From positions 1 to 62,280 of IMG/VR virus record IMGVR_UViG_3300046507_000576: a stretch of 62,280 bases of DNA; one strand, written 5' to 3'. The notes below the pieces were generated by a model that was given only the letters and a program-made list of their open reading frames with translations, had not been told where the DNA came from and made no database searches. Positions within the stretch are counted from its first letter, which is position 1, and each line of letters starts with the position of its first letter. The position numbers and the translations under genes were made by a program. Source of the stretch: a virus. Below, piece by piece: positions 1-62,280 of this stretch.

Positions 1-20
1 AGCGGGGGGTGGGGGGGGGG

Positions 21-119
21 GGGCGGACTGAGGGCGCCTGGCCGACTCCGGCTGGCCGAACGAGAGGGCCCCTCGGCTGATCGCGCAATTTTTCCCTGTC
101 TGCTCGGCCCCGATGGCCT
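21..119. repeat. Terminal direct repeat, left copy (99 bp)
   Basis: Bases 21-119 are identical to 62182-62280. An exact end-to-end repeat of 99 bases is what an assembler leaves when a circular or circularly permuted genome is opened at an arbitrary point. 99 is also a common assembly k-mer length, so this probably marks contig closure rather than a biological terminal repeat. The G-run just upstream (11-23) has no match at the other end. Confidence 0.9.
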
Positions 120-202
120 CGCGAGCGCGTGCACGAGGTCCGGCGGCTCGCGAGCCCCGCATCCCGGCCTATGATCTATCCACCCAACCAAGGAGAAGCA
201 CC

Positions 203-316
203 ATGCAATACAAGACTTGCGGCACCTGTGATGGCAAAGGGCAGGTTCGGATTGGAGGACGCCCTGCCTGCTGGCGTACCTGTGGTACCTGCGACGGCTC
301 CGGGAGACAGCCATGA
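203..316 (+). CDS. DnaJ-type zinc-finger miniprotein (37 aa)
   Basis: A 37-residue protein built around two CGTCDGxG motifs, the CxxCxGxG pattern of the DnaJ cysteine-rich zinc domain. The four cysteines could bind a single zinc. The start is set by AAGGAG seven bases upstream, and the stop overlaps the next start as ATGA, so it is probably translationally coupled to the terminase gene. Longer in-frame starts have no ribosome-binding site. Function is unknown; similar tiny CxxCxGxG proteins are common in phages. Confidence 0.75.
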   Translation: MQYKTCGTCDGKGQVRIGGRPACWRTCGTCDGSGRQP

Positions 317-924
317 CCAACAAGAAGGACATACCCGAGCGCGCCAGGCTCTCGATGGAGCGCGGGCCGATCTCCCAGCTCGAGCTGACGGACGAGGACC
401 TGGAGGGCCTCTCGGCAGCCCAGACGATGGCCACCCACAAGAAGGCCGCCTTCCTCCGGGCGTTCGCCATGCGGGGCATCGTCCTCGAGGGCGTGACGGC
501 TGCGTCCGTGTCCAGGCAGACCGTCAAATACTGGCGCGACGCGGACGAGTGGTTCGAGGCCCTGTACCAGGCGGCCCTGGAGGAGGCGGGCGACCGCGTC
601 GAGGCCGAGGCCATGCGCCGGGCCATGGACGGCGTGGACGTGCCCGTGATCTACCAGGGCATGCCCACCATGACCCAGGACGCGGTCACGGGCGAGCAGC
701 GCGTGCTGACCACCAAGCAGTACAGCGACCCGCTGCTCGCCCTCCTGCTAAAGGGCCGGAAGCACGAGTACCGGGAGAACGTCAAGCAGACCCACGCCTT
801 CGAGGGCCAGACCGGCGTGCTGATCGTCCCCGCGGCCGTCGACCCGGACGCCTGGGCCAAGGCAGCGGCCGCCCAGCAGGCGCAGTACGCTGGCTCCACG
901 GGAGAAGACCAGGGGGCAAAATGA
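313..924 (+). CDS. terS: Putative terminase small subunit
   Basis: 203 aa. Residues ~40-80 form a helix-turn-helix-like segment (AFLRAFAMRGIVLEGV...SRQTVKYW) of the kind small terminase subunits use to recognise DNA, followed by a helical middle and an Ala/Gln-rich tail. Small terminases select packaging DNA and recruit the large subunit. It starts inside the stop of the zinc miniprotein. Oddly, the large terminase gene lies 6.8 kb downstream rather than next door. A general HTH regulator is the alternative; the length and predicted organisation favour TerS. Confidence 0.6.
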   Translation: MTNKKDIPERARLSMERGPISQLELTDEDLEGLSAAQTMATHKKAAFLRAFAMRGIVLEGVTAASVSRQTVKYWRDADEWFEALYQAALEEAGDRVEAEAMRRAMDGVDVPVIYQGMPTMTQDAVTGEQRVLTTKQYSDPLLALLLKGRKHEYRENVKQTHAFEGQTGVLIVPAAVDPDAWAKAAAAQQAQYAGSTGEDQGAK

Positions 925-958
925 TGTCTGTTGTCAACATCAACCCTGAGAGGATACC

Positions 959-1312
959 ATGGCAAACACCGAAGGAAAGAACGCGAGGGGCGAGCCCCGC
1001 AGCGCGAAGGAGCTGGCAGACGCGCCGGTCGTGGCGAGGCCGGCCGTCTACGACCCCAACAACCTGCTGAACTACCTGCTCCAGCATCGGGGCCTGAAGA
1101 ACGACGCGGCCCTGTCCCGCTGGCTGCAGCTCGCGCCGCCCGTCATCTCGAAGCTGCGCCACCGCGAGCGCGAGGTGAGCGCGAGCATGCTGATCTGCGT
1201 CCACGACCAGACGGGCATACCGGTCCGCACCCTGCGCGACCTGATGGGCGACCGCCGGGCCAAGTGGCGCTTCGGCGAGCGCGTGGCAAAGAGGAGGTCT
1301 GTCCATGCATAA
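959..1312 (+). CDS. HTH-type DNA-binding protein
   Basis: 117 aa. The central part (residues ~35-95) reads as a Cro/XRE-like helix-turn-helix: ALSRWLQLAPPVISKLRHRER is the classic scan-and-bind layout, followed by a helix that resembles a dimer cap. The C-terminus is basic (KWRFGERVAKRRS). Start supported by GAGAGGA upstream. Likely a transcriptional regulator of the plus-strand genes, but no operator can be assigned. No repressor-cleavage domain is present, so it is not a lambda CI-type repressor. Confidence 0.6.
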   Translation: MANTEGKNARGEPRSAKELADAPVVARPAVYDPNNLLNYLLQHRGLKNDAALSRWLQLAPPVISKLRHREREVSASMLICVHDQTGIPVRTLRDLMGDRRAKWRFGERVAKRRSVHA

Positions 1313-1853
1313 CGACCAGAAGCAGGAGTCCCGCCTCGACCGCGCCGAGGCTGACGCCATCGACCGTCGCGTGATGGGCCGGTCGGCGGCCCCCTACGGC
1401 GCCATGGGCACGATCGGCCACCACACCCTCACCTGCATGAAGTCCCTGGGCGCCCAGCACATGTGCACCTGTGGCCTGGACGCGATCCTCGACGACCGCG
1501 GCAACACTCCAGTCCCGCGTGACACGGCCCTCGGCGCTACCAATGCCCATGACATTGCCGACGTTATCCGTCGGGCTGCCGAGGCCCACAATCCCCAGGG
1601 CGTCAAGGACCTGCAGGCCCGGCAGGAGCGCGAGCGGGCCTACCGCACCCAGGACGAGATCGACCGCGAGCTGGGCCGCCTGGTCCGTGAGACCATCGCG
1701 GGAGGCGCGCACCACCTCGGCCTCGGCTGCGACGTGCCCAGCGGGAACTGGGGCGTGCGCGTCTCCGGCATCCCGGGGCACCCGTCCTACTACGGCGAGA
1801 CCCTGCTCGACGCCGTGCGCCTCGCCCACAAGGCACACGGGGGCAAGCCGTGA
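1305..1853 (+). CDS. Conserved-looking hypothetical protein, two-part
   Basis: 182 aa, unrecognised. The first half has HTLTCMKSLGAQHMCTCGLDAIL, with three Cys and one His that could bind metal. The second half (residues ~120-182) is a compact Gly-rich segment ending SYYGETLLDAVRLAHKAHGG, like a small alpha/beta domain. It overlaps the previous gene by 8 bases and its TGA overlaps the GTG of the next gene, so it sits in one operon. Confidence 0.55.
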   Translation: MHNDQKQESRLDRAEADAIDRRVMGRSAAPYGAMGTIGHHTLTCMKSLGAQHMCTCGLDAILDDRGNTPVPRDTALGATNAHDIADVIRRAAEAHNPQGVKDLQARQERERAYRTQDEIDRELGRLVRETIAGGAHHLGLGCDVPSGNWGVRVSGIPGHPSYYGETLLDAVRLAHKAHGGKP

Positions 1854-2137
1854 GCCGCCTCGTCAACGGCTTCTGGTCCCTGCCCGCCGCGATCGCCCTG
1901 TCCCTGCTCGCGGGGGCAGGCCTCGCGGCCTGCAGCAAGAAGGCCGAGTCCACCCAGCAGGTCAACCGGGACTTCCAGGTGGACACCCTGTTCACCCACG
2001 ATGGCTGCACGGTCTACCGGTTCAACGACGGTGGGGCGAGCCGCTACTTCACCAACTGCAAGGGCAGCACGCAGTGGCAGGAGGGCTGCGGCAAGAACTG
2101 CACGCGTGGCGTCGAGGTGCTGGGAGTACCCCAATGA
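1850..2137 (+). CDS. DUF4884-like lipoprotein
   Basis: 95 aa, GTG start overlapping the preceding TGA. Residues 1-28 are a lipoprotein signal peptide: a short positive start, a hydrophobic core and the lipobox LAAC-SKK. The mature part (VDTLFTHDGCTVYRF...YFTNCKGS) matches my recollection of the DUF4884 family of small phage and prophage lipoproteins. Expected in the cell envelope, facing the periplasm. Phage lipoproteins of this size often block superinfection, but that role is inference. Confidence 0.7.
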   Translation: MSRLVNGFWSLPAAIALSLLAGAGLAACSKKAESTQQVNRDFQVDTLFTHDGCTVYRFNDGGASRYFTNCKGSTQWQEGCGKNCTRGVEVLGVPQ

Positions 2138-2676
2138 CCAAGCTCCTCTGGCGCCTCGTTGCCCGCGTCGTCTCCCGCCCGTGCGTGGCGGACTGGCTCA
2201 TCGCCCGTGCCAAGCGCACGCCCTACCACCACATCACGTCCGCCGACGGCCGGGACGTCTACATGGAGCGCTACTGGCTCCTCAACCCCTACCCGTACCG
2301 CTCATCGGAGTCGATGAAGGGCTGGCGTCGGCTGTTCCCCTCCGCACGCATCCACTGGATTCGCCGTGAGGACCGGGACCGCCACATGCACGACCACCCG
2401 TGGAACGCCCGCACCCTCGTCCTGCGCGGCTGGTACCTCGAGGAGCGCCGCGAGGTCTACGAGGGCGAGCGCCTAGGCCGCTACGTCCTGGCGCGCCGGC
2501 TGCGGGCTGCGGGCGACACAGCTGCCCTCCGCTTTGGTGAGTACCACAAGATCACCGACGTGCCGGAGGACGGCGTCTGGACCTTGTTCATCACGTGGCG
2601 TTACCGTGGGACCTGGGGCTACCTGGTAGAGGGCACGAAGGTGCCATGGCGCAAGTACCTGGGCCTCGACCAGTAG
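2134..2676 (+). CDS. Cupin-like protein, cysteine-dioxygenase-like
   Basis: 180 aa. The core (residues ~70-150) has IHWIRREDRDRHMHDHPW followed by a strand-rich LRGWYLEE... and a later EYHKI, a cupin layout in which His residues of the HxHDH cluster could bind a metal. Related phage proteins are often annotated cysteine-dioxygenase-like. The substrate is unknown. Start overlaps the lipoprotein stop (ATGA). The N-terminal ~30 residues are hydrophobic and basic, so peripheral membrane association is possible. Confidence 0.6.
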   Translation: MTKLLWRLVARVVSRPCVADWLIARAKRTPYHHITSADGRDVYMERYWLLNPYPYRSSESMKGWRRLFPSARIHWIRREDRDRHMHDHPWNARTLVLRGWYLEERREVYEGERLGRYVLARRLRAAGDTAALRFGEYHKITDVPEDGVWTLFITWRYRGTWGYLVEGTKVPWRKYLGLDQ

Positions 2677-2749
2677 GCACCCAAACAGTGGAGGCCGGGG
2701 ACCCGATCCCCGGCATGATGTACCCACCTCAACCATGAAGGAGAAGAGA

Positions 2750-3103
2750 ATGAGCCTAGGATCGGCCATCTTGACCACCGAGGGCATCGTCCTCGAGGCC
2801 ACCGGGGGCGTGTTCCTGCGGTGGTACTGGGACCACAAGCGGGGCACCCAGACCCTGCGCGTCGACACCACGCCGGACCTGGCGATGGCCTCGACCAACC
2901 CCGATGCCCACACCACGCGCGAGCTTGGCAGGCTCGGCCAGGCCGTGGTGCGCCGCCACCGCGTGAAGGTCGAGCGCGTGGTGCGCATCCTGGCGCCCGC
3001 CGAGCTGGCCCTGGAGCCCTCTCCCCCACAGCCAAGCTTTGACCCCAGCGTGGGTCGCTGCGAGGAGTGTGGGCACGGCAGCTGCAATGGAGAGTGCCTA
3101 TGA
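2750..3103 (+). CDS. Hypothetical protein with C-terminal Cys cluster
   Basis: 117 aa. The N-terminal ~85 residues are strand-rich and unrecognised. The last 15 residues carry CEECGHGSCNGEC, a four-cysteine cluster that probably binds zinc. An in-frame ATG 15 bases earlier exists, but AAGGAG lies directly before the chosen start. A long gap precedes the gene, so it may open a new transcript. Its stop overlaps the next start (ATGA). Confidence 0.55.
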   Translation: MSLGSAILTTEGIVLEATGGVFLRWYWDHKRGTQTLRVDTTPDLAMASTNPDAHTTRELGRLGQAVVRRHRVKVERVVRILAPAELALEPSPPQPSFDPSVGRCEECGHGSCNGECL

Positions 3104-3414
3104 AGCGCTGGTACACAGTGAGGGGCTACGTGGTCGGCGTGGACTGGGGCAATGTGGCCTTTGCCTCGCTGGTCACGGCCATAGTCGCCATGATCGTGGT
3201 CCTGGTGTGGCTCACCCTCAACGAGGACAAGCCCCACTACTCCGTGCCGGCCGAGCTGTGCACGGAGCGCGACACGGGCCACACGCGCGAGGAGCTGTCC
3301 CACTACAACTGCGTGGCCTGGGACAAGCAGGGGACCTGCACGGTGCAGCAGCCGGTCTTCCGCACGGCCCACGAGATGGAGGTCACATGCAGGCCCTTCA
3401 CGACCTGGCGCTGA
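3100..3414 (+). CDS. Single-pass membrane protein with Cys-rich exterior
   Basis: 104 aa. One transmembrane helix at residues ~18-42 (VAFASLVTAIVAMIVVLVWL) after a short basic N-terminus, then a ~60-residue outer domain with four Cys (ELCTERD, HYNCVAW, GTCTVQ, VTCRPF) spaced for two disulfides, which points to a periplasmic location. No family recognised. Could act in envelope modification or superinfection exclusion. Confidence 0.55.
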   Translation: MKRWYTVRGYVVGVDWGNVAFASLVTAIVAMIVVLVWLTLNEDKPHYSVPAELCTERDTGHTREELSHYNCVAWDKQGTCTVQQPVFRTAHEMEVTCRPFTTWR

Positions 3415-3794
3415 CCTGCCCGCAGGCTCTCTGCTACGGTGGAGAGCCCTGCCTGCAGTGCAGCCGGCAGCCGGATCCCATACGCTGTGCCATGCTGACG
3501 GCGAGCGGCTGGCCGATCGTGCCCGGCCGCCGCGTGAGGATCCGCCACGACATCATTGACCACGGGTCTGACTGCCACCCGCCCGGCCGGGTGGCACGCG
3601 GCGGGGAGATGCTGTACGTGCTGCGCCATGCTGACTGGATCTACCCTGTGTATAGCGCCTTCGTGCTGTCCCATGCCCCGGACGAGAAGACCTATGGCGG
3701 CTTCGTGGCGTACCGCCACGAGGTCGAACTTTACTGGGAGCAGCCCGACCTGTTCCCCACAACTTTACCAACCACGAAGGAGATTCACCCATGA
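3387..3794 (+). CDS. Hypothetical protein, Cys-rich N-terminus
   Basis: 135 aa, overlapping the previous gene by 28 bases with GGAGG upstream of the ATG. The first 35 residues hold five Cys (TCPQALCYGGEPCLQCSRQP...RC), which could coordinate a metal. Residues ~45-120 are strand-rich with a GRRVRIRHD...YVLRHADW pattern like a small beta-barrel. Function unknown. Confidence 0.5.
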   Translation: MQALHDLALTCPQALCYGGEPCLQCSRQPDPIRCAMLTASGWPIVPGRRVRIRHDIIDHGSDCHPPGRVARGGEMLYVLRHADWIYPVYSAFVLSHAPDEKTYGGFVAYRHEVELYWEQPDLFPTTLPTTKEIHP

Positions 3795-4135
3795 AATTTT
3801 TCCGCTCTATCCTGCTCGACGTCGTCCAGGTAGCCCTCGCAGTCCTGTGGCTGCGCCACGGTGAGGACGGCGCCGGCAACGCGCTCCTGGCCATCAACTG
3901 GACCACCTCGGTCTTCCGCCTGTGGATAGCCCTCGCGAGCATCGACGATGGCCTCAAGCCCCACCCGGGCGGCGCTGTGTGGGACGCCTACAACTGGCTC
4001 CGCTTTGGCGTCAAGTTCCTGTTCCTCGCCTGGATTGCGCACTTCTGGCTCATGGGCGTCTACGTCGCCAGCTGCCTCTTCGTCGCAGCAGCCGTGCACC
4101 AGTATAAAGTCAAGCAATCGCAGGCATCCGCCTGA
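3791..4135 (+). CDS. Multi-pass membrane protein
   Basis: 114 aa with three hydrophobic stretches (residues ~5-20, ~28-50 and ~70-102, the last long enough to span the membrane). The C-terminus is short and basic (YKVKQSQ). Start overlaps the stop of the previous gene. Last gene of this operon: a strong intrinsic terminator follows 23 bases after the stop. Function unknown; inner membrane location inferred. Confidence 0.55.
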   Translation: MKFFRSILLDVVQVALAVLWLRHGEDGAGNALLAINWTTSVFRLWIALASIDDGLKPHPGGAVWDAYNWLRFGVKFLFLAWIAHFWLMGVYVASCLFVAAAVHQYKVKQSQASA

Positions 4136-4154
4136 CGCCCTCCCGGGCACAATC
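4123..4154 (+). promoter_or_regulatory. Candidate plus-strand promoter
   Basis: GGCATCCGCC, then 16 bases, then ACAATC. It resembles the better-conserved promoters at 17916 and 21724, and overlaps the end of the upstream gene. Because it lies before the terminator at 4158, a transcript from here would have to read through that hairpin. Confidence 0.3.
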
Positions 4155-4157
4155 TCT

Positions 4158-4183
4158 GGGTGGCCTTCGGGGCCGCCCTTTTT
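4158..4183 (+). terminator. Intrinsic terminator
   Basis: GGGTGGCC pairs with GGCCGCCC around a TTCGG loop, followed by five T. It ends the 203-4135 operon or attenuates transcription into the next genes. Confidence 0.8.
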
Positions 4184-4204
4184 ATTACCCACAGGAGCAG
4201 CACC

Positions 4205-4495
4205 ATGAAGAGCATCATCGTCCAGGACGCTGGGCACGAGGACCAGCACGCAGCAGACCCGGTCGACCGGGCAGGGGCCGAGGTCGAGGCCAGCAACCGC
4301 GAGGCGCGCGAGGCCCACCAGCGGCGCGTGAAGGCCAGCGGCAACATGCCGGACCCCCTGCCGGACGGCACTTGTGCCAACGAAATGTGCGGCGAGCAGG
4401 TCGAGGAGGAGCGGGCCGCCCTCGGGCTGGGGCTGTGCCTCGACTGCGCCCAAAAGCGCGAGCGAATGCGCCTGCGGAAGAAGCGGGGGTTCTGA
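4205..4495 (+). CDS. TraR/DksA-type zinc-finger protein
   Basis: 96 aa. Charged, helical N-terminal half, then a C4 zinc finger of DksA/TraR type: CANEMC...CLDC with the RMRLRKKRG basic end. TraR-like phage proteins bind the RNA polymerase secondary channel and change promoter choice. This one could tune host transcription, but it lacks the long coiled coil of full DksA. ATG preceded by CAGGAG. Its stop overlaps the next start. Confidence 0.65.
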   Translation: MKSIIVQDAGHEDQHAADPVDRAGAEVEASNREAREAHQRRVKASGNMPDPLPDGTCANEMCGEQVEEERAALGLGLCLDCAQKRERMRLRKKRGF

Positions 4496-4782
4496 TGTAC
4501 GCGTACGAGAATGGCGGGGGCAGGTACGTCCCCGGCGTGTACGACCTGCACTACCGGTGCCAGGACTGCGGGGGAATCTTCCAGGTCGTCAAGCAGCGGG
4601 GGCCGGCCCTGTGCTCCCTGGACTTCACCTACGAGGAGGTCCTCCTCCTGCACGCCCTGCACGCCACCCTCCTCTACGCCCCGCACTACCACCGGGACCG
4701 CACGACCGGCCTCGGCCGCCTGGTCGGCCTCCAGCCGCGGCAGAACTCCAAGTTCTACGTCCTGTTCAAGGCCGAGCAGTGA
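4495..4782 (+). CDS. Small protein with CxxC zinc-ribbon half
   Basis: 95 aa. CQDCGG near residue 23 and a later Cys suggest a partial zinc ribbon. A helical EEVLLLHALHATLL segment follows, with several His and Tyr. ATG overlaps the preceding TGA. Function unknown. Confidence 0.5.
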   Translation: MYAYENGGGRYVPGVYDLHYRCQDCGGIFQVVKQRGPALCSLDFTYEEVLLLHALHATLLYAPHYHRDRTTGLGRLVGLQPRQNSKFYVLFKAEQ

Positions 4783-4842
4783 CGGCTTGCCTGGCCCCGC
4801 CCGGGGCGTAGAATCTCTTGGTGCCCCAACCAGGAGATACCC

Positions 4843-5139
4843 TTGAGCCGCCACTACGTCTGTGACAACCCCGCCTGCCGGGACCACCGGCCGAATCCTC
4901 ACGACGCCGACGACATGCTGCAGGTCTACCTGCAGGACGTCGAGCCCGAGCCCCCACTTCCCCTTCTCAGCAATTCCCAAGCGCCCTGCAACCTACAGAC
5001 CACGCGTCGGCTCGTGGTCCGCTGGCCGTATAAGGTGCCACACGGCTGGAGCTGGCAGACCATCCACCTCTGCGACGACTGCCACACCTCTGGGGGCCAG
5101 GAGCTGGCCCAGCAGGCGTGGGAAAGGATGAACGGATGA
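4843..5139 (+). CDS. Zinc-binding hypothetical protein
   Basis: 98 aa from a TTG start with AGGAG nine bases upstream; no better ATG exists in frame. CDNPAC near the N-terminus and CDDCH at residue ~75 would make one split zinc site. A -10-like TAGAAT and a -35-like TTGCCT, 16 bases apart, lie about 35 bases upstream around a GC-rich hairpin (4794-4808). Confidence 0.5.
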   Translation: MSRHYVCDNPACRDHRPNPHDADDMLQVYLQDVEPEPPLPLLSNSQAPCNLQTTRRLVVRWPYKVPHGWSWQTIHLCDDCHTSGGQELAQQAWERMNG

Positions 5140-5594
5140 CCCACACGCCAAGTGACAACGACAAGCGGGAGCTGTGGAACCTCATCTGCGGGAGCGTGCT
5201 CGGCCAGGGCAGCGCCCGCACGGTCTACGAGCACTGCCTCGACTCCGGCCTGGTGCTCAAGGTCGAGAGTGGCGCCGGCAGCTTCCAGAACGTCCTGGAG
5301 TGGGAGACCTGGGAGCAGGTGCGCGACACCGAGCACGCCAGGTGGTTCGCCCCGTGCGTCGCCATCAGCCCGTGCGGCGGCGTCCTGGTGCAGAGGCGTA
5401 CCGTCCAGCCGAAGGCCTACCCAGACCTGGTGCCCAACTTCTTCACCGACCTCAAGCTGACCAACTTCGGCACGCTCCTGCCCTACAAGGACGAGGAGGA
5501 GCGCTTCGTCTGCCACGACTACGGGTTCACCCGGCTGATGGGACTCGGGCTGACCAAGCGCATGGCCAAGCCCAACTGGTGGCGGGCAAAGTGA
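5136..5594 (+). CDS. Minimal protein-kinase-like protein
   Basis: 152 aa. The order of motifs is that of a protein kinase fold compressed to about half length: glycine loop G23-QG-SARTVY, candidate lysine K42 (LVLKVE), a helix-C Glu near 55-59, catalytic-loop-like TDLKLTN at 104-110 (D105, K107, N110) and a DYG at 128-130 in place of DFG. Small kinase-like proteins with a tDxKxxNfG...DYG layout occur in other phages. Whether it phosphorylates a host protein or is a pseudokinase cannot be told from sequence. Start overlaps the previous stop. Confidence 0.6.
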   Translation: MTHTPSDNDKRELWNLICGSVLGQGSARTVYEHCLDSGLVLKVESGAGSFQNVLEWETWEQVRDTEHARWFAPCVAISPCGGVLVQRRTVQPKAYPDLVPNFFTDLKLTNFGTLLPYKDEEERFVCHDYGFTRLMGLGLTKRMAKPNWWRAK

Positions 5595-5815
5595 GAGAGG
5601 CCTACAACGGGCCCCACCATGCCAACGCCTGCCAGGATCCTGACTGCGAGGAGTGCGCGTGGCTGCTGGACGGCCACTGCATGGCCTGTGACGTGTGCGG
5701 GCACGTGGGGCACACCGAGGCCGACGGCTGGGCCCTAATTACCAGCGGCGGCGTTCGGTGCGAGTCCTGCCCCGACCCAGATGATGGTATACCCCGCTCA
5801 CGGGATACGGGATGA
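5591..5815 (+). CDS. Cys/His-rich zinc protein
   Basis: 74 aa from a GTG overlapping the kinase-like gene stop. It has nine Cys in pairs (CQDPDCEEC, HCMACDVC, CESC) plus His, consistent with two zinc sites. A GTG start is chosen because the coding frame opens exactly at the overlap. Function unknown. Confidence 0.5.
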   Translation: MREAYNGPHHANACQDPDCEECAWLLDGHCMACDVCGHVGHTEADGWALITSGGVRCESCPDPDDGIPRSRDTG

Positions 5816-5817
5816 TG
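5786..5817 (+). promoter_or_regulatory. Candidate plus-strand promoter
   Basis: GGTATACCCC matches the GGTTTACCCC box at 17916 in nine of ten bases and is followed 16 bases later by ATGATG. It would serve the gene starting at 5861. Confidence 0.4.
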
Positions 5818-5860
5818 ACTACTCCTAAACACGTAAACCCCTGAGAAAAGGAGAAACACC

Positions 5861-6361
5861 ATGAGCACCCAACTGACCAAGCAGGCACGCAAGCACCAGG
5901 CCCTGCTGAACACCCTGCTGGAGAACGTCACGACCGTGCAGGCGCAGTTCGCCGACCACCACAAGCTGTACACCTACAAGGTCCCGACCCACTGGGGCAT
6001 CAAGGCTGGCGACGGGCTGGTCGTCGACTCCCCGAACTCGGGCATGACTGTGGCCAAGGTCGTGTCGGTCGACGCGGTTCCGGCCTTTGACGCCGTGGCT
6101 GACTTCGCCTACAAGTGGGCAGTCCAGAAGGTCGACCGCTCCGGCTACGACGCCCAGCAGAAGCGCGAGGCCCTGTTCCTCGAGCAGATGGCGGTTGTCG
6201 AGCGCCTGAGTGCCCGCGCCGACACCCTGAACAAGGTGCAGACCGTGCTGGCAGACAAGCCGGAGGCGTCCCAGGCCTTCAAGGATGCCATGGCGGTCCT
6301 GAACGGCGTCGTCGGCCTGGCACAAGCCGAGGGCACCGCGGAAGCCACCACGGCCCAATAA
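5861..6361 (+). CDS. Hypothetical protein, helical
   Basis: 166 aa with strong AAGGAG upstream. Helical N-terminus, a short strand-rich middle (GDGLVVDSPNSGMTVAKVVSV, SH3-like in pattern), then long helices with an Ala/Gln tail. Not recognised. Followed by a perfect 9-bp hairpin with a TTCG loop. Confidence 0.5.
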   Translation: MSTQLTKQARKHQALLNTLLENVTTVQAQFADHHKLYTYKVPTHWGIKAGDGLVVDSPNSGMTVAKVVSVDAVPAFDAVADFAYKWAVQKVDRSGYDAQQKREALFLEQMAVVERLSARADTLNKVQTVLADKPEASQAFKDAMAVLNGVVGLAQAEGTAEATTAQ

Positions 6362-6369
6362 ACGACCCG

Positions 6370-6391
6370 GAGGGGCATTCGTGCCCCTCCC
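6370..6391 (+). terminator. Hairpin with TTCG tetraloop
   Basis: GGAGGGGCA pairs perfectly with TGCCCCTCC around TTCG. There is no T-run, so it may stabilise the 3' end or space two genes rather than terminate. Confidence 0.5.
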
Positions 6392-6413
6392 CCTCCCCCA
6401 GGAAGACACGAGA

Positions 6414-6833
6414 ATGAGCGACAAGAATCTCCCCCACCAGCGTGACGTCATCGTCGTCGCCCTGGAGCAAGCCCTGGCCGACCACGCCGGCAACCCCCTG
6501 AAGACCACGATCCAGCTGATGAGTGACCTCGTCGAGGCGTACTCCAGCCGCGAGCTGGTCATCGTCTCCGACCGCGTCGAGTCCCTGCGCGAGGGCGTCG
6601 TGGTGTGGCTCAACACCCACGTGGACTACTACCACGAGGTCGTCATGCGCCCCATGACCATGCACACCTCGGCCGCAACCCTCATGAAGGCCCGCATCGA
6701 GTCCGCCGGCGCTCCTGGCAGCCGCATGCCCCTGCCCAGCCGCGTGCTCTGCGCCTTCGACAGTCGCCCCGAGATGCGCACCGTGTGGGCCGACTACGGC
6801 GTCCCCTGCTACCTGACCCCGGGGGTCAAATGA
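6414..6833 (+). CDS. Hypothetical protein
   Basis: 139 aa, mostly helical, charged and without Cys-rich motifs. An AGGAAG precedes the ATG; an upstream in-frame ATG at 6381 lies inside the hairpin-adjacent C-rich run and lacks a ribosome site. Ends in ATGATG overlap with the next gene. Confidence 0.5.
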   Translation: MSDKNLPHQRDVIVVALEQALADHAGNPLKTTIQLMSDLVEAYSSRELVIVSDRVESLREGVVVWLNTHVDYYHEVVMRPMTMHTSAATLMKARIESAGAPGSRMPLPSRVLCAFDSRPEMRTVWADYGVPCYLTPGVK

Positions 6834-7072
6834 TGGGCCGCGCCGCCGCCGAGGTAGTCTACGCCCTGATGCTTGTGCTTGCCGGCGTGGGCATGAGTCT
6901 GCTGTGCACCAAGGCCATGGTCCCGGACATGCCACCGGCAAGCCCTGTCCAGGTATGCGCGCCTCGGCAGTCCACGGACAACGCCTGTGCCGCCTGGCTC
7001 TTCCGCAGCGACCTGGCCACGGCGAAGAAGCGCATGTGCGGTCGGTCCCAGACGAAGGAGACACCGAAATGA
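6830..7072 (+). CDS. Small membrane-anchored protein
   Basis: 80 aa. One hydrophobic helix at ~6-26 (VVYALMLVLAGVGMSLL), then a polar part with three Cys. The tail is basic. Overlaps both neighbours by four bases. Function unknown. Confidence 0.5.
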   Translation: MMGRAAAEVVYALMLVLAGVGMSLLCTKAMVPDMPPASPVQVCAPRQSTDNACAAWLFRSDLATAKKRMCGRSQTKETPK

Positions 7073-7722
7073 AGCTCGGAAATGGAGGAGAGGCCATGCT
7101 CGGTGCGATCGGCCAGCGCGTGCAGCCTGGGACGGTTGTTGACTTTGAGGGCCTGGTGGACGCAGTGCTCGATCGCTTTCGCGGGCTGAAATTGCCGGAC
7201 CGGGGCCGATACGCTTGCAAGAGCATGGTCGAGGTGGCCCACCAGGTGCCGTCCTATTTCGTCTATGCCTTTGAAAAGGGTACAGACCGCATGGGCATTC
7301 CACCAGCGCTCTATGCCCTGTGTGTCGACGCGGTGTTGCATGGTGACTCCCTGAAGCAGGCCTGTCGCCGGCTGGCAACCCGCCAGCCCGGCCACCCGGA
7401 CTTCAATCGGTACCATGGCAAGATGGCCCCGAGGCTTCACCTGTACAGTCGGAAGCAGCCGGTCAAGGCCGTGGCGGAGCAGACCTACGGGCTGGAGGTT
7501 CGAGATGCCAGTGGCCAGCTGGTCATCAAGATCGGCAACTTCGGCAGCCCGGACTGGAACCCCCTCGTAATGCAGCCCGACCATCCCAATTGCCGGTCAG
7601 TCCTCCAGCCCATTAGCCCCGAGCAGCACTTCTCGGTTGTCGAGGAGCCCGAGGAGCCGAGCTTCCTGGACGCTGAGGGCCCCGAGGATAAGGGTGGCAG
7701 CTTCCTCGACGGCATCCTGTAG
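7069..7722 (+). CDS. Hypothetical protein with acidic SFLD tail
   Basis: 217 aa. The central region (residues ~60-140) is helical with GIPPALYALCVDAVLHGDSLKQACRRL in HTH-like spacing. The last 30 residues are very acidic and contain SFLD twice. The same SFLD/SFLE ending occurs in the ssDNA-binding protein (53860) and in the WY-domain protein at 45555, so it may be a shared protein-docking tail. It ends 29 bases before the large terminase. Confidence 0.5.
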   Translation: MKLGNGGEAMLGAIGQRVQPGTVVDFEGLVDAVLDRFRGLKLPDRGRYACKSMVEVAHQVPSYFVYAFEKGTDRMGIPPALYALCVDAVLHGDSLKQACRRLATRQPGHPDFNRYHGKMAPRLHLYSRKQPVKAVAEQTYGLEVRDASGQLVIKIGNFGSPDWNPLVMQPDHPNCRSVLQPISPEQHFSVVEEPEEPSFLDAEGPEDKGGSFLDGIL

Positions 7723-7751
7723 CACCGACGCCGCGCTACCATTGGCGGATC

Positions 7752-9206
7752 ATGCGAATCCGTCAAACCAACAACTTACCGGCCCTCAAGCCGAAGATCT
7801 GGGCGCCGCAGGCCGGCTCCCAGGTCCTCTTCCTCTCCTGCCCCGTCTTCGAGTGCCTGTACGAGGGCACGCGTGGCCCCGGCAAGACCGACGCGCTCCT
7901 GGCCGACTTCTGCCAGCACGTAGGACGCGGCTACGGCGCCGCCTGGCGCGGCATCCTCTTCCGCGCCACCTACCCCCAGCTCTCCGACGTCGTCGCCAAG
8001 TCCAAGGCCTGGTTCAGGGCCTGGTTCCCGGGGGCCAAGTTCAACGAGTCGGACTACGTGTGGACCTTCCCGGACGGCGAGCAGCTCCTGCTCCGCCACA
8101 TGGCCAAGCCCGCGGACTACGACAACTACCACGGCCACGCGTACCCGTGGATCGGCTGGGAGGAGCTCACCAACTGGGCGACCGGCGACTGCTTCAAGCT
8201 CATGATGTCCTGCTGCCGCTCCACCGTGGCGGGCATGCCGAGGAAGGTGCGTGCCACCACGAACCCCTACGGCAAGGGCCACAACTGGGTCAAGAAGCGC
8301 TACCGCCTCCCGCAGATGCGGGGCAAGGTCATCCGCACCGAGGGCGAGCCGGACCGCATCGCCCTGCACGGGAACCTCGTCGAGAACAGGATCCTCCTGG
8401 ACGCCGACCCCCTATACATCCAGCGCATCAGGGCCGCGGCGGCCAACCCACAGCAGATCGAGGCCTGGCTCAACGGCTCCTGGGACATCACCTCGGGCGG
8501 CATGTTCGACGACCTGTGGGACTCGATGGTGCACGTCGTCCCGCGCTTCCAGGTGCCACGGTCGTGGATCATCGACCGCAGCTTCGACTGGGGCTCGTCG
8601 AAGCCGTTCTCAGTCGGCTGGTGGGCCGAATCGGACGGCACGGACCTGGTGCTGCCGAGCGGCCGGGTCATCAGGACGGTGCCCGGTGACCTGTTCCGCA
8701 TAGCCGAGTGGTACGGCTGCCAGAAGGGCGAGGAGAACAAGGGCCTGCACATGCTTGCGGGCCAGATCGCTGAGGGCATCAAGTTCCGCGAGATCAGCCT
8801 GGGCCTGGCGGGCCGCGTGAAGCCTGGGCCGGCCGACTCGTCCATTTTCGACGAGGAGAACGGCAGCTGCATTGCCCGGGACATGGCGGTAAAGGGCGTC
8901 AAGTGGGAGAGGGCAGACAAGGGGCCTGGCTCCAGGAAGCAGGGGTGGCAGCAGATCAGGAAGCTACTGGCCGGTGCCGCCAACCTGGATGAGGAGGGCA
9001 AGGTGCGCGTGGGCCTGCCGAGGGAGCACCCGGGCATCTTCGTTGTGGGCGAGCTGAACGAGGCCTTCCTGCGAGTGGTGCCTCACATCAACCGCTCCGA
9101 CAAGGACCCAGACGACGTCGACACCGACTCTGAGGACCACGGCGCGGACGAGGCGCGCTACCGGGCCCGCTTTAAGCGGAAGGTCCTGAAGCAGGGCAGC
9201 TTCTAA
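7752..9206 (+). CDS. terL: Terminase large subunit
   Basis: 484 aa, the ATP-driven DNA packaging motor. ATPase domain: Walker A GTRGPGKT at 39-46, Walker B WIGWEE at 133-138, coupling motif ATTNP at 168-172. Nuclease domain starts with DRSFDWGSSKP (D279) and has further acidic clusters (DEENGS; DSEDHGADEARY) typical of the RNase H-like metal site. Length is normal for a TerL. The upstream ribosome site is weak (GGCGG). Works with the portal at 9619 and the presumed TerS at 313. Confidence 0.93.
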   Translation: MRIRQTNNLPALKPKIWAPQAGSQVLFLSCPVFECLYEGTRGPGKTDALLADFCQHVGRGYGAAWRGILFRATYPQLSDVVAKSKAWFRAWFPGAKFNESDYVWTFPDGEQLLLRHMAKPADYDNYHGHAYPWIGWEELTNWATGDCFKLMMSCCRSTVAGMPRKVRATTNPYGKGHNWVKKRYRLPQMRGKVIRTEGEPDRIALHGNLVENRILLDADPLYIQRIRAAAANPQQIEAWLNGSWDITSGGMFDDLWDSMVHVVPRFQVPRSWIIDRSFDWGSSKPFSVGWWAESDGTDLVLPSGRVIRTVPGDLFRIAEWYGCQKGEENKGLHMLAGQIAEGIKFREISLGLAGRVKPGPADSSIFDEENGSCIARDMAVKGVKWERADKGPGSRKQGWQQIRKLLAGAANLDEEGKVRVGLPREHPGIFVVGELNEAFLRVVPHINRSDKDPDDVDTDSEDHGADEARYRARFKRKVLKQGSF

Positions 9207-9509
9207 ACGACGGCGTACGGCCCTCCGGGGCCACGGCATCATCTACCCATGCCTCGAAACACACTACCCCGGGTGTGTTAGACTTGGGTGGGACTAACCG
9301 GCCGAAGGTTATGAATCCCTAGCAGTGGTATCTAGCCGGGCTAGAACACAAGTATAGTCGAAGGCCACATGACTGTATTCGGGAGCGCTCCCGTGTACAT
9401 GACTGGAGAGATGCCCGATCCCTTGGCCTCAGGGAGAAGGACGGAAGGCGGACCCGGTATCGAACTGCTGTGGTAAGCAGGAGCAACGCCCTTAGAAATA
9501 GCCCTTCAG

Positions 9510-9538
9510 AGCCCGCCGCAAGCGGGCTTTGTCGTTTC
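9510..9538 (+). terminator. Intrinsic terminator before the portal gene
   Basis: AGCCCGC pairs with GCGGGCT around CGCAA, followed by TTTGTCGTTTC. It would end transcripts from the terminase operon or release a short RNA from 9207-9530. Confidence 0.65.
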
Positions 9539-9553
9539 TGGACTCGGGGTGAT

Positions 9554-9585
9554 GGCTTACGCCGGTAGGGTCTGCGGTGCAGTAT
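9554..9585 (+). promoter_or_regulatory. Candidate promoter for the head operon
   Basis: GGCTTACGCC, 17 bases, AGTAT: same spacing as the promoters at 17916 and 21724. It lies directly after the terminator and 34 bases before the portal start. Confidence 0.45.
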
Positions 9586-9618
9586 CGGGCGATCAAACCA
9601 ACGCCCAGGGAGAGCCCC

Positions 9619-11097
9619 GTGACCACCAAGAAAGAAGCCGACGTATCAACCCCCTCGACTGCCCACGAGGCGATGGCGCCGTACTGGGCGATGGCCGAGA
9701 CCCTGCTGGGTGGCACGCGTGCCCTCCGCGGCAAGGGCCAGGACTACTTGCCCCAGCACGAGCAGGAGAGCGATAAGAACTACCGTAACCGCCTCGCCCG
9801 TGCGACCCTCCTCAACATGTTCGAGTCCACCCTCGACACCCTGTCTGGCAAGCCCTTTGAGGATGCAATTACCATCAACGAGGACGTGCCCCCAGAGATT
9901 TCTGAGCTGATCCTGCCAGACGTTGACCTGCAGGGCACGGCAATCCAGCCGTTCTGCCAGGAGTGGTTTCGCATGGCCTGGGCCAAGGGCCAGGCGCACG
10001 TCCTGGTGGACCAGGGCGTGGCCGAGAAGAAGTTCGACGGCTCCGGCAGGGAGCGCCCACGTACCCTCGAGGATGACCGCGCAGACGGCCTGCGCCCCTA
10101 CTGGGTCCTCATCCGTCCTGAGAATCTGCTGGCCGCCTTCGAGCGCGTGGAAAACGGGCACCGCTATCTCACCCACGTGCGGATTCTGGAGAAGACCGTC
10201 GAGCAGCAGGGCTTCGAGGAGGTCGAGGTCAACAAGATCCGCGTCCTCGAGCCGGGGATCTGGCAGCTGTGGAAGATGAGCGACGATGGCAAGAAGTGGG
10301 TGATCGAAGACCAGGGGACGACTGGCCTCGGCCGCATCACCCTCACCACCTTCTACGCAGGCAAGCGTGAGGGGCTCATGTTGTGCAAGCCGCCTCTTGA
10401 AGACCTGGCCCACCTGAACATTACCCACTGGCAGTCAAGCGCAGACCAGCGCAATGTTCTCACCGTCGCGCGCTTCCCAATTTTGGCAGGCAAGGGGGTC
10501 GATGCGGACTCCAAGGTTACGATCGGCCCGAACAACTACCTCACCACCACCGAGGGTGGTGAGTGGTACTATGTCGAACACACGGGTGCCGCGATCGAGG
10601 CGGGCCGCAAGGACCTGGAGTCCCTCGAGAACCAGATGGCCTCGTACGGCGCCGAGTTCCTGCGGCAGAAGAGCGGCGACGAGACGGCAACGGCCAGGGC
10701 TCTCGACTCGGCGGAGACCAACTCCTACCTCAACATGACTGCGCAGCGTTTCCAGGACTGCATCGCCCAGGTGCTGCAGGACACTGCCGACTGGATGGCT
10801 CTGGCAGAAGGCGGCACCGTCAAGCTTGCCGACTTTGACGACGAGCCAGCTGGCGCAGATGCCCCGTCCCTGACCGCCCTGAAGGACGCCCGTGCCTCCC
10901 GCGACCTGTCGCGTGAGAATTACCTGATCGAGCTCAAGCGCCGCGGCGTCCTGAACGAGGACTTCGACCCCGAAGACAACCAGGAGCAGCTGGACCAGGA
11001 GGTGCCGTCCGACGGCCTTGGCGGCATGTTTGGCGATGGCAAGACCGACCCCACGGGCAAGGGTGATCCAAAGCAGCCCGCGGGCGGAGCTGAGTAA
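9619..11097 (+). CDS. Portal protein (DUF4055 type)
   Basis: 492 aa from GTG with GGGAGAG upstream. An in-frame ATG at 9577 is possible but lies within the promoter region and has no ribosome site. The N-terminal DYLPQHEQESDKNYRNRLAR and LSGKPF patterns are those of DUF4055 phage proteins, which occupy the portal position next to terL. Portals form a dodecameric ring at the capsid vertex through which DNA is packaged and tail proteins attach. The acidic, Gly-rich tail (last 50 residues) is common. The start of the head gene shares the TAATG junction. Confidence 0.85.
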   Translation: MTTKKEADVSTPSTAHEAMAPYWAMAETLLGGTRALRGKGQDYLPQHEQESDKNYRNRLARATLLNMFESTLDTLSGKPFEDAITINEDVPPEISELILPDVDLQGTAIQPFCQEWFRMAWAKGQAHVLVDQGVAEKKFDGSGRERPRTLEDDRADGLRPYWVLIRPENLLAAFERVENGHRYLTHVRILEKTVEQQGFEEVEVNKIRVLEPGIWQLWKMSDDGKKWVIEDQGTTGLGRITLTTFYAGKREGLMLCKPPLEDLAHLNITHWQSSADQRNVLTVARFPILAGKGVDADSKVTIGPNNYLTTTEGGEWYYVEHTGAAIEAGRKDLESLENQMASYGAEFLRQKSGDETATARALDSAETNSYLNMTAQRFQDCIAQVLQDTADWMALAEGGTVKLADFDDEPAGADAPSLTALKDARASRDLSRENYLIELKRRGVLNEDFDPEDNQEQLDQEVPSDGLGGMFGDGKTDPTGKGDPKQPAGGAE

Positions 11098-12239
11098 TGG
11101 CCACTACCGCAAATGAGGACCTGTACGACGCCACGCTCCGCCACCAGATCAAGCTGCTGCGGTACTCGGCAGGGCAGGCACGTGCGGTCCTGAAGATTCT
11201 CAAGGCGGCCGATGCGGAGCTGGTTGCCAAGCTCCAGACAGAGCTCACCGAGATCTCCGAGACGCGCCTGAAAGCCCTACTGGTAGACATCCGAAAGCAG
11301 CGGACGGTGCTGATGGAGGACCTCAGGACGGAGATCGCCAAGGACGCCGAGACGCTGGCCGATGTCGAGGCCAACTGGGAGCTTGGCGCCATCCAGGCGG
11401 CCTGCCCTGTGGCCCTGAAGCTCAATGCCGTGTCGCTGGCCACGTTGAAGGCCGCAGCAGGGCGGCCCATCAATGGCGTGCCACTCGAGGGCTGGCTCAA
11501 CAACCTGCGCGCGGGGGACATCCACCGGATCGAGCAGCAGGTCAGGCTCGCAGTCACGCAGGGTGAGACCCTGGACCAGCTCGTCGGCCGCATCCGTGGC
11601 ACGAGGGCCAACGCCTACGAGGACGGGGTGCTGTCGGTGACGCGCCGCAACGCCCAAGCCATCGCCCGTACTGCAGTGGCCCACGTGTCCTCCGAGGCGC
11701 GCCAGGAGGTCTGGAAGGCCAACGCAGACATCATCTCCGGCGTGCGCTGGGTAGCGACCCTCGACGGCCGCACTTCCAGCGTGTGCCGGGGGCGCGATGG
11801 CCACATCTACCCCATGGACTCGGGGCCACGTCCGCCGGCCCACGTGAATTGCCGCTCGACCACCACGCCCGTGCTAGACGGCGAGGCAATTGTGGGCAAC
11901 CGTCCGACTGTCCGTGACACCCGTACCCGCGGGAAACGTGAAACAGATTTCCATGCGGAGGCAAAGGCTCAAGCAGGAGATTCCTGGAAGGGCATGAGCA
12001 AAGACGAGCGAAGAGAGGCAATCAGGGCCCAGCGTAACAAGTGGGCAGACGAGAATATCGGGCAGACCGCCTCAAACGTGACCTACGACGAGTGGCTGCG
12101 CCGGCAGCCGAAGGCCTTCCAGGAAGATGTGCTAGGCGTGGGCAAGGCCGAGTTGTTCCGCCAGGGGCTGACCCTCGACAAGTTCATCGACGAACGCGGC
12201 AAGGAGTACACGCTCGAGCAGCTCCGAGAGGCACTATAA
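11097..12239 (+). CDS. Head morphogenesis protein, MuF/SPP1 gp7 type
   Basis: 380 aa. Helical N-terminal half, then the MuF domain (residues ~180-265): RNAQAIARTAV, WVATLDGRTSSVCRGRDG and PRPPAHVNCRS with the conserved HxNCRS motif. MuF proteins bind the portal and are packaged in small numbers in the head. The C-terminal ~110 residues after a basic stretch form a small extra domain ending KFIDERGKEYTLEQL, a pattern often seen at the end of these proteins. Confidence 0.85.
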   Translation: MATTANEDLYDATLRHQIKLLRYSAGQARAVLKILKAADAELVAKLQTELTEISETRLKALLVDIRKQRTVLMEDLRTEIAKDAETLADVEANWELGAIQAACPVALKLNAVSLATLKAAAGRPINGVPLEGWLNNLRAGDIHRIEQQVRLAVTQGETLDQLVGRIRGTRANAYEDGVLSVTRRNAQAIARTAVAHVSSEARQEVWKANADIISGVRWVATLDGRTSSVCRGRDGHIYPMDSGPRPPAHVNCRSTTTPVLDGEAIVGNRPTVRDTRTRGKRETDFHAEAKAQAGDSWKGMSKDERREAIRAQRNKWADENIGQTASNVTYDEWLRRQPKAFQEDVLGVGKAELFRQGLTLDKFIDERGKEYTLEQLREAL

Positions 12240-12345
12240 ACACTGGCTCAATCCGCAATGGACCTGCGTTATCTTGCAGGTCTACCTACAACCCCGGGCG
12301 CGAAGCCCGACACAACCCGCGTGACGCGGAGAAGGAGAAGTTCCC

Positions 12346-13125
12346 ATGGATTTCGTATTTGGCGAGAACACCACTGTCGCAGACATCAACAAGGTGCCGG
12401 AGCAGTTCCGCGGGCTGTACGCCCAGGGCGAGAGCGGCTACGCACTGAAGGATGACTACAAGGGTGTGGTGGGCGCGGTCGACGGCCTGAACAAGTCGCT
12501 CAAGGCCTCCCGCCGCGAGGCTGACGAGGCCCGCAAGAGCCGCATCGACCCAACGCAGTACGCCGCCGTCGGCCAGCTGCTCGGCCTCGAGGGCGACGAC
12601 GCCGCGAGCGCCGACGCGATCCGCACGGCCGTCGAGAAGACCATCAGCGAGTCCAAGGACGGCAAGGTCAACTGGGACAAGATGAAGCAGAGCCTCGAGC
12701 AGGGCTATAAGAAGCAGATCGAGGGCAAGGACAGCGAGCTGCAGACGATGAACAAGACCCTGCAGAAGTACCTGGTGAGCAACGCGGCCGTCTCGGCCAT
12801 CGCCGCCAACAAGGGCGTGCCGGAGTTGCTGCTCCCGCACATCACCTCGCAGACCAAGGTCGTCAAGGAGGGCGACGAGTACGTGGTGCGCGTCGTGGAC
12901 GCCGCCGGTGACCCGCGCGGCAACGCCTCGGGTGGATTCATGACGGTCGAAGACCTCGTGAAGGAGATGAAGTCGAGCGCCGTCTTCGGCCGGGCGTTCG
13001 AGAGCGAGAGCAAGAGTGGCACGGGCATGCAGCCGGGCGCCGGCAAGCAGCACGTCCCGCCGCGTCAGGGCGAGCTGAGCGCCAACGAGAAGATCGCCCG
13101 CGGCCTCGCAAGTCGCAACCGCTAA
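12346..13125 (+). CDS. Capsid scaffolding protein
   Basis: 259 aa, highly charged and mostly helical, with coiled-coil regions (residues ~45-65 and 105-145) and a basic C-terminus (ANEKIARGLASRNR) that would bind the coat protein. Position between MuF and major capsid is the classic scaffold slot. AAGGAG precedes the ATG. The region upstream (12240-12345) has a GACCTGC/GCAGGTC hairpin and a possible promoter. Confidence 0.75.
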   Translation: MDFVFGENTTVADINKVPEQFRGLYAQGESGYALKDDYKGVVGAVDGLNKSLKASRREADEARKSRIDPTQYAAVGQLLGLEGDDAASADAIRTAVEKTISESKDGKVNWDKMKQSLEQGYKKQIEGKDSELQTMNKTLQKYLVSNAAVSAIAANKGVPELLLPHITSQTKVVKEGDEYVVRVVDAAGDPRGNASGGFMTVEDLVKEMKSSAVFGRAFESESKSGTGMQPGAGKQHVPPRQGELSANEKIARGLASRNR

Positions 13126-13146
13126 GCATCTTCCCGCAGTAGAGCA

Positions 13147-13166
13147 AGGGGCCCTTCGGGGCCCCT
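13147..13166. terminator. Bidirectional terminator hairpin
   Basis: AGGGGCCC pairs with GGGCCCCT around TTCG. It sits between the convergent scaffold gene and the minus-strand NADAR gene and could stop both. Confidence 0.65.
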
Positions 13167-13172
13167 CGTCAT

Positions 13173-13682
13173 TTACAGCCCGGACAGGGCAGTGTCGCGC
13201 GAGGCGATCAGGGCCTTGCGCACGTCCATGAGGCACTCGCCGAGCCAGTTCGGCCCACGCCAGTTGGCGCGATCCTCGATACCCTCCTCACCCTCAACCA
13301 TACCGATACCCCAGATGACGTCGGTCGGGCTTGCCTCGACAAGCTCCTTGCCCTCGGTCTCCATCAGGCCTCGGTAGAGGTGTGGGGAGCTCGTGAACTT
13401 GGCCATCGAGGCCATCCGCACGATGTCGCGGGCCACGGCCTCCCACACAGCCTTATCAAAGCCCTTGACGCGCTTCCCGATGGCCTTCTGCTTGCTCGGG
13501 TCGTTCGTGGACATGACTGCCGCGAGGGCCGGGCCATCGCAAAAGAGGCGGGCCTTCTGGGCCATCATGTACTGCTCAGCGCAGTTGTACCTGACACCGT
13601 CCACGGTGAACGAGCAGGCGTACCACTGCGAGAAGATTCCGCCGTAGAAAAAGACGAACGGGGATTGCTGAGGCTTCTTCAT
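13173..13682 (-). CDS. NADAR-family (YbiA/DUF1768) protein
   Basis: 169 aa. FYGGIFSQWY near the N-terminus, CAEQYMMAQKA, the SKQKAIGKRVKGFD region and WGIGM...NWRGPNWLGE.LM near the C-terminus are the NADAR/YbiA signature blocks. NADAR proteins act on NAD- or ADP-ribose-linked molecules; some members remove ADP-ribose from DNA guanine. A role against host NAD-based or ADP-ribosylating defence is inference. Start chosen at AAGGAGAAACAC-ATG, not 11 codons earlier. It lies on the opposite strand inside the head operon, behind its own promoter. Confidence 0.85.
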   Translation of the reverse strand: MKKPQQSPFVFFYGGIFSQWYACSFTVDGVRYNCAEQYMMAQKARLFCDGPALAAVMSTNDPSKQKAIGKRVKGFDKAVWEAVARDIVRMASMAKFTSSPHLYRGLMETEGKELVEASPTDVIWGIGMVEGEEGIEDRANWRGPNWLGECLMDVRKALIASRDTALSGL

Positions 13683-13715
13683 GTGTTTCTCCTTTATGGG
13701 GGCCCGTAAGGCCAT

Positions 13716-13792
13716 GCTCCAGTTGTTTGGTTTATGAGTTCATTATGCTGGGTATTTCTCCTCAAGGGAGCCCCAGTTCCTCTATTTTTCTC
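13716..13792 (-). repeat. 77-bp promoter/leader repeat, copy 1
   Basis: Matches 14006-14082 with only four differences. Contains the minus-strand promoter at 13741-13775 and the untranslated leader. The two copies drive the two genes of the insert. Confidence 0.85.
13741..13775 (-). promoter_or_regulatory. Minus-strand box promoter (NADAR gene)
   Basis: CATTAT on the plus strand (ATAATG on the minus strand) and GGGAGCCCC, separated by exactly 19 bases. Same layout as 14031, 40056, 40476, 53575 and 53745. Confidence 0.7.
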
Positions 13793-14000
13793 ACTTGCGA
13801 ATAATGTTAATCTCAACTTCGTCGGAGTTGCTGAACTCGTCAAAGGTGCGGAGCAGCCGAGCAGCGGTCCTGATCGGGCCGTTTGCCGCCCACCAAGCAT
13901 TGGCTTGAGCCCGTACAGGGGTCGTGATCTTACCAGCCTGAGCGCCCAGGGAGTAGCTGGTTTTCTCGGTGCGGAGGTTAGTGATCTCGATGATGTACAT
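13791..14000 (-). CDS. 69-aa hypothetical protein beside NADAR
   Basis: Starts MYIIEITNLRTEKTSYSLG; TGGAGC precedes the ATG at 14000, so an earlier in-frame ATG is less likely. Strand-rich start, then a helix RAQANAWWAANGPIRTAARLL and an acidic end. Unrecognised. It has its own copy of the promoter repeat used by the NADAR gene, which suggests a functional pair. Confidence 0.6.
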   Translation of the reverse strand: MYIIEITNLRTEKTSYSLGAQAGKITTPVRAQANAWWAANGPIRTAARLLRTFDEFSNSDEVEINIIRK

Positions 14001-14005
14001 GCTGT

Positions 14006-14082
14006 GCTCCAGTTGTTTGGTTGATGAGTTCATTATGCTGGGTATTTCTCTTCAAGGGAGCCCCAGTTCTTTTATTTTTCTC
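14006..14082 (-). repeat. 77-bp promoter/leader repeat, copy 2
   Basis: Second copy of the repeat at 13716-13792, upstream of the 69-aa gene. The repeat probably arose when one gene with its leader was copied or inserted by recombination. Confidence 0.85.
14031..14065 (-). promoter_or_regulatory. Minus-strand box promoter (69-aa gene)
   Basis: Plus-strand CATTAT, 19 bases, GGGAGCCCC. Identical in both elements to the copy at 13741. Confidence 0.7.
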
Positions 14083-14190
14083 TATTTCTTTATATTCTTT
14101 TATTTATCTAGAGAGATATAAAGAGAATATAAAGGAATAAGGAATCTAAGTAGTTGATTCTAAAGGCAATCTAGAGGTATAGGGCAACTA
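14066..14190. other. AT-rich inverted-repeat region
   Basis: An island of A/T in a GC-rich genome. CTTTATATTC at 14088-14097 is repeated in inverted form as GAATATAAAG at 14125-14134, with further pairing in the 27-base centre around TCTAGA. The same words occur in the AT-rich region at 62019-62100. Candidate replication origin or regulatory divide between the minus-strand insert and the capsid genes. Confidence 0.55.
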
Positions 14191-14561
14191 GGGCAGTTTG
14201 TCGTCGGGTCGTGGTAGCTGTGTCGACCGCGCCCTGGCCGAGCATGGAGGGGGCCGGCCGACGCATCCCGAATGGCTTCCTGGGCGAACGACGTGCCCAA
14301 GGCTCAGTCAGGCCCGAAAGTCCCGAAAGCCAGTCGCACCTAGGCTTCAACTGTCTGGGCCGAGCTTTTTGGATCTTAAGACTTGTGCTCCGTGCTGGTC
14401 CACGGGGTTACAAGCGCATCTCGCCCGGGTAAACTCTGTCCTGAGCACGCGAGCAGACCTCGCATGTCCCCTGCGGTAGGCGTGACGCTGAAGCAGGGCG
14501 ACCGGTCGGGCGATCCGGCACCCTGAGAGCACACATTTAATAACCACAGAGGATAGAACAC
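14191..14561 (+). other. Long capsid-gene leader, no gene recognised
   Basis: 371 bases, GC-rich, with open frames on both strands but none with a plausible ribosome site or protein-like composition. It should hold the promoter of the major capsid gene; CTTTTTGGATCTTAAGACTT and a TAAACT at ~14429 are weak candidates. Confidence 0.4.
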
Positions 14562-15506
14562 ATGCCTTCCGTTACCCTTGTAGAAAGCGCGAAGCTGGCC
14601 CAGGACGACCTGGTCGCCGGCGTCATCGAGAACGTCATCACCGTCAACGAGATCTTCGACCTGCTGCCCTTCGACGGCATCGACGGCAACTCGCTGGCCT
14701 ACAACCGCGAGAACGTCCTGGGCGACGTGCAGATGGCAGGCGTCGGCGCCACCATCGCTGCCAAGGCAGCCGCAACCTTCACCAAGGTCAACAGCGGCCT
14801 GACCACCATCATCGGCGACGCCGAAGTCAACGGCCTGATCCAGGCGACCCGCTCAGGCGACGGCAACGACCAGGCTGCCATCCAGATCGCGTCGAAGGCC
14901 AAGAGCTGCGGCCGCAAGTTCCAGGACCAGCTCATCAACGGCGACGGCACCGGCGACAACATGACCGGCCTGCTGGGCTTGGTCCCGACTGCCCAGAAGA
15001 TCGGCGCCGACCAGGGCCGCACCGGCACCGCAGCGGCCAATGGCGCCAACCTGTCCTTCGAGGACCTGGACGCCCTGATCGACCTGGTGCTGGACAAGGA
15101 TGGCCAGGTGGACTACCTGATGATGAACGGCCGCACCCGTCGTGCCTACCTGGCCCTGCTGCGTGCCCTGGGTGGTACCAGCCCGGCGGACATCTACGAG
15201 ATGCCGTCCGGCCGCAAGGTCCCGGCCTACCGTGGCATCCCGATCCTGCGCAATGACTGGATCCCAACCAACCAGACCAAGGGCGCCTCGACCAACACCA
15301 CCTCGGTGTTCGCCGGCACCTTCGACGACGGCAGCCGTACCCACGGTATCGCCGGCCTGACCGCCCAGAAGCAGTCGGGCATCCACGTCAAGTACGTGGG
15401 CGAGTCGGAGACCAAGGACGAGTCCATCACCCGCATCAGCTGGTACTGCGGCCTGGCCCTGTTCTCGGAAAAGGGCATCGCCTGCCTGCAGGGTGTGACC
15501 AACTAA
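14562..15506 (+). CDS. Major capsid protein
   Basis: 314 aa, HK97-fold type by context and pattern: an N-terminal helical part, a strand-rich E-loop-like part, GRKFQDQLINGDGTGDNMTGLLGL (the FxxxLINGDG...GLL motif seen in many coat proteins), and a C-terminal domain with GIPILRNDWIP and ISWYCGLALFSEKGIACLQGV. Builds the capsid shell. Codon use is very strongly biased to C-ending codons, as expected for the most abundant protein. AGAGGA precedes the ATG. A strong terminator follows. Confidence 0.88.
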   Translation: MPSVTLVESAKLAQDDLVAGVIENVITVNEIFDLLPFDGIDGNSLAYNRENVLGDVQMAGVGATIAAKAAATFTKVNSGLTTIIGDAEVNGLIQATRSGDGNDQAAIQIASKAKSCGRKFQDQLINGDGTGDNMTGLLGLVPTAQKIGADQGRTGTAAANGANLSFEDLDALIDLVLDKDGQVDYLMMNGRTRRAYLALLRALGGTSPADIYEMPSGRKVPAYRGIPILRNDWIPTNQTKGASTNTTSVFAGTFDDGSRTHGIAGLTAQKQSGIHVKYVGESETKDESITRISWYCGLALFSEKGIACLQGVTN

Positions 15507-15511
15507 TCGAA

Positions 15512-15543
15512 GGTTTTCACCGTAGGCCCCGGCAAGTCACAAT
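15512..15543 (+). promoter_or_regulatory. Weak candidate promoter after the capsid gene
   Basis: GGTTTTCACC, 17 bases, ACAAT. It overlaps the terminator hairpin, so it may be a chance match. Confidence 0.25.
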
Positions 15544-15560
15544 GGCTTCCGGGGCCTTTT
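15525..15560 (+). terminator. Terminator after the major capsid gene
   Basis: GGCCCCGG pairs with CCGGGGCC across a 16-base loop, followed by TTTT. Placed to make the capsid message the most abundant and to limit read-through into neck genes. Confidence 0.7.
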
Positions 15561-15598
15561 CTTTATCCACCATAAAATCACCTTAAGGAGCAGCACCC

Positions 15599-16138
15599 AT
15601 GTCGACCTCCCGCGAAGTCTTCGTACTGATCGGACCGCACGCCGGCAAGACCATGGCAATCAATGGCCACGAGTTCGAGGACGGCGAGTTCGTCTTCCAC
15701 GGCAGCACGGACCAGATCGCCACCCTGACCAACATCTTTGACTTCTACGGCGCCGTGCCAGCCGGCAAGGCCCGCGAGATGGCCATGGAGGCAGAACTGG
15801 CCCAGCTGCGCGCCGAGCGCTCGACCGCCCCGGTCGCCCTGCAGCCAGAAGCGGCTCCTCTCGCACCACTGGCAAGCCTGGCGGCAGCGGTCATGGCCCC
15901 GACCCCGACCCCGACCGAGGCGTCGAGTGCCACGGCTGCTGGCGTCGTGAGTGCCTCGATCAGCCTGGGCGAGGCGATTGGCTCCCTGGACCCGGACGCC
16001 GAGGGCGACTGGACCTCCAACAACCTGCCTTCGCTCGACCGCCTGGCCGCGCTCGTCGGCAAGAAGCCTTCGCGTGATGAGGTCGAGGCGATCGCGTCTG
16101 GCTACACCCGCGCTAAGGCCAAGGCCGCCCGCGCATAA
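15599..16138 (+). CDS. Capsid-adjacent virion protein candidate
   Basis: 179 aa. N-terminus with HAGKTMAINGHEFEDG, Ala/Pro/Thr-rich linker (residues ~75-125), then a C-terminal module DWTSNNLPSLDRLAALVGKKPSRDEVEAIASGYTR. Proteins with this end commonly follow the coat gene in siphophages; role undetermined, perhaps decoration or head completion. AAGGAG upstream. Confidence 0.55.
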   Translation: MSTSREVFVLIGPHAGKTMAINGHEFEDGEFVFHGSTDQIATLTNIFDFYGAVPAGKAREMAMEAELAQLRAERSTAPVALQPEAAPLAPLASLAAAVMAPTPTPTEASSATAAGVVSASISLGEAIGSLDPDAEGDWTSNNLPSLDRLAALVGKKPSRDEVEAIASGYTRAKAKAARA

Positions 16139-16155
16139 CCCCCTAGGAGGACAGT

Positions 16156-16719
16156 ATGACCCTACTCGTGCAAGATGACCGCGCCACCGTTGAGGGAGCC
16201 AACTCCTACGTTGACATGGCCATGCTCAAGGCCTACCACACGACCCGCGGGGTTGACCTGTCCTCCTACACGGACGAGCGTCTCTCCCAGGCGTTGGTAC
16301 TGGCCACCGACTTCTTAGACAGCCGCTACTCCTTCGTCGGCGTACCATTGCGTGCCAAGCAGGGCACGCAGTGCCCGCGCTTCCTCGAGGAGCACGGATC
16401 GACGCGCTTCCCGCAGGACTACAGCACCCTGGAGCCCGGCTACCTACTGACCACCATGCAGTGGACAGCCATCCAGCGAGCCGTCTGCCAGCTGGCGTAC
16501 CGCGAGCTCAAGAAGCCCGGTGGCCTCCTACCCGACCCGGTGCTCGACTCCTCGGGCCAGCGTGTCAAGAAGAAGACCACCAAGGCGGGCCCGATCGAGA
16601 AGGCCGTCGAGTATGACGGGCCGGTCGACCTGATCCCGTCCTATCCCTCCGTTGACCTGCTGCTCAAGTCAGCTGGGCTATTGAACTCCCGCGGTGGCGG
16701 CACGATCGGGAGGGGTTGA
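16156..16719 (+). CDS. Head-tail connector (DnaT-like/adaptor)
   Basis: 187 aa. The N-terminus NSYVDMAMLKAYHTTRG, LATDFLDSRYSFVG and the W-T-AIQRAVCQLAYRE segment match the phage adaptor family often mislabelled as DnaT-like ssDNA-binding. These proteins form the ring beneath the portal. AGGAGG gives a strong start. Confidence 0.8.
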   Translation: MTLLVQDDRATVEGANSYVDMAMLKAYHTTRGVDLSSYTDERLSQALVLATDFLDSRYSFVGVPLRAKQGTQCPRFLEEHGSTRFPQDYSTLEPGYLLTTMQWTAIQRAVCQLAYRELKKPGGLLPDPVLDSSGQRVKKKTTKAGPIEKAVEYDGPVDLIPSYPSVDLLLKSAGLLNSRGGGTIGRG

Positions 16720-17114
16720 TGTCTGCCTTCTACGAGGAGCTCCAGGCCGACGCTCACGAGCTGCTGGCCGAGCTTGGCCAGCTGGTCACCTACACGAGGT
16801 ACTCCGTTGAGACCGACCTGGTGGAGGGCACCTCCGGTCGGACGCCCCAGTTCACGCAGTCCCTGCCGACGGCCGTCCTGCCGGTCAAGGACACGGCCTC
16901 GGGCTTTGACAACCTGGACCTGCGCCCTGTAGATGGCACGAACGCCACCACCGAGGTTAAGTTTGCCATCATCAGCGCGGTGGGAGCTTCCTTCGTGCCC
17001 GTCCGGGGTGACGAGGCCACTTTCGGTGGCAAGACCTGGGTCGTGCTGAGCACCACCACCCTCAATCTGGACGGCGCGACCGACGTCGTCTACCTCGCGG
17101 GTCTCCAGGCATGA
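16719..17114 (+). CDS. Head closure / stopper protein
   Basis: 131 aa, strand-rich, with a long loop and a compact C-terminal beta-barrel (GDEATFGGKTWVVLSTTTLNLDG). Size and position between adaptor and HK97 gp10-like protein fit the stopper that closes the DNA channel. ATG with GGGAGGGG upstream; a TTG three bases earlier is possible. Confidence 0.65.
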   Translation: MSAFYEELQADAHELLAELGQLVTYTRYSVETDLVEGTSGRTPQFTQSLPTAVLPVKDTASGFDNLDLRPVDGTNATTEVKFAIISAVGASFVPVRGDEATFGGKTWVVLSTTTLNLDGATDVVYLAGLQA

Positions 17115-17506
17115 TGTCCTTCTCGGCCGCCGTCAACGCCTGGGGGCATGATGCGCTGGTCACGATCGACCGCGTCCGACGCGCCAGCGCCCTCGAAGTG
17201 TTCTCGCTGGCCATCCAGGGCACGCCAGTCGATACTGGCCTCCTGCGCGGTAACTGGCAGACATCCATCAACTCCCCGCAACTCCGCACGACGGACCGCA
17301 AGGACCCTGGTGGCAGCGCGGCCATCGCCGAGGCCCTGGCCAACCTGGGCAGTCTGGTGGACGTGGTCTACATGGTCAACAGCCTGCCGTACGCCGAGAG
17401 GATCGAATACGAGGGCTACTCCCGCCAAGCTCCTGAGGGCATGGTCCGCATCGCCGCCGCTCGGTGGCAAGAGATCGTCGAGAAGAAAGCAAAGGCATTC
17501 CTATGA
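17111..17506 (+). CDS. HK97 gp10-like neck protein
   Basis: 131 aa. The TPVDTGLLRGNWQ motif (residues ~38-50) and PYAERIEYEGYSRQAPEGMVR motif are characteristic of the HK97 gp10/tail-completion family. It joins the neck to the tail. Overlaps both neighbours by four bases. Confidence 0.85.
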   Translation: MMSFSAAVNAWGHDALVTIDRVRRASALEVFSLAIQGTPVDTGLLRGNWQTSINSPQLRTTDRKDPGGSAAIAEALANLGSLVDVVYMVNSLPYAERIEYEGYSRQAPEGMVRIAAARWQEIVEKKAKAFL

Positions 17507-17910
17507 GCGCACGCGAGACCCTCCGCAAGCTGATCCTGGCAGCCGTACGTGACGCGGTGCAGCTCCCCCTGGAAGGTGAGAACCTGGACTTTGACCGCAC
17601 GCCCGGGGAGCCCTGGGGATCCGTCTACCTGCGCATGGGCCCGACCTACGTGGCCACCCTGGGCGAGGGCGGGTCAGACGGACTAAGCGGGTACGTGCAG
17701 GTCGACCTGCGCTATCCCTCCCACCTCGAGGACGACCTGGCTGCACGGACTGTCCAGGTCCTCGGCAAGCTGCACGCGGGACGCAGGCTCTCGAGCGGCC
17801 TGGTCACCGTCGACCTCGTCTCCCACGGCCGCGTGCGCACTGTGACGGACGAGCCCGTCGGCCTGCTACGCAACCTCACCATCAACTGGTCAGGGCGACT
17901 CCCACGGTAG
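17503..17910 (+). CDS. Tail terminator protein (DUF4128-like)
   Basis: 135 aa. The helix-strand pattern with VYLRMGPTY, a central VQVDLRYP strand, a long helix (LAARTVQVLGKLHAG) and a closing strand LTINWSGRLPR match phage tail terminators, which cap the tail tube and dock to the neck. A related domain appears at the C-terminus of the protein at 20269. Last gene of the neck operon; a promoter follows. Confidence 0.75.
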   Translation: MSARETLRKLILAAVRDAVQLPLEGENLDFDRTPGEPWGSVYLRMGPTYVATLGEGGSDGLSGYVQVDLRYPSHLEDDLAARTVQVLGKLHAGRRLSSGLVTVDLVSHGRVRTVTDEPVGLLRNLTINWSGRLPR

Positions 17911-17915
17911 CCGGG

Positions 17916-17947
17916 GGTTTACCCCGATGGTGGCCCGCGGCAATAAT
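17916..17947 (+). promoter_or_regulatory. Late-type plus-strand promoter
   Basis: GGTTTACCCC, 17 bases, ATAAT. The whole 35-base stretch including GCGGCAATAAT is closely repeated at 21724. Read as sigma-70 style, TTTACC and AATAAT are 18 apart. Serves 17980. Confidence 0.6.
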
Positions 17948-17979
17948 TGCGCCAGGCAACCAACTTGGAGTAAACTCAA

Positions 17980-18396
17980 ATGACCATCACCGCCGCCTTC
18001 CCGAACGCTTCCAAGCTGGAAGCTCTGCAGCTCCTGTGCCCGCCGGGCAACACCTACAAGATGGCGCTGTACCCGTCGACGGCCACCCTCGACAAGACCG
18101 CGACGACCTACTCGGCCGCCGGCGAAGTGACTGGCACCGGCTACACCGCCGGTGGCAAGGCCCTGACCACCTACGCGGCCTCCCTGTCAGGTGACACCGC
18201 CATCCTGGACTTCGACGACGTGACCTGGGCCGGCGCCACCATCACCGCCCGCGGCGCTGTGATCTACGACTCGACCAATGCCAACAAGATCCGCGCGGTG
18301 CTGGACTTCGGCGCGGACATCACCTCGACCAACGGCCCCTTCACAGTCACCCTGCCAGCCCCCGCAGCTGCGACGGCTATCATCCGCCTGGCCTAA
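17980..18396 (+). CDS. Conserved virion-associated protein candidate
   Basis: 138 aa, strand-rich, with YKMALYPSTA, the AGEVTGTGYTAGGKALTTY motif and a GAVIYDST...LDFGADIT end. This protein type is widespread in siphophage tail regions, possibly a decoration or tail-surface protein; its function is not established. It has its own promoter, so it is likely made in quantity. Confidence 0.6.
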   Translation: MTITAAFPNASKLEALQLLCPPGNTYKMALYPSTATLDKTATTYSAAGEVTGTGYTAGGKALTTYAASLSGDTAILDFDDVTWAGATITARGAVIYDSTNANKIRAVLDFGADITSTNGPFTVTLPAPAAATAIIRLA

Positions 18397-18407
18397 GGGG
18401 ACGACGG

Positions 18408-18806
18408 ATGACACAGGCCAATTCGCCCCGCCTGGGGCTGACGCCCTACCGCCCGCATGCCGATGGCCCGCTGACGACCATCAGCGTCAGGCCCGGCGCG
18501 GTCGAGGTGGCCATGCTCTACGACCTCCCGGGCTGCCACACCCGACTGCACGCCCACACGTTCGACCACGTTATGCACTGCGACGCTGGCCGTGCTCGTA
18601 TTGAGATTGATGGGCAGGTGTCCATTGTGGGCCCGGGGGATACTTACCTGGTCGAGGCGCACAAGCAACACAGCGTAGTTCCCCTCGCCCTCGACACCGT
18701 GCTGCGCTGCGTGCACGAGCACGCTGACATTGACCCCGCCAAGACAGACGGGCATGGCATTCCGATGGAATGGCTGGACCGGCTAACTGACAAGGAATTG
18801 GCATGA
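18408..18806 (+). CDS. Cupin-domain protein
   Basis: 132 aa. Both cupin motifs are visible: GCHTRLHAHTFDHVMHCDAGRARIEIDG (motif 1 with two His and Glu-like spacing) and GDTYLVEAHKQHSVV (motif 2 with His). A metal-binding beta-barrel, substrate unknown. Its place in the tail module suggests a virion or assembly role, or a passenger enzyme. Confidence 0.7.
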   Translation: MTQANSPRLGLTPYRPHADGPLTTISVRPGAVEVAMLYDLPGCHTRLHAHTFDHVMHCDAGRARIEIDGQVSIVGPGDTYLVEAHKQHSVVPLALDTVLRCVHEHADIDPAKTDGHGIPMEWLDRLTDKELA

Positions 18807-19759
18807 GGACCGCGAACTACGTCCAGGAGACGACCACCAGCATTGCTGGCACGAACGGTGACGGGGCAGTGACGACGACCGCCATTGCCAATACCCCCCG
18901 GGTGTCGACGGTATTTGGTACTGGCAAGGTCGAGGTCCGATACACCATCGAGGACACGGTCAACAAGAAGATGGAGTCGGGCTTTGGCAGCGTTACAGGC
19001 AACGTCCTGACGCGCTCGCGCCCGCAGACCACCTGGGACGGCACCACCTGGAAGGACGGGTCGACGGGCGCTGTCACGGCCCTGGCATTCGGCTCAACGC
19101 CCGCTGCGGGCAATGTCCTCATCCGCCTGGGCCCCGTTGCCGAGACCCAGGCACCGGTGGTGCCCGGTCGTCAAACCCTCATTGCTGGCGACTCTCAATG
19201 GCGAGACTACGTGATTACGCAGGCGATCAACTATTGGAGCGGCAACACTCCAAGTACGCTGACAGCCAACAATGAGTACTACGCATATCACAAACTTGAC
19301 ACTGCTGGTTTGCTGACCGGCCTGCAATTGGAAGTGCGGGCCGTTGGTGGGACCGGCCTCAAGCTCGCCCTGTACAACGTCGGCAGCAACGGCCTGCCCG
19401 GCTCAAAAATCCTCGACTTCAACGTAGCCAGCACGCTCTCCACCGGCCTCAAAACCGATACCAGCACTGCAACATGGTCGACTGGCGGTCCGGTATGGCT
19501 GACGCCAGGCTGGTACGCCATCGGGTTCATCAGCGATGGTGGAGGTCAGATCAGTGGCACCGGCCAGGGCGGTAACCTGGCACTTGGGCATACTCCCCTC
19601 GGGCGCAAAAACGCATACGGATACAGCGCGTGCGCTTGGGTCGCGGGCAGCTATACAAACGGCCTTCCGACCTCTCCTAACCTCACCGGCGGGACAATGG
19701 TCGACGTAGGTAGTTCTGGCCTCGCATGGCCCTGGATCGGATTGAAGGTGGTCGCATGA
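18803..19759 (+). CDS. Tail-module surface protein with binding-domain look
   Basis: 318 aa. Short N-terminal anchor (RTANYVQETTTS...), then a Thr/Gly-rich strand region, then a jelly-roll-like domain (residues ~150-318) with LTGLQLEVRAVGGTGLKLALYNVGS and WLTPGWYAIGF, a pattern of carbohydrate-binding or receptor-binding modules. Overlaps the cupin gene by four bases. Could be an accessory fibre. Confidence 0.5.
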   Translation: MRTANYVQETTTSIAGTNGDGAVTTTAIANTPRVSTVFGTGKVEVRYTIEDTVNKKMESGFGSVTGNVLTRSRPQTTWDGTTWKDGSTGAVTALAFGSTPAAGNVLIRLGPVAETQAPVVPGRQTLIAGDSQWRDYVITQAINYWSGNTPSTLTANNEYYAYHKLDTAGLLTGLQLEVRAVGGTGLKLALYNVGSNGLPGSKILDFNVASTLSTGLKTDTSTATWSTGGPVWLTPGWYAIGFISDGGGQISGTGQGGNLALGHTPLGRKNAYGYSACAWVAGSYTNGLPTSPNLTGGTMVDVGSSGLAWPWIGLKVVA

Positions 19760-20268
19760 TTAATTACATAGAAAAAGGCTACGGCCTGCACGAAGCGATC
19801 CGCAAGGCAGGGCACTGGCTGCGTGAAGAAAGTGGTGTGTGGGTATCGAGCGATGACGCGGCCGTGCAGGCGATCATTGACTCGTACGCCGCCATCGACC
19901 CGCTGATCGAGATCAAGCAGGCGAAATGCGCCGAGGTGTCTGCCAAGGCCAAGCGCGTGCGCGACCGCGTGATCGCCAGCATCTCGGCCGGTGAGATGGC
20001 CAGCTGGCCTATCAAGCGCGCCGAGGCTGCCCTGTACGGCCAAACGGGCAACCCGGCCGACTGCCCCAGCCTAATCATGGAGGCGACGCACCGGGGTATC
20101 ACCCTGGACGACCTCGTGCTCAAGGTGAACAGCAACGCTGCCCGCTTCATGTGGGCTGAGACCGTAATCGGGGGCACTGACGGAAAGCACCGCGACGCCA
20201 TCGGCGCCCTGACGACTATCGCAGACGTTACCGCCTACGACTTTTCTGCTGGCTGGCCCGAGGTCTAA
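19756..20268 (+). CDS. DUF4376-like protein, fibre-assembly type
   Basis: 170 aa. The helical core IEIKQAKCAEVSAKAKRVRDR through a C-terminal helix RDAIGALTTIADVTAYD resembles the DUF4376-like domain found in tail-fibre assembly proteins. A second, clearer member is at 33746. Following a surface protein gene, it may help that protein fold or attach. Confidence 0.5.
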   Translation: MINYIEKGYGLHEAIRKAGHWLREESGVWVSSDDAAVQAIIDSYAAIDPLIEIKQAKCAEVSAKAKRVRDRVIASISAGEMASWPIKRAEAALYGQTGNPADCPSLIMEATHRGITLDDLVLKVNSNAARFMWAETVIGGTDGKHRDAIGALTTIADVTAYDFSAGWPEV

Positions 20269-21711
20269 ATGAGCTTCGGCCTATCGTCATTTGGCAGTCG
20301 GCCCTACGGGCTTGCCCCCCAGTCTGTTGCTCCCACTTCCAATCCTGCTGCTGCGCCTGCAGGAGTTGGCGGGACTTTTGCGCCGGGGGCCGTAGTGCCC
20401 GTAGGGGCCGCAGTCTTGGCAGCCTACGGAGTTGCTGGGGCTTTTGTGCTGGGTGGGCCCGCTTCATCCGGTGCTTCAAGCGCATCCCCCTCAGGTCAAA
20501 TGGGGGCCCTCGTTATCGGGGCTCTTGCCTACTCGGGCGGCGCGGGCACCACCCCAGCCGGTCAAGCCCTGGCCTCAGCCTTAGGCAGCCCGGCCCCATC
20601 AGGTGGTGCAGGAGCTACCCTCGCAGGCCTGCCCTCTTCCTCGGCTGTCGGAGCCCCGGCCTTGTCGGGTGGGGGCACAGTCTCGGCTGTCGGCCGAACC
20701 ACCTCCTCGGCAGTCGGTAACGCCTCTCTGCAGGCCGGAGCGTCGGTATCAACTGCAGGCCTCGCGGCTGGCTGGGCCCTGGGCCTCGTGAGCCTATCTG
20801 CGGGCTCCCTGGTGAGCCCAGAAGGCCTCGGTGCAGCGTGGGCAGTGGGTATCGCCTCCGCAGGCGGCGCGGGCTCAGGAATGGCCATTCCAGTGGGTCA
20901 GCAGGCAACCTACACGACTGGCCTCGTGGCAGCCTCGGGTGGTGCGTCCTCCCAGGCCGCTTCGGTGGCAGCGAACTTCGGCATTGGGGCATCCTCCATC
21001 TCGGCAGGCTCCTCCACGTCTTCCGGGTCGACCTCGGCCTTCGCCCTGGCCGGACAGGTCACCGGTTCAGGTGGAGCCAACCGGGCAGTTGTGGGGCAGG
21101 CGGCAGTCGCCAACTTTGGCACAGCTATTGGGAGCGGCGGTTCGGGCGTCATGCTTTCGGGGGCCCTGGCTTCCTGGCAGATTGGCACACTCCTCGTCGT
21201 GGGGGAGCAGTACATTTCCGCCACCGCGGTGCCCCTGGGGGTGTCTGCGGTGTTCTCGGTCGGCCCGGCTCTTGCCAGGATACTGTCCTCGACGTCTAAC
21301 TCGAGCGACCTGCACAAGGCTATCTTGTCCGGCGTCGTGGCATGCCGCCTGGGTATTCCCCTGGGACGCCTCGGAGACGCCATGCAGCGACCTTCGGACG
21401 CAACTCCGTGGGGTGTAGTGTCGGTGGAAACCACGGGAGTGACTCCCGTCTCAATTGGCCCTGGTGGGTTTGACCGGCACGAGGGCCACCTCGAGATCCT
21501 CATCCACACCACGGCCCTCTCAGGCACCTCTGCTGTGCGCGCTGTCGAGGACGCCCTGGCCGAGGGCCTACGTGCAGGGCGCTCTGTCTCCTACGCGTCA
21601 ACCTCAGCCATGATTACTAGCTTCGGCTACGCCAAGGACGAGCTCCTAGACGGCATCTTCCGCCGGAGGGTGCGGGTGACCTGGGAGGCCTACATCACTC
21701 GCCCAAGGTGA
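20269..21711 (+). CDS. Gly/Ala/Ser repeat protein with terminator-like C-domain
   Basis: 480 aa. Residues ~30-310 are a run of degenerate ~20-residue repeats of the form SGGAxxxxxGLAxxWALGxxSL, probably a beta-solenoid or fibrous stalk. Residues ~330-480 form a different, globular domain whose helix (SAVRAVEDALAEGLRAG) and final strand VRVTWEAYITR resemble the tail terminator at 17503. Probably a structural tail component; the exact role is unknown. A promoter follows. Confidence 0.5.
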   Translation: MSFGLSSFGSRPYGLAPQSVAPTSNPAAAPAGVGGTFAPGAVVPVGAAVLAAYGVAGAFVLGGPASSGASSASPSGQMGALVIGALAYSGGAGTTPAGQALASALGSPAPSGGAGATLAGLPSSSAVGAPALSGGGTVSAVGRTTSSAVGNASLQAGASVSTAGLAAGWALGLVSLSAGSLVSPEGLGAAWAVGIASAGGAGSGMAIPVGQQATYTTGLVAASGGASSQAASVAANFGIGASSISAGSSTSSGSTSAFALAGQVTGSGGANRAVVGQAAVANFGTAIGSGGSGVMLSGALASWQIGTLLVVGEQYISATAVPLGVSAVFSVGPALARILSSTSNSSDLHKAILSGVVACRLGIPLGRLGDAMQRPSDATPWGVVSVETTGVTPVSIGPGGFDRHEGHLEILIHTTALSGTSAVRAVEDALAEGLRAGRSVSYASTSAMITSFGYAKDELLDGIFRRRVRVTWEAYITRPR

Positions 21712-21723
21712 TCCAGCGCCACG

Positions 21724-21755
21724 GGTTTACTCCACGGGTCGGGCTCGGCAATAAT
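21724..21755 (+). promoter_or_regulatory. Late-type promoter for the tail tube
   Basis: GGTTTACTCC, 17 bases, ATAAT; near-copy of 17916-17947. The abundant tail-tube gene starts 67 bases downstream. Confidence 0.6.
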
Positions 21756-21821
21756 AAGGTAGATTTTTAACCCAACGAGCCCGACAGGTCCTACTGTTGG
21801 GACCCAATCAGGAGAGTCCCA

Positions 21822-23066
21822 ATGCCTATCGCAAATGGTGTATTCAAGCTGGTGCGCTACAAGCGCCAGGCTGCCAACAGCTACGGTGCACCCGCGGCTA
21901 GTGGCGCAGGAGCTTACTCGCTCCCGCGTGTCCAGTCCACCCTGGACCTGCAGAAAGAGACCTACGGCTCCAATGCCATCCGTCAGGATATGCAAAAGGC
22001 CGACTTCCGCCACGGCACCCGCTCCGTCGGTGGCTCCATCTCCGACGAGCTGAAAGCTGGCGCTCACGAAGACTTCTTCGAGACCATCGTGCGCCAAGCG
22101 TGGCAGACCGCCCCGACTACCACCGCGATCGTCACCGTGGCAGCGGCCACGACCACCGGCAACATGGGCACCTTCACCCGCTCGGCCGGCTCGTTCATCA
22201 CCGACGGCTTTAAGCTGGGCCAGGTCGGTCGCTGGAGCGGCTGGGCAACCACTGGCGTGAACAACAACGGCAAGAACATGATGGTTATTGGCCTGACGCC
22301 GACCGTCATGACCGTGATGACCCTGGATGGCTCCGCCGTTGCTGCCAAGGCGGCTGGCGACAGCGTGACCTTCACGGTGAAGGGCAAGCAGACCTGGATC
22401 CCCCAGACCAACCACACCAACGACCTGTACACCTTCGAGCACTACTACTCGGACCTGAACGAGTCGGAGATCTTCGACTCCTGCCGCCTGGCATCGATGA
22501 ACCTGAACCTGCCGTCGAACGGCATGGCGACGATCGAGACCACGGTCCTGGGCCGGGACATGGCGGTGCAGAGCCAGTCAGGCTCGTACTTCACCAGCCC
22601 GACGGCCCTGGCCATGAGCCAGGCCCTGGCCGCTGTCAACGGCATCGTGGTGGTGAACGGCATGGCAGTGGCAGTGCTGACTGGCCTGACCCTGTCGATT
22701 AACGCCAACGCTACGACCGGCCAGGTCGTGGGCTCGAACGTCTCGCCGGACGTGTTCATGGGCACGATCGACGTGACCGGCAACCTGACGGCCTACTTCA
22801 CCGACGTCACCCTGCGGGACATCTTCCGCAACGAGACCGAGGCCTCGCTGATGTGCGCCTTCACGGCGGACAACACCCCCAGCGCCGACTTCGTGGCCTT
22901 CACCCTGCCGCGCCTGAAGGCCGGCGGAGCGACCAAGGACGACGGCCAGAAGGGCCTGGTCATCACCATGCCGTTCACCGCACTGCTGGGCTCTGGCAAC
23001 AGCGGTGGCCAGACCAATAACGCCATTGCCTCGACCCTGGCCGTCCAGGACTCGACCGTCCTCTAA
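21822..23066 (+). CDS. Major tail tube protein
   Basis: 414 aa. N-terminus with LPRVQSTLDLQKETYGSNAIRQDMQ and GTRSVGGSISDEL, and a central LYTFEHYYSDLNESEIFDSCR, match the large phage tail-tube family that carries an extra domain. Forms the stacked hexamer tube. Strongly C-biased codons suggest high expression. CAGGAG start. Confidence 0.85.
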   Translation: MPIANGVFKLVRYKRQAANSYGAPAASGAGAYSLPRVQSTLDLQKETYGSNAIRQDMQKADFRHGTRSVGGSISDELKAGAHEDFFETIVRQAWQTAPTTTAIVTVAAATTTGNMGTFTRSAGSFITDGFKLGQVGRWSGWATTGVNNNGKNMMVIGLTPTVMTVMTLDGSAVAAKAAGDSVTFTVKGKQTWIPQTNHTNDLYTFEHYYSDLNESEIFDSCRLASMNLNLPSNGMATIETTVLGRDMAVQSQSGSYFTSPTALAMSQALAAVNGIVVVNGMAVAVLTGLTLSINANATTGQVVGSNVSPDVFMGTIDVTGNLTAYFTDVTLRDIFRNETEASLMCAFTADNTPSADFVAFTLPRLKAGGATKDDGQKGLVITMPFTALLGSGNSGGQTNNAIASTLAVQDSTVL

Positions 23067-23076
23067 GCATAGCCCC

Positions 23077-23110
23077 CTCCCGTCCCTCCAGGCAGCCGCG
23101 GGGACGGGAG
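23077..23110 (+). terminator. Hairpin after the tail-tube gene
   Basis: CTCCCGTCCC pairs perfectly with GGGACGGGAG across a 14-base loop. No T-run, so it may protect the tube message or partly terminate. Confidence 0.5.
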
Positions 23111-23164
23111 CTCAGCCAGCGGCTGCCACCAACTCATAAAAACTGACACCGAAGGAGCAGCACC

Positions 23165-23587
23165 ATGAATGACCTGACCAAAGCCCCCAAATTTGACCTG
23201 TCGTCGATCGACACGATCGCCGATGCTAACAAGGGCGCAGCCATCGAGCTGTTCCACCCGACTACCGGCGTCGACCTGGGCATCACGGTCTACGTGCTGG
23301 GCAAGGACAGCGACAAGTTCCGCCAGGTCCAGGCCACCCAGGGCCGCAAGCGCACCCAGAAGCTGCAGAAGACCGGCTTCCGCATTGGCATCAGCGCCGA
23401 CGACATCGAGCAGGACGCGATCGAGCTGCTGGCGGCGGTCACGACCGGCTGGGAGAACATGGTCATGGGCGGCAAGGAGCTCCCGTTCTCCACCGAGAAC
23501 GCCGAGGTGGTCTACACCAAATACCCCTGGATCCGCGAGCAGATCGACGGCGCCGTCGGCGACCGTTCGCGTTTTACTCCGGCCTGA
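23165..23587 (+). CDS. Tail assembly chaperone, short form (G-like)
   Basis: 140 aa. Lies between tail tube and tape measure, the invariant slot of the G gene. Contains KFRQVQATQGRKRTQKLQKTGF and DIEQDAIELLAAVTTGWENM, typical of this chaperone. Coats the tape measure while the tail grows. It ends RF-TPA-stop right at a TTTT run where ribosomes can slip back one base. Confidence 0.85.
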   Translation: MNDLTKAPKFDLSSIDTIADANKGAAIELFHPTTGVDLGITVYVLGKDSDKFRQVQATQGRKRTQKLQKTGFRIGISADDIEQDAIELLAAVTTGWENMVMGGKELPFSTENAEVVYTKYPWIREQIDGAVGDRSRFTPA

Positions 23588-23943
23588 TAGGCGAGCTTCT
23601 CGAGCATGCCCGCGGGGAATTTCGGCTTGACGTCCGCCAGAAGGACGGGGCCACCCTGCGGGAACACCTGCTCAGCGTCGAGAGGCAAACGCGCATCAGG
23701 CCCAAGGAGCTCGACGTACCGCCGTGTCCCAGCGAGATGGCGTACGTACTGGAGTGGTTCTACGAACTGCACCAGGAGCGAGCGGGAGGCCCCCTCGGGA
23801 CCGGGGAGGCCCTCAGCAGTGAGAAGCTGGAGTCCTGGAGCCGCCTCAACGGCATAAGGTTGGTGGCCTACGAGCTGGAGGCCATCCGGCGGCTCGACAG
23901 ACTCTTCATGTCAAGGCAGTACGAAAAGGAAGAGACTGAATGA
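23165..23943 (+). CDS. Tail assembly chaperone, -1 frameshift product (GT-like)
   Basis: The frame one base back is open from before the short form's stop to 23943 and has no convincing start of its own. Slippage on TTTT at 23572-23575 would join ...GDRSRF to YSGLIGELLEHARGEF and then ~115 more residues rich in helices (YVLEWFYELHQ, LVAYELEAIRRLD). This is the conserved G/GT arrangement of long-tailed phages. The slip site is a simple T TTT, not a canonical double heptamer. Total about 259 aa. Confidence 0.75.
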
Positions 23944-26900
23944 CCGTCGACATCGCAACGCTAGGACTCGCGGTCGACTCGCGCCCGGTGGCACGTGCCA
24001 GGGACGAGCTCGGCCGCTTTACTTCATCCGCCGGTCAAGCCGAGGGGGCAACCAACCGCCTCGGCGGTGCGACCGACGCCCTCGCCGGCCTCTACAAGAA
24101 GCTCGCTGGGGCCTACGCCGCCTACAAGATAGCCGACCACGTCCGGGACTCTGCCATGCTGGCAGCTCGCTACGAGACTATGGGCGTCGTCATGCGCGTC
24201 GCGGGCAACAACGCGGGCTATACCAACGCCAAGATGCTGGAGCTCCAGAAGAGCCTCCAGGCCACCGGCATTTCCATGCTCCAGTCGCGCGACGCGCTGA
24301 CCCAGCTGTCCACCGCAAACATCGACCTGTCCAAGGCAACGGACCTCGCCCGCATCGCGCAGAACCTAGCGGTGGTGGCAAACAAGAACTCGAGCGAGGC
24401 CCTGGGGGACCTGATCCACGGCATCAAGTCCGGGCAGTCGGACGTGCTCGCCAACCTCGGCCTGCAGGTAAGCTTCGAGTCCGCGTACAAGGCCCAGGCA
24501 GTCGCGTTGCACACCACGACAGAGAAGCTCACCGAGCACCAGAAGATGGTCGCCCGGACAAACATCGTGATGAAGGAGGCAGCCTCCTACAACGGCATCT
24601 ACGAGGAGTCGCTGTCGACCGCTGGCAAGCAGCTGGCATCGATGAAGCGCTACTTCGAGGACCTGAAGGTGAAGGCCGGCGAGGTCTTTCTTCCGGTGCT
24701 CACCAAGCAGGTCGAGGACCTGACAAAGGCCCTGAAGGCAGCCAACGCCGAGGTGGACAAGCAGGGTGGCAAGGGTGGCAACTTCGAGCAGATCGGGGCG
24801 GGCCTCCTCTGGGTCTACGACAAGGTGGCGCGTGGCACCGTCGAGGTCGGCGCCAAGCTGAGCGGGATCATCGTCGGCCTGGCTTCCCAGATCAAGGGCT
24901 TTGGCGAGGCATCCAAGCTGCTGCTGACCGGCGACTTCTCAAAGGCCTGGGAGGCATTCCGTAAGGGTGCTGAGGGCAGTGCCAACGCGACTGCCCAGGC
25001 GCGGGCCTTCAACAACGCCATGGCCGAGGCCGGCCGGACGGCCAAGCTGACGGCCGAGCAGCAGGCCGCTGCCGACAAGAAGGCCAAGGAGGCGGCCGAG
25101 GCCAAGGAGCAGGCGCGCATCAAGGCGGGCGAGGTCGCCCTGGCCGCGAAGGAGAAGCAGGAGAAGGCCCAGGCTGCTCAGGAGGAGGCTGACAAGAAGG
25201 CTAAGCAGGCTGCCGAGCACATGAAGGAGCAGTACAAGGAGCTTCTCAAGACGATCGGGGAGAAGACCGCCGCCGAGATGATCGCCCTGTCCACCCAGGG
25301 CCAGCTGACCGAGGGCCAGGAGTACGCGGCCAAGGTCCTCGACGACCTGCGCACCGGCGTGCTCAAGCTGAGCGACGTCGAGAAGCGCCGCCTGACGGCC
25401 AAGCTCGAGGAATACCTCCTGGCCGAGCAGGCCCGCAAGCTGGACGAGGAGCAGCGCAAGGCCGACGAGGACCGCCTCAACGCGTCCACGCAGGAGCTGC
25501 AGTCCATCTCCGAGGCCAACGCCAAGCTGAAGGAGCAGATCGAGAACTACGGCCTGTCCACCCAGCAGATCAACCTGAACACGATCGCCAAGCTGAAGAA
25601 CCAGATGCAGGACCCGCACCGTGACGACGCGGAGATCGCCGCCATGGAGGCCAAGGTCATGCTCCTGGAGGAGCAGAACAACCTGCTCTACGACGTCAAC
25701 AACAAGGAGCGTGGGACCAAGTTTGCCGAGGACCGCAAGCAGGCGGTCGAGCAGGCCATGAAGGACCACGTCGAGCAGGCCAAGAAGACCGAGGAGACGA
25801 TCGACAAGACGTTCCACGACGGCTTCGTGGCGATGCTGGCCCAGGGCAAAACGTCCTGGACGTCCTGGACCCGTGGCCTGGTGACCACTTTCAAGGCCTC
25901 GGTCGCCGACGAGCTCTACAAGCTCTTTGCCAAGCCGTTCGTTGTCCAGCTGATCGGAAGCTTCGCGGGCATGCTCGGGTTCAATACGAGTGCGTTTGGA
26001 GCCTCCGGGGGCTCTTCTGCGGGCATGGGCTCGGGCATGGGCTCGGCCGGCGACGCCGTCAGCCTGGTGCAGAAGGCTACCAGCATGTATAACTCCCTGA
26101 AGGGCCTCGGCAGCAGCTTTGCCGGCAGCATCGGCAACGGCATCTCCTCGCTGGGCACTTCCCTCGGCTCCAACTCGCTCCAGAGCATCGGCCACGGCAT
26201 GAACGGCTACGCTCCGACTGGCGAGATGGCTGAGGCGATCGGCGTCAACCCGGCATACGCCCAGTTTGGTCAGTACGCTGGCAAGGCAGTCGGCACGGTC
26301 GGTGGTTACATGGTGGGCTCTGCCCTCAACTCTGCCATCTCCGGGAAGTACGAGACGGGCAGCGGCTTCATGAAGGCCGAGAAGGTCGCCACGGCGATTG
26401 CCGCCTACGTCAACCCTGTCCTGGGGGCCGTGGTCGGCGCGATCGGCGGCGTCATCAACCGGGCCTTCGGCATGGGTCCAACTGAGCTGAAGAACCAGGG
26501 CATCAGTGGCAACCTGTCGGCCGCTGGGGCTACCGGACAGACGTACCAGCAGATGCACCAGGACGGCGGCTGGTTCCGCAGCGACAAGGACTGGACCGAC
26601 AAGACGGCCTTCACGACCGAGATGACCAAGCAGTTCACCGAGGGCTTTGACTCCATCAAGACCTCCGCCACCCAGGCCGCCCTGGCCCTGGGGGTGTCGA
26701 GCACCGCCCTGGACTCCTACTCCAAGGCCTTCGACATCAAGCTGACGTCGGACGCGGCTGCCAACGAGAAGGCGATCGCTGACTTCTTCTCGGGCCTGGG
26801 GGACGAGATGTCCAAGCTGCTGGTGCCTTCCCTGGACAAGCTGTCCAAGTACGGCGAGACAGCGGCCGTGACCCTGTCGCGCCTGGCCGACGAGTTCAAG

Positions 26901-28202
26901 GCGACTGACCAGGTGGCAACCCTGCTGGGTAAATCGTCGGAGGTCCTCTTCGGAAAGACGGGGCTGGAGTCGGCGGAGGCCCGCGAGCGGCTGATCGCCC
27001 TGGCCGGCGGGGTGGATGCCCTGGGTGCGAGTGCCGCTGCCTACGCGCAGAGCTTCATGACCGAGGCTGAAAAGCTGGCGCCGGTCGAGAAGGCCGTGTC
27101 TGCGGCAATGGCCTCCCTGGGCTACGCGAGCGTGACGACCCACAAGCAATTCAAGGAGGCGGTCGATGGTCTCCTGTCCTCGGGCGCGGCGGCAACTGAA
27201 GAGGGCGCCAAGAAGGTGGCAGGCCTGCTGGCCCTGGCGGCAGCGTTCAACCAGGTCCACCCGGAAGCCAACGACGCGAGCGCGCGTGAGGAGGCCGAGA
27301 GGACCGAGAAGATCGCCGCCGCACGCCAGGCCCTGAGCGAGGCGTACGACCGCGAGTCGAGGGCCCTGCAGGACACCCTGGCGCGTACCAAGGACCTGGT
27401 GCGCGGGCTGAAGAGCCTGACCGACTCGTCCAAGCTGGGCTCGCTGTCGCCGCTCACCCCGGAGCAGCAGTACGCCGAGGCCCGCCGCCAGTTTGAGGAG
27501 ACCGCCAAGGCCGCCAAGGCGGGCGACACGGCAGCGCAGGACAAGTACCAGGACGCCTACACGGCCTTCCTCCAGGCGTCGCAGCGGGTGAACGCCTCCT
27601 CGTCTACCTACGAGAAGGACTTCAACTACGCGCAGACCGTGACCGAGGGCCTGGCCGACGTCGTGCGCACCCAGATGTCGGATGCCCAGAAGCAGCTGGA
27701 CACCCTGAACCTCATGGTGTACGGCCTCGTGGACATCAACTCCTCGGTGCTCTCGGTCCGCGACGCGATCGGCCAGCTGGTTGGGCTGACGGCACCGCAG
27801 GCAACAGCTCTCCCGGCGTTGTACCAGGAGCTGCTGGGCAGGGCGCCAGACGAGCAGGGCCTGGCCTTCTGGACGAACGTCATGCTGAGGGGCTTCTCGC
27901 TTGCCGACGTCCGCCACGACATGATGCAGTCCGAGGAGTACAAGTCGACGCACCCGGCTGCTACAATAGCTGCAGCACTCGCCCCGGCGATGCAGCCAGT
28001 GGTTGACCAGCTGGTCGCGGTGCAAACCGAGCTGGCAAGCCTGCGGGCGGAGCAGCAGGAGCAGACGGGCGACATGATCCAGGCGGTTGCGGTCTCCGGC
28101 GAGAGCACGGCGACCACGGTTGCCGAGGCCGTGTCAACCCCAACGGTGTCTTCCGGCCTCGGCTGGAAGGCTAAGCAGAACATGATGGAGGATTACCAGT
28201 GA
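23940..28202 (+). CDS. Tape measure protein
   Basis: 1420 aa. N-terminal phage-tape region (LGLAVDSRPVARARDELGRFT...), long charged coiled coils (residues ~370-620), a Gly/Ser/Ala-rich hydrophobic middle (~640-870) and a C-terminal part with a DUF4214-like module at ~1290-1340 (YQELLGRAPDEQGLAFW...SEEY). Sets tail length; at roughly 0.15 nm per residue the tail would be near 210 nm. Overlaps the chaperone stop. Confidence 0.92.
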   Translation: MTVDIATLGLAVDSRPVARARDELGRFTSSAGQAEGATNRLGGATDALAGLYKKLAGAYAAYKIADHVRDSAMLAARYETMGVVMRVAGNNAGYTNAKMLELQKSLQATGISMLQSRDALTQLSTANIDLSKATDLARIAQNLAVVANKNSSEALGDLIHGIKSGQSDVLANLGLQVSFESAYKAQAVALHTTTEKLTEHQKMVARTNIVMKEAASYNGIYEESLSTAGKQLASMKRYFEDLKVKAGEVFLPVLTKQVEDLTKALKAANAEVDKQGGKGGNFEQIGAGLLWVYDKVARGTVEVGAKLSGIIVGLASQIKGFGEASKLLLTGDFSKAWEAFRKGAEGSANATAQARAFNNAMAEAGRTAKLTAEQQAAADKKAKEAAEAKEQARIKAGEVALAAKEKQEKAQAAQEEADKKAKQAAEHMKEQYKELLKTIGEKTAAEMIALSTQGQLTEGQEYAAKVLDDLRTGVLKLSDVEKRRLTAKLEEYLLAEQARKLDEEQRKADEDRLNASTQELQSISEANAKLKEQIENYGLSTQQINLNTIAKLKNQMQDPHRDDAEIAAMEAKVMLLEEQNNLLYDVNNKERGTKFAEDRKQAVEQAMKDHVEQAKKTEETIDKTFHDGFVAMLAQGKTSWTSWTRGLVTTFKASVADELYKLFAKPFVVQLIGSFAGMLGFNTSAFGASGGSSAGMGSGMGSAGDAVSLVQKATSMYNSLKGLGSSFAGSIGNGISSLGTSLGSNSLQSIGHGMNGYAPTGEMAEAIGVNPAYAQFGQYAGKAVGTVGGYMVGSALNSAISGKYETGSGFMKAEKVATAIAAYVNPVLGAVVGAIGGVINRAFGMGPTELKNQGISGNLSAAGATGQTYQQMHQDGGWFRSDKDWTDKTAFTTEMTKQFTEGFDSIKTSATQAALALGVSSTALDSYSKAFDIKLTSDAAANEKAIADFFSGLGDEMSKLLVPSLDKLSKYGETAAVTLSRLADEFKATDQVATLLGKSSEVLFGKTGLESAEARERLIALAGGVDALGASAAAYAQSFMTEAEKLAPVEKAVSAAMASLGYASVTTHKQFKEAVDGLLSSGAAATEEGAKKVAGLLALAAAFNQVHPEANDASAREEAERTEKIAAARQALSEAYDRESRALQDTLARTKDLVRGLKSLTDSSKLGSLSPLTPEQQYAEARRQFEETAKAAKAGDTAAQDKYQDAYTAFLQASQRVNASSSTYEKDFNYAQTVTEGLADVVRTQMSDAQKQLDTLNLMVYGLVDINSSVLSVRDAIGQLVGLTAPQATALPALYQELLGRAPDEQGLAFWTNVMLRGFSLADVRHDMMQSEEYKSTHPAATIAAALAPAMQPVVDQLVAVQTELASLRAEQQEQTGDMIQAVAVSGESTATTVAEAVSTPTVSSGLGWKAKQNMMEDYQ

Positions 28203-29698
28203 AGACTGACGCACAGTGGGCCGCCTGGCTCGCGGACCCGCTGGCCAGGAGGGTAACCCTCCTGGACGTTACGGCGCTGATCGGCGCCACCGAGACGCCG
28301 ATCTACCTGAGCCTCGGGGCCGACTACACGACGGCCCCGACGGACACGCCCGCCAACACCACCTACCAGGGCATTGCCTCGGCCGGGACCCTCTTCACCG
28401 AGGAGCTGGCCCTCCCCCTCCCAGGCTCGCGCCCCGGAGGGGGAGGCCTCTCGTCGGGCCGCGTCACCGTGTCCAACCCAAATGGCGTGCGCTACGCCTG
28501 GTTCGACTACGTGTGGGCAAACCGCCGCGTGGTCGGCTGGCTCGGCGACCCCTCCTGGCCTTTTGCCGACTTCCGCATTATCTTCGATGGCACGGTGGCA
28601 GACATTGCCCCCGACACCGATGCCTTCGTGCTGAAGCTCGGGGACAAGCTGCAGCGCCTGAATGGCCCCCTGTCCGAGGTGAAGGTGGGGGGCAACTCGA
28701 CCAACAAGGACGAGCTGGTGCCGAACATCTTCGGCGAGGTGCACAACGTCCCGCCCCGCCTGGTGGATGCAGCCCAGCTGAAGTACCAGGTTCACAATGG
28801 CCAGGTCGAGGGCACCATCGAGGTCCGTGCGAACGGCGTGCCGGTCGACATCTTCAACAGCCCCTCGACTGGCACCTTCCGCCTGAAGCTCGACAACCAG
28901 GGCGGGCAGATCACGGCCTCGGTTAAGGGCGATGCCCCGGGTGGCGTGTACTCCAACACGGTCTCGAAGCTGGTGCAGCGCCTCATCACCGCCTACGGCA
29001 AGGCGTCCGACAGGCTGTCCACCGCCGACCTGGACCTCACCAACTTCTCCAGCTTCGACACGGCACACGTCCAGCCTGTCGGCCTGCCTGCCTTCGACCG
29101 GATGAACGTCGTCGAGGCGTGCCAGACCCTGGCCGACAGCGTGGGCGCCGAGCTGGTTGCCTCCCCGGACGGGAAACTGCGCCTCCTGAAGGTGGCTTTG
29201 CCGCCGACGGGCCCGACCCGCTCGATCTACCCCCAGGAGATCGAGGAAGGGTCCCTCCAGCTGGTGGACCGCACCGCCGCGGTGGCGTCGATCAAGCTGG
29301 GCTTCTGCAGGAACTGGGCCGTGCAAGAAGGCCTTGAGACCGGGATCCCGGAGCAACACAAGACCATGTACGCGACCGAGTGGCTCACGGCGACCGCGGT
29401 GGACGAGACGGTTAGGGTCAACTATCGACTGTCGAGCGACCCACCAGAGCAGCAGGATACCTGCCTCCTTCGGCGCGTCGACGCGGCCGCGGAGGCTGAC
29501 CGCCGGCTGGCCATGTGGAAGACTCCCCGCAAAATCTTCGAGCTCACCGTGCTGCAGAGCGCGATGGACGTCTCCCTCGGCCAGGTCGTGACAATCTACA
29601 ACAAGGACTACGGGATGGTCAACGGGGTAAACGCGCTCATAATTGCCCGAGGCGTCGACACCCGCACGCTGCGTACCCACCTCAGGATTATCTTATGA
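28199..29698 (+). CDS. Tail tip / baseplate hub candidate
   Basis: 499 aa, strand-rich. It follows the tape measure with a four-base overlap, the usual place of distal-tail and hub proteins. Contains VTLLDVTALIGATETPIYLS at the N-terminus and NVVEACQTLADSVGAELVASPDGKLRL in the middle, a helix-strand layout seen in phage hub domains. No catalytic motif seen. Confidence 0.6.
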   Translation: MKTDAQWAAWLADPLARRVTLLDVTALIGATETPIYLSLGADYTTAPTDTPANTTYQGIASAGTLFTEELALPLPGSRPGGGGLSSGRVTVSNPNGVRYAWFDYVWANRRVVGWLGDPSWPFADFRIIFDGTVADIAPDTDAFVLKLGDKLQRLNGPLSEVKVGGNSTNKDELVPNIFGEVHNVPPRLVDAAQLKYQVHNGQVEGTIEVRANGVPVDIFNSPSTGTFRLKLDNQGGQITASVKGDAPGGVYSNTVSKLVQRLITAYGKASDRLSTADLDLTNFSSFDTAHVQPVGLPAFDRMNVVEACQTLADSVGAELVASPDGKLRLLKVALPPTGPTRSIYPQEIEEGSLQLVDRTAAVASIKLGFCRNWAVQEGLETGIPEQHKTMYATEWLTATAVDETVRVNYRLSSDPPEQQDTCLLRRVDAAAEADRRLAMWKTPRKIFELTVLQSAMDVSLGQVVTIYNKDYGMVNGVNALIIARGVDTRTLRTHLRIIL

Positions 29699-32646
29699 CC
29701 GTCCTCTCCTTTGTGAACGACCGTGACGCGCTCATGCAGGCTGCGACGAATCGGGGCTCGATTGCCCCGGACGCGGGCATCATCCTCCAGGGCACGTCGT
29801 CCACCTTCCACCGCCACAACGACGGCTCGGTGGACCCGGCAACCATCACGGTGGCAGCGCAGCTCTACGGCGTTACGGGCCCAATCACCTTCTCCGTCCA
29901 GGGCGCAACCCTGACCAACGTCACCGACAAGACGGCCGACGTGGCCTTCTCTAGCCTCACGGGCACCACGGCCGTCGTGACCGCTACGGCCGCAAACGCG
30001 GGCTCGCCCAAGGCCCAGTCGATCATACTTGGGACCGCGGCCGACGGCACTGTGGGCCAAAACGGCTCCCGCGGGGCTGGACAGTACTTTGCCACGGGGT
30101 CCACCTGGTCCGACATCGTCGCCTCTGCCGCCGTGCCGAACAGCACCCCGGTCAACAATGACGTGGTGACCATCTCCAACGGGTCTACCTACGCCCTGAC
30201 GAAGCGGTACGACGGCACCAACTGGATTGCCCTGGGCGCCGTGTACGACGGGAGCCTGTTTGTCACGGGCTCAATTTCGGCCAGTAAGATCGACTCGCGC
30301 GGCCTGACCATCAAGGATAACGCTGGCAATATCATCCTCGGTGTGGGGTCTTCCTTATCCGATTCCTACGTGCCGCCGAGCGCACAGAACAGTCAGCTTA
30401 CGCCTGCTATCAACGCTGCTGCAACGACAGCCACATGGTCCAGCGTCACCGGCACCGGCAAACCCGCGGACAATGCCACCCGCAATACCATCACCTCGTC
30501 AACAAGTGCGCCAACGTCGCCTACAGACGGCGACATCTGGGTCGACACGAACACCCCGGTGACGATCAAGACGCGCGTGGCCGGCGCGTGGGTGGTGGGC
30601 GGCAAGGTACCGACGGCCCTCTCGCATGTCGACTCGACTGCAGACACGAAACTGAGCGGAATCGCGGTCGGCGCGACCGCCAATGTGGTATCGCAGGGCG
30701 TGCTGGCGTCGCGCCCGGCGGGGGCCAATGGCGACTTCTACTACGCCACCGACACGACCACGCTGTACCAGAAAGTCGCCGGCGCCTGGGTGGCCGCCGC
30801 CAACAACTATACGAACACGAACCAGCTAACAGACGGTGCGGGGCTCGGTCAGACGGCCACCTGGAGCAACGTTGCAAATCGCCCAGCCGACTCGGCGATC
30901 TTTAATTCCTACCTGGATCCGAAGATCGCAGCCGCCGGCATGACGACGTTCAACCAATGGAAGGCATGGGAGTTCAACAGCACTCTGGATGGCTGGACTT
31001 ATCTCGGGATGAGCCCTCCGACGATTGGGGCCAATTCCCTCACCATCACATCGAGCGGCACCGACCCGATACTGTACAGCCCGACCATTGCCCTCAACGG
31101 CGCGGCGTATGACAAGGTACGCATGCGCGTCAAGCGCCTGAATAGCACAGGTATCGGCTGGGACGGCTCCCTGTTCTGGAATAACGCGAACCATGGCGAT
31201 AACGGCAACTATGGGCTCGGAATTGCAGATACGACCGTTACGGGCCAATGGGTGATACTCGAGTGGGATATCACCAAGGCCACCAACTACGCCGACTGGA
31301 AGAACGTCACGATCACCAAGCTGCGGATCGACCTTGGCACCACTGCTTCCGATTCCTTCGAGATCGACTGGATCGCGGTGGGCCGCTACGGCGTCGGTTC
31401 GGACGAACTCGCTGCCGCCGCTGCTGCCGCTGCAACGACCGCCTCGTGGCCGAACGTCACCGGCACTGGCAAGCCTGCGGATAACGCTTCGGCAGACCTG
31501 AAGCTGGTGGCTCGGGGTAACGCTTCAGTAGTTGGCAACACCGCCACCAAGACCGCAGGCACCGCTAACTGGACGGATGCTGACGTCTACAGTGTGGACA
31601 GCTATACGGGCGGAGCTTATGCCAGCGCCATTGCCACGGCGAATAACAAATCGCTGATGTTTGGGTTGAATAGTGACCCGACATCCGACATGAGCTACTC
31701 GTCCCTTGACTACGCGTGGTTTCTGCGTTCGGACAACGTGCTCGAAATCTACGAATACAATGCGTCCAAGGGTAGCTTCGGCAACTACTTGGCGGGGGAT
31801 GCCTTCGTGGTTTCCTACGACGGCTCCAAGGTCCGATACCTGAAGAACGGGGTGGTCATCAAGGAGACTACCGTTGCTATCACGGACCGCCTCTATTTCG
31901 ACAGTGCCTTCCAGGACGTAGGGGCAAGCATTAGCAATATCCGCTTCGGCCCAATGTCCAGCAACAACTGGTCAAACGTTGGGGGTAGGCCAGATGACCT
32001 GCAAAATCTGTACGTAAAGAGCAGCTTTGAGGATGGTCTCGCGCTGCCTTGGCAGGGCGGGGGCGGTCAGGCGTTGTCCGTGGTTTCCGTAAGTGGCCAG
32101 CCCTTCACCAAAGCGCTGCAACTGATAATGCGCGACCATCACGACTACGCAAATACGTTTTCCGTCGTGCCGGGGGAGACCCTATACGTAGAAGCATGGA
32201 TGGACGCCTCCACAACCTCGGGTAACGTTGCAGTGGGCTTCCGATTCGACTCTGCGGACGGGGTGCCTCTTACTTGGGTGGGGGTGGGCAGATCGGCGGG
32301 GCAAGGTTGGGCCCGGATGGCCGGAAAGATAGACATTGCTCAGACCTACACAGTCAACGGCACCGTCTACAAACCAGCACGAGCAATCCCTTGGTGCCAA
32401 ATTGACCTCGGCTCCAGCTTCGGAACAGCTCGGGTGGCGGGTCTGCGTTCCTCCCGCTTTCAATCGGGTGCAACCGCTGGGGCTACACTGGGCGTGAATG
32501 TCAGTGGCGCCGTTACCAACGCCAAGGACATCGCAACCAACCTTGGCACGTTCAGCTCAGGTGGGACTGCTCGCACTGAAATTAGCGACCTCGGTATCCG
32601 GGTGTACACCGGGGGCGCGCTCCGTATCAAGATTGGAGCCCTTTAA
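29695..32646 (+). CDS. Large tail fibre / tip attachment protein
   Basis: 983 aa. N-terminal ~200 residues are Ig-like and tail-binding in look (ITVAAQLYGVTGPITFSVQG), with a SGSISASKIDSRGL segment common in tail-tip proteins. Four copies of a W-S/P-x-V-x-G-x-PADNA element follow (near residues 245, 385, 585 and 760) separating strand-rich domains, each probably a carbohydrate-binding jelly roll. The last third has lower GC than the rest, suggesting domain exchange. Likely host recognition. Confidence 0.7.
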   Translation: MTVLSFVNDRDALMQAATNRGSIAPDAGIILQGTSSTFHRHNDGSVDPATITVAAQLYGVTGPITFSVQGATLTNVTDKTADVAFSSLTGTTAVVTATAANAGSPKAQSIILGTAADGTVGQNGSRGAGQYFATGSTWSDIVASAAVPNSTPVNNDVVTISNGSTYALTKRYDGTNWIALGAVYDGSLFVTGSISASKIDSRGLTIKDNAGNIILGVGSSLSDSYVPPSAQNSQLTPAINAAATTATWSSVTGTGKPADNATRNTITSSTSAPTSPTDGDIWVDTNTPVTIKTRVAGAWVVGGKVPTALSHVDSTADTKLSGIAVGATANVVSQGVLASRPAGANGDFYYATDTTTLYQKVAGAWVAAANNYTNTNQLTDGAGLGQTATWSNVANRPADSAIFNSYLDPKIAAAGMTTFNQWKAWEFNSTLDGWTYLGMSPPTIGANSLTITSSGTDPILYSPTIALNGAAYDKVRMRVKRLNSTGIGWDGSLFWNNANHGDNGNYGLGIADTTVTGQWVILEWDITKATNYADWKNVTITKLRIDLGTTASDSFEIDWIAVGRYGVGSDELAAAAAAAATTASWPNVTGTGKPADNASADLKLVARGNASVVGNTATKTAGTANWTDADVYSVDSYTGGAYASAIATANNKSLMFGLNSDPTSDMSYSSLDYAWFLRSDNVLEIYEYNASKGSFGNYLAGDAFVVSYDGSKVRYLKNGVVIKETTVAITDRLYFDSAFQDVGASISNIRFGPMSSNNWSNVGGRPDDLQNLYVKSSFEDGLALPWQGGGGQALSVVSVSGQPFTKALQLIMRDHHDYANTFSVVPGETLYVEAWMDASTTSGNVAVGFRFDSADGVPLTWVGVGRSAGQGWARMAGKIDIAQTYTVNGTVYKPARAIPWCQIDLGSSFGTARVAGLRSSRFQSGATAGATLGVNVSGAVTNAKDIATNLGTFSSGGTARTEISDLGIRVYTGGALRIKIGAL

Positions 32647-33743
32647 TGGCTGGCTTTGGTATTGAGACTCTCCGGAGTAACGGCACCGTGATGATGGACG
32701 GTTCCAATAAGGCCGGTATTTTCATCGAGGCGTTCTCTATTCCTGGTGGCAGCAGTAGCGGAAGCCAGGTGTACATGCAGATACCCGCAGGCTCCATGTT
32801 TGTGATGGCGGCAGGTAGCGAGGGCTCGCCCACAGGCAACCATTCCTATATCATCGGGGATGACGGCCTGGGGCACGCTAAGCTAAGTTGGACTCTGAAC
32901 AGCGGCGGATATTCCTCAAATGGAGCTACCAAGCTCTTAATCTTTGCAAAGAAAGTAACCAACACGGACACCTTCGGGGTTGTCACACTCAACGATGAGG
33001 GCGACACGCTGATGGACTACACGTACCCTGTTCCTCAGTACGTGGCGACCTTACAGCCTGCTGCCAGGGGTATTCGCAGGTACGACTGTGCAGACGGCGT
33101 GACCGAAGCCAACGAGCACGAAGTTGTTCTGGACCTCCGGACATCGTCCAATCGAATTGTGATGCTCAACCTGCCGGACGGCCTGGACAGTCGCATCTGG
33201 TTTAGCTGCACGTCCTTTGTCCCGGCAAACGTTGGGTCTGTGACTCTAGTGCTGACAGTCATTCGACCTTACGGTGTGCCGTACGTCGTTCCAACCCTGC
33301 ACGTTTTTGCACTTGACGGCCCTGTGTCCGGGGGAGGTACGTTCGGAATACAGTACATCAAGTCTGATGGGAGTTTGGTGTACGACTCGTCCGCAGAGAA
33401 TATCTCGGTTAAAGACCTGCAAGAAGTTTCGTACCTGCAAGGGGATGTTACGCTGACGATGACGCTGCCCACAGTGGCAGGAATCTGCATACCTTACTGC
33501 TTGAGATACCAGGACGTTCCCTATAACTCCAATGCCCCTTTATCATCTGGCTTTACAAGAATCTATTTAGGAATTGCTCGAAGAAGGGGCTCTCAAATAG
33601 ATTTTCAGCTTAGGTGGGTCAACGCTCCTGCCTACTACGGCAGCTTCGGCGGACAAACTCAATACGGACCCGGCCAGGGCTTCACACTGGCCGTAGACAT
33701 TTCACAACAAAACCCAGCCACTGTTGCTGGAATAGGAGCTTAA
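32646..33743 (+). CDS. Distal fibre / receptor-binding candidate
   Basis: 365 aa, strand-rich, no recognised family. GC is far below the neighbours and codon use shifts to A/T endings, a sign of recent transfer. Start overlaps the preceding stop (TAATG). Position after the fibre and before a fibre-assembly-type protein suggests it forms the tip that touches the host receptor. Confidence 0.55.
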   Translation: MAGFGIETLRSNGTVMMDGSNKAGIFIEAFSIPGGSSSGSQVYMQIPAGSMFVMAAGSEGSPTGNHSYIIGDDGLGHAKLSWTLNSGGYSSNGATKLLIFAKKVTNTDTFGVVTLNDEGDTLMDYTYPVPQYVATLQPAARGIRRYDCADGVTEANEHEVVLDLRTSSNRIVMLNLPDGLDSRIWFSCTSFVPANVGSVTLVLTVIRPYGVPYVVPTLHVFALDGPVSGGGTFGIQYIKSDGSLVYDSSAENISVKDLQEVSYLQGDVTLTMTLPTVAGICIPYCLRYQDVPYNSNAPLSSGFTRIYLGIARRRGSQIDFQLRWVNAPAYYGSFGGQTQYGPGQGFTLAVDISQQNPATVAGIGA

Positions 33744-33745
33744 TT

Positions 33746-34483
33746 ATGGCACTCGAGGCAATCCACAAAACCAAGACCGGAGCTGTCGGTAAATACTGGA
33801 AGATCAACCGGGCTACTTGGATGTGTGCCACTGGTTCCACCGGTGCATGGTGGGAAATCTGGCTTGGCTTCTATGCCGATAACGACACTCGCACGCTGAA
33901 CTCCGAGCCCCTGCTCACCTACCCAATAAATTTTGCAGATAGCGACCCGCGTGCTGAGCTGTACGGGCTGGTGAAGCAAGCCATGCTGGACAAGAACGGG
34001 CCTTACGCTGAGTATTTTGCCGACATTGTGGCAGTCATGGACGTAGCGGAGCCGGGCAACAACACTGACCTGGAAGCCCTCAAGAGAGCGAAGACCTTTG
34101 AGATTGACACTGCTCGCCTGCGCACGAACACCAACTCCTTTCCCTACAAGGAAAAGTTCATAGCCTGTGACGCCCTAAGCCGTAGTGACATCGACGGCGT
34201 TAATGGGTGCATTACCCTGACTGGAGAATTCCCTGATGGATGGCTTGGAGGCTGGAAAGCCATGGACAAGAGTATTGTCCCGATAGCCACCATCGAGCAG
34301 TGGAAGGAGTTCTATGGCGCCATGGTAGCCCAGGGCCAGAAGAACTTCGTGTACTCCCAGGGCCTCAAGCAGCTACTGGGCACTGCCACCACGGTAGACC
34401 AGGTACAGGCAATAGCCTGGGGCATTGACCTGGGCACTTTCCAACTTCCACAACCCATCGAGGTGACCAATGAAGTATCCTGA
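33746..34483 (+). CDS. DUF4376-containing fibre-assembly protein
   Basis: 245 aa. N-terminal ~110 residues resemble fibre-associated proteins; residues ~115-235 are DUF4376: LKRAKTFEIDTARLR, ACDALSRSDIDGVNGCITLTG, WKAMDKSIVPIATIEQWKEFYGA and QLLGTATTVDQVQAIAW. Proteins with this domain follow fibre genes and are thought to help assembly. Low GC like the fibre gene before it, so both probably moved together. Confidence 0.65.
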   Translation: MALEAIHKTKTGAVGKYWKINRATWMCATGSTGAWWEIWLGFYADNDTRTLNSEPLLTYPINFADSDPRAELYGLVKQAMLDKNGPYAEYFADIVAVMDVAEPGNNTDLEALKRAKTFEIDTARLRTNTNSFPYKEKFIACDALSRSDIDGVNGCITLTGEFPDGWLGGWKAMDKSIVPIATIEQWKEFYGAMVAQGQKNFVYSQGLKQLLGTATTVDQVQAIAWGIDLGTFQLPQPIEVTNEVS

Positions 34484-34961
34484 CTATCGTGGCAACATCA
34501 AGAGCGGCGACGTTCTGGCCTGGAGCCATCGTGGCTGGGGCAGCTTGTACGACTTTAAGATCCAGATGGTCCGCCTGGCGACCAGGAGCGAGTACAGCCA
34601 CGTTGGCGTAGCCTGGGTCGTGGGAAGCCGGGTCCTGGTTATCGAGGCCGTCGAGCCCCGCGCCAGGCTGTACCCGTTGAGCAAGCTCGGGTCCTTCTAC
34701 CACATTGGCATGGACGCTCCGTGGGCCGTGGAGACCGAGGAGGCCGCACTCACCCTGGTCGGTGTAGAATACCGGCAGCTCGAGGCAATCAGGCTCTTCT
34801 TCAAGGACCGCGAGCCCGGCAACGCGTCCGAGTGCGCAGCCCTGGTCCTCGAAGTCCTCGGGAAGGACGGCTTCGACCTCGGCCGGCGCGCTACCCCCGA
34901 TGCCGTCGTGCAGGCGGCCCTGGAGCTTGGCAAATCCCTGTGCTACGTGGAGAACAAATAA
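34470..34961 (+). CDS. YiiX/NlpC-P60-like permuted papain-fold protein
   Basis: 163 aa. GDVLAWSHRG near the N-terminus, SEYSHVGVAWV (His of the catalytic pair) and ASECAALVLEVL (Cys) fit the permuted NlpC/P60 fold of YiiX/YaeF type. Candidate peptidase or amidase that cuts peptidoglycan peptides during DNA entry, given its place in the tail module. The Cys-after-His order supports permutation. GC returns to normal here. Confidence 0.65.
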   Translation: MKYPDYRGNIKSGDVLAWSHRGWGSLYDFKIQMVRLATRSEYSHVGVAWVVGSRVLVIEAVEPRARLYPLSKLGSFYHIGMDAPWAVETEEAALTLVGVEYRQLEAIRLFFKDREPGNASECAALVLEVLGKDGFDLGRRATPDAVVQAALELGKSLCYVENK

Positions 34962-35807
34962 ATGCCCAACACCCGCATCATCTACAACAACGCCGTGGAC
35001 CGCGGCGACCTGGCCGCCTCCACCACCGCGGGAGCACTGGCCGTGACGCGGCTGGCGACCCGCAAGAAGAGCGAGGCCTGGAGGTCGACCGGCACCTCGG
35101 CCACCCTGTACCTCACCCTGGCGGCTGCGGAGCTCCTCGGCGCCGTGGTCCTGCCATACTGCAACCTCACCTCTGCCGCGACGATGCGCGTGAAGGTGGG
35201 CGCTACCAAGGCGGTCGTGGACAGCGCAGGACCGTACCTCTACGACAGTGGCACCATTGCAGCCCTCGCGGCAGCCCCGGAGGCACCCCTGGGCTGGGGG
35301 GCCCCTGTACAGGGCGTCAACTCCTTTGCCTTCGGGGGTGCGTCGTGCGCCCGTCACTGGTTCACCGCAAAGGTCTCGGGCGCCGTCGTGCGCATCGACC
35401 TCACAGACACCGGCAACCCAGCGGGGTACGTCGAGGCCTCGCGCCTTGTGGTCGGTGACTACTGGGAGCTCAACGTCAACCCTGACACGGGCCTGGCCCT
35501 GTCGGTCGAGGACAGCCACCAGCAGTACCGTAACTCGGCCAATGACCTCATGACTGAGCTGGGCACGACCTACCGAACCCTGGGCCTGAAGCTGTCGGAC
35601 ATGCCAGCGGCGGACCGTGCCAAGCTGTGGAGCGTGCTGTGCAGCAACGGCCGGGCAGTACCCCTGTTTGTCAGCGTCTTCCCAGGAGCTGCCGACGGGC
35701 CCCTGGAGTCGACTTACCAGCTGCTGTGCCAGCTGTCATCCTCGTCACAGGTTTCCGCTACCGCCTTTACGCGGTACGGTGCGTCCCTGGACCTTGTCGA
35801 GACTTAA
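34962..35807 (+). CDS. Conserved tail-module protein
   Basis: 281 aa, starting TRIIYNNAVDRGDLAAS with EAWRSTGTSATLYLTLA, the opening of a protein type found near fibre genes in many siphophages. Two strand-rich domains. Function unknown; minor tail protein is the best guess. TAATG junction with the previous gene. Confidence 0.6.
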   Translation: MPNTRIIYNNAVDRGDLAASTTAGALAVTRLATRKKSEAWRSTGTSATLYLTLAAAELLGAVVLPYCNLTSAATMRVKVGATKAVVDSAGPYLYDSGTIAALAAAPEAPLGWGAPVQGVNSFAFGGASCARHWFTAKVSGAVVRIDLTDTGNPAGYVEASRLVVGDYWELNVNPDTGLALSVEDSHQQYRNSANDLMTELGTTYRTLGLKLSDMPAADRAKLWSVLCSNGRAVPLFVSVFPGAADGPLESTYQLLCQLSSSSQVSATAFTRYGASLDLVET

Positions 35808-35820
35808 CCGGAGACCCCTC

Positions 35821-36267
35821 ATGGAACGCCTTTCACCCCACTTCACCCTGGCCGAGCTCACCCTCTCCCAGACGGCCTCCCGCATGGGCCTGGACAACCG
35901 CCCGGCCTCGGATCAGATCCTGGCCAACTTGGGCCATACCGCTGGCCAGATGGAGCTGGTGCGGGCCCTGCTTGGTGACAAGCCCATCAGCGTGAGCAGC
36001 GGCTACCGCTCTCCGGCCGTGAATCGAGCCGTTGGCGGAGCCCCGGACAGCGCCCACATGCTCGGCCACGCGGTCGACTTCATCTGCCCCGGCTTCGGCT
36101 CGCCGATCGAGATCTGCAAGCACTTGGCACTCCAGCCGACCCTGGCCTTTGACCAGATCATCCAGGAGGGAACCTGGGTGCACATCTCCTTCGACCGCCG
36201 CGCGAGGCGCCAGCTGCTCACCAAGACCGGCGCCGGCTACTCCGTAGGCATCCACCAAGCCTCTTAA
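35821..36267 (+). CDS. Endolysin, M15 peptidase
   Basis: 148 aa, single catalytic domain. SSGYRSPAVNRAVGG, SAHMLGHAVDF (zinc ligands His and Asp) and WVHISFD (third His) are the peptidase M15A set. Cuts the peptide cross-links of peptidoglycan at lysis. No signal peptide, so it depends on a holin for export. First gene of the lysis cassette. Confidence 0.88.
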   Translation: MERLSPHFTLAELTLSQTASRMGLDNRPASDQILANLGHTAGQMELVRALLGDKPISVSSGYRSPAVNRAVGGAPDSAHMLGHAVDFICPGFGSPIEICKHLALQPTLAFDQIIQEGTWVHISFDRRARRQLLTKTGAGYSVGIHQAS

Positions 36268-36286
36268 ACGACCCACAGGAGCACAA

Positions 36287-36517
36287 ATGAACCTCGAGAC
36301 TATGAAGGCCAAGCTGAAGGGAGCCGCGCGCTCCTGGACGATCCGGGTGAACGCCGTAGCCGCCGCGCTGCTGCTCAACATGGATACCATCATGTCCTAC
36401 GCCCCGCAGCTGGCACAGTACATGCCCCAGGACAAGCACCAACGCCTCATGCTTGCACTGGCAGTGCTGAACATGCTCCTACGCTTCCGGACCACCAAGT
36501 CCCTGGCGGACAAATGA
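36287..36517 (+). CDS. Putative holin
   Basis: 76 aa with a basic amphipathic N-terminus (KAKLKGAARSWTIR) and two moderately hydrophobic helices (~20-38 and ~52-68). Position between endolysin and spanins, and size, fit a holin that opens the inner membrane. Overlaps the i-spanin start. Confidence 0.6.
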   Translation: MNLETMKAKLKGAARSWTIRVNAVAAALLLNMDTIMSYAPQLAQYMPQDKHQRLMLALAVLNMLLRFRTTKSLADK

Positions 36518-37011
36518 GGCTGCCGTCCCTGGGCAACCTGGGGCCGAGGCTGGTCCTAGCCGGGGTGCTGGGGGTATCGTTCGCAACAGTCGGCACGGTA
36601 CTATGGCTGCATTATTCGGGCTTGGTGGATGCCAAGGCCGACCTAACCGCCAAGGCCGCGCGCCTCGAGGAGAAGCTGACGGCCCAGACGGCGGTCACTT
36701 CGGCTCGGGAGCGCGAGGCCGACGCCTGGCGGCAGGCGTCCCAGGTACAGTCCAGGGCGCTTGAGCTCCAGGCGACCTCCCAGGCAAGGGCCGGGGAGTA
36801 CCTCCAGGAGATCCGCCGTGTCCAATCCAAGCACGACCTCACAGCGCTCGCCAAGGCCAAGCCAGCCCTGGTGGAGGCTCACATTAATGCTGGCACTGAT
36901 CGGGCTTTCCGCCTGCTCGAGCGTGCGTCCCGCCCCGACCTCTCCCGCCCTGACGCCGACGCCCCAACCGCCGGCACCGACCCTGCTGGCCCCCAGGCCA
37001 GTAAGCCTTGA
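36514..37011 (+). CDS. i-spanin (Rz-like)
   Basis: 165 aa. One N-terminal membrane helix (~10-33), then a long helical periplasmic part with coiled-coil pattern (residues ~38-115). Inner-membrane spanins pair with an outer-membrane lipoprotein to fuse the membranes in the last step of lysis. The partner is nested inside this gene in another frame. Confidence 0.75.
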   Translation: MRLPSLGNLGPRLVLAGVLGVSFATVGTVLWLHYSGLVDAKADLTAKAARLEEKLTAQTAVTSAREREADAWRQASQVQSRALELQATSQARAGEYLQEIRRVQSKHDLTALAKAKPALVEAHINAGTDRAFRLLERASRPDLSRPDADAPTAGTDPAGPQASKP

Positions 37012-37183
37012 AGGTGTGAAGTGGCGCGTCGTCCAAGTGGACGGCGAGCCACTTTATGCCCTCGATACTCCCGGCTATGAAGCGCTCTCCCGGGACCTGG
37101 CCGACGTGGCCAGGTTCATCCAAGAGGCCTCGTGGCAGCTCCAATTCTACCGCCAGACACGTCAACCCCAAGGGAGCAAGTGA
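36887..37183 (+). CDS. o-spanin lipoprotein (Rz1-like), overlapping
   Basis: 98 aa. Short signal peptide MLALIGLSAC with lipobox L-S-A-C, then a Pro-rich stretch (RPAPTSPALTPTPQPPAPT) like Rz1, then a helical end. It starts inside the i-spanin gene and runs past its end, the overlapped spanin layout. GGAGG lies upstream of the ATG. The outer-membrane lipoprotein confirms a Gram-negative host. Confidence 0.8.
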   Translation: MLALIGLSACSSVRPAPTSPALTPTPQPPAPTLLAPRPVSLEGVKWRVVQVDGEPLYALDTPGYEALSRDLADVARFIQEASWQLQFYRQTRQPQGSK

Positions 37184-37464
37184 TGCCTAACTCCGCCAGC
37201 CGCACCGTCACCGTCACGGAAGACGAGCTGCGCACCATCATTCAGGACTCGGTCAAGCAGGCCGTCGAGGAGACCTTCGTCCGGCTGGGCGTTTCGGTCA
37301 CGGACCCGATCGAGATGCAGAAGGATTTCCAGCACCTGCGCGAGTGGCGCATGACCACTGCCAGCATGAAGGCCAAGCTGCTCGTCGCGGCCACGGGCCT
37401 CGTCGTCAGCGCCCTGGCCGCCTCGGCCTGGATGGGCATCAAGGCTTCCATGGGCCTCAAGTAA
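37183..37464 (+). CDS. DUF6127-like C-terminally anchored membrane protein
   Basis: 93 aa. N-terminal charged helices with ETFVRLGVSVTDPIEMQKDFQHLREWR, then a membrane helix near the C-terminus (~66-86). This DPIEMQ...LREWR layout is found in small phage membrane proteins in lysis cassettes (DUF6127-like as I recall). Possibly a second holin or a lysis regulator. Confidence 0.6.
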   Translation: MPNSASRTVTVTEDELRTIIQDSVKQAVEETFVRLGVSVTDPIEMQKDFQHLREWRMTTASMKAKLLVAATGLVVSALAASAWMGIKASMGLK

Positions 37465-37516
37465 AGAGTCTCCAGCCCGGCGGTCCCCGCTGTCTCCTTC
37501 ACCGCCGTGGCTTTTA

Positions 37517-37552
37517 AGGTCCCTCAGTCGAAAGACTGTGGGGCCTCTTTTT
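37517..37552 (+). terminator. Plus-strand terminator of the late operon
   Basis: AGGTCCC-T-CAGTC pairs with GACTG-T-GGGGCCT around GAAA, followed by CTTTTT. Ends the structural and lysis transcripts. Confidence 0.85.
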
Positions 37553-37562
37553 ATTGGGCAAT

Positions 37563-37593
37563 AAAAATGGGGCGGAGCCTTTCGGTCCGCCCC
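37563..37593 (-). terminator. Minus-strand terminator of the early operon
   Basis: GGGGCGGA pairs with TCCGCCCC; on the minus strand it is followed by ATTTTTATT. Together with the previous feature it forms a back-to-back stop for the two converging halves of the genome. Confidence 0.8.
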
Positions 37594-37671
37594 TTGCGGG
37601 GGATTGCCCTTCCGTGTCGGGAGTCACGGTCGGCCGGGCCCGCCTCTAGGAAGCGGGCCGAGTCGACTGGC

Positions 37672-37935
37672 TCAGCGAGGGTGCTTGACGCGCCTCCAGG
37701 ACGGGTCGACCAGCACGCGCTCATACGTCGTCGGCTTGTCCTTGCAGGAGAACCTGGGCACCTCGCCCTCAGGCTGCCACGTCTCAACGCGCACGCACTT
37801 TCCGGTGGCCACGTCTACGTAGACGACGGGCAGGTCAAGAGCGTCAAGCATCGCCATGCCGAGGCAGGCAACAAGTACCAGGAAAGCCAGGATGACGCCC
37901 AGGGCCTTGAGGACCGGGCTAGTCGGGCACATCAT
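37672..37935 (-). CDS. Small single-pass membrane protein
   Basis: 87 aa. One strong membrane helix at ~8-28 (LKALGVILAFLVLVACLGMAM), then a strand-rich tail with VYVDVATGKCVRVETW. Start overlaps the stop of the upstream gene (two adjacent ATG codons). Last gene of the minus-strand set. Function unknown. Confidence 0.5.
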   Translation of the reverse strand: MMCPTSPVLKALGVILAFLVLVACLGMAMLDALDLPVVYVDVATGKCVRVETWQPEGEVPRFSCKDKPTTYERVLVDPSWRRVKHPR

Positions 37936-38237
37936 TGCATCATCCCCGGTTCTGCGCACTGCACGATGGCAAGAACCAGCGCGGGGGCTGGCTCGGGCGG
38001 CAGGGCCGTAAGGCGAACCCCGCCCCCGTCGACGCCGAGGTCCGCGCCGAGTTCAAAGTCAAACTCCAACCCACGCGTCGCCCTGATCTGGTCATTCGTT
38101 AGTGCGAGGACCCCCTTCACGCCGAAACGCAGGACGAGGGCGGCCAGGAGGCACTCGAGCTGCTGATTGTGCTGGTTGAGCTCCTGCAGCTCGAGGGCCG
38201 CGAGGTTGCTGCTGGTGCTGCCGAATGCCTTGGTCAT
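37932..38237 (-). CDS. Hypothetical protein
   Basis: 101 aa from the ATG with GGGGAG upstream; an earlier in-frame ATG would overlap the upstream gene and lacks a ribosome site. Helical front half rich in Gln/Leu/Asn (LQELNQHNQQLECLLAAL), polar back half. Unrecognised. Confidence 0.45.
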   Translation of the reverse strand: MTKAFGSTSSNLAALELQELNQHNQQLECLLAALVLRFGVKGVLALTNDQIRATRGLEFDFELGADLGVDGGGVRLTALPPEPAPALVLAIVQCAEPGMMQ

Positions 38238-38241
38238 GCTC

Positions 38242-38526
38242 TCAATCTCCCCAAATGATCTCAATGGACGTTGATGCAGGCACGCCCACGTAAACTACCC
38301 GCATCTTAGCCATCTCTCTGAGGAGCTTGGAGGCTACGGGCGAATCAGCCGCGGGCACGTAGCCCACGTGCAAGTCGCCGTCATACAGCGCGACGGCGTG
38401 CTTGTCGTAGGCATTGTCAGGCTCGCGCACCGCTCGGAGGCACTCGCCCGGCAGGAGGCTCGCCAATCTTTGGCGGGCTCCCGGCCGATGGTTTACCCCT
38501 GCAATGTAAGTAACCATCTTCGGCAT
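38242..38526 (-). CDS. HIRAN-domain protein
   Basis: 94 aa, almost entirely one HIRAN domain: TYIAGVNHRPG at the start, LRAVREPDNAYDKHAVALYDG in the middle and HVGYVP. HIRAN domains bind single-stranded DNA 3' ends and are normally fused to remodelling helicases such as HLTF. A stand-alone phage copy may recognise stalled forks or exposed ends, perhaps with the SNF2-type helicase at 46318. AGGTG lies before the ATG. Confidence 0.8.
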   Translation of the reverse strand: MPKMVTYIAGVNHRPGARQRLASLLPGECLRAVREPDNAYDKHAVALYDGDLHVGYVPAADSPVASKLLREMAKMRVVYVGVPASTSIEIIWGD

Positions 38527-38527
38527 A

Positions 38528-39136
38528 TTACACCTCGGGTTTCTGCTCGGCAGCCGTCGTCTTGGCCTTTGCAGGCACTGCGCGGGGGCGGGTGGGAGGC
38601 ATCTTGCCGGCCTCACGCATGTGGACGGCATACCAGCGGAGGCAGGCCACGGAGGTCTTGGCGCCGTCGTACTTCTCCTTGATCTTGTCGAGGATGGTGG
38701 CGTAGGAGTGGCCCACCTTGCGGCCGTCGCCGTCCTTGCTGACCACCTCCATCAGCAAGCCCTCGGCGTAGGCGCGGATGGACTCGCCCTTGACCTTCTT
38801 GGGCTTCTCGGTCTCAGCGGCCTTAAGGGCCTTTGCGCGGGCCACCTCGTCCTCAGCCTTCTTCAGGGCCGCGGCCTCTTCCTCCTCGGCCTTCTTCTGT
38901 GCAGCGAGGCCTTCTGCCGAAGGCAAGAGGATACCTTCAATCAGGGCGCCGTTGACGTCGTACTTCTCGTCAAGGTTCACGCCCTTTTCGTTGGCGAGCT
39001 TGAGGACCCGCTCTACCGCCTTGGAGCGCTGCGAGAAGGTCTTCATCGTGGCAGTGCCGCCCAGCTCGTTGACGATGCGCACGAGGGTGGCCATGTTGAG
39101 GACGCTGAGGTCCAGCAGTGCTTTGGTGTTCTTCAT
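38528..39136 (-). CDS. WY-domain family protein C
   Basis: 202 aa. N-terminal ~70 residues helical, then a Lys/Glu/Ala coiled coil (~75-115), then the shared domain at ~125-185 with ILDKIKEKYDGAKTSVACLRWYAVHMREAG. The TSxxSxxWY core is also in the proteins at 39237, 40163 and 45555. Basic tail (PRAVPAKAKT). Likely nucleic-acid binding; inference. Degenerate box promoter at 39186. Confidence 0.55.
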   Translation of the reverse strand: MKNTKALLDLSVLNMATLVRIVNELGGTATMKTFSQRSKAVERVLKLANEKGVNLDEKYDVNGALIEGILLPSAEGLAAQKKAEEEEAAALKKAEDEVARAKALKAAETEKPKKVKGESIRAYAEGLLMEVVSKDGDGRKVGHSYATILDKIKEKYDGAKTSVACLRWYAVHMREAGKMPPTRPRAVPAKAKTTAAEQKPEV

Positions 39137-39185
39137 GTCTTGTTCTCCCGATCTACGTTAGGGCGCCCCGCGCGCCCAAGTCCAT

Positions 39186-39219
39186 CATTATGCCCGAGCT
39201 TGACGGGCAGTGCGCACCG
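39186..39219 (-). promoter_or_regulatory. Degenerate minus-strand box promoter
   Basis: Plus-strand CATTAT, 18 bases, GTGCGCACCG: a weaker, one-base-shorter version of the GGGAGCNCCC promoter, upstream of the gene starting at 39136. Confidence 0.4.
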
Positions 39220-39236
39220 TCAAGCCATTGTTTGTC

Positions 39237-40022
39237 TTAGTATTGGTACTTTTTGAGCAGAGCCACCACCTCAGCTGTCGACAGCCCATTGAGTACGAGA
39301 GCATTATGGGCCGTCACGTACTTCTTGATGTTCTCGGACGTCGGGGCGGCCGACACAGTGTAGAGCTTACCGTCGCCGGTGAAGTAGGCGATGCGGGTGT
39401 CCTTCTTTGTAAGTTTCTCTGCCTGCTTGAGTAGCATCACGTCGTTGACGAGGTCCTCGACCACGGTGTCCATGTCGTACCGCATGGTCAAGGACTTGTC
39501 AAATTGGTTTTGGTAAGTGCCCTTCTCATTACAGAAGGCCGCAAACATGGCCTCTTCTTCAGTGCCTTTATATGAGTGAGGCTTGCCCTCGTAGGTGTAG
39601 ACGTGCACCGTTGCGGGCACCTTGTCTACCCAATAAAAGTGCACTGGGCCCCCGTCAGCGTGGTCCACCGCGACGGCAACCTTCTTGCCCTCACGGTAGA
39701 GAGTACATTCATAGCCCGCACCCTCAGTGCCCGTGATGTTTTTGATACCCTTAACGGAGTAAGCAGGAGGCACGACTACCGCCGCAGTGGGAGTCAGCTT
39801 GAGGCCTCCCTCAACATTCTTGCCCGCCTTGAATTTAAGGGGCTCTTGCGGAGCTTTGGGGGCCTTCGGCGCACCGCCCTGCTTTTTCATCTGCGAGCGA
39901 TACCACGCAACGCTGGCCGAGGTCGTCTGAGCGTCCGGATGCTCTGCCTTGACGAGGGCAAGGATGGCTGCCGTGTCTTTGCCCTCGGCGAGGGCCTTGC
40001 GGATGATGTCACCAATCTTCAT
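39237..40022 (-). CDS. WY-domain family protein A
   Basis: 261 aa. The shared domain is at the N-terminus (residues ~1-50: IIRKALAEG...LVKAEHPDAQTTSASVAWYRSQMKKQG), followed by a Lys/Pro-rich linker and a strand-rich C-terminal domain (~95-261) of unknown type. Start chosen at CAGGAGAACAAGC-ATG. GC is lower than its neighbours. It has its own box promoter at 40056. Confidence 0.55.
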   Translation of the reverse strand: MKIGDIIRKALAEGKDTAAILALVKAEHPDAQTTSASVAWYRSQMKKQGGAPKAPKAPQEPLKFKAGKNVEGGLKLTPTAAVVVPPAYSVKGIKNITGTEGAGYECTLYREGKKVAVAVDHADGGPVHFYWVDKVPATVHVYTYEGKPHSYKGTEEEAMFAAFCNEKGTYQNQFDKSLTMRYDMDTVVEDLVNDVMLLKQAEKLTKKDTRIAYFTGDGKLYTVSAAPTSENIKKYVTAHNALVLNGLSTAEVVALLKKYQY

Positions 40023-40055
40023 GCTTGTTCTCCTGTGTGGGTGAGTTGATGAATT

Positions 40056-40090
40056 CATTATGCCCCTGATATTGGACAATGGGAGCGCCC
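40056..40090 (-). promoter_or_regulatory. Minus-strand box promoter
   Basis: Plus-strand CATTAT, 19 bases, GGGAGCGCCC. Drives the WY-domain protein ending at 39237. Confidence 0.7.
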
Positions 40091-40121
40091 TTCACACAAG
40101 AAAATTGTAACGGAAATGAGA

Positions 40122-40141
40122 AAGGGCCCCGAAGGGCCCTT
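40122..40141 (-). terminator. Minus-strand terminator
   Basis: AAGGGCCC pairs with GGGCCCTT around CGAA and is followed on the minus strand by TCTCATTTCC. Ends the gene at 40163. Confidence 0.6.
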
Positions 40142-40162
40142 GTTGCTTACAAGACGGAAGTA

Positions 40163-40420
40163 TTAGTGGGCGCGTTGGCTTGCGTCGCCCTTAGCACGAG
40201 GGCCCCAATTACGACGGTCGTTGGCACGCTTGACGTTCACGGCCACGCCGTCCGCACGGAGGCGGCTCGCATACCACTGCACCGTCTTGACGCTCGTCTC
40301 GCACTCAGGGTGGCGCTTCTGGATCTCCTCGACTACGCCCTCGTAGCTCAGGGGGCGCTTGCGGGTCAGCAAGGCAATGGTGTCTTCTTTGATGGTGCGG
40401 GGGGCGTTCTTCGATGCCAT
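40163..40420 (-). CDS. WY-domain family protein B (domain only)
   Basis: 85 aa, consisting of little more than the shared domain (LSYEGVVEEIQKRHPECETSVKTVQWYASRLRADG) and a basic tail (KRANDRRNWGPRAKG). That makes it the minimal member of the family and the best one to study for DNA or RNA binding. Start after GAGAGGAAACATC. Single-gene unit between a box promoter and a terminator. Confidence 0.6.
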   Translation of the reverse strand: MASKNAPRTIKEDTIALLTRKRPLSYEGVVEEIQKRHPECETSVKTVQWYASRLRADGVAVNVKRANDRRNWGPRAKGDASQRAH

Positions 40421-40475
40421 GATGTTTCCTCTCAAGTAGTTTGTGCGGGAACTGCGTTGGGTAACGCAGTGAAAT

Positions 40476-40510
40476 CATTATGTAATAGAAGAGGGCGCTT
40501 GGGAACGCCC
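40476..40510 (-). promoter_or_regulatory. Minus-strand box promoter overlapping a terminator
   Basis: Plus-strand CATTAT, 19 bases, GGGAACGCCC. The box lies in an AGGGCG/CGCCCT hairpin (40493-40511) that may also terminate the gene at 40541. Confidence 0.65.
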
Positions 40511-40540
40511 TGTTTATCCCTTCTTATTGTAGGACAAATC

Positions 40541-40975
40541 CTACGGGTGCTTGGTGACCGCCTTCAAGACGTCCCATGCGCTGTGACTGGGCGGAAGGAC
40601 GGCCAGTGCCTCGAGCTCCTGCTCGGTCGGCGGGTTGGCCTCGAGCTCTCCAATGTACCGGCCCGGCACCAGGTACTTCTTTAGGGTCTTGCCGATGCCC
40701 ACCCTTACATATAACCAGTGGTTTCCATTTGCACGCATGCGCTTCCGGTGGTAGATGACCTGGGACTTGCGGATGCCCAGGTCGATCGCCGTGGCCGGGT
40801 GTGCCGGCCGGTCGGTTCCCTTGAGTTCGATCTCAAAGTACCAGCCCAGGTAGCAGCCGTCCACGTCCGGGTCGCCCGATCCCACCTGGTTCTCGAGGCG
40901 GCGGTAGTGAAGCTGGAGGCCGATAGGCTTCCAGCCCTCACGGAGGAACTCCCAAAGCCTGGACTCACGCGCCAT
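40541..40975 (-). CDS. PD-(D/E)XK nuclease-like protein
   Basis: 144 aa. VGSGDPDVDGCYLGWYFEIELKG supplies the G-PD...ExK core (Asp, Glu, Lys) and is followed by IRKSQVIYHRKRMRANGNHWLYVRVG, the Q-helix and strand of VRR-NUC/RecU-type folds. Probably cuts structured or damaged DNA, such as recombination junctions. Overlaps the DHFR-like gene end by 11 bases. Confidence 0.7.
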   Translation of the reverse strand: MARESRLWEFLREGWKPIGLQLHYRRLENQVGSGDPDVDGCYLGWYFEIELKGTDRPAHPATAIDLGIRKSQVIYHRKRMRANGNHWLYVRVGIGKTLKKYLVPGRYIGELEANPPTEQELEALAVLPPSHSAWDVLKAVTKHP

Positions 40976-41444
40976 GGTTCACCCCGCTGTACAAGTTAAC
41001 ATAGACTTCGCCCAACTTGATGCGGTGGTGGCAGTCACGATCAAGCTTGTTCAGCAGGGGCTCGACCGAGATGCCCCCACCAAGACGCGCTGTCGTCTGG
41101 CACAGCACGACCTGCTCCACCAGGTTGGCGTCGAGCGCGGCCAGCACGACGTCCAGCCCACCGATGAGCCACGCGTCTCGGTGCGCCCAGGCCGCCTCCT
41201 GGAGCGTGATGCCCTTGTGGTAGGTCCGGCTGATGGCGACCACCTCGCGGTCCGCCAGCTTCGGCAGCAGGTCCGCCGTGCGACGGCCTGCCAGCACCTT
41301 GTGCGAGCCACCCGTCAGGGTGAGCAGGCGAAAGATGCCCTTGTCCGTCTGCCCGGTCCACTCCATGCGGTCTTCCGGCCCGCGCGCGACGAAGCCGTCG
41401 CCCGACACCGCCATCAGCACCTTAAATCCCAGTCCCTTTGCCAT
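40965..41444 (-). CDS. Dihydrofolate-reductase-like protein
   Basis: 159 aa of DHFR/RibD-C fold: KVLMAVSGDGFVARG at the start, VLAGRRTADLLP, VVAISRTYHKGITLQEA and DAWLIGGLDVVLAAL, the GG-nucleotide-binding turn. Reduces folate if it is a true DHFR, which a reductive ThyA-type methylation needs. It sits two genes from the ThyA-family enzyme. A RibD-like reductase is the alternative. Confidence 0.7.
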   Translation of the reverse strand: MAKGLGFKVLMAVSGDGFVARGPEDRMEWTGQTDKGIFRLLTLTGGSHKVLAGRRTADLLPKLADREVVAISRTYHKGITLQEAAWAHRDAWLIGGLDVVLAALDANLVEQVVLCQTTARLGGGISVEPLLNKLDRDCHHRIKLGEVYVNLYSGVNHGA

Positions 41445-41445
41445 G

Positions 41446-41916
41446 CTACAGTCCTTCCATGTGAGTAATTTGTACGTGGGCGTGCCTCAGCTCGCCCAGT
41501 GCGTGGATCCAGCTCTCGCCCCACCGCAGGTGGCCGAGGTCGGGCCTGGGCGCAACCACGTGGGAGATGCCGGACCTGAGGATCCATTCTACGGCGCACT
41601 GCTTGCACGGGAACCTCGTGATGTAGATGGTGCACCCCCGCGGGTTGAACGGCGCCTGGGAGATGCAGTTCTCCTCGGCGTGCACCACCATCTCGAGCTT
41701 CAGCGCCTTGTCCTCGAGCAGGTCAGGGCGGTCCGGGAAGTCGGCGGGGAAGCCGTTGTAGCCGATGGAGATCTGGCGCTTGTCCTGGGACACGAGCACC
41801 GCGCCCACCTTCCTGTCTGGGTCCTTCGACAGGAGGGCAGTGCGGACGGCCAGGTCCATGAAGTAGCGTTCCCAGTCAGACTGGGGGCGCTTGAACTGGG
41901 CCGGGTCCTGCATCAT
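41446..41916 (-). CDS. dCMP/dCTP deaminase-family zinc enzyme
   Basis: 156 aa, ComEB/dCMP deaminase type. Catalytic HAEEN and zinc-binding PCKQC are both intact; VGAVLVSQDKRQISIGYNGFP is the substrate-side start. Converts dCMP to dUMP. Start overlaps the stop of the ThyA-family gene (ATGA), so both are made together. Confidence 0.88.
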   Translation of the reverse strand: MMQDPAQFKRPQSDWERYFMDLAVRTALLSKDPDRKVGAVLVSQDKRQISIGYNGFPADFPDRPDLLEDKALKLEMVVHAEENCISQAPFNPRGCTIYITRFPCKQCAVEWILRSGISHVVAPRPDLGHLRWGESWIHALGELRHAHVQITHMEGL

Positions 41917-42752
41917 TCCACCACGGAGGGGCGGGGGTTGAAGGCAGGCCACTCGTGGTGGTTCTGGGCGGCAACCATCATGCCGACGTACGCGTCCATG
42001 CGGGTCTCGACCTCCTCGACCGTCCAGCGGGGCATGTACAGCTCGGGCACGACTGCGCGCTGGGTCACGGCCTCCTCTGCCATGCCGTAGTGGTCCTCGT
42101 AGAGGTGCGCGTGGCAGATGGCCACCTGCATGACGCCCAGGCGCACGCCGATCGACGCGGCCATGGAGGCCATCAGGAGCGCGTGGCCCATGACGTCGTA
42201 CGGCAAGCCCACGAAGATGTCGGAAGAGCGCAGGGTCATGGTGGAGTGGAGCTCCCCGCCCTGCACGTGAAAGTTGAAGGCGACCGGGCACGGCACATTG
42301 CGCTGGCCGACCTCGCCAAGTCCGTCGTCGGCAGGGTCCCACGCGGACACGTACACCCGGCGGTCGGAAGGGTCGGACTTCAGGGCGTCGATCGCCAGCT
42401 GGATCTGGTCACGGCCGAAGTGCTCACGCCAGCGGTAGCCGTAGGCCGACTTGATCGTCTTGCCGTCGGCCTCCACGAACTTGTCCCAGAAAGGCGCGTG
42501 CTGACGCATCCAGGTGACGTCCTGGACGCCCGACAGATACCACGCAACCTCGGCTGCGGCCGACTTCGGGAAGGTCTTACGGAGCCCGCAGGTCGGCAAC
42601 ATCTCGTCGCTCAGGTCAAGGCGGAAGGAGGTGCCACCACGGCCCACGCGCACCTTGCGGGCAGTGCGGCCGTTCGCCTCCTCCGGGGAGTTGAGCGCCC
42701 AGAGCAGGAGGTTGCGGTAGATGTCAGCGAAGGGGATGGAGAAGCCTTTCAT
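41913..42752 (-). CDS. ThyA-family dCMP methylase/hydroxymethylase candidate
   Basis: 279 aa, complete ThyA fold: catalytic Cys C155 in VPCPVAF, RSSDIF (R175-D178) and HLY (H216, Y218). The residue that reads the pyrimidine ring is Asn in thymidylate synthases (GLPFN in E. coli) but Asp here (GLPYD, D186). In T4 dCMP hydroxymethylase that position is Asp, and the same change turns a thymidylate synthase into a dCMP methylase. So the likely product is 5-methyl- or 5-hydroxymethyl-dCMP, not dTMP. Plain thymidylate synthase remains possible. Confidence 0.75.
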   Translation of the reverse strand: MKGFSIPFADIYRNLLLWALNSPEEANGRTARKVRVGRGGTSFRLDLSDEMLPTCGLRKTFPKSAAAEVAWYLSGVQDVTWMRQHAPFWDKFVEADGKTIKSAYGYRWREHFGRDQIQLAIDALKSDPSDRRVYVSAWDPADDGLGEVGQRNVPCPVAFNFHVQGGELHSTMTLRSSDIFVGLPYDVMGHALLMASMAASIGVRLGVMQVAICHAHLYEDHYGMAEEAVTQRAVVPELYMPRWTVEEVETRMDAYVGMMVAAQNHHEWPAFNPRPSVVE

Positions 42753-43504
42753 GCTGCCACCTTCACTTCTGCCTGGCGGTCCATCCACTCGCAGTAGAAG
42801 GCGCCGTAGTTGACGAGGTCCCGCACGGTGTCGCGGATGCCCTCGAAGTTGGGCTCCCTGCCCTCGGACATGGACTTGACCAGCGACATCAGGCGCAGGC
42901 CCTTGGTGTGCATCATATGGGCATAGCTCTGGTGCCCGAAGGGGAAGTATGCGTCACGGCCGCCGGGGACGTTGTTGTAGTCGGCGCCCTTGGCCGCACG
43001 CAGGGCCGTGATTTCCTGGAACACGGGGCTGAGCTCGGTGATGGCCCGGGCGTAGCCAAGGTCGGCCAGGCTGAAGCTGAGGAGCCAGCTATGATCCGGG
43101 GCCTTCCAGCCCTCGGGCTTGATGGCATCCGTGCCGCCCCAGCCTTTGCGCTTGTCAAGGTCCCCCGGTATCTTGGCCATGTTGGCCTTCTGGACTGCGT
43201 CGAAGACCGCCTTGGCGGGGACGCCCATTTCGGTGAGGCGCCCCAGCAGAAAGTAGACCGCGTCGATGATGGCGTCAGCTGCCTCAGCTACGTTCCCTTC
43301 CCGGCTAGCCTTAATAAGCTCGCCCATCTCTTCATCGACTGCGTCTTGGGCTCTTTGAGCTTCAGCTTCGGTCAAGACTCGGGGGCTGGGGGGCAGCACA
43401 ACACCCCGCACCTGCGTGTTAAAGCGTTCGACGCCAGCGTGCATGCTGCACACCACGTCAAGGATCAGCGGGTCGCTTGCGCTGAGGGTCTTTTGGTTGG
43501 TCAT
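42749..43504 (-). CDS. MazG-type NTP pyrophosphohydrolase with DUF1599/Nmad1-like domain
   Basis: 251 aa. Residues ~45-115 are an all-alpha pyrophosphohydrolase with the metal-binding EExxE (58-62) and D77/D81. Residues ~165-245 (KGADYNNVPGG..., RLMSLVKSMSEGREPNFEGIRDTVRDLVNYGAFY) resemble DUF1599, which I recall being named a nucleotide-modification-associated domain. This fusion next to a dCMP-type ThyA enzyme suggests removal of an unwanted nucleotide such as dCTP. Confidence 0.7.
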   Translation of the reverse strand: MTNQKTLSASDPLILDVVCSMHAGVERFNTQVRGVVLPPSPRVLTEAEAQRAQDAVDEEMGELIKASREGNVAEAADAIIDAVYFLLGRLTEMGVPAKAVFDAVQKANMAKIPGDLDKRKGWGGTDAIKPEGWKAPDHSWLLSFSLADLGYARAITELSPVFQEITALRAAKGADYNNVPGGRDAYFPFGHQSYAHMMHTKGLRLMSLVKSMSEGREPNFEGIRDTVRDLVNYGAFYCEWMDRQAEVKVAA

Positions 43505-43985
43505 CTTTCAGGCTCCGTTGGTTGGCTAGGTACCAGAGGAGCTTGCCGTCTGTCGGCTGGACGTTGGTCCGCCCCTCTATGAATATCGCCCAGCTGTCCG
43601 CTGCGTACTTCCCGCAGCCGGGCAGCCGGTAGACGTCCATAGTACCTCGGGGCCCCGAGTCCCGCAACCAACCTTGAGCCATCCCGACCAGACTAATGGC
43701 CCGGCGCCTGAACAGCCCGAGTGGCTGGAGTATGGGGTGCAAGTCCTCGGGCTGGGCCAGAGCCAGGTCGGCTATGGCGGGGTAGCGCTCGCGCAGGGTC
43801 TCGAGTGCGGGCTCTGCCTGCTGCCAGGTCGTGAGGTTGACCAGGGAGCAGGCAACGAGCATCCAGAATGGCTCCGAGCGGAGAGTCTCCTGAAAGAGAA
43901 AGCCCGAGACCGGCTCGGGCTTATTCCAGTGCTCGATGAAGAGGAGCCGTCCCCTGCGGACGACCTCCCATCGGTCGGTCCTCAT
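43458..43985 (-). CDS. MBD4-like HhH DNA glycosylase
   Basis: 175 aa. EPFWMLVACSLVNLTTW, LQPLGLFRRRA, the helix-hairpin-helix LPGCGKYAADS (121-131) and catalytic QPTDGKL (D146) line up with human MBD4, which removes T or U opposite G, i.e. deaminated methylcytosine. Lacks the FeS cluster of EndoIII. The last ~15 residues overlap the start of the next gene. Fits a genome with methylated cytosine. Confidence 0.75.
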   Translation of the reverse strand: MRTDRWEVVRRGRLLFIEHWNKPEPVSGFLFQETLRSEPFWMLVACSLVNLTTWQQAEPALETLRERYPAIADLALAQPEDLHPILQPLGLFRRRAISLVGMAQGWLRDSGPRGTMDVYRLPGCGKYAADSWAIFIEGRTNVQPTDGKLLWYLANQRSLKDDQPKDPQRKRPADP

Positions 43986-44206
43986 GTCCTGTGCCCAACC
44001 TCCCTCAGCAGCTTCTTGACGTCTCCGACCGCACGCATGGCGGAGAACACGTTGTCGGAGGGCGAGCGGGAGCAGCTCTTGTACATCTGCCGCCCGTTGA
44101 CCTCCCAGACGACGCGGTCGTGCTTGTGGCCGCCCTCGGCCTTGGCCTTGATGCCCACGCCCTTGAGGTACTTGATGACCTCGTCACGTACCCAGGTGCT
44201 GGCCAT
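43982..44206 (-). CDS. HicA-like small protein
   Basis: 74 aa from the ATG after GGAGGTGGCTA. VIKYLKGVGIKAKAEGGHKHDRVVWEVNGRQ is a helix-strand-strand pattern with a central GGHKH, like HicA/double-stranded RNA-binding folds, followed by SPSDNVFSAMRAVGDVKKLLREVG. Function unknown. TAATG and ATGA junctions tie it to both neighbours. Confidence 0.45.
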   Translation of the reverse strand: MASTWVRDEVIKYLKGVGIKAKAEGGHKHDRVVWEVNGRQMYKSCSRSPSDNVFSAMRAVGDVKKLLREVGHRT

Positions 44207-44427
44207 TAGCCACCTCCACATAAGGACACGACATTGGCAAAATCTTCTCGGTCAAACTCATGCCAGCCGTGAGACTCCGTCAAGTGCAGGGCATCAAACT
44301 GGGCTAGCACTTTAGTTGGCACGGTTGACGGACGAATCAAGCAGCCGTGAAAGCGAAGGCGGTTATTGTCCCCATCGTATATTGCCTTAGACAGACAGGT
44401 TATTGGAATCAGCCGGGCATAAGTCAT
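44206..44427 (-). CDS. Hypothetical protein
   Basis: 73 aa after a strong GAAGGAGG. Mixed alpha/beta composition with three Cys and three His. GC is slightly lower than its neighbours. Stop and the next start share one base. Unrecognised. Confidence 0.45.
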   Translation of the reverse strand: MTYARLIPITCLSKAIYDGDNNRLRFHGCLIRPSTVPTKVLAQFDALHLTESHGWHEFDREDFANVVSLCGGG

Positions 44428-45452
44428 GCTGCCTCCTTCTTGGCGCGTGGCTGCTTGGCACAGAAGACCTCGTGGCCCTCGGGGATCAGCAGGCGGGCCT
44501 TAATGCCGTCCTCGCTCAGCTCGTAGCCGAGGCCGTTCTCCTTGTTGATGGTGAAGAGGTGGGACAGAATGGCCGATCGGTTGAGCTCCAACTCTTTCTC
44601 GGCGAAGGCGATCGTGCCCCAAGTCAAGAACAGGGAGGCCACGGTGGCGCGCTTCCCGGGTTGGGGGATCGGCGCGAGGGCCTCAGTGTTGATGGCCTTG
44701 CCGCTCGTGCGCTTCTTCACCTCCTTCGGCGGGCCGTCCTCGGCGGCAGGCTTCTCCTTCTTCTTCTCGGGCTCGACGTAGGCAAACAGGTCGAAGCCCT
44801 CGGGGATGATGAGGGTCGCACAGTCGCCAGCCAGTGAGTAGCCGATGCCGTGGTCCCGCGAGAGGCAGAACAGGTGGGAGAGGACCCCAGAGCGGGTGAG
44901 GCCGAGGCGGGCCATCGCCTCGTGCAGGGACTGGGGCTTGTCGGCCATGAAGAACTTGGCGACCTCACCGCGCTTGCTGCCGGGCTTGACGGGACGGAGG
45001 TTCTCCGTCACGACCGGCTTGCCGCCCTGCACCTTCGGCTCACCACTCTCCTGCACACGGCTGAAGGACGAGGGGGATGCCTCGATCGTGGTGGGCACCT
45101 CGGCGCCCAGTTGAGTCAGCACCATGGCCGCCACGGCGAAGTCGCGCTGCAGGCCCAGCTGGGCGGCGTCGGTCCAACCCTGGGTGACGAGAGCGGCCAG
45201 GCGCTCGTTCGTGACCTCGACAGGCTTCGCGAGGCCGACCTCACCGCAGGAGTTGGGCACCTGGTAGGACTGCAGGGAGTAGGGGCAGAGAAGGGTGGAG
45301 CGCTTCTCGCCGCGGAGGAGGACCACGTGGCCGTAGCCGGCGGTCGGAGGGGTGTTGACAGCGAACCGGTGCCGCCAGTGGCCGGGCTGCTGCCCGTTGA
45401 CGAAGTAGGTGCGGACGAGCTGGGGGATGGGGGCTTGGGCCTGTTGGGTCAT
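44424..45452 (-). CDS. Protein with two tandem winged-helix-like repeats
   Basis: 342 aa. After a ~165-residue N-terminal part come two copies of one domain: GSKRGEVAKFFM...GLTRSGVLSHLFCLSRDHGIGYSL...LIIPEGFDLF (~175-245) and GKRATVASLFLTW...ELNRSAILSHLFTINKENGLGYEL...LLIPEGHEVF (~262-335). Each reads as a winged helix, so the protein probably binds DNA at two half-sites. Preceded by a TATAAT and a leader hairpin. Confidence 0.6.
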   Translation of the reverse strand: MTQQAQAPIPQLVRTYFVNGQQPGHWRHRFAVNTPPTAGYGHVVLLRGEKRSTLLCPYSLQSYQVPNSCGEVGLAKPVEVTNERLAALVTQGWTDAAQLGLQRDFAVAAMVLTQLGAEVPTTIEASPSSFSRVQESGEPKVQGGKPVVTENLRPVKPGSKRGEVAKFFMADKPQSLHEAMARLGLTRSGVLSHLFCLSRDHGIGYSLAGDCATLIIPEGFDLFAYVEPEKKKEKPAAEDGPPKEVKKRTSGKAINTEALAPIPQPGKRATVASLFLTWGTIAFAEKELELNRSAILSHLFTINKENGLGYELSEDGIKARLLIPEGHEVFCAKQPRAKKEAA

Positions 45453-45473
45453 TGCTGCTCCTGGTAAATTAAA

Positions 45474-45510
45474 AGGGGCACAGATTGCTCTGTACCCCTC
45501 TATTATACTG
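45474..45510 (-). promoter_or_regulatory. TATAAT promoter with a hairpin at the RNA 5' end
   Basis: On the minus strand, TATAAT is followed within seven bases by GGGGTACAGA-GCAA-TCTGTGCCCC and then TTTTAATTT. A transcript starting here would begin with a terminator-like hairpin and then reach the ribosome site of the tandem-repeat protein. It may act as attenuator or 5' shield. Confidence 0.5.
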
Positions 45511-45554
45511 GAGCCCCAGTTAAGGGGTTACCAGCATTCAGGCGACTTGCTGGA

Positions 45555-46163
45555 TCACTCCAGGAAGGACTGGCCTTCAGCCTGGTTGCCTTCGTCCGCC
45601 ACCGGAGCAGCATCGGCCGCCGGAGCAGCGTCGGTAGCAGCAGGGGCTGCCGCTGCAGCCTTGGCTGCCGCCGCGGCGTCCTTGGCTGCCTGCTTCTCGG
45701 CAGCCTTGGCAGCCTTCTTGTCGGCCTTGGCCTTGTCGGCTTCGGCCTTCTTGTCGGCCTTAGCCTTTTCCTTGGCAGCGGCGGCCTCTTCCTTGGTCGG
45801 CTTGCCGGCCGAGGCCAGCTCACGGGCGGTCTTCACGTCTTCGCCCAGGCCGCGCAGGTGGTTGCGATACCAGTTGATGGATGCCATCGAGGTCTTGGCG
45901 TCCGGGAAGGCAGCCTTGACACCTTCCAGGACTTCCTTGTTGCCCAGGCCCGCGCGGATCAGTTCCTTCGCCTTGTCGCCGACGCCAGGGGCCTTCTCGA
46001 CCGGCGCAGCCGCGGCGGTGTCGGTCAAGGTGTCGGTCGGCGCGCCCGCGGTGTTCTCGGTCTGCTCGACGCCTTCGGCGCTCATGGTCAGGCCGGTCAG
46101 GCCGGTCAGGATGGCCAGGGCGGCGGTGTGGCTCAGACGGCTCAGACGGTTCATGCGTTTCAT
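45555..46163 (-). CDS. WY-domain family protein D
   Basis: 202 aa. Shared domain at ~55-105 (LIRAGLGNKEVLEGVKAAFPDAKTSMASINWYRNHLRGLG), then a long Ala/Lys coiled coil (~115-170) and an acidic SFLE tail. The first ~30 residues (KRMNRLSRLSHTAALAILTGLTGLTMSAEG) look like a signal peptide, odd for a presumed DNA-binding protein. GAAGGAG supports this start. Codon use is very C-biased, suggesting high expression. Confidence 0.55.
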   Translation of the reverse strand: MKRMNRLSRLSHTAALAILTGLTGLTMSAEGVEQTENTAGAPTDTLTDTAAAAPVEKAPGVGDKAKELIRAGLGNKEVLEGVKAAFPDAKTSMASINWYRNHLRGLGEDVKTARELASAGKPTKEEAAAAKEKAKADKKAEADKAKADKKAAKAAEKQAAKDAAAAAKAAAAAPAATDAAPAADAAPVADEGNQAEGQSFLE

Positions 46164-46317
46164 GGTGTGCTCCTTCAATGGGTAGTTAGTAAGTATTCCA
46201 GTCGGGCGGCCGGGGTAACTGCCCGACATGTGATCTGGTAGGTGTGACTTTAACGTCGCAGCCCGGGGTGTAGGAGCCATCGTTTCCCGGACTACCGGCA
46301 AGAACAATGGCTCCCTT

Positions 46318-47796
46318 TCACAGCATTTCGCGGAAGAGCCCCAGGAGGCGGTCCCTGAGGCCCACTCCCGCCAGCTCGTCCGACACGGAGCGCTTGCGCT
46401 CCAGGGTCTTGAGGATGTACTCGTCCACCGTGCCGGGGACCACGATGTCGACGATGGCTATGCTCTTGCCGCCGACCTGCGTGGCCCGCTCGTTGGCCTG
46501 GTCCCTCTCGATCAGGTCGAACGTGTGGGAGTACCAGTAGATCGTCGACGCGATGGACAGGTCGAGGCCCTCTCCGCCTGCCGCAGGCTGGCCGATGAAG
46601 TCCGTCGTAGTCGGGTCCTGCATGAAGGCGTCGATGGCCTGCTGGCGCTTTGACTGTGAGTGGATCTTCCCGTGGTACTCGACGACGCTCCGGCCGGCGG
46701 CCTTCATGGCCCGCACGACCCGCTTTAGGTCCTCCTGGTACTTGCACCAGATGATATTCTTGCCGGTGCCCTTGAGGACCTGGTCCATCAGCGCCACGAG
46801 CCGGGGGTTCTTCTCGTCCTCCACCAGCTCGTGCACCTTGCCCGTCGAGTCCACCACGAAACCGCCCAGCACCTGCTGCAGCTTCATGAGGCGCACGCCC
46901 CCGTCCTCGGCCGTCACCTCCTCCGTCTCGCTCAGCTCGAGGATGAACTCCCTGAGCAGCTTGTCGTAGGCATCCCTCTGGACGTCCGAGAGCTCCACCG
47001 TGACCTCGTCGAGCAGGAGTGAGGGCATGTCGTCGACGTCAGCCCTGAGCACGACAGAGGCCCACTTGGCCATCCGTGCCTGCAGCTCGTCCAGATTGAC
47101 GTAGCTCTCCAGCAGCCGGTACGTCTGCCCTGCGCCATTCGTCTTGTTGATGAAGAGGGCATAGCGGGCCTCGAACTCCCCGAAGGTGGCCCAGCCGAGC
47201 GCGTGGGGCTGGAGGATCTCAAACTGGGAGTAGGCGGCCAGGGGGCTGTTGGACACGGCCGTGCCCGAGAGTATCCGCTTGACCTTGCAGGCCTTGGCGA
47301 CTCCCCGGATCGTCTTGGTGCGCTTACTGCCTGGCGACCGGAAGTCGTGGGACTCGTCCGCCACCAGGAAGACCCGCCTCTTCTTGAGGAATCTCTTGAT
47401 GAGAGCCTTCACCTTGTCTTGCTGGAGGGACTCCGAGTTGACGGCGAGGACGGCCAGGCCGCCACGGTACTCGAGGCAGGCCTCGAGGGCCCGCTGGTGC
47501 TTCTGCTTGTGCGCCTCGGAGGCCTGGTAGGCGTGGGCGTAGTAGTCGACACAGGCCCACATGTGCATGGGCAGCTGCCTGCGCACCCAGTTGACGTGGA
47601 CGCCATTGGGCGCAACGATGAGCAGCCCGTCGATGTCGAAGCGGTCTGCGTGCCTGTAGCATGCCACGTCGAGGACCGACTTGGTCTTGCCGGTCCTCAT
47701 CTGCCACAGCAGCGCGCGGGCGTCGTCGTCCTTGTGCCGGTCGAACTCTTCCTGCTGGTGGCGATAGTTCGGCAGGCGAAACGGGAAGGCGCTCAC
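46318..47796 (-). CDS. SNF2/DEAD-type DNA helicase
   Basis: 492 aa from a GTG overlapping the previous stop. Motif I LLWQMRTGKTKS, motif II VADESHDF, motif III LSGTAVSNS, then the C-terminal half with YHGKI, AAGGEGLDLS (motif V) and ERDQANERATQ (motif VI). SNF2-like phage helicases remodel or unwind DNA at forks. The HIRAN module normally fused to such enzymes is present separately at 38242. Confidence 0.85.
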   Translation of the reverse strand: MSAFPFRLPNYRHQQEEFDRHKDDDARALLWQMRTGKTKSVLDVACYRHADRFDIDGLLIVAPNGVHVNWVRRQLPMHMWACVDYYAHAYQASEAHKQKHQRALEACLEYRGGLAVLAVNSESLQQDKVKALIKRFLKKRRVFLVADESHDFRSPGSKRTKTIRGVAKACKVKRILSGTAVSNSPLAAYSQFEILQPHALGWATFGEFEARYALFINKTNGAGQTYRLLESYVNLDELQARMAKWASVVLRADVDDMPSLLLDEVTVELSDVQRDAYDKLLREFILELSETEEVTAEDGGVRLMKLQQVLGGFVVDSTGKVHELVEDEKNPRLVALMDQVLKGTGKNIIWCKYQEDLKRVVRAMKAAGRSVVEYHGKIHSQSKRQQAIDAFMQDPTTTDFIGQPAAGGEGLDLSIASTIYWYSHTFDLIERDQANERATQVGGKSIAIVDIVVPGTVDEYILKTLERKRSVSDELAGVGLRDRLLGLFREML

Positions 47797-48011
47797 AGGG
47801 CCAGCTCCAACTGTCCCGGTGGCGTCTTGGACGGGCACTTCTTCCAGGTGATCTGCCGGCGCGCTGCCCACGACAACACGACGTGGAGCCCTTCGCCGAC
47901 CGACCACCCTAAAGACGGCGTGGCCGAGGTCACTTTGCCCTTCACCACCTGCACACGGGAGGGCATCAAGCAGCCCCCGTGCTTCTCTTTTGCTGAGAAT
48001 ACGAGCTCCAT
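47793..48011 (-). CDS. Small protein upstream of the helicase
   Basis: 72 aa, compact, strand-rich (RVQVVKGKVTSATP, LHVVLSWAARRQITWKKC), possibly an OB or SH3-like barrel. Its TGA overlaps the helicase GTG. Function unknown; coupling suggests a helicase accessory. Confidence 0.45.
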   Translation of the reverse strand: MELVFSAKEKHGGCLMPSRVQVVKGKVTSATPSLGWSVGEGLHVVLSWAARRQITWKKCPSKTPPGQLELAL

Positions 48012-48025
48012 CTTTCTTCCTCACT

Positions 48026-48229
48026 TCAGCAGTACATGAGGGTGAACGGGGCATTGCCCCAGGCCCAGTGGCCGAGCCAGCAGCCTACCAGCAGCATAAT
48101 CAAGCCTGCGAGGGCATCCCCGTCGAACGTGCCGAGGCCAAACAGGGACCACAGCACCATGGCCCCACCCGCCAGCACCAGGACCCCTGCCATGGCCACG
48201 CAGAACTCAAATCCAAGCAAGTCTTTCAT
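48026..48229 (-). CDS. Two-helix membrane protein
   Basis: 67 aa, nearly all hydrophobic: helices at ~8-30 and ~38-57 with Gly-rich turns. GGGGAA lies before the ATG; a longer start has no ribosome site. Role unknown. Confidence 0.5.
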   Translation of the reverse strand: MKDLLGFEFCVAMAGVLVLAGGAMVLWSLFGLGTFDGDALAGLIMLLVGCWLGHWAWGNAPFTLMYC

Positions 48230-48230
48230 T

Positions 48231-48401
48231 TCAGTTCCCCGTGTCGTTATCGGTGAGGGCCCACTTAGTAAACTCATGGGCCGTACGGCCCCAAGCTGCC
48301 TGTTCCTCGGCGTCGAGGCTACTCCAGCTCTCTACCTCGCAATTGTTTAACCGGAGTTGTGACTCCGCGTACAGCTCGTACAGCCTTTGCCCTACACTCA
48401 T
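48231..48401 (-). CDS. Small helical hypothetical protein
   Basis: 56 aa from the ATG after AAGGGGAATATC. Helical, with YELYAESQLRLNNCEVESWSSLDAEEQAAWGRTAHEF, a segment like those in other small phage proteins of unknown function. Confidence 0.45.
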   Translation of the reverse strand: MSVGQRLYELYAESQLRLNNCEVESWSSLDAEEQAAWGRTAHEFTKWALTDNDTGN

Positions 48402-48412
48402 GATATTCCCCT

Positions 48413-50743
48413 TTATTTCTTGTACCGGTATCCCGACCAGCCTTCTGCTGCTACGGGGCATCCCTCAGCCCACGCCGGCAGCTCGGCCATCAGGTGCTCG
48501 AACTCCTTGACGTCTCCCGTCTCCGGGTCACCCTCGGCAATCAGCTCGTCGTGCACCGACAGGACGACGTCGTAGTCCTCCCCGTCGTGTGCCCGCAGCA
48601 TCGCCTCGGCCATCAGGTCCCGGGCCACAGCCTGGGTGATGTTCTCGACTATCATGCCCCCGTAAGTGTCCTGGCGACGCCACTTCTTGCTGTAGGGGTC
48701 GACGCCCATGAAAGTGAGGGCGTCCTTGGCGCTGCCCCAGGGCGTCGGGCGCTTGACCGTCAGCGGGTCAATGTAGCTGAGCATGCGGCCGCTCGGGAGC
48801 TTGCAGTGGAGGACCTTGAATAGCCCGTGGTCGACGACGCACCACTGGACCTTCCCGCACTTGACGACGCGGCCCGGCGTCTTGGTGGCCGCGATGGCCG
48901 CCGCCTCCTGGTCGTTCCACATCTGCTTGATGCGCCAGAACTTCTGGCGGTACTTGTCGACGATGACCTGCGAGAACTCCAGCTCGATGTGGGTCCCGTA
49001 CTTCGCCACCGTGTCGACGAACTTTGGCGCCCCCATCTGGTAGCCCAGGCCCAGGACCGCCTGCTTGCCCATCTGCCTCTCGTCTATGTCGACGCCCTTA
49101 ATGATCGGGCGGCCGTAGATGTCAGACGCCATCTCGCAGTAGATGCACTCACCCCGGTGGAAGATGCCCAGAGCCTCCTGGTCGTCGGCCAGCCAGAAGA
49201 TCACGCGCGCCTCAATGGCCGCGTAGTCGGCGACGTACAGCTTGCGGCCCTTGCGGGGGATAATCATCCCGCGGAGCGAGTAGGACAGGCACTCCATCAC
49301 GTCGCCGTACAGCATCTCGATGAGGGGGATGTCCTTGGACTTCAGGACCTCCCACGCACCCTCCATGTCCTTGATGTTGCCGCGGGGGAAGTTGTGGGGC
49401 TGCAGCCCCGCGCCGGACCACCTGCCCGTGCCCGCGCCGTGGTAGAGCAGGCCTCCGTGGATCCGCCAGGTGGCCGGATCCGACCAGTTCAGCGCGGCGA
49501 CGTACTTGGCTGTCGACGTCCGACCGAGCGAGCGGACGAGCTGCAGGCAGCGATGCACCTTGGGTGGCAGGTCACCGCGCTGCAGCCAGGCGTCGATCGT
49601 CGCTCCCTGGGTGTCCTCGAGGTGCAGCCCGTTGTCGGCGAACCACTCGAGCATCTTCACCCGCTGGGTTGCCTTCTGCACCCGGCCGTCCGTGATGCGC
49701 ACCAGCTCCTCGTTGAGGTCCCTGTAGATGATGTCGACGATCTCCAGCGCGGCCTTGACCGCCTCTCCGTCGACCTGGAAGCCGTGCTCGTTGATGTGCT
49801 GGTCCATGAGGTAGACCCGCGTCTCTGTCGGGCTCAGGTCCCTCAGCACCTCGGACAGGCCCTCCTCCGCCAGCACGTCCACCCGGCAGTACGCCCACAG
49901 GCGCTCGAGCAGCTCGACGCTCTCGTGCCAGAAGACGGGCAGGTCGTGCCACGCGTCGTGGCTCCACGTGGGCAAATCCCACTGGGCATGCACCCTGTAA
50001 GTGCCCGCCTCTGTCTTCTCGACGGCCGTGTGGACATCCTTGGGCTTGCAGGTGAGGCCGAACCGCCCCATGACCCACGCCTTCACCTCGGCCACCTTGG
50101 GCTTGCGGGGCTTGGCCATCTTCTTCATGACCTTGGCGCCCTCGGTGTCCTTGCGGATGACGAGCTTCAGGGCCTCGACTGCCTTCTCGAGGGAGCGCGG
50201 TATGGAGTAGGCCGCTGCCTTTGCGGCCGAGCAGCGCCACTGCTCGTGGCGGATGGGGAACCAGCCGTGCACTGGCACCATCTTGTTGGTCCAGATGCCC
50301 CGCTCGAACCACGCGTTGTGGGCCTCGACCAGCCTGCCCGTCAGGATCCACTCCTCGAGCTCCTTCCGCTCGGGGCAGTCGGCCTCTGGTATGCCGAGGT
50401 GCGGGAAGGCCGGGTACCACAGGGCCGTCCGACCGTGCTCCCAGTAGGGGAGGCGGAAGACGAGGCACATCACCTCGGTGGTGGGGTCTAGCGAGTAGCG
50501 CCAGCTGCCGCTGTCCTTGATGGAGCACGCGGAGCGGGTCTCGAAGTCAATGGTGGCCTTGGGCGGGTTGGCCCAGACGCGGGCCTTCTTGGAGACCGAC
50601 GGCGGGACCTCGGCCGGGTGGATGCCCCTGGGCAAGGCCGCGGGGGAGGGAGAGCCGTAGGACAGCGAGGACTGCACCTCGCTGCCCCCGTGATGGAGCG
50701 TCTCGACGAGCTCGCCGTCGCGGATGATCTGGGTGGTTGACAA
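48413..50743 (-). CDS. DNA polymerase, family A (phage type)
   Basis: 776 aa, replicative polymerase. 3'-5' exonuclease: IDFETRS (D66, E68) and EAHNAWFE. Polymerase: motif A VADYAAIEARV, motif B KQAVLGLGYQMG, motif C SVHDELIAE (H730-D731-E732 region). Lacks a 5' nuclease. Works with the PrimPol-helicase at 59128 and the ssDNA-binding protein at 53860. Confidence 0.92.
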   Translation of the reverse strand: MSTTQIIRDGELVETLHHGGSEVQSSLSYGSPSPAALPRGIHPAEVPPSVSKKARVWANPPKATIDFETRSACSIKDSGSWRYSLDPTTEVMCLVFRLPYWEHGRTALWYPAFPHLGIPEADCPERKELEEWILTGRLVEAHNAWFERGIWTNKMVPVHGWFPIRHEQWRCSAAKAAAYSIPRSLEKAVEALKLVIRKDTEGAKVMKKMAKPRKPKVAEVKAWVMGRFGLTCKPKDVHTAVEKTEAGTYRVHAQWDLPTWSHDAWHDLPVFWHESVELLERLWAYCRVDVLAEEGLSEVLRDLSPTETRVYLMDQHINEHGFQVDGEAVKAALEIVDIIYRDLNEELVRITDGRVQKATQRVKMLEWFADNGLHLEDTQGATIDAWLQRGDLPPKVHRCLQLVRSLGRTSTAKYVAALNWSDPATWRIHGGLLYHGAGTGRWSGAGLQPHNFPRGNIKDMEGAWEVLKSKDIPLIEMLYGDVMECLSYSLRGMIIPRKGRKLYVADYAAIEARVIFWLADDQEALGIFHRGECIYCEMASDIYGRPIIKGVDIDERQMGKQAVLGLGYQMGAPKFVDTVAKYGTHIELEFSQVIVDKYRQKFWRIKQMWNDQEAAAIAATKTPGRVVKCGKVQWCVVDHGLFKVLHCKLPSGRMLSYIDPLTVKRPTPWGSAKDALTFMGVDPYSKKWRRQDTYGGMIVENITQAVARDLMAEAMLRAHDGEDYDVVLSVHDELIAEGDPETGDVKEFEHLMAELPAWAEGCPVAAEGWSGYRYKK

Positions 50744-50779
50744 GTCTGCCTCCTGGGAGAAGCAGACATCTTACCCCGG

Positions 50780-51241
50780 CTATGCCCCGAACTGCACCGC
50801 CAGAGACAGCTCCCGAATGCATTCGGCGGCAACGGCGCACTGCTGGAGGCTCATCCAGGCCACGTGCACCTCCTCCCAGGGAGGGACACCCATGCGCTCG
50901 GCCAGCAGCGCGTAGGCCTCGGACCTGGACATCAGCCCAGACTCCCAGATGGGGTCCAGGAGCTCGTGCATCTGCCGCCTGGCCGCCTTCGTCTGCCGGT
51001 CCGCCATGATCCCCATAGGGAAGACTGAGAACGGGTGGCAGCCTGTCGACGCCTCGCAGCTCAGGCAGTACCACACGACGGGCCACTTGCCCTGGTTGGA
51101 GCCGTAGAGGACGCGGTTCTGTACCAGCACGGCCGGCCCGCCGCAGCAGTCACAGGCCTTGGGCGGGTCGCGCCACTCGGGGAACCTTTTGCGGTGGTTG
51201 CAGGGCCGGGTGACGGCCTCCCGCAGTGCCTTCTCAGGCAT
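50780..51241 (-). CDS. DUF3268-like zinc protein
   Basis: 153 aa. CDCCGGPAVLV...YCLSCEASTG forms a zinc ribbon and FPMGIMADRQTKAARRQMHELLDPIW the helical block typical of the DUF3268 zinc-finger-containing family. Function not established; these proteins occur in phage replication clusters. Confidence 0.7.
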   Translation of the reverse strand: MPEKALREAVTRPCNHRKRFPEWRDPPKACDCCGGPAVLVQNRVLYGSNQGKWPVVWYCLSCEASTGCHPFSVFPMGIMADRQTKAARRQMHELLDPIWESGLMSRSEAYALLAERMGVPPWEEVHVAWMSLQQCAVAAECIRELSLAVQFGA

Positions 51242-51659
51242 GGCCCACCCCCTTCTTCAGCACCCCCACCAGCGCCATGATGCGCGGGTCGGCGGTGAGC
51301 TTCTCCGAGCCCGGGAGGCCCATGTGTATGCGGACGGCCTGCTGCATCGCCTTCGGCTCGAGGTGGATGCGGCGCATCTCCTTGTACAGGAGGGCCTTCG
51401 CCTGGGCATACGGTTCCAGGGCGGCCTGCTCGAGCCTCTCGAGCGTGAGGAGTTGCTGGCCGAGCACGCCGAGGACGTCCTCGATCGCCACGACCGGGTA
51501 GTGCGGGAGGATGTCTCGGGTACCCGCAAGGGGCAGGCCTGCGAAGTCCGCCCGCGCTTCTAGGAAGCGGACGGGCTCGAGGCCCGCCTTGCAGAACGGG
51601 CACTCCCCGAGAAAGGAAGACCTGTGGTCCTCACACCACTTGGGGGTCACTTGGGGCAT
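51234..51659 (-). CDS. Hypothetical protein with CxxC
   Basis: 141 aa. KWCEDH and CPFC near the N-terminus could bind zinc with the His. The remainder is helical (VLGVLGQQLLTLERLEQAALEPYAQAKALLYKEM). Overlaps the DUF3268-like gene by eight bases. Unrecognised. Confidence 0.5.
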   Translation of the reverse strand: MPQVTPKWCEDHRSSFLGECPFCKAGLEPVRFLEARADFAGLPLAGTRDILPHYPVVAIEDVLGVLGQQLLTLERLEQAALEPYAQAKALLYKEMRRIHLEPKAMQQAVRIHMGLPGSEKLTADPRIMALVGVLKKGVGHA

Positions 51660-51892
51660 TAGCGCATCCCTGGCATGTAGACCGCGAGGCGCTCCATCAG
51701 CTCCCCGATGTTGGTCTCGTGGAAGTTGAGGCCGATTCGCGCCACGTCAAGTATGGCGCGAGTCTCAGGGCGTATGTCCTCGCCCCGGCAGAAGTAGTAC
51801 CTTGTACGGAGCTCGACCAGGGCCGCGTAGAGGATGGCGAGGTCCCGCTGAGACAGTGGCACGTCTTCTGGTGGAATGTACCCGATGCTCAT
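51659..51892 (-). CDS. Small helical hypothetical protein
   Basis: 77 aa, helical, with SQRDLAILYAALVELRTRYYFC. One-base and four-base junctions with its neighbours show it belongs to the same operon. No family recognised. Confidence 0.5.
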   Translation of the reverse strand: MSIGYIPPEDVPLSQRDLAILYAALVELRTRYYFCRGEDIRPETRAILDVARIGLNFHETNIGELMERLAVYMPGMR

Positions 51893-52578
51893 TTTTGGTG
51901 CTCCAGCTTGAGCTGCTCTTCAGTGAGCGGCACGTTGAGGGAGAACTCCTCAGCGGCAGCCATACCCTCGAGCATGGCTGCTCGGTCGAGGTCGCTCCGC
52001 TTCTTGCTCTCGATGACCTCCAGGGCCCCGAACTTCCTGTTGAGGTACGTCTTGACCGCGAGGGTCTCGACCTCGGGTGGCACCAGCTTGGACACCTGCC
52101 CGTGGACGACAGACAGCCAGCCTATATAGAAGGCCTGCCGCTTGCCGCCGACACTCTTTAGCCACGGGCGCCTCGCGAGCATCTTGGCCCAGGACTCCTC
52201 GAGACCCCTCTGCAGGACCCGGTGTGTGTACTCTGCCAACCGGACGCGCTGCTCGGTCCCAAAGTAGCGGACGTTGAGCCGGTTCGCCGTGCCCGGGTTC
52301 CGGGAGTACACCACCTCGACGCCAAAGGCATCCTCGACGAGGGAGACGAGGTGATTCATGTAGCGGCAGGCCCCGTAGCCCTCCCGGGTCTTGACCTCGG
52401 CCTCGACGACGCTCGGTGCCTCGACCTCCTCGGCCGTCACGCCGAGGGCCGCCATCAGCTTCTGGGCCTGACGCATGGCCACTGCTGCCTCGTGAGGCTC
52501 GGGGCTGCTCGAGAGGGCGAGGCACTTCTTGATCTTGTCGAGGAGCTTGGCGCGCTGCTCGGGGGTATGGTCAGCCAT
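51889..52578 (-). CDS. DUF2786-family protein
   Basis: 229 aa. KLLDKIKKCLALSSSPEPHEAAVAMRQAQKLMA at the N-terminus is the DUF2786 motif, followed by a mixed domain with WAKMLAR...KSVGGKRQAFYIGW that recurs in phage homologues. Start after GGGGAGAGTACTG. Function unknown. Confidence 0.75.
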   Translation of the reverse strand: MADHTPEQRAKLLDKIKKCLALSSSPEPHEAAVAMRQAQKLMAALGVTAEEVEAPSVVEAEVKTREGYGACRYMNHLVSLVEDAFGVEVVYSRNPGTANRLNVRYFGTEQRVRLAEYTHRVLQRGLEESWAKMLARRPWLKSVGGKRQAFYIGWLSVVHGQVSKLVPPEVETLAVKTYLNRKFGALEVIESKKRSDLDRAAMLEGMAAAEEFSLNVPLTEEQLKLEHQK

Positions 52579-52906
52579 CAGTACTCTCCCCAATAAACTG
52601 CTTCCACACCCACGCATTAGCCACCACATACCGGTCACCTAGCTCTCTCGCCTCGTCCGCCGTTTTCCCCCTAGCAGTCAAGGCAGTGTTTGGCCCAGTT
52701 GCGCAAAAAAGTCGAATTTTCCAGCTATCTGGGGCCTCCCGTATGACTTCCACCACAGTTCGCTCATCGGGGTACCCCGCAGCATGGGGGTATTTGAGGG
52801 CAAGGTACCAGCTACGACGGGACTCCGTAACCCGCATCAGCCCTGTTGGTCTTTCTCCCTTTTTCCACTGCAGCTTGACACCTTTGGGCAGTCCATACTT
52901 ACTCAT
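52571..52906 (-). CDS. Hypothetical protein, AP2-like region
   Basis: 111 aa from the ATG after TGGAG. Strand-rich first half (LQWKKGERPTGLMRVTESRRSWYLALKY), then a TALTARGKTADEARELGDRYVVAN helix, reminiscent of small AP2-type DNA-binding repeats. GC is lower than average. Not certain. Confidence 0.4.
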   Translation of the reverse strand: MSKYGLPKGVKLQWKKGERPTGLMRVTESRRSWYLALKYPHAAGYPDERTVVEVIREAPDSWKIRLFCATGPNTALTARGKTADEARELGDRYVVANAWVWKQFIGESTDG

Positions 52907-52918
52907 GATAAACTCCAT

Positions 52919-53089
52919 TTAAAAGCCAAGCACTCGCTTGGCAAGGTAGATCGTCTCGCCGAGGTACGGGTGGCGCGTCCCCGGAACTTCTTGACGGGTG
53001 TCGGTGTCATAGCACGCCCACCCTGCCTTGTCTTTGAGGAATTGGAAGCCGAGGGCCTCCAACTCCGACATCAGATGCTTAGTCGTCAC
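52919..53089 (-). CDS. Short hypothetical protein (56 aa)
   Basis: GTG start after GAGGG, overlapping the upstream gene by 11 bases. Sequence TTKHLMSELEALGFQFLKDKAGWACYDTDTRQ... ends TIYLAKRVLGF. Composition is protein-like and it exactly fills the gap between two genes, which supports it as real. Confidence 0.55.
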   Translation of the reverse strand: MTTKHLMSELEALGFQFLKDKAGWACYDTDTRQEVPGTRHPYLGETIYLAKRVLGF

Positions 53090-53291
53090 TTACGGGGCCC
53101 TCTACCACGTCGTTGAGCACCTCCACTGCCGAGTCGTGCAGAGCCGCCTCGTCCCAGAAGGGTTTGGCCTGCTCGGGCTTGTCGATCGCCTCGAGGCCCT
53201 TGGCAAGCCCACGGCACTGCGCGGCCTTCACGTGGTGCCACTTGCGCAGCTCGCGCAGGTTGGTTGGCAGACCACTCTTAATTTGTCCCAT
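53079..53291 (-). CDS. Hypothetical protein
   Basis: 70 aa, helical and charged, with LRELRKWHHVKAAQCRGLAKGL. Strong AGGAG upstream. Unrecognised. Confidence 0.5.
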   Translation of the reverse strand: MGQIKSGLPTNLRELRKWHHVKAAQCRGLAKGLEAIDKPEQAKPFWDEAALHDSAVEVLNDVVEGPVSDD

Positions 53292-53300
53292 GGCTTTCTC

Positions 53301-53516
53301 CTATCCCAAAGTCTTTAACCAGCGGCCGTCCTCGGTCAGGTCGTAGCGCTGGCCGCGTCCGACGCCGAGCCCCATGCCCTCCTTGACGTGGCACAGCTCG
53401 TGCATGATGCCCCACGGGCCCGACTTCGTGCGCCCGTCCACGAACACCTTCGCCAACTTGGCCCCACAGACGTCACACTTCGTTGGCGGAGTGCTTGCCC
53501 AATAAACTTTTGCCAT
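53301..53516 (-). CDS. Small zinc-type protein
   Basis: 71 aa. KCDVCGAKL and, after a gap, MHELCH could form one metal site (two Cys, His, Cys/His). First gene behind the box promoter at 53575, so it probably opens the transcript covering 48-53 kb. Confidence 0.55.
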   Translation of the reverse strand: MAKVYWASTPPTKCDVCGAKLAKVFVDGRTKSGPWGIMHELCHVKEGMGLGVGRGQRYDLTEDGRWLKTLG

Positions 53517-53574
53517 AACTATGCTCCAATAGAAGCGAGACTGACGGCTCGCAAGTAAATCAAGTCAGTAGGAC

Positions 53575-53609
53575 CATTATAAGGGGAAACTCCCTTCACG
53601 GGAGCCCCC
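53575..53609 (-). promoter_or_regulatory. Minus-strand box promoter
   Basis: Plus-strand CATTAT, 19 bases, GGGAGCCCCC, 58 bases before the zinc-protein start at 53516. Confidence 0.7.
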
Positions 53610-53744
53610 TAAGCCCATAATATTACGGCAATTCAAGGGGAGTCACCCCCATCGTTTCCTCAACCCACTTCATGAGCTGCTCGACCGGGAGGCCATTGCC
53701 CTCATTGCACTTGTCGTGCTCCTCAGTGTTGGTTGGTATGGATT

Positions 53745-53779
53745 CATTATGTACCCACGTTGGAGATAGGGGAGCACCC
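53745..53779 (-). promoter_or_regulatory. Minus-strand box promoter, no clear gene
   Basis: Plus-strand CATTAT, 19 bases, GGGAGCACCC. It would transcribe the remnant frame between 53610 and 53744 and then the next operon. Confidence 0.65.
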
Positions 53780-53811
53780 TGCACGAAAGAAAAGTGTAAC
53801 GGAAGAGGGAT

Positions 53812-53839
53812 AAAAAAAAGGCCCGCCGAGGCGGGCCTT
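53812..53839 (-). terminator. Strong minus-strand terminator
   Basis: AAGGCCCGCC pairs with GGCGGGCCTT around GA, followed on the minus strand by eight T. Ends the ssDNA-binding protein transcript. Confidence 0.9.
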
Positions 53840-53859
53840 TCCTTGGGGCTGGGCGGAGG

Positions 53860-54471
53860 TTAGTCCAGGAAGGAGCCCTCGCCGGCACCCTCGGTGAACG
53901 ACTCGTCGACGGCGTCGAAGTCGGACTCGGCGGCAGTGCGGCCCGAGAAGGCCTCGCCGTCGCGCAGCTTCTGCACGTTCTGCAGGCCGAAGGCTACGCC
54001 CTTGTTGCCGGCCTTGTCGTAGCCGTAGGCCGTGATGGTCGCACGGGCGTAGCAGCCACTGTAGAAGTCCTGCTCGCTGATGATGCGCTGCAGGGACGCG
54101 TCGACCAGGCCGGGCTGCATCTTGCTGGTGGCAGCGCAGAAGACCATGCCCGCGTAGCCCTCCAGCTCGCCCTTCTCTTCGCCGCTGCGGAACGGGTTCT
54201 TCAGGGCGCCGCCGGTCTTCAGCTTGTACCAGCCGTTGCCGTCTGGCATGATCTTGTCGCCGAACTTTTCCTTGAGGGCCGCGACTGCCAGGTTCTGCAT
54301 GGCCTGGTACTGCGGGGTCTTGCGGGCCTTCTCGTCAAACAGCATGGTGACGCCGTACTTCGGGGTCGGGTCCTGAGCGCCTTCCATCGGGGGCTGCGGC
54401 GAGAAGATCCAGGCAAACGAGGCGCGGAATTCGGGGGTGGTGACCTTGCGGGTGTTGTTGGCAGTTGCCAT
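53860..54471 (-). CDS. ssDNA-binding protein, DUF2815 type
   Basis: 203 aa. FRASFAWIFSPQPP, KYGVTMLFDEKA, MPDGNGWYKLK, PFRSGEEKGELEGYAGMVFCAATS and DFYSGCYARATITAYGYDKAGNKGVAFGLQNVQKL follow the DUF2815 pattern of phage T7 gp2.5-like SSBs. The acidic tail ends GEGSFLD, probably for docking polymerase or helicase. Strong promoter-like AT content upstream and its own terminator suggest high output. Confidence 0.88.
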   Translation of the reverse strand: MATANNTRKVTTPEFRASFAWIFSPQPPMEGAQDPTPKYGVTMLFDEKARKTPQYQAMQNLAVAALKEKFGDKIMPDGNGWYKLKTGGALKNPFRSGEEKGELEGYAGMVFCAATSKMQPGLVDASLQRIISEQDFYSGCYARATITAYGYDKAGNKGVAFGLQNVQKLRDGEAFSGRTAAESDFDAVDESFTEGAGEGSFLD

Positions 54472-54529
54472 GGTGTTGCTCCTTATAGCGATATAGGTGG
54501 TTAGCGATGTAGCATGGAGTCTCCGCGTT

Positions 54530-54598
54530 GCCCCGAGCCCTCAGGATCGAGTTTCCCGCACGAGCCAAGCACCTTGTTGAGAGGTTGTGACTCGGGGC
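54530..54598 (-). other. Long-range hairpin upstream of the SSB gene
   Basis: GCCCCGAG at 54530-54537 pairs with CTCGGGGC at 54591-54598. Lies between the SSB gene and the gene at 54611; may end that upstream transcript or structure the SSB leader. Confidence 0.35.
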
Positions 54599-54610
54599 GA
54601 CGCAGAACAG

Positions 54611-55099
54611 TTATGATGCCAGGGTCGGGGCCCCGGAGACACCGTCGACTCGGGGTGCCTCGTGCTTCAGTGGTGACTGCTTCGGCCAGTCGTAGTCGGC
54701 CAGTGTCGGGAACGTGATGGCCTCCAGGTCGTAGGCGCCTTGGACCAGCATCTCCTGGTGCTCCGGCATGTGCACGGCCGTCGCCCGGAGGACCCCAGCA
54801 AAGTTGGCAGCACGTGCCCACTTCGGCGTGGCCCTGTTCCCGTACGGCATGCGCAGCTCCAGGTCGAGCACGGTGTTCTGTAGCTCCCGGCTGTTAATCA
54901 GGTCTGTCATGACAAGGCCCAGGTCCCCGTAGACCCTGGTCATGTCGTCAGCGGCCTTGACGAAGGCCTGAGCCTTCTGCTGCCACTTAAACGGGAAGTT
55001 GCCAGCTGCCTTTTGGCAGTCCAGCACCATGTCTAGAAGCCCCTGCCGCACAACGGCCATCATGTCCCCCATGTACTGCTTGGAGATGACCGTCTTCAT
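54611..55099 (-). CDS. Hypothetical protein, helical
   Basis: 162 aa. The front is helical (MAVVRQGLLDMVLDCQKAAGNFPFKWQQKAQAFVKAADDMTRVYG); the back is less regular. Start overlaps the preceding stop (ATGA). Unrecognised; placed next to SSB, perhaps in replication. Confidence 0.5.
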   Translation of the reverse strand: MKTVISKQYMGDMMAVVRQGLLDMVLDCQKAAGNFPFKWQQKAQAFVKAADDMTRVYGDLGLVMTDLINSRELQNTVLDLELRMPYGNRATPKWARAANFAGVLRATAVHMPEHQEMLVQGAYDLEAITFPTLADYDWPKQSPLKHEAPRVDGVSGAPTLAS

Positions 55100-55803
55100 G
55101 CCTTGGCGTCCTCGTCGGTGTAGCGGCCAGTTGCCATGGAGCGCAGGCCGATCTGCAGCCAGTTCCCGCGTGCGGCGTCCGGCTCGTTCTGCAGCTCGAT
55201 GACCCTCTCCTCGGTCATGCGGCCCAGGAGCATCGCCTTGTTGAGCACCCGGCGCCAGGCGAGCATCATCTCCATCTCCGTGCGCGTCTCCCACTGGCCG
55301 ATGATGCCCTCGGGGCGGTCGAAGAACGGGCCCTGCATCTTCATGTCGTGGGTGTAACGCAGGCCGTCGATGTGAACCTGGAAGGGCGTAACACCGTCGC
55401 GGGAGTTCCAGATTAACTTCTCGTCGGTGCCGCCGTCGGAGACGTATCGCATCAGCATGAAGGCCTCCTTGTGCTGGAAGGTCGGGCGGGCCTTGGCAAC
55501 CAGGGCCATGAGATCCATCTTGCCGAGCTTCTCGTGCAGGCCCACGACCTCGCGTGCCAAGTCCTGCTTGGACATACCCAGCAACTCGGTCAGGTCCATC
55601 GACGCCATGGCCACCGATGGATCCGTCGCCGTCATCGCCTTGGCCTGGGCATTGCGCTGGCGGGCAAACTCGTCAGGCACACTGGACAGCTTGTCCATCA
55701 CGGCCGCGATGAGCGAGCCGGGCTCGAGGCCAACAGCCTTCTTGTGCAGGCCCTCGGACTCCATCAGGCGATTGACACCGTCAAACTTGGGGTTCTGTTC
55801 CAT
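55096..55803 (-). CDS. Hypothetical protein
   Basis: 235 aa, helical N-terminal half, strand-rich middle (LIWNSRDGVTPFQVHIDGLRY) and a helical end rich in Met (TEMEMMLAWRRVLNKAMLLGRM). No family recognised. Same operon as its neighbours. Confidence 0.5.
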   Translation of the reverse strand: MEQNPKFDGVNRLMESEGLHKKAVGLEPGSLIAAVMDKLSSVPDEFARQRNAQAKAMTATDPSVAMASMDLTELLGMSKQDLAREVVGLHEKLGKMDLMALVAKARPTFQHKEAFMLMRYVSDGGTDEKLIWNSRDGVTPFQVHIDGLRYTHDMKMQGPFFDRPEGIIGQWETRTEMEMMLAWRRVLNKAMLLGRMTEERVIELQNEPDAARGNWLQIGLRSMATGRYTDEDAKA

Positions 55804-55804
55804 G

Positions 55805-56323
55805 TCATTCCTCTACTGCTTCAAAGTTATTTATCAATGCTCTAGCCAGCTGGTACACCACCTCATCCGGAAAGTCTCCCCGCATTTGGTTAAATGCCCA
55901 GCAGACTAGGCGTACGTTTCCCTGCACATATCCTTCATTGGGCCTGATCTTGTCTATAGAAGGAGCCCAGGGGTTGGTTTGGCTATTTCCAGCTTTTTCG
56001 AAAGACAAGAGCAGACCACTAATTGAGCATTTCATAGGCTCAAGTAATTTTTCCACCAAGGCTACCGTGAGATCGAAAGCATACCCCTTCTGGTGGGCCC
56101 GCCCTTTGCAGGCCTGCCATAGCACCCGAGCAGGGTTATCTTTCTTCCAGGCCTTGCTTATCGCTTCGGCCTTATTGGGGTTTTTGTCTTGCCAAGCCCG
56201 AGAAGCCTCAGCCGTTTTAGTGGGGTCTCTAGCATCGTTGGCAGCCTTTACCTTTTCAGGATTATTGGCACGCCAACGACGTGAAGCTTCGCGGGCCTTG
56301 GCCCTCTTCAGCTCCGCATTCAT
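55805..56323 (-). CDS. HNH-type homing endonuclease
   Basis: 172 aa. N-terminal half is a basic DNA-binding region with repeated ASRAW/ISKAWKK(D/K)NP elements; the C-terminal part has CSISG, WAPSIDKIRPNEGYVQGNVRLVCWAFNQMRGD, the S-I-D-x-I...GY..GNV.....N signature of phage HNH homing endonucleases. Its GC is lower than its neighbours, as expected for a mobile gene. It fits between two genes with one base each side. Confidence 0.75.
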   Translation of the reverse strand: MNAELKRAKAREASRRWRANNPEKVKAANDARDPTKTAEASRAWQDKNPNKAEAISKAWKKDNPARVLWQACKGRAHQKGYAFDLTVALVEKLLEPMKCSISGLLLSFEKAGNSQTNPWAPSIDKIRPNEGYVQGNVRLVCWAFNQMRGDFPDEVVYQLARALINNFEAVEE

Positions 56324-56324
56324 C

Positions 56325-57809
56325 CTACTCTTCCACCAGCTCGAAGTCAGAAGCTGCTGCCGACGACGGGGTTACGGGGTCACGTGGGTCGTCGATCGGT
56401 GCCATCACGATCTTGCCCTCAGGCTTGTGCGAGAAGTCAGCCACGATGGCCTTGAGAGCCCCCACAGGCACCTTGATGCCCTGCTCCTTCAGCTTGGCTA
56501 CCAGCTCTGGTGGACGCAAGGCCTCGACCTTGGCGGGGGTCTTGAGCTTCGGCTCCTCGTAGAGCATCTCCTTCGGGAAGCCCTTGGCCACCAGGTCTTC
56601 CACGACGGTGTCCTTGTTGGCCCAGGCCCTGTTGGCCTTACCGCGGACCAGCTTGTAGCCAAAGCCAACGCCGTCCGGCTGCTCACGCAGGCGACGCATG
56701 CCTTCCTCGCGAACCTTCTTGACGTAGATGTCCAGGAGTGAGACGGTCGCCAGGGCCATCTCCAGTTTTTCGTCCGGCGTGCCCTCGTCAACCGTGGCCA
56801 CCTGTGGCAGGCCGTCCGAGAAGTCCACCTGGGCGATGCGGATGACGGTCGCGTGCAGCTCAGGGCAGGGGATGCCTGCCGCCGGGCAGAACTGGCACCA
56901 GTCGCCAGCAGCAAGGGGCGCGTCCGGCTGCTCGACTGCCTTTGCCGCCTCGATCAGTTCGTCGCGGAACATGAGGAGCTCGGCCTTGGTGGTGGAGTAC
57001 CTGCGCACACCACCCTCGCTGTGGCGGGCGCGCGGCTGCACGATAACGAGGTCGAGGGTCTCGAAGGCCCACTTGACGGCCTCGGACTCCGCGGTGCCCA
57101 GCGCATACTGCATGAGCTGGGAGTTGCCCCGCATGACACTGTGGTTGGTGCCTGCGGCGCCGTACCAGTCGGCCACCTCGACGACGACGCCCTGGCCGTG
57201 CTTGTAGTCAAAGATGGTCAGGTGATCAAACAGCTGGAGGACGGCCGCGTCGTTGGTACCAAACATCGGGCCCGCGGACTCGGTGCCATCCGCGTTGCGG
57301 AGGATCCTGTTGGCATCCAGGTACATGCCGTTGGCACTGGTGCACGTGGAGTCGTCCCAGTCGTAGCCCACCAGGTGACTCAGGTTGGTGCGGTGCTCCA
57401 CCAGGAGCTCGGACCCAGAGCGTGCCTCGACCTCGTCCATGACGGCCGTGTAGTAGACCTGGACGGCGTCCGCCATGTCCTGATCGATTGGGTAGGCCTG
57501 GTGACCGGCCGCAACCAGCTGGATGATCTTGACAGGCACGGCAATCGTCTCGTTGCTATTGAGCTGGGCAATTACGTCGGGCGTGAAGACGTGGGCGTCC
57601 TCGTGCTCATCGAGGTAGACTTCGCCCCCAATCATGTCGAGCGGCTGGATCCGGTGGTTGAGGCAGTACTCGCCCAGGCCGTGGGCTGCGGTGCCGAGGC
57701 GCGCGGCCTCGGACGAGTTGTTGGGACGGCCGGCAGACAGGCGGATGGAACCGGGGCAGTTCATCCACCGCTTGTTGCCAGACGCGCTGCGGGTAGCATG
57801 CGCGCCCAT
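56325..57809 (-). CDS. DUF2800-family RecB-like nuclease
   Basis: 494 aa. N-terminal SGNKRWMNCPGSIRLS...GTAAHGLGEYCL, a LTIFDYKHGQGVVVEV core (D-x-K type nuclease motif) and NSQLMQYALG, then CQFCPAAGIPCPEL with three Cys of a likely FeS cluster. Probably a 5'-3' exonuclease for recombination or host DNA breakdown. C-terminal ~120 residues are a separate helical region. Confidence 0.85.
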   Translation of the reverse strand: MGAHATRSASGNKRWMNCPGSIRLSAGRPNNSSEAARLGTAAHGLGEYCLNHRIQPLDMIGGEVYLDEHEDAHVFTPDVIAQLNSNETIAVPVKIIQLVAAGHQAYPIDQDMADAVQVYYTAVMDEVEARSGSELLVEHRTNLSHLVGYDWDDSTCTSANGMYLDANRILRNADGTESAGPMFGTNDAAVLQLFDHLTIFDYKHGQGVVVEVADWYGAAGTNHSVMRGNSQLMQYALGTAESEAVKWAFETLDLVIVQPRARHSEGGVRRYSTTKAELLMFRDELIEAAKAVEQPDAPLAAGDWCQFCPAAGIPCPELHATVIRIAQVDFSDGLPQVATVDEGTPDEKLEMALATVSLLDIYVKKVREEGMRRLREQPDGVGFGYKLVRGKANRAWANKDTVVEDLVAKGFPKEMLYEEPKLKTPAKVEALRPPELVAKLKEQGIKVPVGALKAIVADFSHKPEGKIVMAPIDDPRDPVTPSSAAASDFELVEE

Positions 57810-57812
57810 ATC

Positions 57813-58073
57813 TTAGCGCTCGTAACGGTTGCGGGTCTGCATAATCGGGAAGCCATTGACGACCTTGGTGTGCAGGCCCTGGCGGCGGTAGCGCTCGTGC
57901 TGACGGGTCGAGCTGAATGGTGCCTTGGGGGACTTTTTGCCGGCGTTCCAGTCCAGGCTGCGGACCTTGCGGCCGACAGTCAGCATGGACGAAGGCAGGC
58001 CACCCAGGGCGAGGGCGAGGGCAATGCCCAGGCTGCGCATGCCGCCGACTACGACGGGATTAGACTTGCTCAT
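57813..58073 (-). CDS. Small basic hypothetical protein
   Basis: 86 aa, strongly basic. Hydrophobic patch near the N-terminus (LGIALALALGGLPSSML), then a basic, Arg-rich end (HERYRRQGLHTKV). Could bind nucleic acid or membrane. Unrecognised. Confidence 0.45.
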   Translation of the reverse strand: MSKSNPVVVGGMRSLGIALALALGGLPSSMLTVGRKVRSLDWNAGKKSPKAPFSSTRQHERYRRQGLHTKVVNGFPIMQTRNRYER

Positions 58074-58099
58074 GTGATTCTCCTAGGTATGGGTCGGGT

Positions 58100-58759
58100 T
58101 TACTTCAGGTCGGCGAGGAAGGCGTCGTACTTGGACGGGTCCATGGCCGAGACGCTGACGGCCTCGTGCTTCTGCAGCAGGGCCATGGCGGCTTCATTGC
58201 CGTGGGCCTTGGCGTAGGCCTTCAGCTCGTTGCGCACGTCGTCCACGGTGACCTTCTTCTTGGCCTGGGCGGCGGCCTTGGAGGCCTGCTCGGCGGCGTC
58301 CAGGGTGGCCTGCGTCACGTGGGTCGTCTCGCTGTAGCCGGTTTTGGCCTGCGCCTCGGCGAGGGCGGCAGCGCGGTTGGCCTCGGCCTTGTTCATCGCG
58401 GCCTGCATGTCTGGCGGGTTGGCCTTGGTGGTCTGCTCGGCGGCTTGCGCAGCACCGTGCAAGCTAAGCCCTGCAATCGGCTCGGCTGTGCTGGTCTTGG
58501 CGGTCATCTCGGCGTGCTCCTTGGCTGCCGCGAGGCCGGCCGGGGTATTGCCGTCGCCTGCGGGGCGGATCTGCGTGGCCTCGACCGAGCCCGCGACCAG
58601 CTCGATCGACGAGGCCTCGCGCTGTGCCTTGACGTACTCCAGCATCTCCTGGTTAACGGCCAGGTTCTGCTCGGCAACGGCCAGCTGCCTGGTGGAGTTG
58701 TCCGCCTGGGTTTCGAGGGCAATGACGAGGCGCTCGACGAGCTTCATGATGAGTTCCAT
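58100..58759 (-). CDS. Helical, Ala-rich protein
   Basis: 219 aa, Ala/Lys/Glu-rich with a long coiled-coil N-terminus and a compact C-terminal module (KKKVTVDDVRNELKAYAKAHGNEAAMALLQKHEA...DPSKYDAFLADL) that recurs in phage replication regions. First gene of the leftward set. Start at 58759 or 58747 cannot be decided. Confidence 0.5.
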   Translation of the reverse strand: MELIMKLVERLVIALETQADNSTRQLAVAEQNLAVNQEMLEYVKAQREASSIELVAGSVEATQIRPAGDGNTPAGLAAAKEHAEMTAKTSTAEPIAGLSLHGAAQAAEQTTKANPPDMQAAMNKAEANRAAALAEAQAKTGYSETTHVTQATLDAAEQASKAAAQAKKKVTVDDVRNELKAYAKAHGNEAAMALLQKHEAVSVSAMDPSKYDAFLADLK

Positions 58760-58951
58760 GTTAAGTAGTTCCTGTTGTGGTTGAAGGAGTAGCCATGATG
58801 CCACCCCGGGCGCATCCCGGATACCACCACGGGGCGTCTGATGGGCCATCATCCCGAGCTCGACGGTGCCGTCCCGAATCGGGATGCGTCAGAATGCATT
58901 TCTTGAGCCCCAGAGGCCTAGACAGAACATCGACCCAGGAGCATATACATA
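58760..58951. promoter_or_regulatory. Divergent promoter region
   Basis: 192 bases between the leftward gene at 58759 and the rightward gene at 58952. It must hold both promoters. A CCCGATTCGGG-like palindrome near 58867-58882 is a candidate binding site for the adjacent ribbon-helix-helix protein. Confidence 0.45.
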
Positions 58952-59131
58952 ATGAGCGAGAAGCTTACGGAACAACTGCCCGTCAGGCTCACCCCAGCGC
59001 AGCGTGAACACCTGCGACAGCGGACCAAGCAGCTGCAGCTGGACGGCATACCGGGGCGCATCACGGAGGCCGACATCATCAGGGCCCTCATCACCAAGGA
59101 CATTATCAGGGCACGGGAGGAGGCGGCATGA
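58952..59131 (+). CDS. Ribbon-helix-helix regulator (59 aa)
   Basis: EQLPVRLTPAQREHLRQRTKQ... and GRITEADIIRALITKDI: a strand followed by two helices, the Arc/MetJ ribbon-helix-helix layout. AGGAG precedes the ATG. Its TGA overlaps the PrimPol start. As the first gene after a divergent promoter region, it likely represses or activates these operons and is a candidate reader of the palindromic GGGAGCNCCC box. Confidence 0.65.
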   Translation: MSEKLTEQLPVRLTPAQREHLRQRTKQLQLDGIPGRITEADIIRALITKDIIRAREEAA

Positions 59132-61419
59132 TACAGGTACGCCCACACGACTGGGAGATCTACGTCCGCGAGGGCATGCAGCTCATACCGCTGCACCGCT
59201 ACGACGCGGTGGACGCCAAGGGCAAGCAGCGGGGCAAGAGCCCCCGCGACAAGGTCTGGTCCACCAAGGACTACGACAGCCGGCAGGTCGTAGAGCAGGC
59301 CGCGCGGTCCAACACCAACGTGGGCGCGCGCCTCACGGCCGAGGTGATGGTGCTCGACTGCGACCCCCGCAACTACGGCGAGGGCCACGACCGCCTGGCC
59401 GAGCTCGTCGCCGCCACGGGGCTGGACCTCTCGACCGCGCCCCACACCATAACCGGATCGGGCGGAGACCACTACTGGTTCCGCAAGCCGGCCGACGTCT
59501 CCCTGCTCGACTCGCTGCACGACTTCCCCGGCATCGAGTTCAAGTCGTACGGCAGGCAGGTCGTCGCGGCGGGATCCGTGCACCCGTGCGGCCGGCACTA
59601 CGAGTGGGACGACTTCGCGCCCTCCCTCAACGACATGCCGACGCTGCCCGACTCGCTGCTCAGGCTGATCCGCCGGCCGGTTCGGGCTCACGGAGACGCT
59701 GCGGGACTCGGAGAGCTGACGCCTGAGATGCTCGCGGAGACGCTCGAGCAGCTCGACCCCGAGGACTTCCAGGACCACGACGACTGGCTCAACCTGATGA
59801 TGGCCTCGCACCACGCGACGGCCGGCGAGGGCAGGCAGGAGTTCATCGACTGGTCCACCTCGGACGCGCAGTACGCGGACGACGGCTGGATCATCGGGCG
59901 CCGCTGGGACTCCCTGCACACCGCGACCTCGGCCAGGCCGGTGACGGTGAAGTACCTGCACAAGGTGGTGCAGGACAACGGGGGTGAGGTGGCGCGCGTC
60001 CAGCCGGAGGACGACTTCGAGGAGTACGAGGCCCCCGAGGAGGAGGGCGCGGGCGTGGACGACGCCCAGCTGCGCGAGCCGCCGAAGGGCACGGTCGTGG
60101 ACGAGCTGAACGAGCTGCACGCCGTGGTGATGGAGGGCGGCAAGTTCCGCATCTTCACGGAGCAGTTCGACCCGGTGCTCAAGAGGAGCTTCTACCAGCG
60201 CTCCTCCAAGGAGGACTTCGAGAACCTCTACAGCAACGCCCTGGTGGAGGTCGCGGACAAGCTCGTGCCGAAGTCCCAGCTGTGGCTGAGGAGCGCGGCC
60301 CGCCGGCAGTACATCGGCGTCCTGTTCGACCCAGAGCACGACCACAAGGGCTGGCTCAACCTCTGGAAGGGCTGGAGCGTGGAGCCGAAGAGGGGCGACT
60401 GGTCGCTGATGAAGAGCCTGCTGCTCGACGTGCTGGTGGACGGCGTGGAGGACCACAGCGAGTACGTGATGAACTGGATGGCATACATGCTCCAGCACCC
60501 GGGCCGTGCCGCCGAGGTGGCCGTGTGCTTCCGGGGCGAGAAGGGCACGGGCAAGGGCACCCTGGCCAGGGCGCTGTCGGACCTCGCGGGCGCGCACGGC
60601 CTGAACATCAGCTCGCCGGAGCACCTCGTGGGGCGCTTCAACTCCCACCTGCAGAACTGCATCTTCCTGTTCGCCGACGAGGCCTTCTGGGCCGGCGACA
60701 AGAGCGGCGAGGCGAAGCTCAAGCAGCTGGTCACGGAACCGACCATCGCGTACGAGGGCAAGGGCCGCGACGCGACCATGGGCAAGAACCTGATCCACGT
60801 GATGATGGCTGCCAACGGCGAGTGGGTCGTGCCGGCCGGCCTCGACGGCGAGCGCCGGTTCGCGGTGTTCGAGGTGAACACGAAGCGCAAGGGGGACACC
60901 AAGTTCTTCAACGACCTGAACCGCCAGATGTACAGGGAGGGCGGGCTCGAGGCGATGCTGTACGACCTGCTGACGCGCGACCTGAAGGACTGGGCGCCGA
61001 GGCACAGCGTGCCCGCCACGAACGCCCTGATGAAGCAGAAGATCATGAGCATGGACGAGGTACAGCGCTGGTGGTATACGAAGCTGTCCGACGGCATGCT
61101 GCCCGGCGTAGACGGCTGGGATGAGATGCCCGCGGGACAGACGGTCGCCTGCATCAAGGAGACCCTGAGGCAGGACTACCTCGAGTTCGCCAAGGAGATG
61201 GGCTGCCGGAGGCCTGCGGACCAGGTGTCGCTGGGCATGAGGCTTGGCAAGCTGGTGACCCTGCAGAACACACAGGTCAAGCCACCGGACGACGGGTACA
61301 CACTGAAGGTCGACAGCAAGGGCCGGGCCTCGGCCTACAAGATGCCCGGCCTGCTGGACGCGCGCCGGGAGTTCGAGGAGCGAATGGGGGCCACGCTGAA
61401 CTGGCTCGAGCACGCATAA
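59128..61419 (+). CDS. Primase-helicase (PrimPol plus D5/DUF5906 helicase)
   Basis: 763 aa. N-terminal primase-polymerase: LDCDP (D77, D79) and SGGDH (111-115), then a HPCGRHYEW. C-terminal SF3-like helicase: Walker A GEKGTGKGT near 470, LFADEAFW as motif B and NGEWVVPAGLDGERRF. Combines primer synthesis and unwinding, so it should start replication at the nearby origin candidate. Confidence 0.9.
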   Translation: MIQVRPHDWEIYVREGMQLIPLHRYDAVDAKGKQRGKSPRDKVWSTKDYDSRQVVEQAARSNTNVGARLTAEVMVLDCDPRNYGEGHDRLAELVAATGLDLSTAPHTITGSGGDHYWFRKPADVSLLDSLHDFPGIEFKSYGRQVVAAGSVHPCGRHYEWDDFAPSLNDMPTLPDSLLRLIRRPVRAHGDAAGLGELTPEMLAETLEQLDPEDFQDHDDWLNLMMASHHATAGEGRQEFIDWSTSDAQYADDGWIIGRRWDSLHTATSARPVTVKYLHKVVQDNGGEVARVQPEDDFEEYEAPEEEGAGVDDAQLREPPKGTVVDELNELHAVVMEGGKFRIFTEQFDPVLKRSFYQRSSKEDFENLYSNALVEVADKLVPKSQLWLRSAARRQYIGVLFDPEHDHKGWLNLWKGWSVEPKRGDWSLMKSLLLDVLVDGVEDHSEYVMNWMAYMLQHPGRAAEVAVCFRGEKGTGKGTLARALSDLAGAHGLNISSPEHLVGRFNSHLQNCIFLFADEAFWAGDKSGEAKLKQLVTEPTIAYEGKGRDATMGKNLIHVMMAANGEWVVPAGLDGERRFAVFEVNTKRKGDTKFFNDLNRQMYREGGLEAMLYDLLTRDLKDWAPRHSVPATNALMKQKIMSMDEVQRWWYTKLSDGMLPGVDGWDEMPAGQTVACIKETLRQDYLEFAKEMGCRRPADQVSLGMRLGKLVTLQNTQVKPPDDGYTLKVDSKGRASAYKMPGLLDARREFEERMGATLNWLEHA

Positions 61420-61437
61420 CTTTAACAGGAGAATATC

Positions 61438-61809
61438 ATGACGGCAAAGATTAGCAAGGAACTGGCAGCAGAGCTGAAGCACTACCGGGAGGCCGAGCGG
61501 CCTCGGCTCTACCGCGAGAAGGAAGAGGCGGACCTCTTCGCACGGCACGCCCCCACGGACAAGGCCGCCCTGCGAGCCTTCAAGGCCGGCCCCAATTTCG
61601 TGGTCCGACGCACGGACACCCCGGCGCGCTTCTTCGTGTCGGCGCCGCTCAACCCAACACAGCCCCCGATGTTTGGCAACTTCGGCCAGGCGCAGCGTGT
61701 CTCGTGGCCCGCTGCGCAGGTCATCGCCCGCTCGCTGAGCAACCGGGGAATGTCTTCAGTGGCGGTGCCCCGTGTCGCAATAGACGTCTTAGCCTTGGCA
61801 TCCACCTAA
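61438..61809 (+). CDS. Hypothetical protein
   Basis: 123 aa after CAGGAG. Charged helical start (KELAAELKHYREAERPRLYREKEEADLF), then a Phe/Arg/Pro-rich part. Last gene before the origin-like region. Unrecognised. Confidence 0.45.
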   Translation: MTAKISKELAAELKHYREAERPRLYREKEEADLFARHAPTDKAALRAFKAGPNFVVRRTDTPARFFVSAPLNPTQPPMFGNFGQAQRVSWPAAQVIARSLSNRGMSSVAVPRVAIDVLALAST

Positions 61810-62110
61810 GTCAACTTTTTCAGGCGGCCGGGCTTAAGAATCAAGCACTTAAGCCCAATCTGGCCCGCCTGGACCTCGGGCGCTGTTTTCGCCCAGGAAG
61901 CCAAACCGGCCGCGGCGCAATGCGTTTACGTCAAACACTGCCTCGGGAGTTGTCCAGGACGGCAAACTGCCTTAGATGCTTTAGATGCTTAGATTTTTAC
62001 TGTAAGTCCTTGATTTCCTTATATTCTTTATTATTTATTTCTTTAGATAAAGGTTAAGATTAATCTAGATAAATAAAGAATATAAATAATATAAAGGATT
62101 TTCGCACAAT
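61810..62110. other. Candidate replication origin
   Basis: Non-coding. After the long hairpin comes a tandem TTAGATGCT repeat (61971-61995), then an AT-rich stretch with perfect 14-bp inverted arms TTATATTCTTTATT (62019-62032) and AATAAAGAATATAA (62072-62085). Iteron-like repeats beside an AT-rich unwinding element and next to the PrimPol-helicase gene are the usual parts of an origin. A related AT-rich element is at 14088. Confidence 0.5.
61821..61871. repeat. Long imperfect hairpin
   Basis: CAGGCGGCC-GGGCTTAAG at 61821-61838 pairs with CTTAAGCCC (61848-61856) and GGCCCGCCTG (61862-61871), with a small internal loop. Start of the origin-like region; could also help end the PrimPol transcript, although no T-run follows. 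Confidence 0.55.
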
Positions 62111-62181
62111 AGAGGAAACTGGGACGACTCGGGCTACTCGAACGACTGGGACGGCGTGCCAATCCGGGGGATGGGCGGGGC
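62111..62181. other. GC-rich stretch leading to the circular junction
   Basis: No gene seen. After circular closure this continues through bases 21-202 as the leader of the first plus-strand operon. CTATGATCT at ~170-178 is a weak -10 candidate there. Confidence 0.35.
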
Positions 62182-62280
62182 GGGCGGACTGAGGGCGCCT
62201 GGCCGACTCCGGCTGGCCGAACGAGAGGGCCCCTCGGCTGATCGCGCAATTTTTCCCTGTCTGCTCGGCCCCGATGGCCT
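62182..62280. repeat. Terminal direct repeat, right copy (99 bp)
   Basis: Exact copy of bases 21-119. Joining the two copies gives a circle of about 62.16 kb in which the origin-like region at 61810-62110 runs directly into the first gene at 203. Confidence 0.9.

Follow-up and report, generated by a model that had tools for sequence, protein, structure and literature searches.

Between terL and the portal gene of a virus lie 412 bases (9207-9618) without a convincing gene, raising the question of what this gap holds. The virus is IMG/VR record IMGVR_UViG_3300046507_000576, and its 62,280 bases are the whole stretch of DNA analysed here, referred to as the window. An earlier note on this DNA had called the gap non-coding, which holds, and had interpreted it as a structured small RNA or a packaging signal (pac or cos), pointing to a row of hairpins, a palindrome between two repeats and a terminator.

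The TerL protein is 74-80% identical to those of named phages, several of which are filed under Bradleyvirinae (family Mesyanzhinovviridae). The last base of terL is 9206, and terS lies at 313-924, i.e. 8 kb from the gap. The portal gene (PHROG 145) most plausibly starts at the GTG at 9619, a start that was picked by its ribosome-binding site, the open frame itself opening upstream at 9577. Assemblies of circularly permuted genomes often carry end repeats, and the 115 nt repeated with 97% identity at the two ends of the record (5-119 and 62166-62280) make it probable that this is a circular or permuted genome that is nearly complete. The window also contains a 78-nt direct repeat (95% identical; 13715-13792 and 14005-14082) that is, by eye, A+T-richer than its surroundings and flanks a small gene called on the minus strand (13791-14000) between head genes; moreover, it codes for a dihydrofolate reductase (40965-41444), a cysteine-dioxygenase-like protein (2134-2676) and a kinase-like protein (6414-6833).

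Across the window, neither ARAGORN nor Rfam matched a tRNA or tmRNA, and Rfam 15 gave no match of any kind at the gathering threshold; at E<=10, the gap region gave just three hits, all far below gathering: lin-4, Trp_leader and CRISPR-DR28, the last of these on the stem of the terminator. The row of hairpins was rejected, as the folding of the gap is not better than that of its shuffles (z -1.03 on the plus strand and -0.28 on the minus strand), i.e. its folding energy is ordinary on both strands. The palindrome and the repeats do exist: ACATGACTG is present at 9367-9375 and 9397-9405, and the 14-nt palindrome CGGGAGCGCTCCCG at 9380-9393. The window, however, holds two further copies of ACATGACTG and 11 palindromes of 14 nt, and both features are near the chance level, since among 2000 mononucleotide shuffles 57 have a 14-nt palindrome and 122 a 9-mer that recurs within 40 nt. 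None of the seven relatives checked has the palindrome core or the repeat as an exact copy, and the combination of the two was rejected as a conserved element.

We collected the DNA downstream of terL in relatives from IMG/VR and among GenBank phages, in which a common layout was first seen by eye. A scripted search for hairpins with five pairs between CGA and (C/T)TAG(A/G)C gave 37 hits, 35 of which were at the expected place (counting the window twice, as W and L086, and including some near-identical pairs); the other two, L018 (minus strand) and L060, were taken as chance. L081 and L024, missed by the script because of a single differing base or mismatch, were included manually, and without near-duplicates the final set comprised 31 loci. 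When 30 of these, i.e. all except L005, were aligned with MAFFT irrespective of structure (alignment A1), RNAalifold, blind to the prior reading, returned the hairpin P3, the helix P2 and an outer helix, P1, that had not been seen before. In A1, 98.7% of the cells are paired in P1, 100% in P2 and 99.3% in P3. The whole structure including a pseudoknot had 91.7% paired cells compared to 29-47% when the 3' partners were slid by 1-3 columns, and 105 cells were changed on both sides compared to a shuffle mean of 30; the number of pair types was not above that of shuffles (reached by 106 of 500).

The pseudoknot joins the P3 loop to the bases just 3' of P1. In A1, 77% of its cells are paired, and it is blurred there by the differing loop lengths of 7-8 or 10. 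After right-justification by hand, 124 of 132 cells are paired, representing 22 haplotypes, compared to a maximum of 103 in 2000 shuffles, with the 3' strand having been placed by typed strings in 11 of the 29 rows and by a pattern naming its first three bases in 18. L005 and L023 were left out of this hand alignment of 29 rows because their 3' strands are unclear.

As the earlier note had proposed, we looked for covariation among the homologues, using our own R-scape-like script (not R-scape) with a null in which the substitutions on each branch of the TerL tree are replayed on random columns in 300 replicates. Covarying pairs were found. Thirteen of the 14 top-scoring among 2775 column pairs fall in P1, P2, P3 or the pseudoknot and five, at least one per helix, have E<0.05, counts that were taken after one block had been shifted; an earlier version of the hand alignment, with this block justified oppositely, had placed 11 of the 13 highest pairs there, and three pairs had E<0.05. 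Two pairs in P1 have E~0 and 0.03; the first pair of P2 is CG in 21 and TA in 8 rows with no mismatch (E~0.04), the second being an invariant CG; and P3 has changes on both sides in four of five pairs (P3.4, E~0). On the TerL tree, each varying pair changes its type 1-9 times in P1-P3 and 2-11 times in the pseudoknot, mismatches being counted as types. Read on the plus strand, the wobble cells of P1 and P3 are 14 G-U and one A-C and, thus, point to the plus strand as the RNA; in the pseudoknot the balance is reversed, with nine A-C/C-A and three G-U. Outside the base pairs, the positions identical in all 29 rows are a G and an A ahead of P3, a U and an A behind it, and the G of a GCA preceding the P1 3' strand. 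The invariant UA belongs to UUA at 9278-9280, which faces the internal loop between P2 and P3. The P4 arm pairs in the same way in L137 (by eye), and in the remaining loci its sequence and length vary.

Folding programs that do not draw pseudoknots recovered neither P1 nor the pseudoknot from the window sequence (z -0.43), and L030 folded worse than most of its shuffles (z +1.47); the case, therefore, rests on comparison. A covariance model (R1) hits the window, which is part of its training alignment, at 9236-9347 with 70.9 bits (E 3.6e-14), and the window has P1, P2, P3, the conserved bases and the pseudoknot CCCGG/CCGGG, which covaries in the 29 rows. Sequences outside the alignment that were found later (L137, L030 and A1432) keep the pairs, as judged by eye. 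L137, found by pattern, combines the loop GACAGG with the tail CCTGTC, a compensatory pair that is new relative to the alignment (76.5 bits). L030, the most distant member encountered (TerL 72%), was found by the covariance model with 52.3 bits and by eye has P1 ACGCT/AGCGT, pseudoknot AGGTGG/CCACCT and a longer P3. A1432 scores 90.1 bits, and L005, also outside the training alignment, 46.7 bits. In total, we conclude from this comparison that the predicted RNA fold, i.e. P1, P2, P3 and the pseudoknot, is kept by selection. The idea of a structured small RNA thus receives strong support from covariation in 29-30 homologues, with a fold that differs from the row of hairpins.

The RNA lies directly behind a promoter-like motif with the consensus GAYGGYRTNCG-N15-GGCATCATC. 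The spacing AYGG-22-GNATNAT, which ends in a GCATCAT-like heptamer, is identical in 31 of 31 loci, while the intervening 22 bases vary, and the -10-like box is 6 nt from the first base of P1 in 30 loci and 7 nt in one. The usual distance from promoter to start would put the start of transcription at P1. Pairing of GATGG...CATC as an RNA stem was considered and rejected because the spacer varies at a constant length of 22 in all 31 loci and the motif recurs before coding genes. With a position weight matrix (PWM) from 27 distinct sites, the window being excluded, the site at 9209 scores 26.0 and is the best in the window, compared to 15.2 for the best site in the control, one mononucleotide-shuffled window. 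The second copy before the portal gene is close to this shuffled maximum; by eye, it is in the same place in L001, L003, L005, L007 and L008. Several weaker sites are near or below chance level, and matrix hits of 12-19 also occur inside genes, e.g. at 54646 on the minus strand (18.7) and 29750 on the plus strand (12.2). A plain sigma-70 scan gave nothing at the promoter of the gap, and PHROG scans of 36 stretches of the window (75 genes called) named no RNA polymerase or sigma factor.

At the other end of the presumed transcript, the terminator proposed by the earlier note was borne out as a terminator-like hairpin: a GC-rich stem followed by a T-rich tail is present at 9507-9531, and homologous sequence follows the RNA in many relatives; the same scan of shuffles is expected to give 0.7 terminators per 1.2 kb. 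A small hairpin further upstream has 88% identity over 25 nt with L019 and L020 among the loci compared, and its exact pattern was only found in the contigs of these two loci among viral contigs. Altogether, these observations support a promoter-like motif of constant geometry and a terminator-like hairpin on either side of the RNA, and a putative RNA gene that is split from the portal operon by this hairpin and the second copy of the motif (Table 1).

Table 1. Features of the terL-portal gap and promoter-motif sites in the window (window coordinates)
Feature	Position	Strand	Basis or remark
Predicted promoter: box GACGGCGTACG 9209-9219, 15-nt spacer, -10-like GGCATCATC 9235-9243	9209-9243	+	Fixed spacing, PWM
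Pseudoknotted RNA core domain, ~92 nt; predicted transcript start ~9249	9249-9340	+	Model R1
P1 5' strand AUGCC, pairs with 9327-9331 GGUAU	9249-9253	+	5/5 pairs with double changes (MAFFT alignment)
P2 5' strand UC, pairs with 9281-9282 GA	9254-9255	+	UC/GA in some phages, CC/GG in others
Internal loop P2/P3, GAAA here, GA invariant	9256-9259	+	Invariant columns
P3 hairpin: stem 9260-9264/9273-9277, loop 9265-9272 UACCCCGG	9260-9277	+	99.3% of cells paired
Pseudoknot 5' strand CCCGG in P3 loop, pairs with 9336-9340	9268-9272	+	Covariation
P4 variable arm: GGGA/UCCC 9290-9293/9316-9319, AACC/GGUU 9296-9299/9307-9310	9290-9319	+	Weakly supported
P1 3' strand GGUAU	9327-9331	+	Partner of 9249-9253
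Pseudoknot 3' strand CCGGG	9336-9340	+	Covariation
Remaining 3' part of the presumed transcript, poorly conserved, with palindrome and repeats	9341-9506	+	Palindrome core and repeat absent in 7 relatives checked
Small hairpin CUGCU-GUGGUA-AGCAG (9465-9480) inside GGCG/CGCC	9447-9490	+	Resembles L019/L020 only
Predicted intrinsic terminator: stem 9507-9531, then T-rich tail TCGTTTCTGG	9507-9541	+	10 pairs
Second copy of promoter motif before portal and head genes, GATGGCTTACG ... TGCAGTATC	9551-9586	+	PWM 15.6
Portal RBS AGGGAG 9607-9612 and GTG start 9619	9607-9621	+	Open reading frame, RBS position
Promoter-motif site	58828	-	PWM 23.6; ~70 bases before called start of minus-strand gene 58100-58759
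Promoter-motif site before RBS and ATG	39221	-	PWM 16.7
Promoter-motif site before RBS and ATG	5783	+	PWM 14.7
Promoter-motif site before RBS and ATG	15541	+	PWM 11.3
Promoter-motif site before RBS and ATG	4120	+	PWM 8.5

The covariance model matches 18 of 25 phage records, most of which are in the training alignment; 17 are matched once, and the second hit in G012 (E 0.02) was taken as chance. The carriers include the Bradleyvirinae phages DLP4, A1432 and Donnerlittchen, and also PaMx74. No match was obtained in the remaining seven records, i.e. PaMx28, phiH2, ZQG1 and the records of L014, L029, L007 and L017, the last two of which are short (8.9 and 32.7 kb). Thus, the RNA seems dispensable. 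A TerL search of genome contigs gave 22 loci, all with at most 62% identity, and three pattern scans of viral contigs (5, 5 and 2 stretches) only led to contigs of the same clade, one of them, L137, being new. Bacterial genomes contained a homologue in 0 of 4, 0 of 399 and 0 of 369 cases, a weak test because, in the rows listed, 150 (first set) or at most nine (the other two sets) of the first-look candidates per genome were scored. With the terms searched, titles and abstract beginnings of open PMC papers contained no description of this RNA. The A1432 paper mentions a description of the family as devoid of tRNAs (PMC11236537), and the sections consulted of the DLP4 and AXL1 papers report no such RNA (PMC6469090, PMC9206674). 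We conclude that Bradleyvirinae-like phages have here a family of structured RNAs which Rfam 15 does not contain.

In about half of the relatives, the RNA serves as the 5' domain of a longer stretch in which tRNAs are also found: ARAGORN found tRNA genes behind it in 16 of the 31 loci, in 13 of them including a tRNA-Met, and L027 and L092 additionally have a permuted tmRNA there. The other 15 loci are the window, L001, L002, L003, L005, L006, L008, L019, L022, L023, L024, L082, L083, L096 and L098. The gene in L008 consists, by eye, of promoter, RNA and terminator only, and the RNA thus needs no cargo. In L030, a tRNA-Pro lies in front of the promoter of the RNA. Rfam scans of 16 and a further three related loci gave only tRNA and permuted tmRNA at gathering, and further repeated non-coding modules are found behind the RNA in various sets.

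Several elements of these cassettes were recorded in their own right. The permuted tmRNAs (RF04321) at 7076-7324 of L027 and 3862-4156 of L092 score 112 and 109 bits; L092 is Stenotrophomonas phage QDWS359, the record of which lists only two tRNAs in the cassette. A second non-coding module that is conserved, GGCCACTAGCCCAGGTCCGTGAAGCC...GAGTGGCC, is present in L001 (6602-6700), L002 (6584-6681), L093 (1750-1844) and L137 (about 926-1028) and, relative to L001, is 92% identical in L002 and 87% in L093 in different contexts; the scanned pieces of L002 and L093 gave no Rfam match for it. In fourteen loci, e.g. L092 3369-3404 and L094 3376-3412, there is a strong hairpin whose loop is GGAGGTCCACCC and whose end is similar to CACCA(A); it resembles a tRNA acceptor minihelix and directly precedes a tRNA in several loci. 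Downstream in the cassette, a further conserved module of non-coding sequence, with TGTTCACAGGAGTGCACGCCTGAGC closed by GGGAGCTCC-like arms is found in L094 (3520-3650), L085, L092, L096, L097 and L098. Finally, between cassette and portal, DLP4 (L140 6872-8556) encodes a DNA ligase and a polynucleotide kinase-phosphatase domain (PF25109); a connection to RNA repair is no more than an idea because the domains of the ligase are those of DNA ligases.

The best explanation for the gap, to which we assign a probability of roughly 0.6, is that it is a stand-alone phage small-RNA gene with its own promoter, a pseudoknotted RNA and a terminator. Its promoter would start a transcript opening with the ~92-nt RNA, a three-way junction closed by the pseudoknot; the intrinsic terminator would end this transcript, and the second promoter would then start the portal operon. 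If transcription starts at the first paired base, the 5' end of the RNA would be tied up in P1 and, therefore, protected. With less certainty, the folded RNA itself may be the working product, a stable small RNA in which the internal loop with its invariant GA/UA and the GCA bases would be positioned as a binding surface for a host or phage protein. Its molecular function would be that of a trans-acting RNA, of the leader of a non-coding-RNA transcript or of an antiterminator similar to put. The odds of these readings overlap because they share the same anatomy, and we rank the stand-alone small RNA first, a leader acting in cis second and put-like antitermination third.

Because tRNAs follow in 16 loci, the RNA may be a leader rather than a product. 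It is a genuine possibility, if the less likely one, that the pseudoknotted domain stabilises the tRNAs, tmRNA and other RNAs behind it or guides their processing, the cargo having mostly been lost in the window. The place of the RNA directly behind its promoter in 31 of 31 loci, and its constancy while the cargo varies, agree with this. Phage tRNA and tmRNA clusters, including those with the permuted tmRNA, are among the closest known systems: many relatives carry the RNA at the head of the cluster, although it is itself neither tRNA nor tmRNA by ARAGORN and Rfam. The 15 loci without an ARAGORN tRNA, L008 with only its terminator, and L030 with its tRNA ahead of the promoter argue against a leader. 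We consider it decidedly unlikely that the nascent RNA binds its own polymerase and carries it through terminators into later genes, as putRNA of phage HK022 does through the beta' zinc-binding domain. Like putRNA, the RNA here would be a phage RNA folded at the very start of its transcript, with a promoter right upstream and terminators beyond it, and the geometry with a compact RNA at a fixed distance from the promoter is that of HK022 putL, which lies just downstream of PL with the third base as its first paired base, according to an excerpt of PMC9378689. However, put consists in the same excerpt of two adjacent stem-loops within ~70 nt, which the RNA described here does not form, being a nested junction with a loop-to-tail pseudoknot (PMC9378689). 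The portal gene has its own promoter-like motif behind the terminator, and only one of the motif sites in the window carries a clear copy of the RNA.

A ligand-sensing riboswitch or a self-cleaving ribozyme would fit the compact pseudoknotted fold and the grouping of a few invariant unpaired bases around a single internal loop. Nevertheless, it is quite improbable given that Rfam 15 had no match at gathering and at E=10 only the three far below it, and that in the window the terminator lies ~170 nt off, with no pairing to the pseudoknot that could be seen by eye. Several riboswitch classes were considered, all of them within the scope of the Rfam scan that gave no match, and no core matching a hammerhead was seen by eye; hammerheads of other phages and an inactive example from a Xanthomonas phage are described in a part of PMC3088659. 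The position between terL and portal speaks for a pac or cos site or a packaging RNA similar to phi29 pRNA, which is also a phage RNA with a three-way junction, according to an abstract on it. The parts of the gap that are conserved, however, are RNA helices, promoter and terminator; the pRNA differs in that here the loop pairs within the molecule, the RNA is not in all relatives and Rfam has no match. The phi29 pRNA is needed by the motor and is, thus, kept in the phages using it. By contrast, no hit for the RNA was obtained in PaMx28, phiH2 and ZQG1 despite TerL identities of 77-79%, and in A1432 a 2-kb tail-fibre gene separates it from terL. The family is thought to package headfuls, as stated in a section of PMC11946847. 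In general, a pac site is usually near terS, which is 8 kb off in the window. Since a terminase can be retained without the RNA, which can also be 2 kb away from terL and is far from terS, a role in packaging is extremely improbable.

Viral xrRNAs also have a junction that a hairpin loop closes by pairing with bases immediately 3' of the outer helix. Compared by fold only, the RNA described here is similar in its loop-to-tail pseudoknot, and differs in the arm that bears the loop and in the conserved bases, as well as in having no Rfam match. Altogether, we conclude that the gene in the gap is real and that the reasons first given for it were partly wrong; the earlier note did not include the conserved promoter-like motif, the RNA with its pseudoknot (9249-9340) or the promoter-like motif that recurs before the portal gene.

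Phage genomes are annotated mostly for proteins and tRNAs. In the cultured phages DLP4, A1432, PaMx74 and Donnerlittchen, the gap holds a structured RNA that is supported by covariation and has no entry in Rfam. A tentative and, on balance, unlikely extension is that the RNA represents a new fold class, in which a 5'-terminal pseudoknotted junction, whose transcription a phage-specific promoter would start exactly at the first paired base, would bind the host RNA polymerase or an RNA-processing or defence nuclease, and would thereby be a protein-free antiterminator or a shield of the phage RNA arsenal, i.e. the tRNAs, the permuted tmRNA and the further unnamed RNAs between terL and portal. With the consensus, the covariance model and the promoter motif in hand, the expression and the structure of this RNA as well as the effect of its deletion are directly testable.

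Follow-up and report, generated by a model that had tools for sequence, protein, structure and literature searches.

A conserved box in place of the −35 element marks a predicted promoter class of Bradleyvirinae phages

When the same −10 element recurs along a phage genome at a fixed distance from the same non-canonical box, are the sites promoters, and what then takes the place of the −35 element? The question is raised by a viral stretch of 62,280 nucleotides (IMG/VR record IMGVR_UViG_3300046507_000576; hereafter the window), whose first-pass annotation listed six such minus-strand sites, at 13741, 14031, 40056, 40476, 53575 and 53745, and described a palindromic box separated by 19 bp from the −10 element. 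Sequence comparison with related phages indicates that the sites are almost certainly promoters of a Bradleyvirinae-specific class in which the box stands in for the −35 element.

Six sites with one geometry

All six sites were recovered at these coordinates, each with a gap of exactly 19 bp between CATTAT, on the plus strand, and the box; counted instead up to the −10 hexamer, the spacer comes to 18 bp, and position −12 is C or T. A promoter profile, trained on the six window sites plus the sites of relatives, gives them scores of 23 to 55, while 2.4 Mb of shuffled DNA yields no score of 15 or more; the module is therefore not explained by chance. Three exact copies of GGGGCTCCC are present in the window, all of them at box promoters. 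The last base of the box consensus first proposed is missed at P13741 and P14031, where the box ends in GGGAGCCCCA. These two sites are identical at 82 of 100 bp, making them near copies and not independent sites.

The sites had also been placed just before a minus-strand gene or in an intergenic gap. For five of the six, a gene does start 20-53 nt past the predicted +1 (Table 1); P53745, in contrast, which sits between P53575 and the terminator of the gene for the ssDNA-binding protein and lies upstream of P53575, is followed by frame remnants only, with no intact gene directly after it. The leader of P40476 holds an inverted repeat, GCGTTACCCAACGC.

Table 1. Predicted promoters of the window, the genes read from them and candidate regulatory genes
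Feature	Coordinates	Strand	Details
P13741	13735..13792	−	A/T tract 13782-13790; box TGGGGCTCCC 13775..13766; −10 CATAAT 13747..13742; predicted +1 A 13735
P14031, near copy of P13741	14025..14082	−	box TGGGGCTCCC 14065..14056; −10 CATAAT 14037..14032; predicted +1 14025
P40056	40050..40107	−	A/T tract; box GGGCGCTCCC 40090..40081; −10 CATAAT 40062..40057; predicted +1 40050
P40476, weakest of the six	40470..40527	−	box GGGCGTTCCC 40510..40501; −10 CATAAT 40482..40477; predicted +1 40470
P53575	53569..53626	−	box GGGGGCTCCC 53609..53600; −10 TATAAT 53581..53576; predicted +1 53569
P53745	53739..53796	−	box GGGTGCTCCC 53779..53770; −10 CATAAT 53751..53746; predicted +1 53739
Degenerate seventh site, p1 promoter position	39180..39240	−	−10 CATAAT 39192..39187; CGCACTGC element at 39207
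NADAR/YbiA-family gene, from P13741	13173..13715	−	Pfam NADAR 1.7e-48; leader ~20 nt, or ATG at 13682
69-aa gene, function not assigned, from P14031	13791..14000	−	leader 25 nt
p2, 261 aa, behind P40056	39237..40022	−	N-terminal three-helix HTH-like domain and uncharacterised C-terminal domain; PHROG 17767
p3, 85 aa, winged-helix-like, behind P40476	40163..40420	−	fold comparison
71-aa gene, behind P53575	53301..53516	−	first in block leading to replication genes
p1, 202 aa, candidate regulator	38528..39136	−	C-terminal winged-helix-like domain; in every Bradleyvirinae genome checked
342-aa protein, second candidate regulator	44424..45452	−	two HTH-like repeats; in 12/12 relatives
59-aa RHH-like protein	58952..59131	+	precedes primase gene

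The box is asymmetric and at least as conserved as the −10

The consensus module comprises an A/T tract at −55..−47, the box A[GA]GGGGCTCCC[AT] at −41..−30, CCC at −17..−15, TATAATG, and a +1 at CA. Across 52 non-redundant subfamily sites the 18-bp spacing is the same; at one promoter position it is 17 bp. In a logo built from 33 sites, positions −38, −36, −34, −33 and −32 of the box are invariant, as are A(−11), A(−8) and T(−7), with C(−1) in 28 and A(+1) in 32 of the 33; overall, the conservation of the box equals or exceeds that of the −10. The claim that a TTGACA-like −35 is missing is borne out by the logo and by a sigma70 scan of the window, neither of which shows a TTGACA-like −35 at 16-18 bp for these promoters. 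Further, an extended −10 TGn is not conserved in the logo, where CCC stands in its place.

The palindromic description of the box does not hold. T(−34) is present in 51 of the 52 sites but its dyad partner A(−37) in none, and none of the 52 is a perfect palindrome; the box is nearly palindromic only, and a dyad operator fails on two-fold symmetry. Avoidance of SacI sites was considered as the cause of the asymmetry and rejected, because GAGCTC is not generally avoided and its counts are as expected.

The module is conserved in relatives and confined to the subfamily

A scan of relatives, in which absence of the motif upstream of the same genes would have spoken against the promoter reading, found the module in every Bradleyvirinae genome examined, ahead of the same genes. 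The orthologous positions are those of p2, p1, the post-ssb region and the ybiA block; in particular, the promoter of p2, or of the gene replacing p2, carries the box in all 12 related phage genomes examined. The proteins of the relatives that carry the module are mostly 30-80% identical to those of the window, and the sites sit in the same places within divergent flanks, GGGGCTCCC being nearly restricted to box promoters. The box-bearing phages infect both beta and gamma proteobacteria. Since sequence, spacing, position and synteny are all conserved in relatives, a promoter class with the box in place of the −35 is well supported. It provides a whole phage subfamily with a defined regulon recognisable from the sequence itself. 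RNA-seq of PaTJ, a PAE1-like phage, covers one time point and is unsuited to this analysis.

A seventh, degenerate copy had been proposed at 39186. Its position stands as a conserved promoter position, that of p1, and relatives have a box there, mostly with a 17-bp spacer; in the window, however, the box itself has been lost and a CGCACTGC element is found instead.

Outside the subfamily, the module is missing from RcSimone and from roughly 40 more remote loci (L104-L143), save for three near-threshold scores, and several of these distant relatives (L121, L122 and L125) have TTTACA-N17 type promoters ahead of the p1 homologue instead. Over 257 Gb of bacterial sequence, covering the genomes of 84,980 species, the motif is no more frequent than expected by chance, which rules out a host promoter class, and genomes of the host genera contain no match. 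No paper describing the box was found in the literature.

A phage protein probably recruits the host polymerase

From the observed module, with its fixed geometry, conservation and gene context, we infer promoter activity, use of the host polymerase, a phage protein at the box and the timing of expression. Host RNA polymerase is probably recruited at the box by a phage-encoded protein, the sites forming a promoter class of the subfamily. The host holoenzyme would contact the −10 TATAATG through sigma70 region 2, and the alpha-CTD of the polymerase may contact the A/T tract, while the box would provide the −35 contact in place of TTGACA. Its most likely reader is a DNA-binding protein of the phage, which would take over the contact of sigma region 4 or stand in for it, much as MotA and AsiA bring about sigma appropriation at T4 middle promoters (PMC6755090). 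Transcription would start at the A of CA and pass through a short leader. Behind the box promoters lie accessory genes, genes for winged-helix regulators and the replication block, which might let the phage switch on the whole gene set together after the factor is made.

It is conceivable, though unlikely, that the sites are ordinary host sigma70 promoters that rely on the UP-like tract together with a good −10, with the box as the operator of a phage repressor or autoregulator over the −35 region. The near-dyad look of the box would suit an operator, just as the good −10 and the A/T tract would suit sigma70, and ybiA is expressed in a DLP4 lysogen by RT-PCR (PMC6469090); the DLP4 ybiA operon has a box promoter, which may therefore work without lytic development. 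However, these promoters have CCC at −17..−15 and neither TTGACA nor a conserved TGn, the box is asymmetric and no less conserved than the −10, and it keeps a fixed distance of 18 bp to the −10, or of 17 bp at one promoter, a constancy for which an operator would have no need. A plain repressor operator is argued against because the spacing is fixed and no −35 or TGn motif is present. Of the activator, repressor or sigma specificity first suggested for these sites, the plain repressor is accordingly disfavoured, while a repeated phage-specific promoter class is upheld by its conservation in relatives.

A sigma factor encoded by the phage itself, with a region 4 that would read GGGGCTCCC directly and a region 2 that would read TATAAT, agrees with an asymmetric box at the −35 position and a fixed spacing, but is improbable: the scanned subset of window proteins has no sigma-family match in Pfam, PHROGs or NCBIfam. 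Recognition of the box by a factor of the host, whether an activator or an alternative sigma, is very improbable; the same motif on beta and gamma proteobacterial hosts would allow a shared factor, but its chance-level frequency in bacterial species, its absence from the host genera and its disuse by YuA, a sister phage on Pseudomonas, all count against one. Chance repeats or a recent functionless duplication, to which the likeness of P13741 and P14031 might point, are scarcely credible, being contradicted by comparative data that place the sites identically across such divergent phages.

Candidate box-reading proteins

Recruitment by a phage protein raises a testable question, namely which protein allows the host polymerase to work at a promoter without a −35. 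The two binders first put forward do not fit well. No box-carrying relative has a homologue of the HTH protein at 959, and the small RHH protein is more probably connected with a GCA[AG]TGCG element than with the box: this element lies in the promoter region of the RHH gene itself and at the promoter of the 202-aa gene, and in ZQG1, where the RHH protein is divergent, those regions lack it.

A winged-helix-like family, p1-p4, is conserved, with p1 and p4 in all genomes checked. As the sole box factor, p2 was rejected since DoCa5 has boxes without it, and p3 since four genomes do; relatives that lack the box also encode p1, p4 and the 342-aa protein, and none of the candidate proteins covaries with the box. 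Modelled with AlphaFold, p3 has a three-helix, winged-helix-like fold; its PDB matches are weak, most of them to winged-helix regulators, and none is significant (best E-value 0.48). The p3 sequence has no match in the PDB. A fold search with p2 gave no significant PDB match, and its viral matches are uncharacterised phage proteins only.

The leading candidate box readers are p1 and the 342-aa double-HTH protein. Tentatively, either p1, whose winged-helix family is unnamed in Pfam and NCBIfam, or the 342-aa protein might replace the sigma region 4 contact at the asymmetric GGGGCTCCC, a sigma appropriation unrelated to MotA/AsiA and kept among phages that infect beta- and gamma-proteobacteria.

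Comparison with known systems

For the ybiA operon, promoters have been annotated in AXL1 and DLP4 at the same place: the spans cover the A/T tract immediately 5′ of the box, and that of AXL1 extends into the box. Both were predicted by software on an AT-rich stretch, and the searched text of the two papers describes neither the box, nor the matching −10, nor the recurrence. Several annotated gene starts and promoter calls are made doubtful by the module.

YuA (Yuavirus), of the sister subfamily Rabinowitzvirinae, has 28-bp repeats annotated as 'putative sigma70 promoter requiring phage-encoded cofactor'. Like the window sites, they are intergenic, recurrent and non-canonical over the −35 region, with a TATACT-like −10 and CA near +1. 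The repeat differs in its sequence, CTTTACTTCTTCGG, which holds a partial TTTACT and no GGGGCTCCC box; the window module does not fit the pattern CTTTACTTCTTCGG-N-CACTATA, and a single place in YuA passes the profile, with a low score. YuA late genes have sigma54 promoters (GG-N10-GC at −24/−12), whereas the module carries TATAAT at −12..−7.

Mu middle and late promoters combine a −10 with a Mor or C activator site over the −35 region and have no −35 consensus. Mor and C bind dyads, in contrast to the asymmetric box, and the proteins scanned include no Mor/C family member.

T4 middle promoters have a good −10, no consensus −35 and a phage-specific box in that region, and serve a co-regulated gene set; the centre of the MotA box lies at −30. 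The window promoters share the good −10, the missing −35 consensus and a phage-specific box there, but the box is unrelated in sequence to the MotA box, and its centre is near −35.5. General family scans of the proteins examined brought up no homologue of MotA or AsiA. If a new appropriation factor does act at these promoters, it would be an independent addition to the few known phage routes that redirect the sigma70 polymerase.

Conservation of the box promoters

Sequence comparison indicates that the repeated promoters in the window, a virus record of 62,280 bp related to the Bradleyvirinae (Pamexvirus, Bosavirus, Variovorax phages and others), form a real, conserved promoter class of a phage subfamily. 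The first-pass annotation had located six sites, and at all six the gap between CATTAT and the G/C-rich box is indeed exactly 19 bp; a gene begins 20–53 nt past the predicted +1 at five of them, and no intact gene directly follows the sixth. A loose pattern gives 7 matches in the window versus a shuffle mean of 2.3, and comparison with relatives provides far stronger evidence against chance than these window shuffles alone. In particular, all the Bradleyvirinae genomes that were compared carry the full module ahead of conserved gene positions: AXL_1, DLP4 (one stretch), DoCa10, PaMx74, PaMx28, VBv52, V45iii, Mallos, Donnerlittchen, DoCa5, A1432, AAT-1 and ZQG1. It is also carried by IMG/VR loci L091–L103, whose thymidylate synthases share 50% identity or more with that of the window; in the more distant loci L104–L143 it was not found, except for three matches near threshold. 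A full-module profile yields no score of 15 or above in 2.4 Mb of shuffled sequence, and true sites reach scores up to 79. On these comparative grounds, the module is almost certainly a promoter.

Four promoter positions are conserved. One belongs to the accessory (ybiA) block, which lies between the gene for the scaffold and that for the major head protein; two others precede p2 and p1, and at p1 the spacing is mostly 17 bp and GCA[AG]TGCG lies nearby; the fourth opens the replication block, past the gene for the ssDNA-binding protein. Nearly all box promoters are on the replication strand, and ZQG1 has four more on the opposite strand, ahead of small uncharacterised genes. The AXL1 and DLP4 papers predicted a promoter for the ybiA operon; their annotated spans sit over the A/T tract next to the box and do not include the -10 found here. 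Five annotated gene starts precede the promoter or overlap it (PaMx74 gp18, L008; Mallos gp56, L056; DoCa5 gp42, L058; AAT-1 gp14, L060; ZQG1 WID42034, L061), and are probably wrong, the true starts being further downstream.

Locations of features (module positions from a 33-site logo aligned on the -10)
Feature	Location	Detail
A/T tract	-55..-47	AAAWWWTTT
Box	-41..-30	A(-41), [GA](-40), GGGG, C, T, CCC (-39..-31), [AT](-30)
CCC	-17..-15
-10	-12..-6	TATAATG
Predicted start	-1, +1	CA, then CA-rich leader
Window box promoters	13741, 14031, 40056, 40476, 53575, 53745	minus strand
Duplicated promoter and leader	window 13735-14082	separated by 69-aa gene
Open frame after promoter 53745	window 53620-53738	ends ...MKWVEETMGVTPLELP
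342-aa protein	window 44424-45452
Minor head protein, two domain copies	L009 3263-6856; L059 1047-4370; L012 44811-48401; L010 32876-36472	relatives
GCA[AG]TGCG	window 39207; L007 40965, 23722; L008 46859, 46940, 28565; L058 45306, 45330, 27910; L060 43745, 43847, 25904	window and relatives
Annotated YuA repeats (L062)	7722, 10500, 22639, 29058, 31098
TGTTTACAAG-type sequences	L122 near 8110; L125 near 8930; L121 near 4690	ahead of p1 homologue

Sites 13741 and 14031 are near copies of one another whose box ends in CCCCA rather than CCC; no homologue of the 69-aa gene between them was found in the relatives examined. The open frame after promoter 53745 has no good start codon and is possibly what is left of a small gene, perhaps an accessory gene that has decayed.

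Reading of the box

The logo contains no TTGACA-like -35, as first noted, and no conserved TGn, and its A/T tract is alike in sequence and place to the distal half of the known UP element. The box is not the palindrome it was taken for: across 52 non-redundant sites, T(-34) is present in 51, its symmetric partner A(-37) in none, and a perfect palindrome never occurs. Restriction-site avoidance does not explain this asymmetry, because GAGCTC, which forms the middle of the perfect palindrome, is as frequent in these genomes as expected. Recognition that is not two-fold symmetric, for example through sigma region 4 or a protein acting as a monomer, fits better.

A phage-specific activator, repressor or sigma specificity had been suggested. 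We argue that the box would help to recruit polymerase and not serve to bind a repressor, because its spacing to the -10 is fixed, the box is near-invariant, and an UP-like tract accompanies the missing -35 and TGn. The phage origin of the factor is favored because the motif is absent from host genomes: the core pattern has 15 occurrences in 257 Gb of bacterial sequence, spread across unrelated groups, which is chance level, and none in host genera. A phage-encoded protein that reads the box is thus the most likely mechanism, held with somewhat better than even confidence.

Candidate readers are the window's winged-helix-like family p1–p4 and its 342-aa protein. Both p1 and p4 are found in the subfamily genomes checked; boxes persist where p2 (DoCa5) or p3 (PaMx28, A1432, Mallos, AAT-1) is absent. 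AlphaFold models p3 (mean pLDDT 75.8) as a three-helix fold like a winged helix; its PDB matches are weak, most of them to wHTH regulators. The 342-aa protein, found in 12 of 12 relatives, shows a pair of HTH-like repeats on visual inspection, and it matches an HTH weakly (E 0.044). In several relatives the large minor head protein contains two copies of the winged-helix-like domain of p1–p4; this protein may be injected, since an ADP-ribosyltransferase (VIP2) domain is reported in it in relatives; the window's shorter homologue (380 aa) has no match to the winged-helix-like domain.

The 59-aa RHH protein, once proposed to bind the box, is better linked by placement to GCA[AG]TGCG (CGCA[TC]TGC), present in 2–9 copies per genome and clustered at the p1 promoter and in the divergent region that precedes this protein's own gene. 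This element is probably its operator.

Comparison with known promoters

No earlier description of this Bradleyvirinae class was found in the literature searched; it joins the known phage promoters in which another element stands in for the -35. Three boxless wider relatives (L121, L122, L125) have TTTACA-N17 promoter-like sequences ahead of the p1 homologue, and the TGTTTACAAG-type sequences of this wider clade may be a separate repeated class. Because these relatives have the TTTACA-N17 type and the sister phage YuA its own repeats, it appears that the specificity of the -35 position has changed within the group. The five YuA repeats, which their annotation marks as dependent on a phage-encoded cofactor, resemble the box promoters in their 18-bp spacing and CA near +1, but carry CTTTAC over the -35 region.

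Follow-up and report, generated by a model that had tools for sequence, protein, structure and literature searches.

Gene organization of the locus

The window, i.e., the whole stretch of viral DNA analysed here (IMG/VR record IMGVR_UViG_3300046507_000576, 62,280 nucleotides), represents a phage that groups with the Bradleyvirinae. This subfamily includes the Xanthomonas phage Xp12 (Bosavirus), whose DNA contains 100% 5-methylcytosine (PMC7653180) and in whose host cells a dCMP methylase is present upon infection (PMC8543423). In gene comparisons, the Xp12-like phage YB23 was used as a stand-in for the Xp12 record MT664984; both Xp12 qPCR primers are present in the YB23 sequence without mismatch, and a search of IMG/VR with the Xp12 primer pattern gave no match.

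On the minus strand of the window, genes for a glycosylase, a MazG-type enzyme, a ThyA-family enzyme, a deaminase and a dihydrofolate reductase (DHFR) follow each other in this order as an overlapping set (43985-40965), with one further gene on either side:

43982-44221, minus strand: small conserved upstream gene, sharing an ATGA with the glycosylase gene (PHROG 2053, E=4.6e-8)
43985-43458, minus strand: open reading frame, HhH-GPD glycosylase, 175 aa
43504-42749, minus strand: open reading frame, MazG-type pyrophosphohydrolase
42752-41913, minus strand: open reading frame, ThyA-family enzyme, 279 aa
42195-42197, minus strand: GAC codon within the ThyA-family gene, encoding the pyrimidine-specificity residue Asp186
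41916-41446, minus strand: open reading frame, deoxycytidylate-family deaminase
41444-40965, minus strand: open reading frame, DHFR
40541-40975, minus strand: nuclease-like downstream gene (PHROG 2165, where it is labelled "DNA helicase")

At three junctions (gp79/HhH, MazG/ThyA and ThyA/deaminase), the start and stop codons share the sequence ATGA, an operon-like arrangement. The gene at 40541-40975 adjoins the module in nearly all relatives and is counted as belonging to the same operon. Over 30 genomes and contigs of related phages contain the module as well, a recurrence that excludes chance. A second ThyA, ThyX or a C5-methylase was sought in the window and none was found; neither a dUMP-type ThyA nor ThyX was detected in the record, nor a gene for a dNMP kinase or a 5-methyl-dCMP kinase in the window.

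The ThyA-family enzyme

The product of 41913-42752 is a member of the ThyA family (PF00303, E=2.9e-43). An earlier note on this DNA, made from the sequence alone, had stated that all catalytic residues are present, and the alignment agrees: the active-site set of nucleophilic Cys, Glu, Trp, Tyr, Arg and His/Tyr is complete, with E68, W89, Y104, R131/R132, C155, R175, D178, H216 and Y218 kept. Its main observation, that Asp186 replaces the Asn by which thymidylate synthases select dUMP, is borne out by the GAC codon as well as by alignment of this residue to Asn177 of E. coli ThyA and to the Asp of T4 gp42. The window enzyme thus deviates from canonical thymidylate synthases, which have Asn at position 177, and it scores under every NCBIfam thymidylate synthase cut-off. 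All 26 phage sequences that carry the module, the window among them, have Asp here, as do the further IMG/VR module carriers whose ThyA was readable; the 25 distant viral ThyA loci that lack the module all have Asn. E. coli ThyA ends in the four residues PVAI, which are absent from the window enzyme and also from that of YB23. Compared with its nearest relative, the window gene has a dN/dS of 0.16.

A thymidylate synthase becomes a dCMP methylase through the Asn177Asp exchange, and contigs with modified cytosine are marked by Asp at that position (PMC8670742). Judged from its sequence, 41913-42752 probably encodes a dCMP C5-methyltransferase (5-methyl-dCMP synthase).

The MazG-type enzyme, the deaminase and the DHFR

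The earlier note had described a MazG-type protein with an Nmad1/DUF1599-like domain. The MazG assignment holds (PF01503, PRA-PH/MazG, E=1.5e-14; PHROG 18404, E=1.6e-97), and the best PDB match of the profile is the MazG-like NTPase DR2231; the AF2 model is poor (pLDDT 58). The C-terminal domain is at most a candidate for an Nmad1-like one: DUF1599 (PF07659) finds no match in the window protein itself, and among the homologues it gave only weak matches in two, 1 of 16 at E=0.015 and one more at 0.012, both below the cut-off. By family, the enzyme is a probable candidate for the step from dCTP to dCMP.

The deaminase (41446-41916) matches PF00383 (E=7e-19), retains the zinc motifs HAE and PCxxC, and in profile searches finds human DCTD as well as 7fh4, the dCMP/dCTP deaminase of PBCV-1. 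While its earlier designation as dCMP deaminase is right as regards the deoxycytidylate family, the protein is not merely a generic member: its invariant W132 is the equivalent of the stacking Trp128 of the XP-12 enzyme (numbering of PMC12088426), and the YB23 deaminase has W128, as in XP-12. The Xp12 deaminase converts 5-methyl-dCTP to dTTP (PMC12088426). By analogy, conversion of 5-methyl-dCMP/5-methyl-dCTP to a thymine nucleotide is the most likely reaction of the window enzyme, which probably supplies thymine, because the record is devoid of a dUMP-type ThyA and of ThyX.

A DHFR is needed only where methylation is reductive, and the DHFR of the window (PHROG 13578, E=1.1e-44) accompanies the module in most carriers. 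The earlier argument from this gene for reductive methylation is strengthened by the homologue of Stenotrophomonas phage AXL1 (39% identical), which is functional, conferring trimethoprim resistance on E. coli (PMC9206674).

The MBD4-like glycosylase

The 43458-43985 product matches the HhH-GPD family (E=4.1e-6) and belongs with MBD4 by sequence and predicted fold, as had been proposed from the sequence. Its best sequence matches in the PDB are all MBD4 (E=1.7e-12; with a profile, 3.7e-23), and so are the top 16 Foldseek hits of its AF2 model (TM by target 0.81-0.88). Q32, N50, L91, Y127, D146 and K148 align, in this order, with Q449, N467, L508, Y540, D560 and K562 of human MBD4, of which D560 is the catalytic residue and Q449, Y540 and K562 belong to the pocket. 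The intercalating wedge residue of MBD4, Arg468, is replaced by Leu51.

The glycosylase was found in viruses only; two profiles detected none in bacterial and archaeal genomes, where the pattern scan may miss distant ones, and a defence-system library yielded no match. A search of the open-access literature brought up no description of an MBD4-like glycosylase from a phage. Many module carriers, e.g., Elanor, DLP4 and PaMx28, are devoid of the gene, so the system can do without it. Given its relatives in sequence and modelled fold, 43458-43985 probably encodes a T:G (thymine) DNA glycosylase, whose best-supported function would be to repair deaminated 5-methylcytosine.

Proposed pathway and alternative readings

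Taken together, we consider it likely that the operon substitutes 5-methylcytosine for cytosine before polymerisation, in the fashion of Xp12, and adds MBD4-like T:G repair. The MazG-type enzyme would convert dCTP to dCMP, which the Asp-type ThyA would methylate to 5-methyl-dCMP with methylene-tetrahydrofolate, while the DHFR would regenerate tetrahydrofolate. A kinase, probably that of the host, would then provide 5-methyl-dCTP for the phage polymerase. Judging from Xp12, the deaminase would turn part of the 5-methyl-dCMP/dCTP pool directly into thymine nucleotide, and the glycosylase would excise T from the T:G pairs left by deamination of 5-methylcytosine. Of the scheme put forward in the earlier note, the core (5-methyl-dCMP synthesis by an Asp-type ThyA plus deamination repair) is supported and fits a relative with fully methylated cytosine; the role of the deaminase has been corrected, and the Nmad1 domain is reduced to a candidate.

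Since residues alone do not tell a dCMP methylase from a hydroxymethylase, the enzyme might instead be a T4-like dCMP hydroxymethylase and the DNA contain 5-hydroxymethylcytosine or a derivative; besides having the specificity Asp, it resembles T4 gp42 in lacking the C-terminal residues with which E. coli ThyA closes its active site. However, the YB23 enzyme shares this C-terminus and the active-site residues, and the DNA of Xp12 is methylated throughout; most module carriers also have a DHFR; and among the window proteins scanned, a subset of the genes, there is no glucosyltransferase, all of which makes this reading improbable. Even less credit is due to ordinary thymidylate supply (dCMP to dUMP to dTMP), with an incidental Asp and unmodified DNA. 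It is the annotation of the AXL1 authors themselves, and deaminase, ThyA and DHFR are its classic set, but the Asp is invariant, the ThyA scores are too low for a thymidylate synthase, and both the Xp12 chemistry and the restriction resistance of AXL1 DNA speak against it.

A more serious, though still rather unlikely, alternative accepts 5-methylcytosine synthesis and assigns to the HhH protein the excision of uracil or another lesion, or DNA binding without catalysis. Members of this fold act on many substrates, the wedge Arg is a Leu, and the AXL1 authors saw no canonical active-site motif, proposing Asp141 at low confidence. Against this, the catalytic Asp (equivalent to AXL1 Asp144) is present in all but one of 20 homologues, and in the exception, L069, the match stops short of it; Tyr127 is invariant; MBD4 is by far the best match; comparison with the nearest relative of the window gives a dN/dS of 0.32; and the gene is strictly linked to Asp-type ThyA (21/21 glycosylase genomes with a complete ThyA).

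Returning to the thymine glycosylase reading, we lean somewhat towards the view that phages with 5-methylcytosine in place of all cytosine carry their own MBD4-type enzyme against T:G, which would parallel, in viruses, the MBD4 route of vertebrates. If the glycosylase acts like its relatives, viruses have met the mutability of 5-methylcytosine with the enzyme family used by animals. Specific genes are now proposed for each step of Xp12-type 5-methylcytosine synthesis, and a whole phage subfamily, and phages beyond it, are likely 5-methylcytosine phages. If true, small thymine glycosylases and dCMP methylases would become available for enzymology and sequencing methods.

Comparison with known systems

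Full methylation of Xp12 DNA was reportedly described in 1968, and by 1982 the activities of a dCMP methylase and a 5-methyl-dCTP deaminase are said to have been known for this phage, yet a 2022 paper on a close relative leaves the genetic mechanism unexplained. Judged via YB23, Xp12 has glycosylase, MazG, Asp-type ThyA, deaminase and DHFR in the order of the window, although the ThyA enzymes of YB23 and the window are only 56% identical; Xp12 has also been reported to share the AXL1 ENDO3c gene. The Stenotrophomonas phages AXL1 and DLP4 possess the operon as in the window, AXL1 with the glycosylase and DLP4 without it. The AXL1 genome withstands most restriction enzymes with G/C sites; the AXL1 authors left the mechanism open.

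More distant is T4 gp42, the dCMP hydroxymethylase, which shares the ThyA family and the Asp at the specificity position with the window enzyme but is very remote in sequence; its product is hydroxymethyl-dCMP, and T4 has glucosyltransferases. With animal MBD4, the window glycosylase shares the fold and the equivalents of Asp560, Tyr540, Lys562 and Gln449, while it is devoid of the methyl-CpG-binding domain and has Leu instead of R468. Mig.Mth of Methanothermobacter, an HhH-GPD thymine glycosylase for G:T mismatches tied to a methyltransferase that makes 5-methylcytosine, is a far weaker match (E=0.021 versus 1.7e-12 for MBD4).

A reading as a new modification system is ruled out, since the Xp12 group has the same operon. 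The same module in YB23 together with the grouping within the Bradleyvirinae makes the system a member of the known Xp12 kind; the proposed link to glycosylase repair is the new part.

Organisation of the operon

The closest named relatives of the 62,280-base window record are members of the Bradleyvirinae, among them Donnerlittchen, Elanor, DoCa5, AXL1, DLP4 and PaMx74. Its putative cytosine-modification genes lie in one compact run:

43985-40965, minus strand: five genes for an HhH-GPD glycosylase, a MazG-type protein, a ThyA-family enzyme, a deaminase and a DHFR

ATGA overlaps occur at three junctions; the overlap between the glycosylase gene and the MazG gene is 47 bases long. Family matches uphold the assignments made for these proteins in the earlier note, including that of the MazG family, except for the Nmad1 label of the second half of the MazG-type protein, to which two weak matches were obtained, both in homologues of the window protein. 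Labels in public records (L034-L049) are “HAD superfamily hydrolase” for the MazG gene, “endonuclease III” or hypothetical protein for the glycosylase, and “ThyX-like” for the ThyA of RcRudolph.

Specificity of the ThyA-family enzyme

Upon alignment, Asp186 of the window ThyA falls on the position of Asn177 in E. coli ThyA and of the Asp of the dCMP hydroxymethylase T4 gp42. All remaining catalytic residues are kept, and the protein scores below every NCBIfam thymidylate synthase cut-off. Asp is found in all 26 aligned phage sequences with the module (window included) and likewise in further IMG/VR module contigs, and Asn in each of the 25 viral ThyA loci compared that are more distant, at which no other module gene was seen. 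With Asn177 exchanged for Asp, thymidylate synthase comes to prefer dCMP over dUMP and yields 5-methyl-dCMP, and Asp is a marker of contigs with modified cytosine (PMC8670742).

Proposed nucleotide pathway

In the proposed route, the MazG-type enzyme would convert dCTP to dCMP, which would be methylated by ThyA, with folate recycling by the DHFR; a kinase would perform the final steps to 5-methyl-dCTP, and the polymerase would build 5-methylcytosine in throughout the genome, whereby many restriction enzymes would be blocked. A kinase gene for this pathway was sought in the window and not found. Relatives that do not belong to the close group of the window (L060, L062, L064, L065, L033, L048, L051, L052) have MazG fused to a P-loop domain matching, in those scanned, deoxynucleoside monophosphate kinases (PHROG 139); this domain may be the missing 5-methyl-dCMP kinase.

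Part of the pool would be diverted by the deaminase. Since neither a dUMP-type ThyA nor ThyX was found in the window record, we infer that the deaminase likely supplies thymine nucleotide from the 5-methyl-dC nucleotide, a role that the earlier note, correct about the family, had left unexplained. Its invariant Trp132 corresponds to XP-12 Trp128, which was proposed to contact the 5-methyl group (PMC12088426). Profile matches include the deaminase of chlorovirus PBCV-1, which acts on both mono- and triphosphate. One module carrier (L033:4882-6932) has, between ThyA and DHFR, other small genes and no recognisable deaminase.

Elsewhere, the window contains:

6381-6833, plus strand: ORF with similarity to a family of phage polynucleotide kinases (PHROG 415, E=7.5e-9)
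50780-51241, minus strand: zinc-finger protein (DUF3268) that matches Lar, a restriction alleviation protein, below threshold

An MBD4-like glycosylase

The earlier note's comparison of the glycosylase with MBD4 is borne out by sequence (E=1.7e-12, versus 0.021 for Mig.Mth, the next family), by a profile from 20 homologues (3.7e-23, versus 6e-12 for endonuclease III) and by the predicted structure (pLDDT 78, core >90), for which the first 16 PDB matches are all MBD4. Q32, Y127, D146 and K148 are kept at the positions of MBD4 Gln449, Tyr540, Asp560 and Lys562, and the wedge residue Arg468 is replaced by Leu51. In AXL1, Asp144 aligns with D146, which disagrees with Asp141, the catalytic residue guessed in the AXL1 paper.

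The gene was found in four named phages and 18 IMG/VR contigs, and a pattern scan of GTDB genomes yielded none. Every glycosylase genome with a complete ThyA (16 contigs, the four named phages and the window) has the Asp-type, and the divergence of the two proteins is correlated (Mantel r=0.83, p=1e-4; 17 genomes). In addition to a divergent Asp-type ThyA, the two contigs with the most distant MBD4-like genes, L068 and L069, each encode a C5-cytosine DNA methylase, which is absent from the other 16 glycosylase contigs and from the window:

L068:6001-7895: MBD4-like glycosylase with the C5-cytosine DNA methylase directly downstream

Because many module carriers lack the glycosylase gene, it is an accessory one. 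The predicted enzyme would excise T arising from 5-methylcytosine deamination; this T:G repair role fits sequence, fold and distribution and is somewhat favoured.

Comparison with Xp12 and AXL1

The earlier note judged both the enzyme and the MBD4 likeness correctly and made no mention of the relatives in which such a system has already been seen. The Bradleyvirinae also include Xp12 (PMC11946847), in whose DNA 100% of cytosines are 5-methylcytosine by LC-MS (PMC7653180); two enzymes occur in infected cells, a dCMP methyltransferase (PMC8543423) and a deaminase that makes dTTP and has 5-methyl-dCTP as its specific substrate (PMC12088426). For module comparison, YB23 served as the stand-in for Xp12: both published Xp12 primers match it with 0 mismatches, its genome has 63,787 bases versus 63,783, and its deaminase has a tryptophan at position 128, as quoted for XP-12. 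A ribonucleotide reductase large chain, present in YB23 and AXL1, was not found in the window (1-62280). AXL1 has the operon in common with the window; according to published work, its DNA withstands most restriction enzymes whose sites contain G/C and its DHFR is functional in E. coli. All five module genes of the window are present in YB23 in identical order and, as regards the nucleotide pathway, the window phage is probably a further 5-methylcytosine phage of the Xp12 kind.
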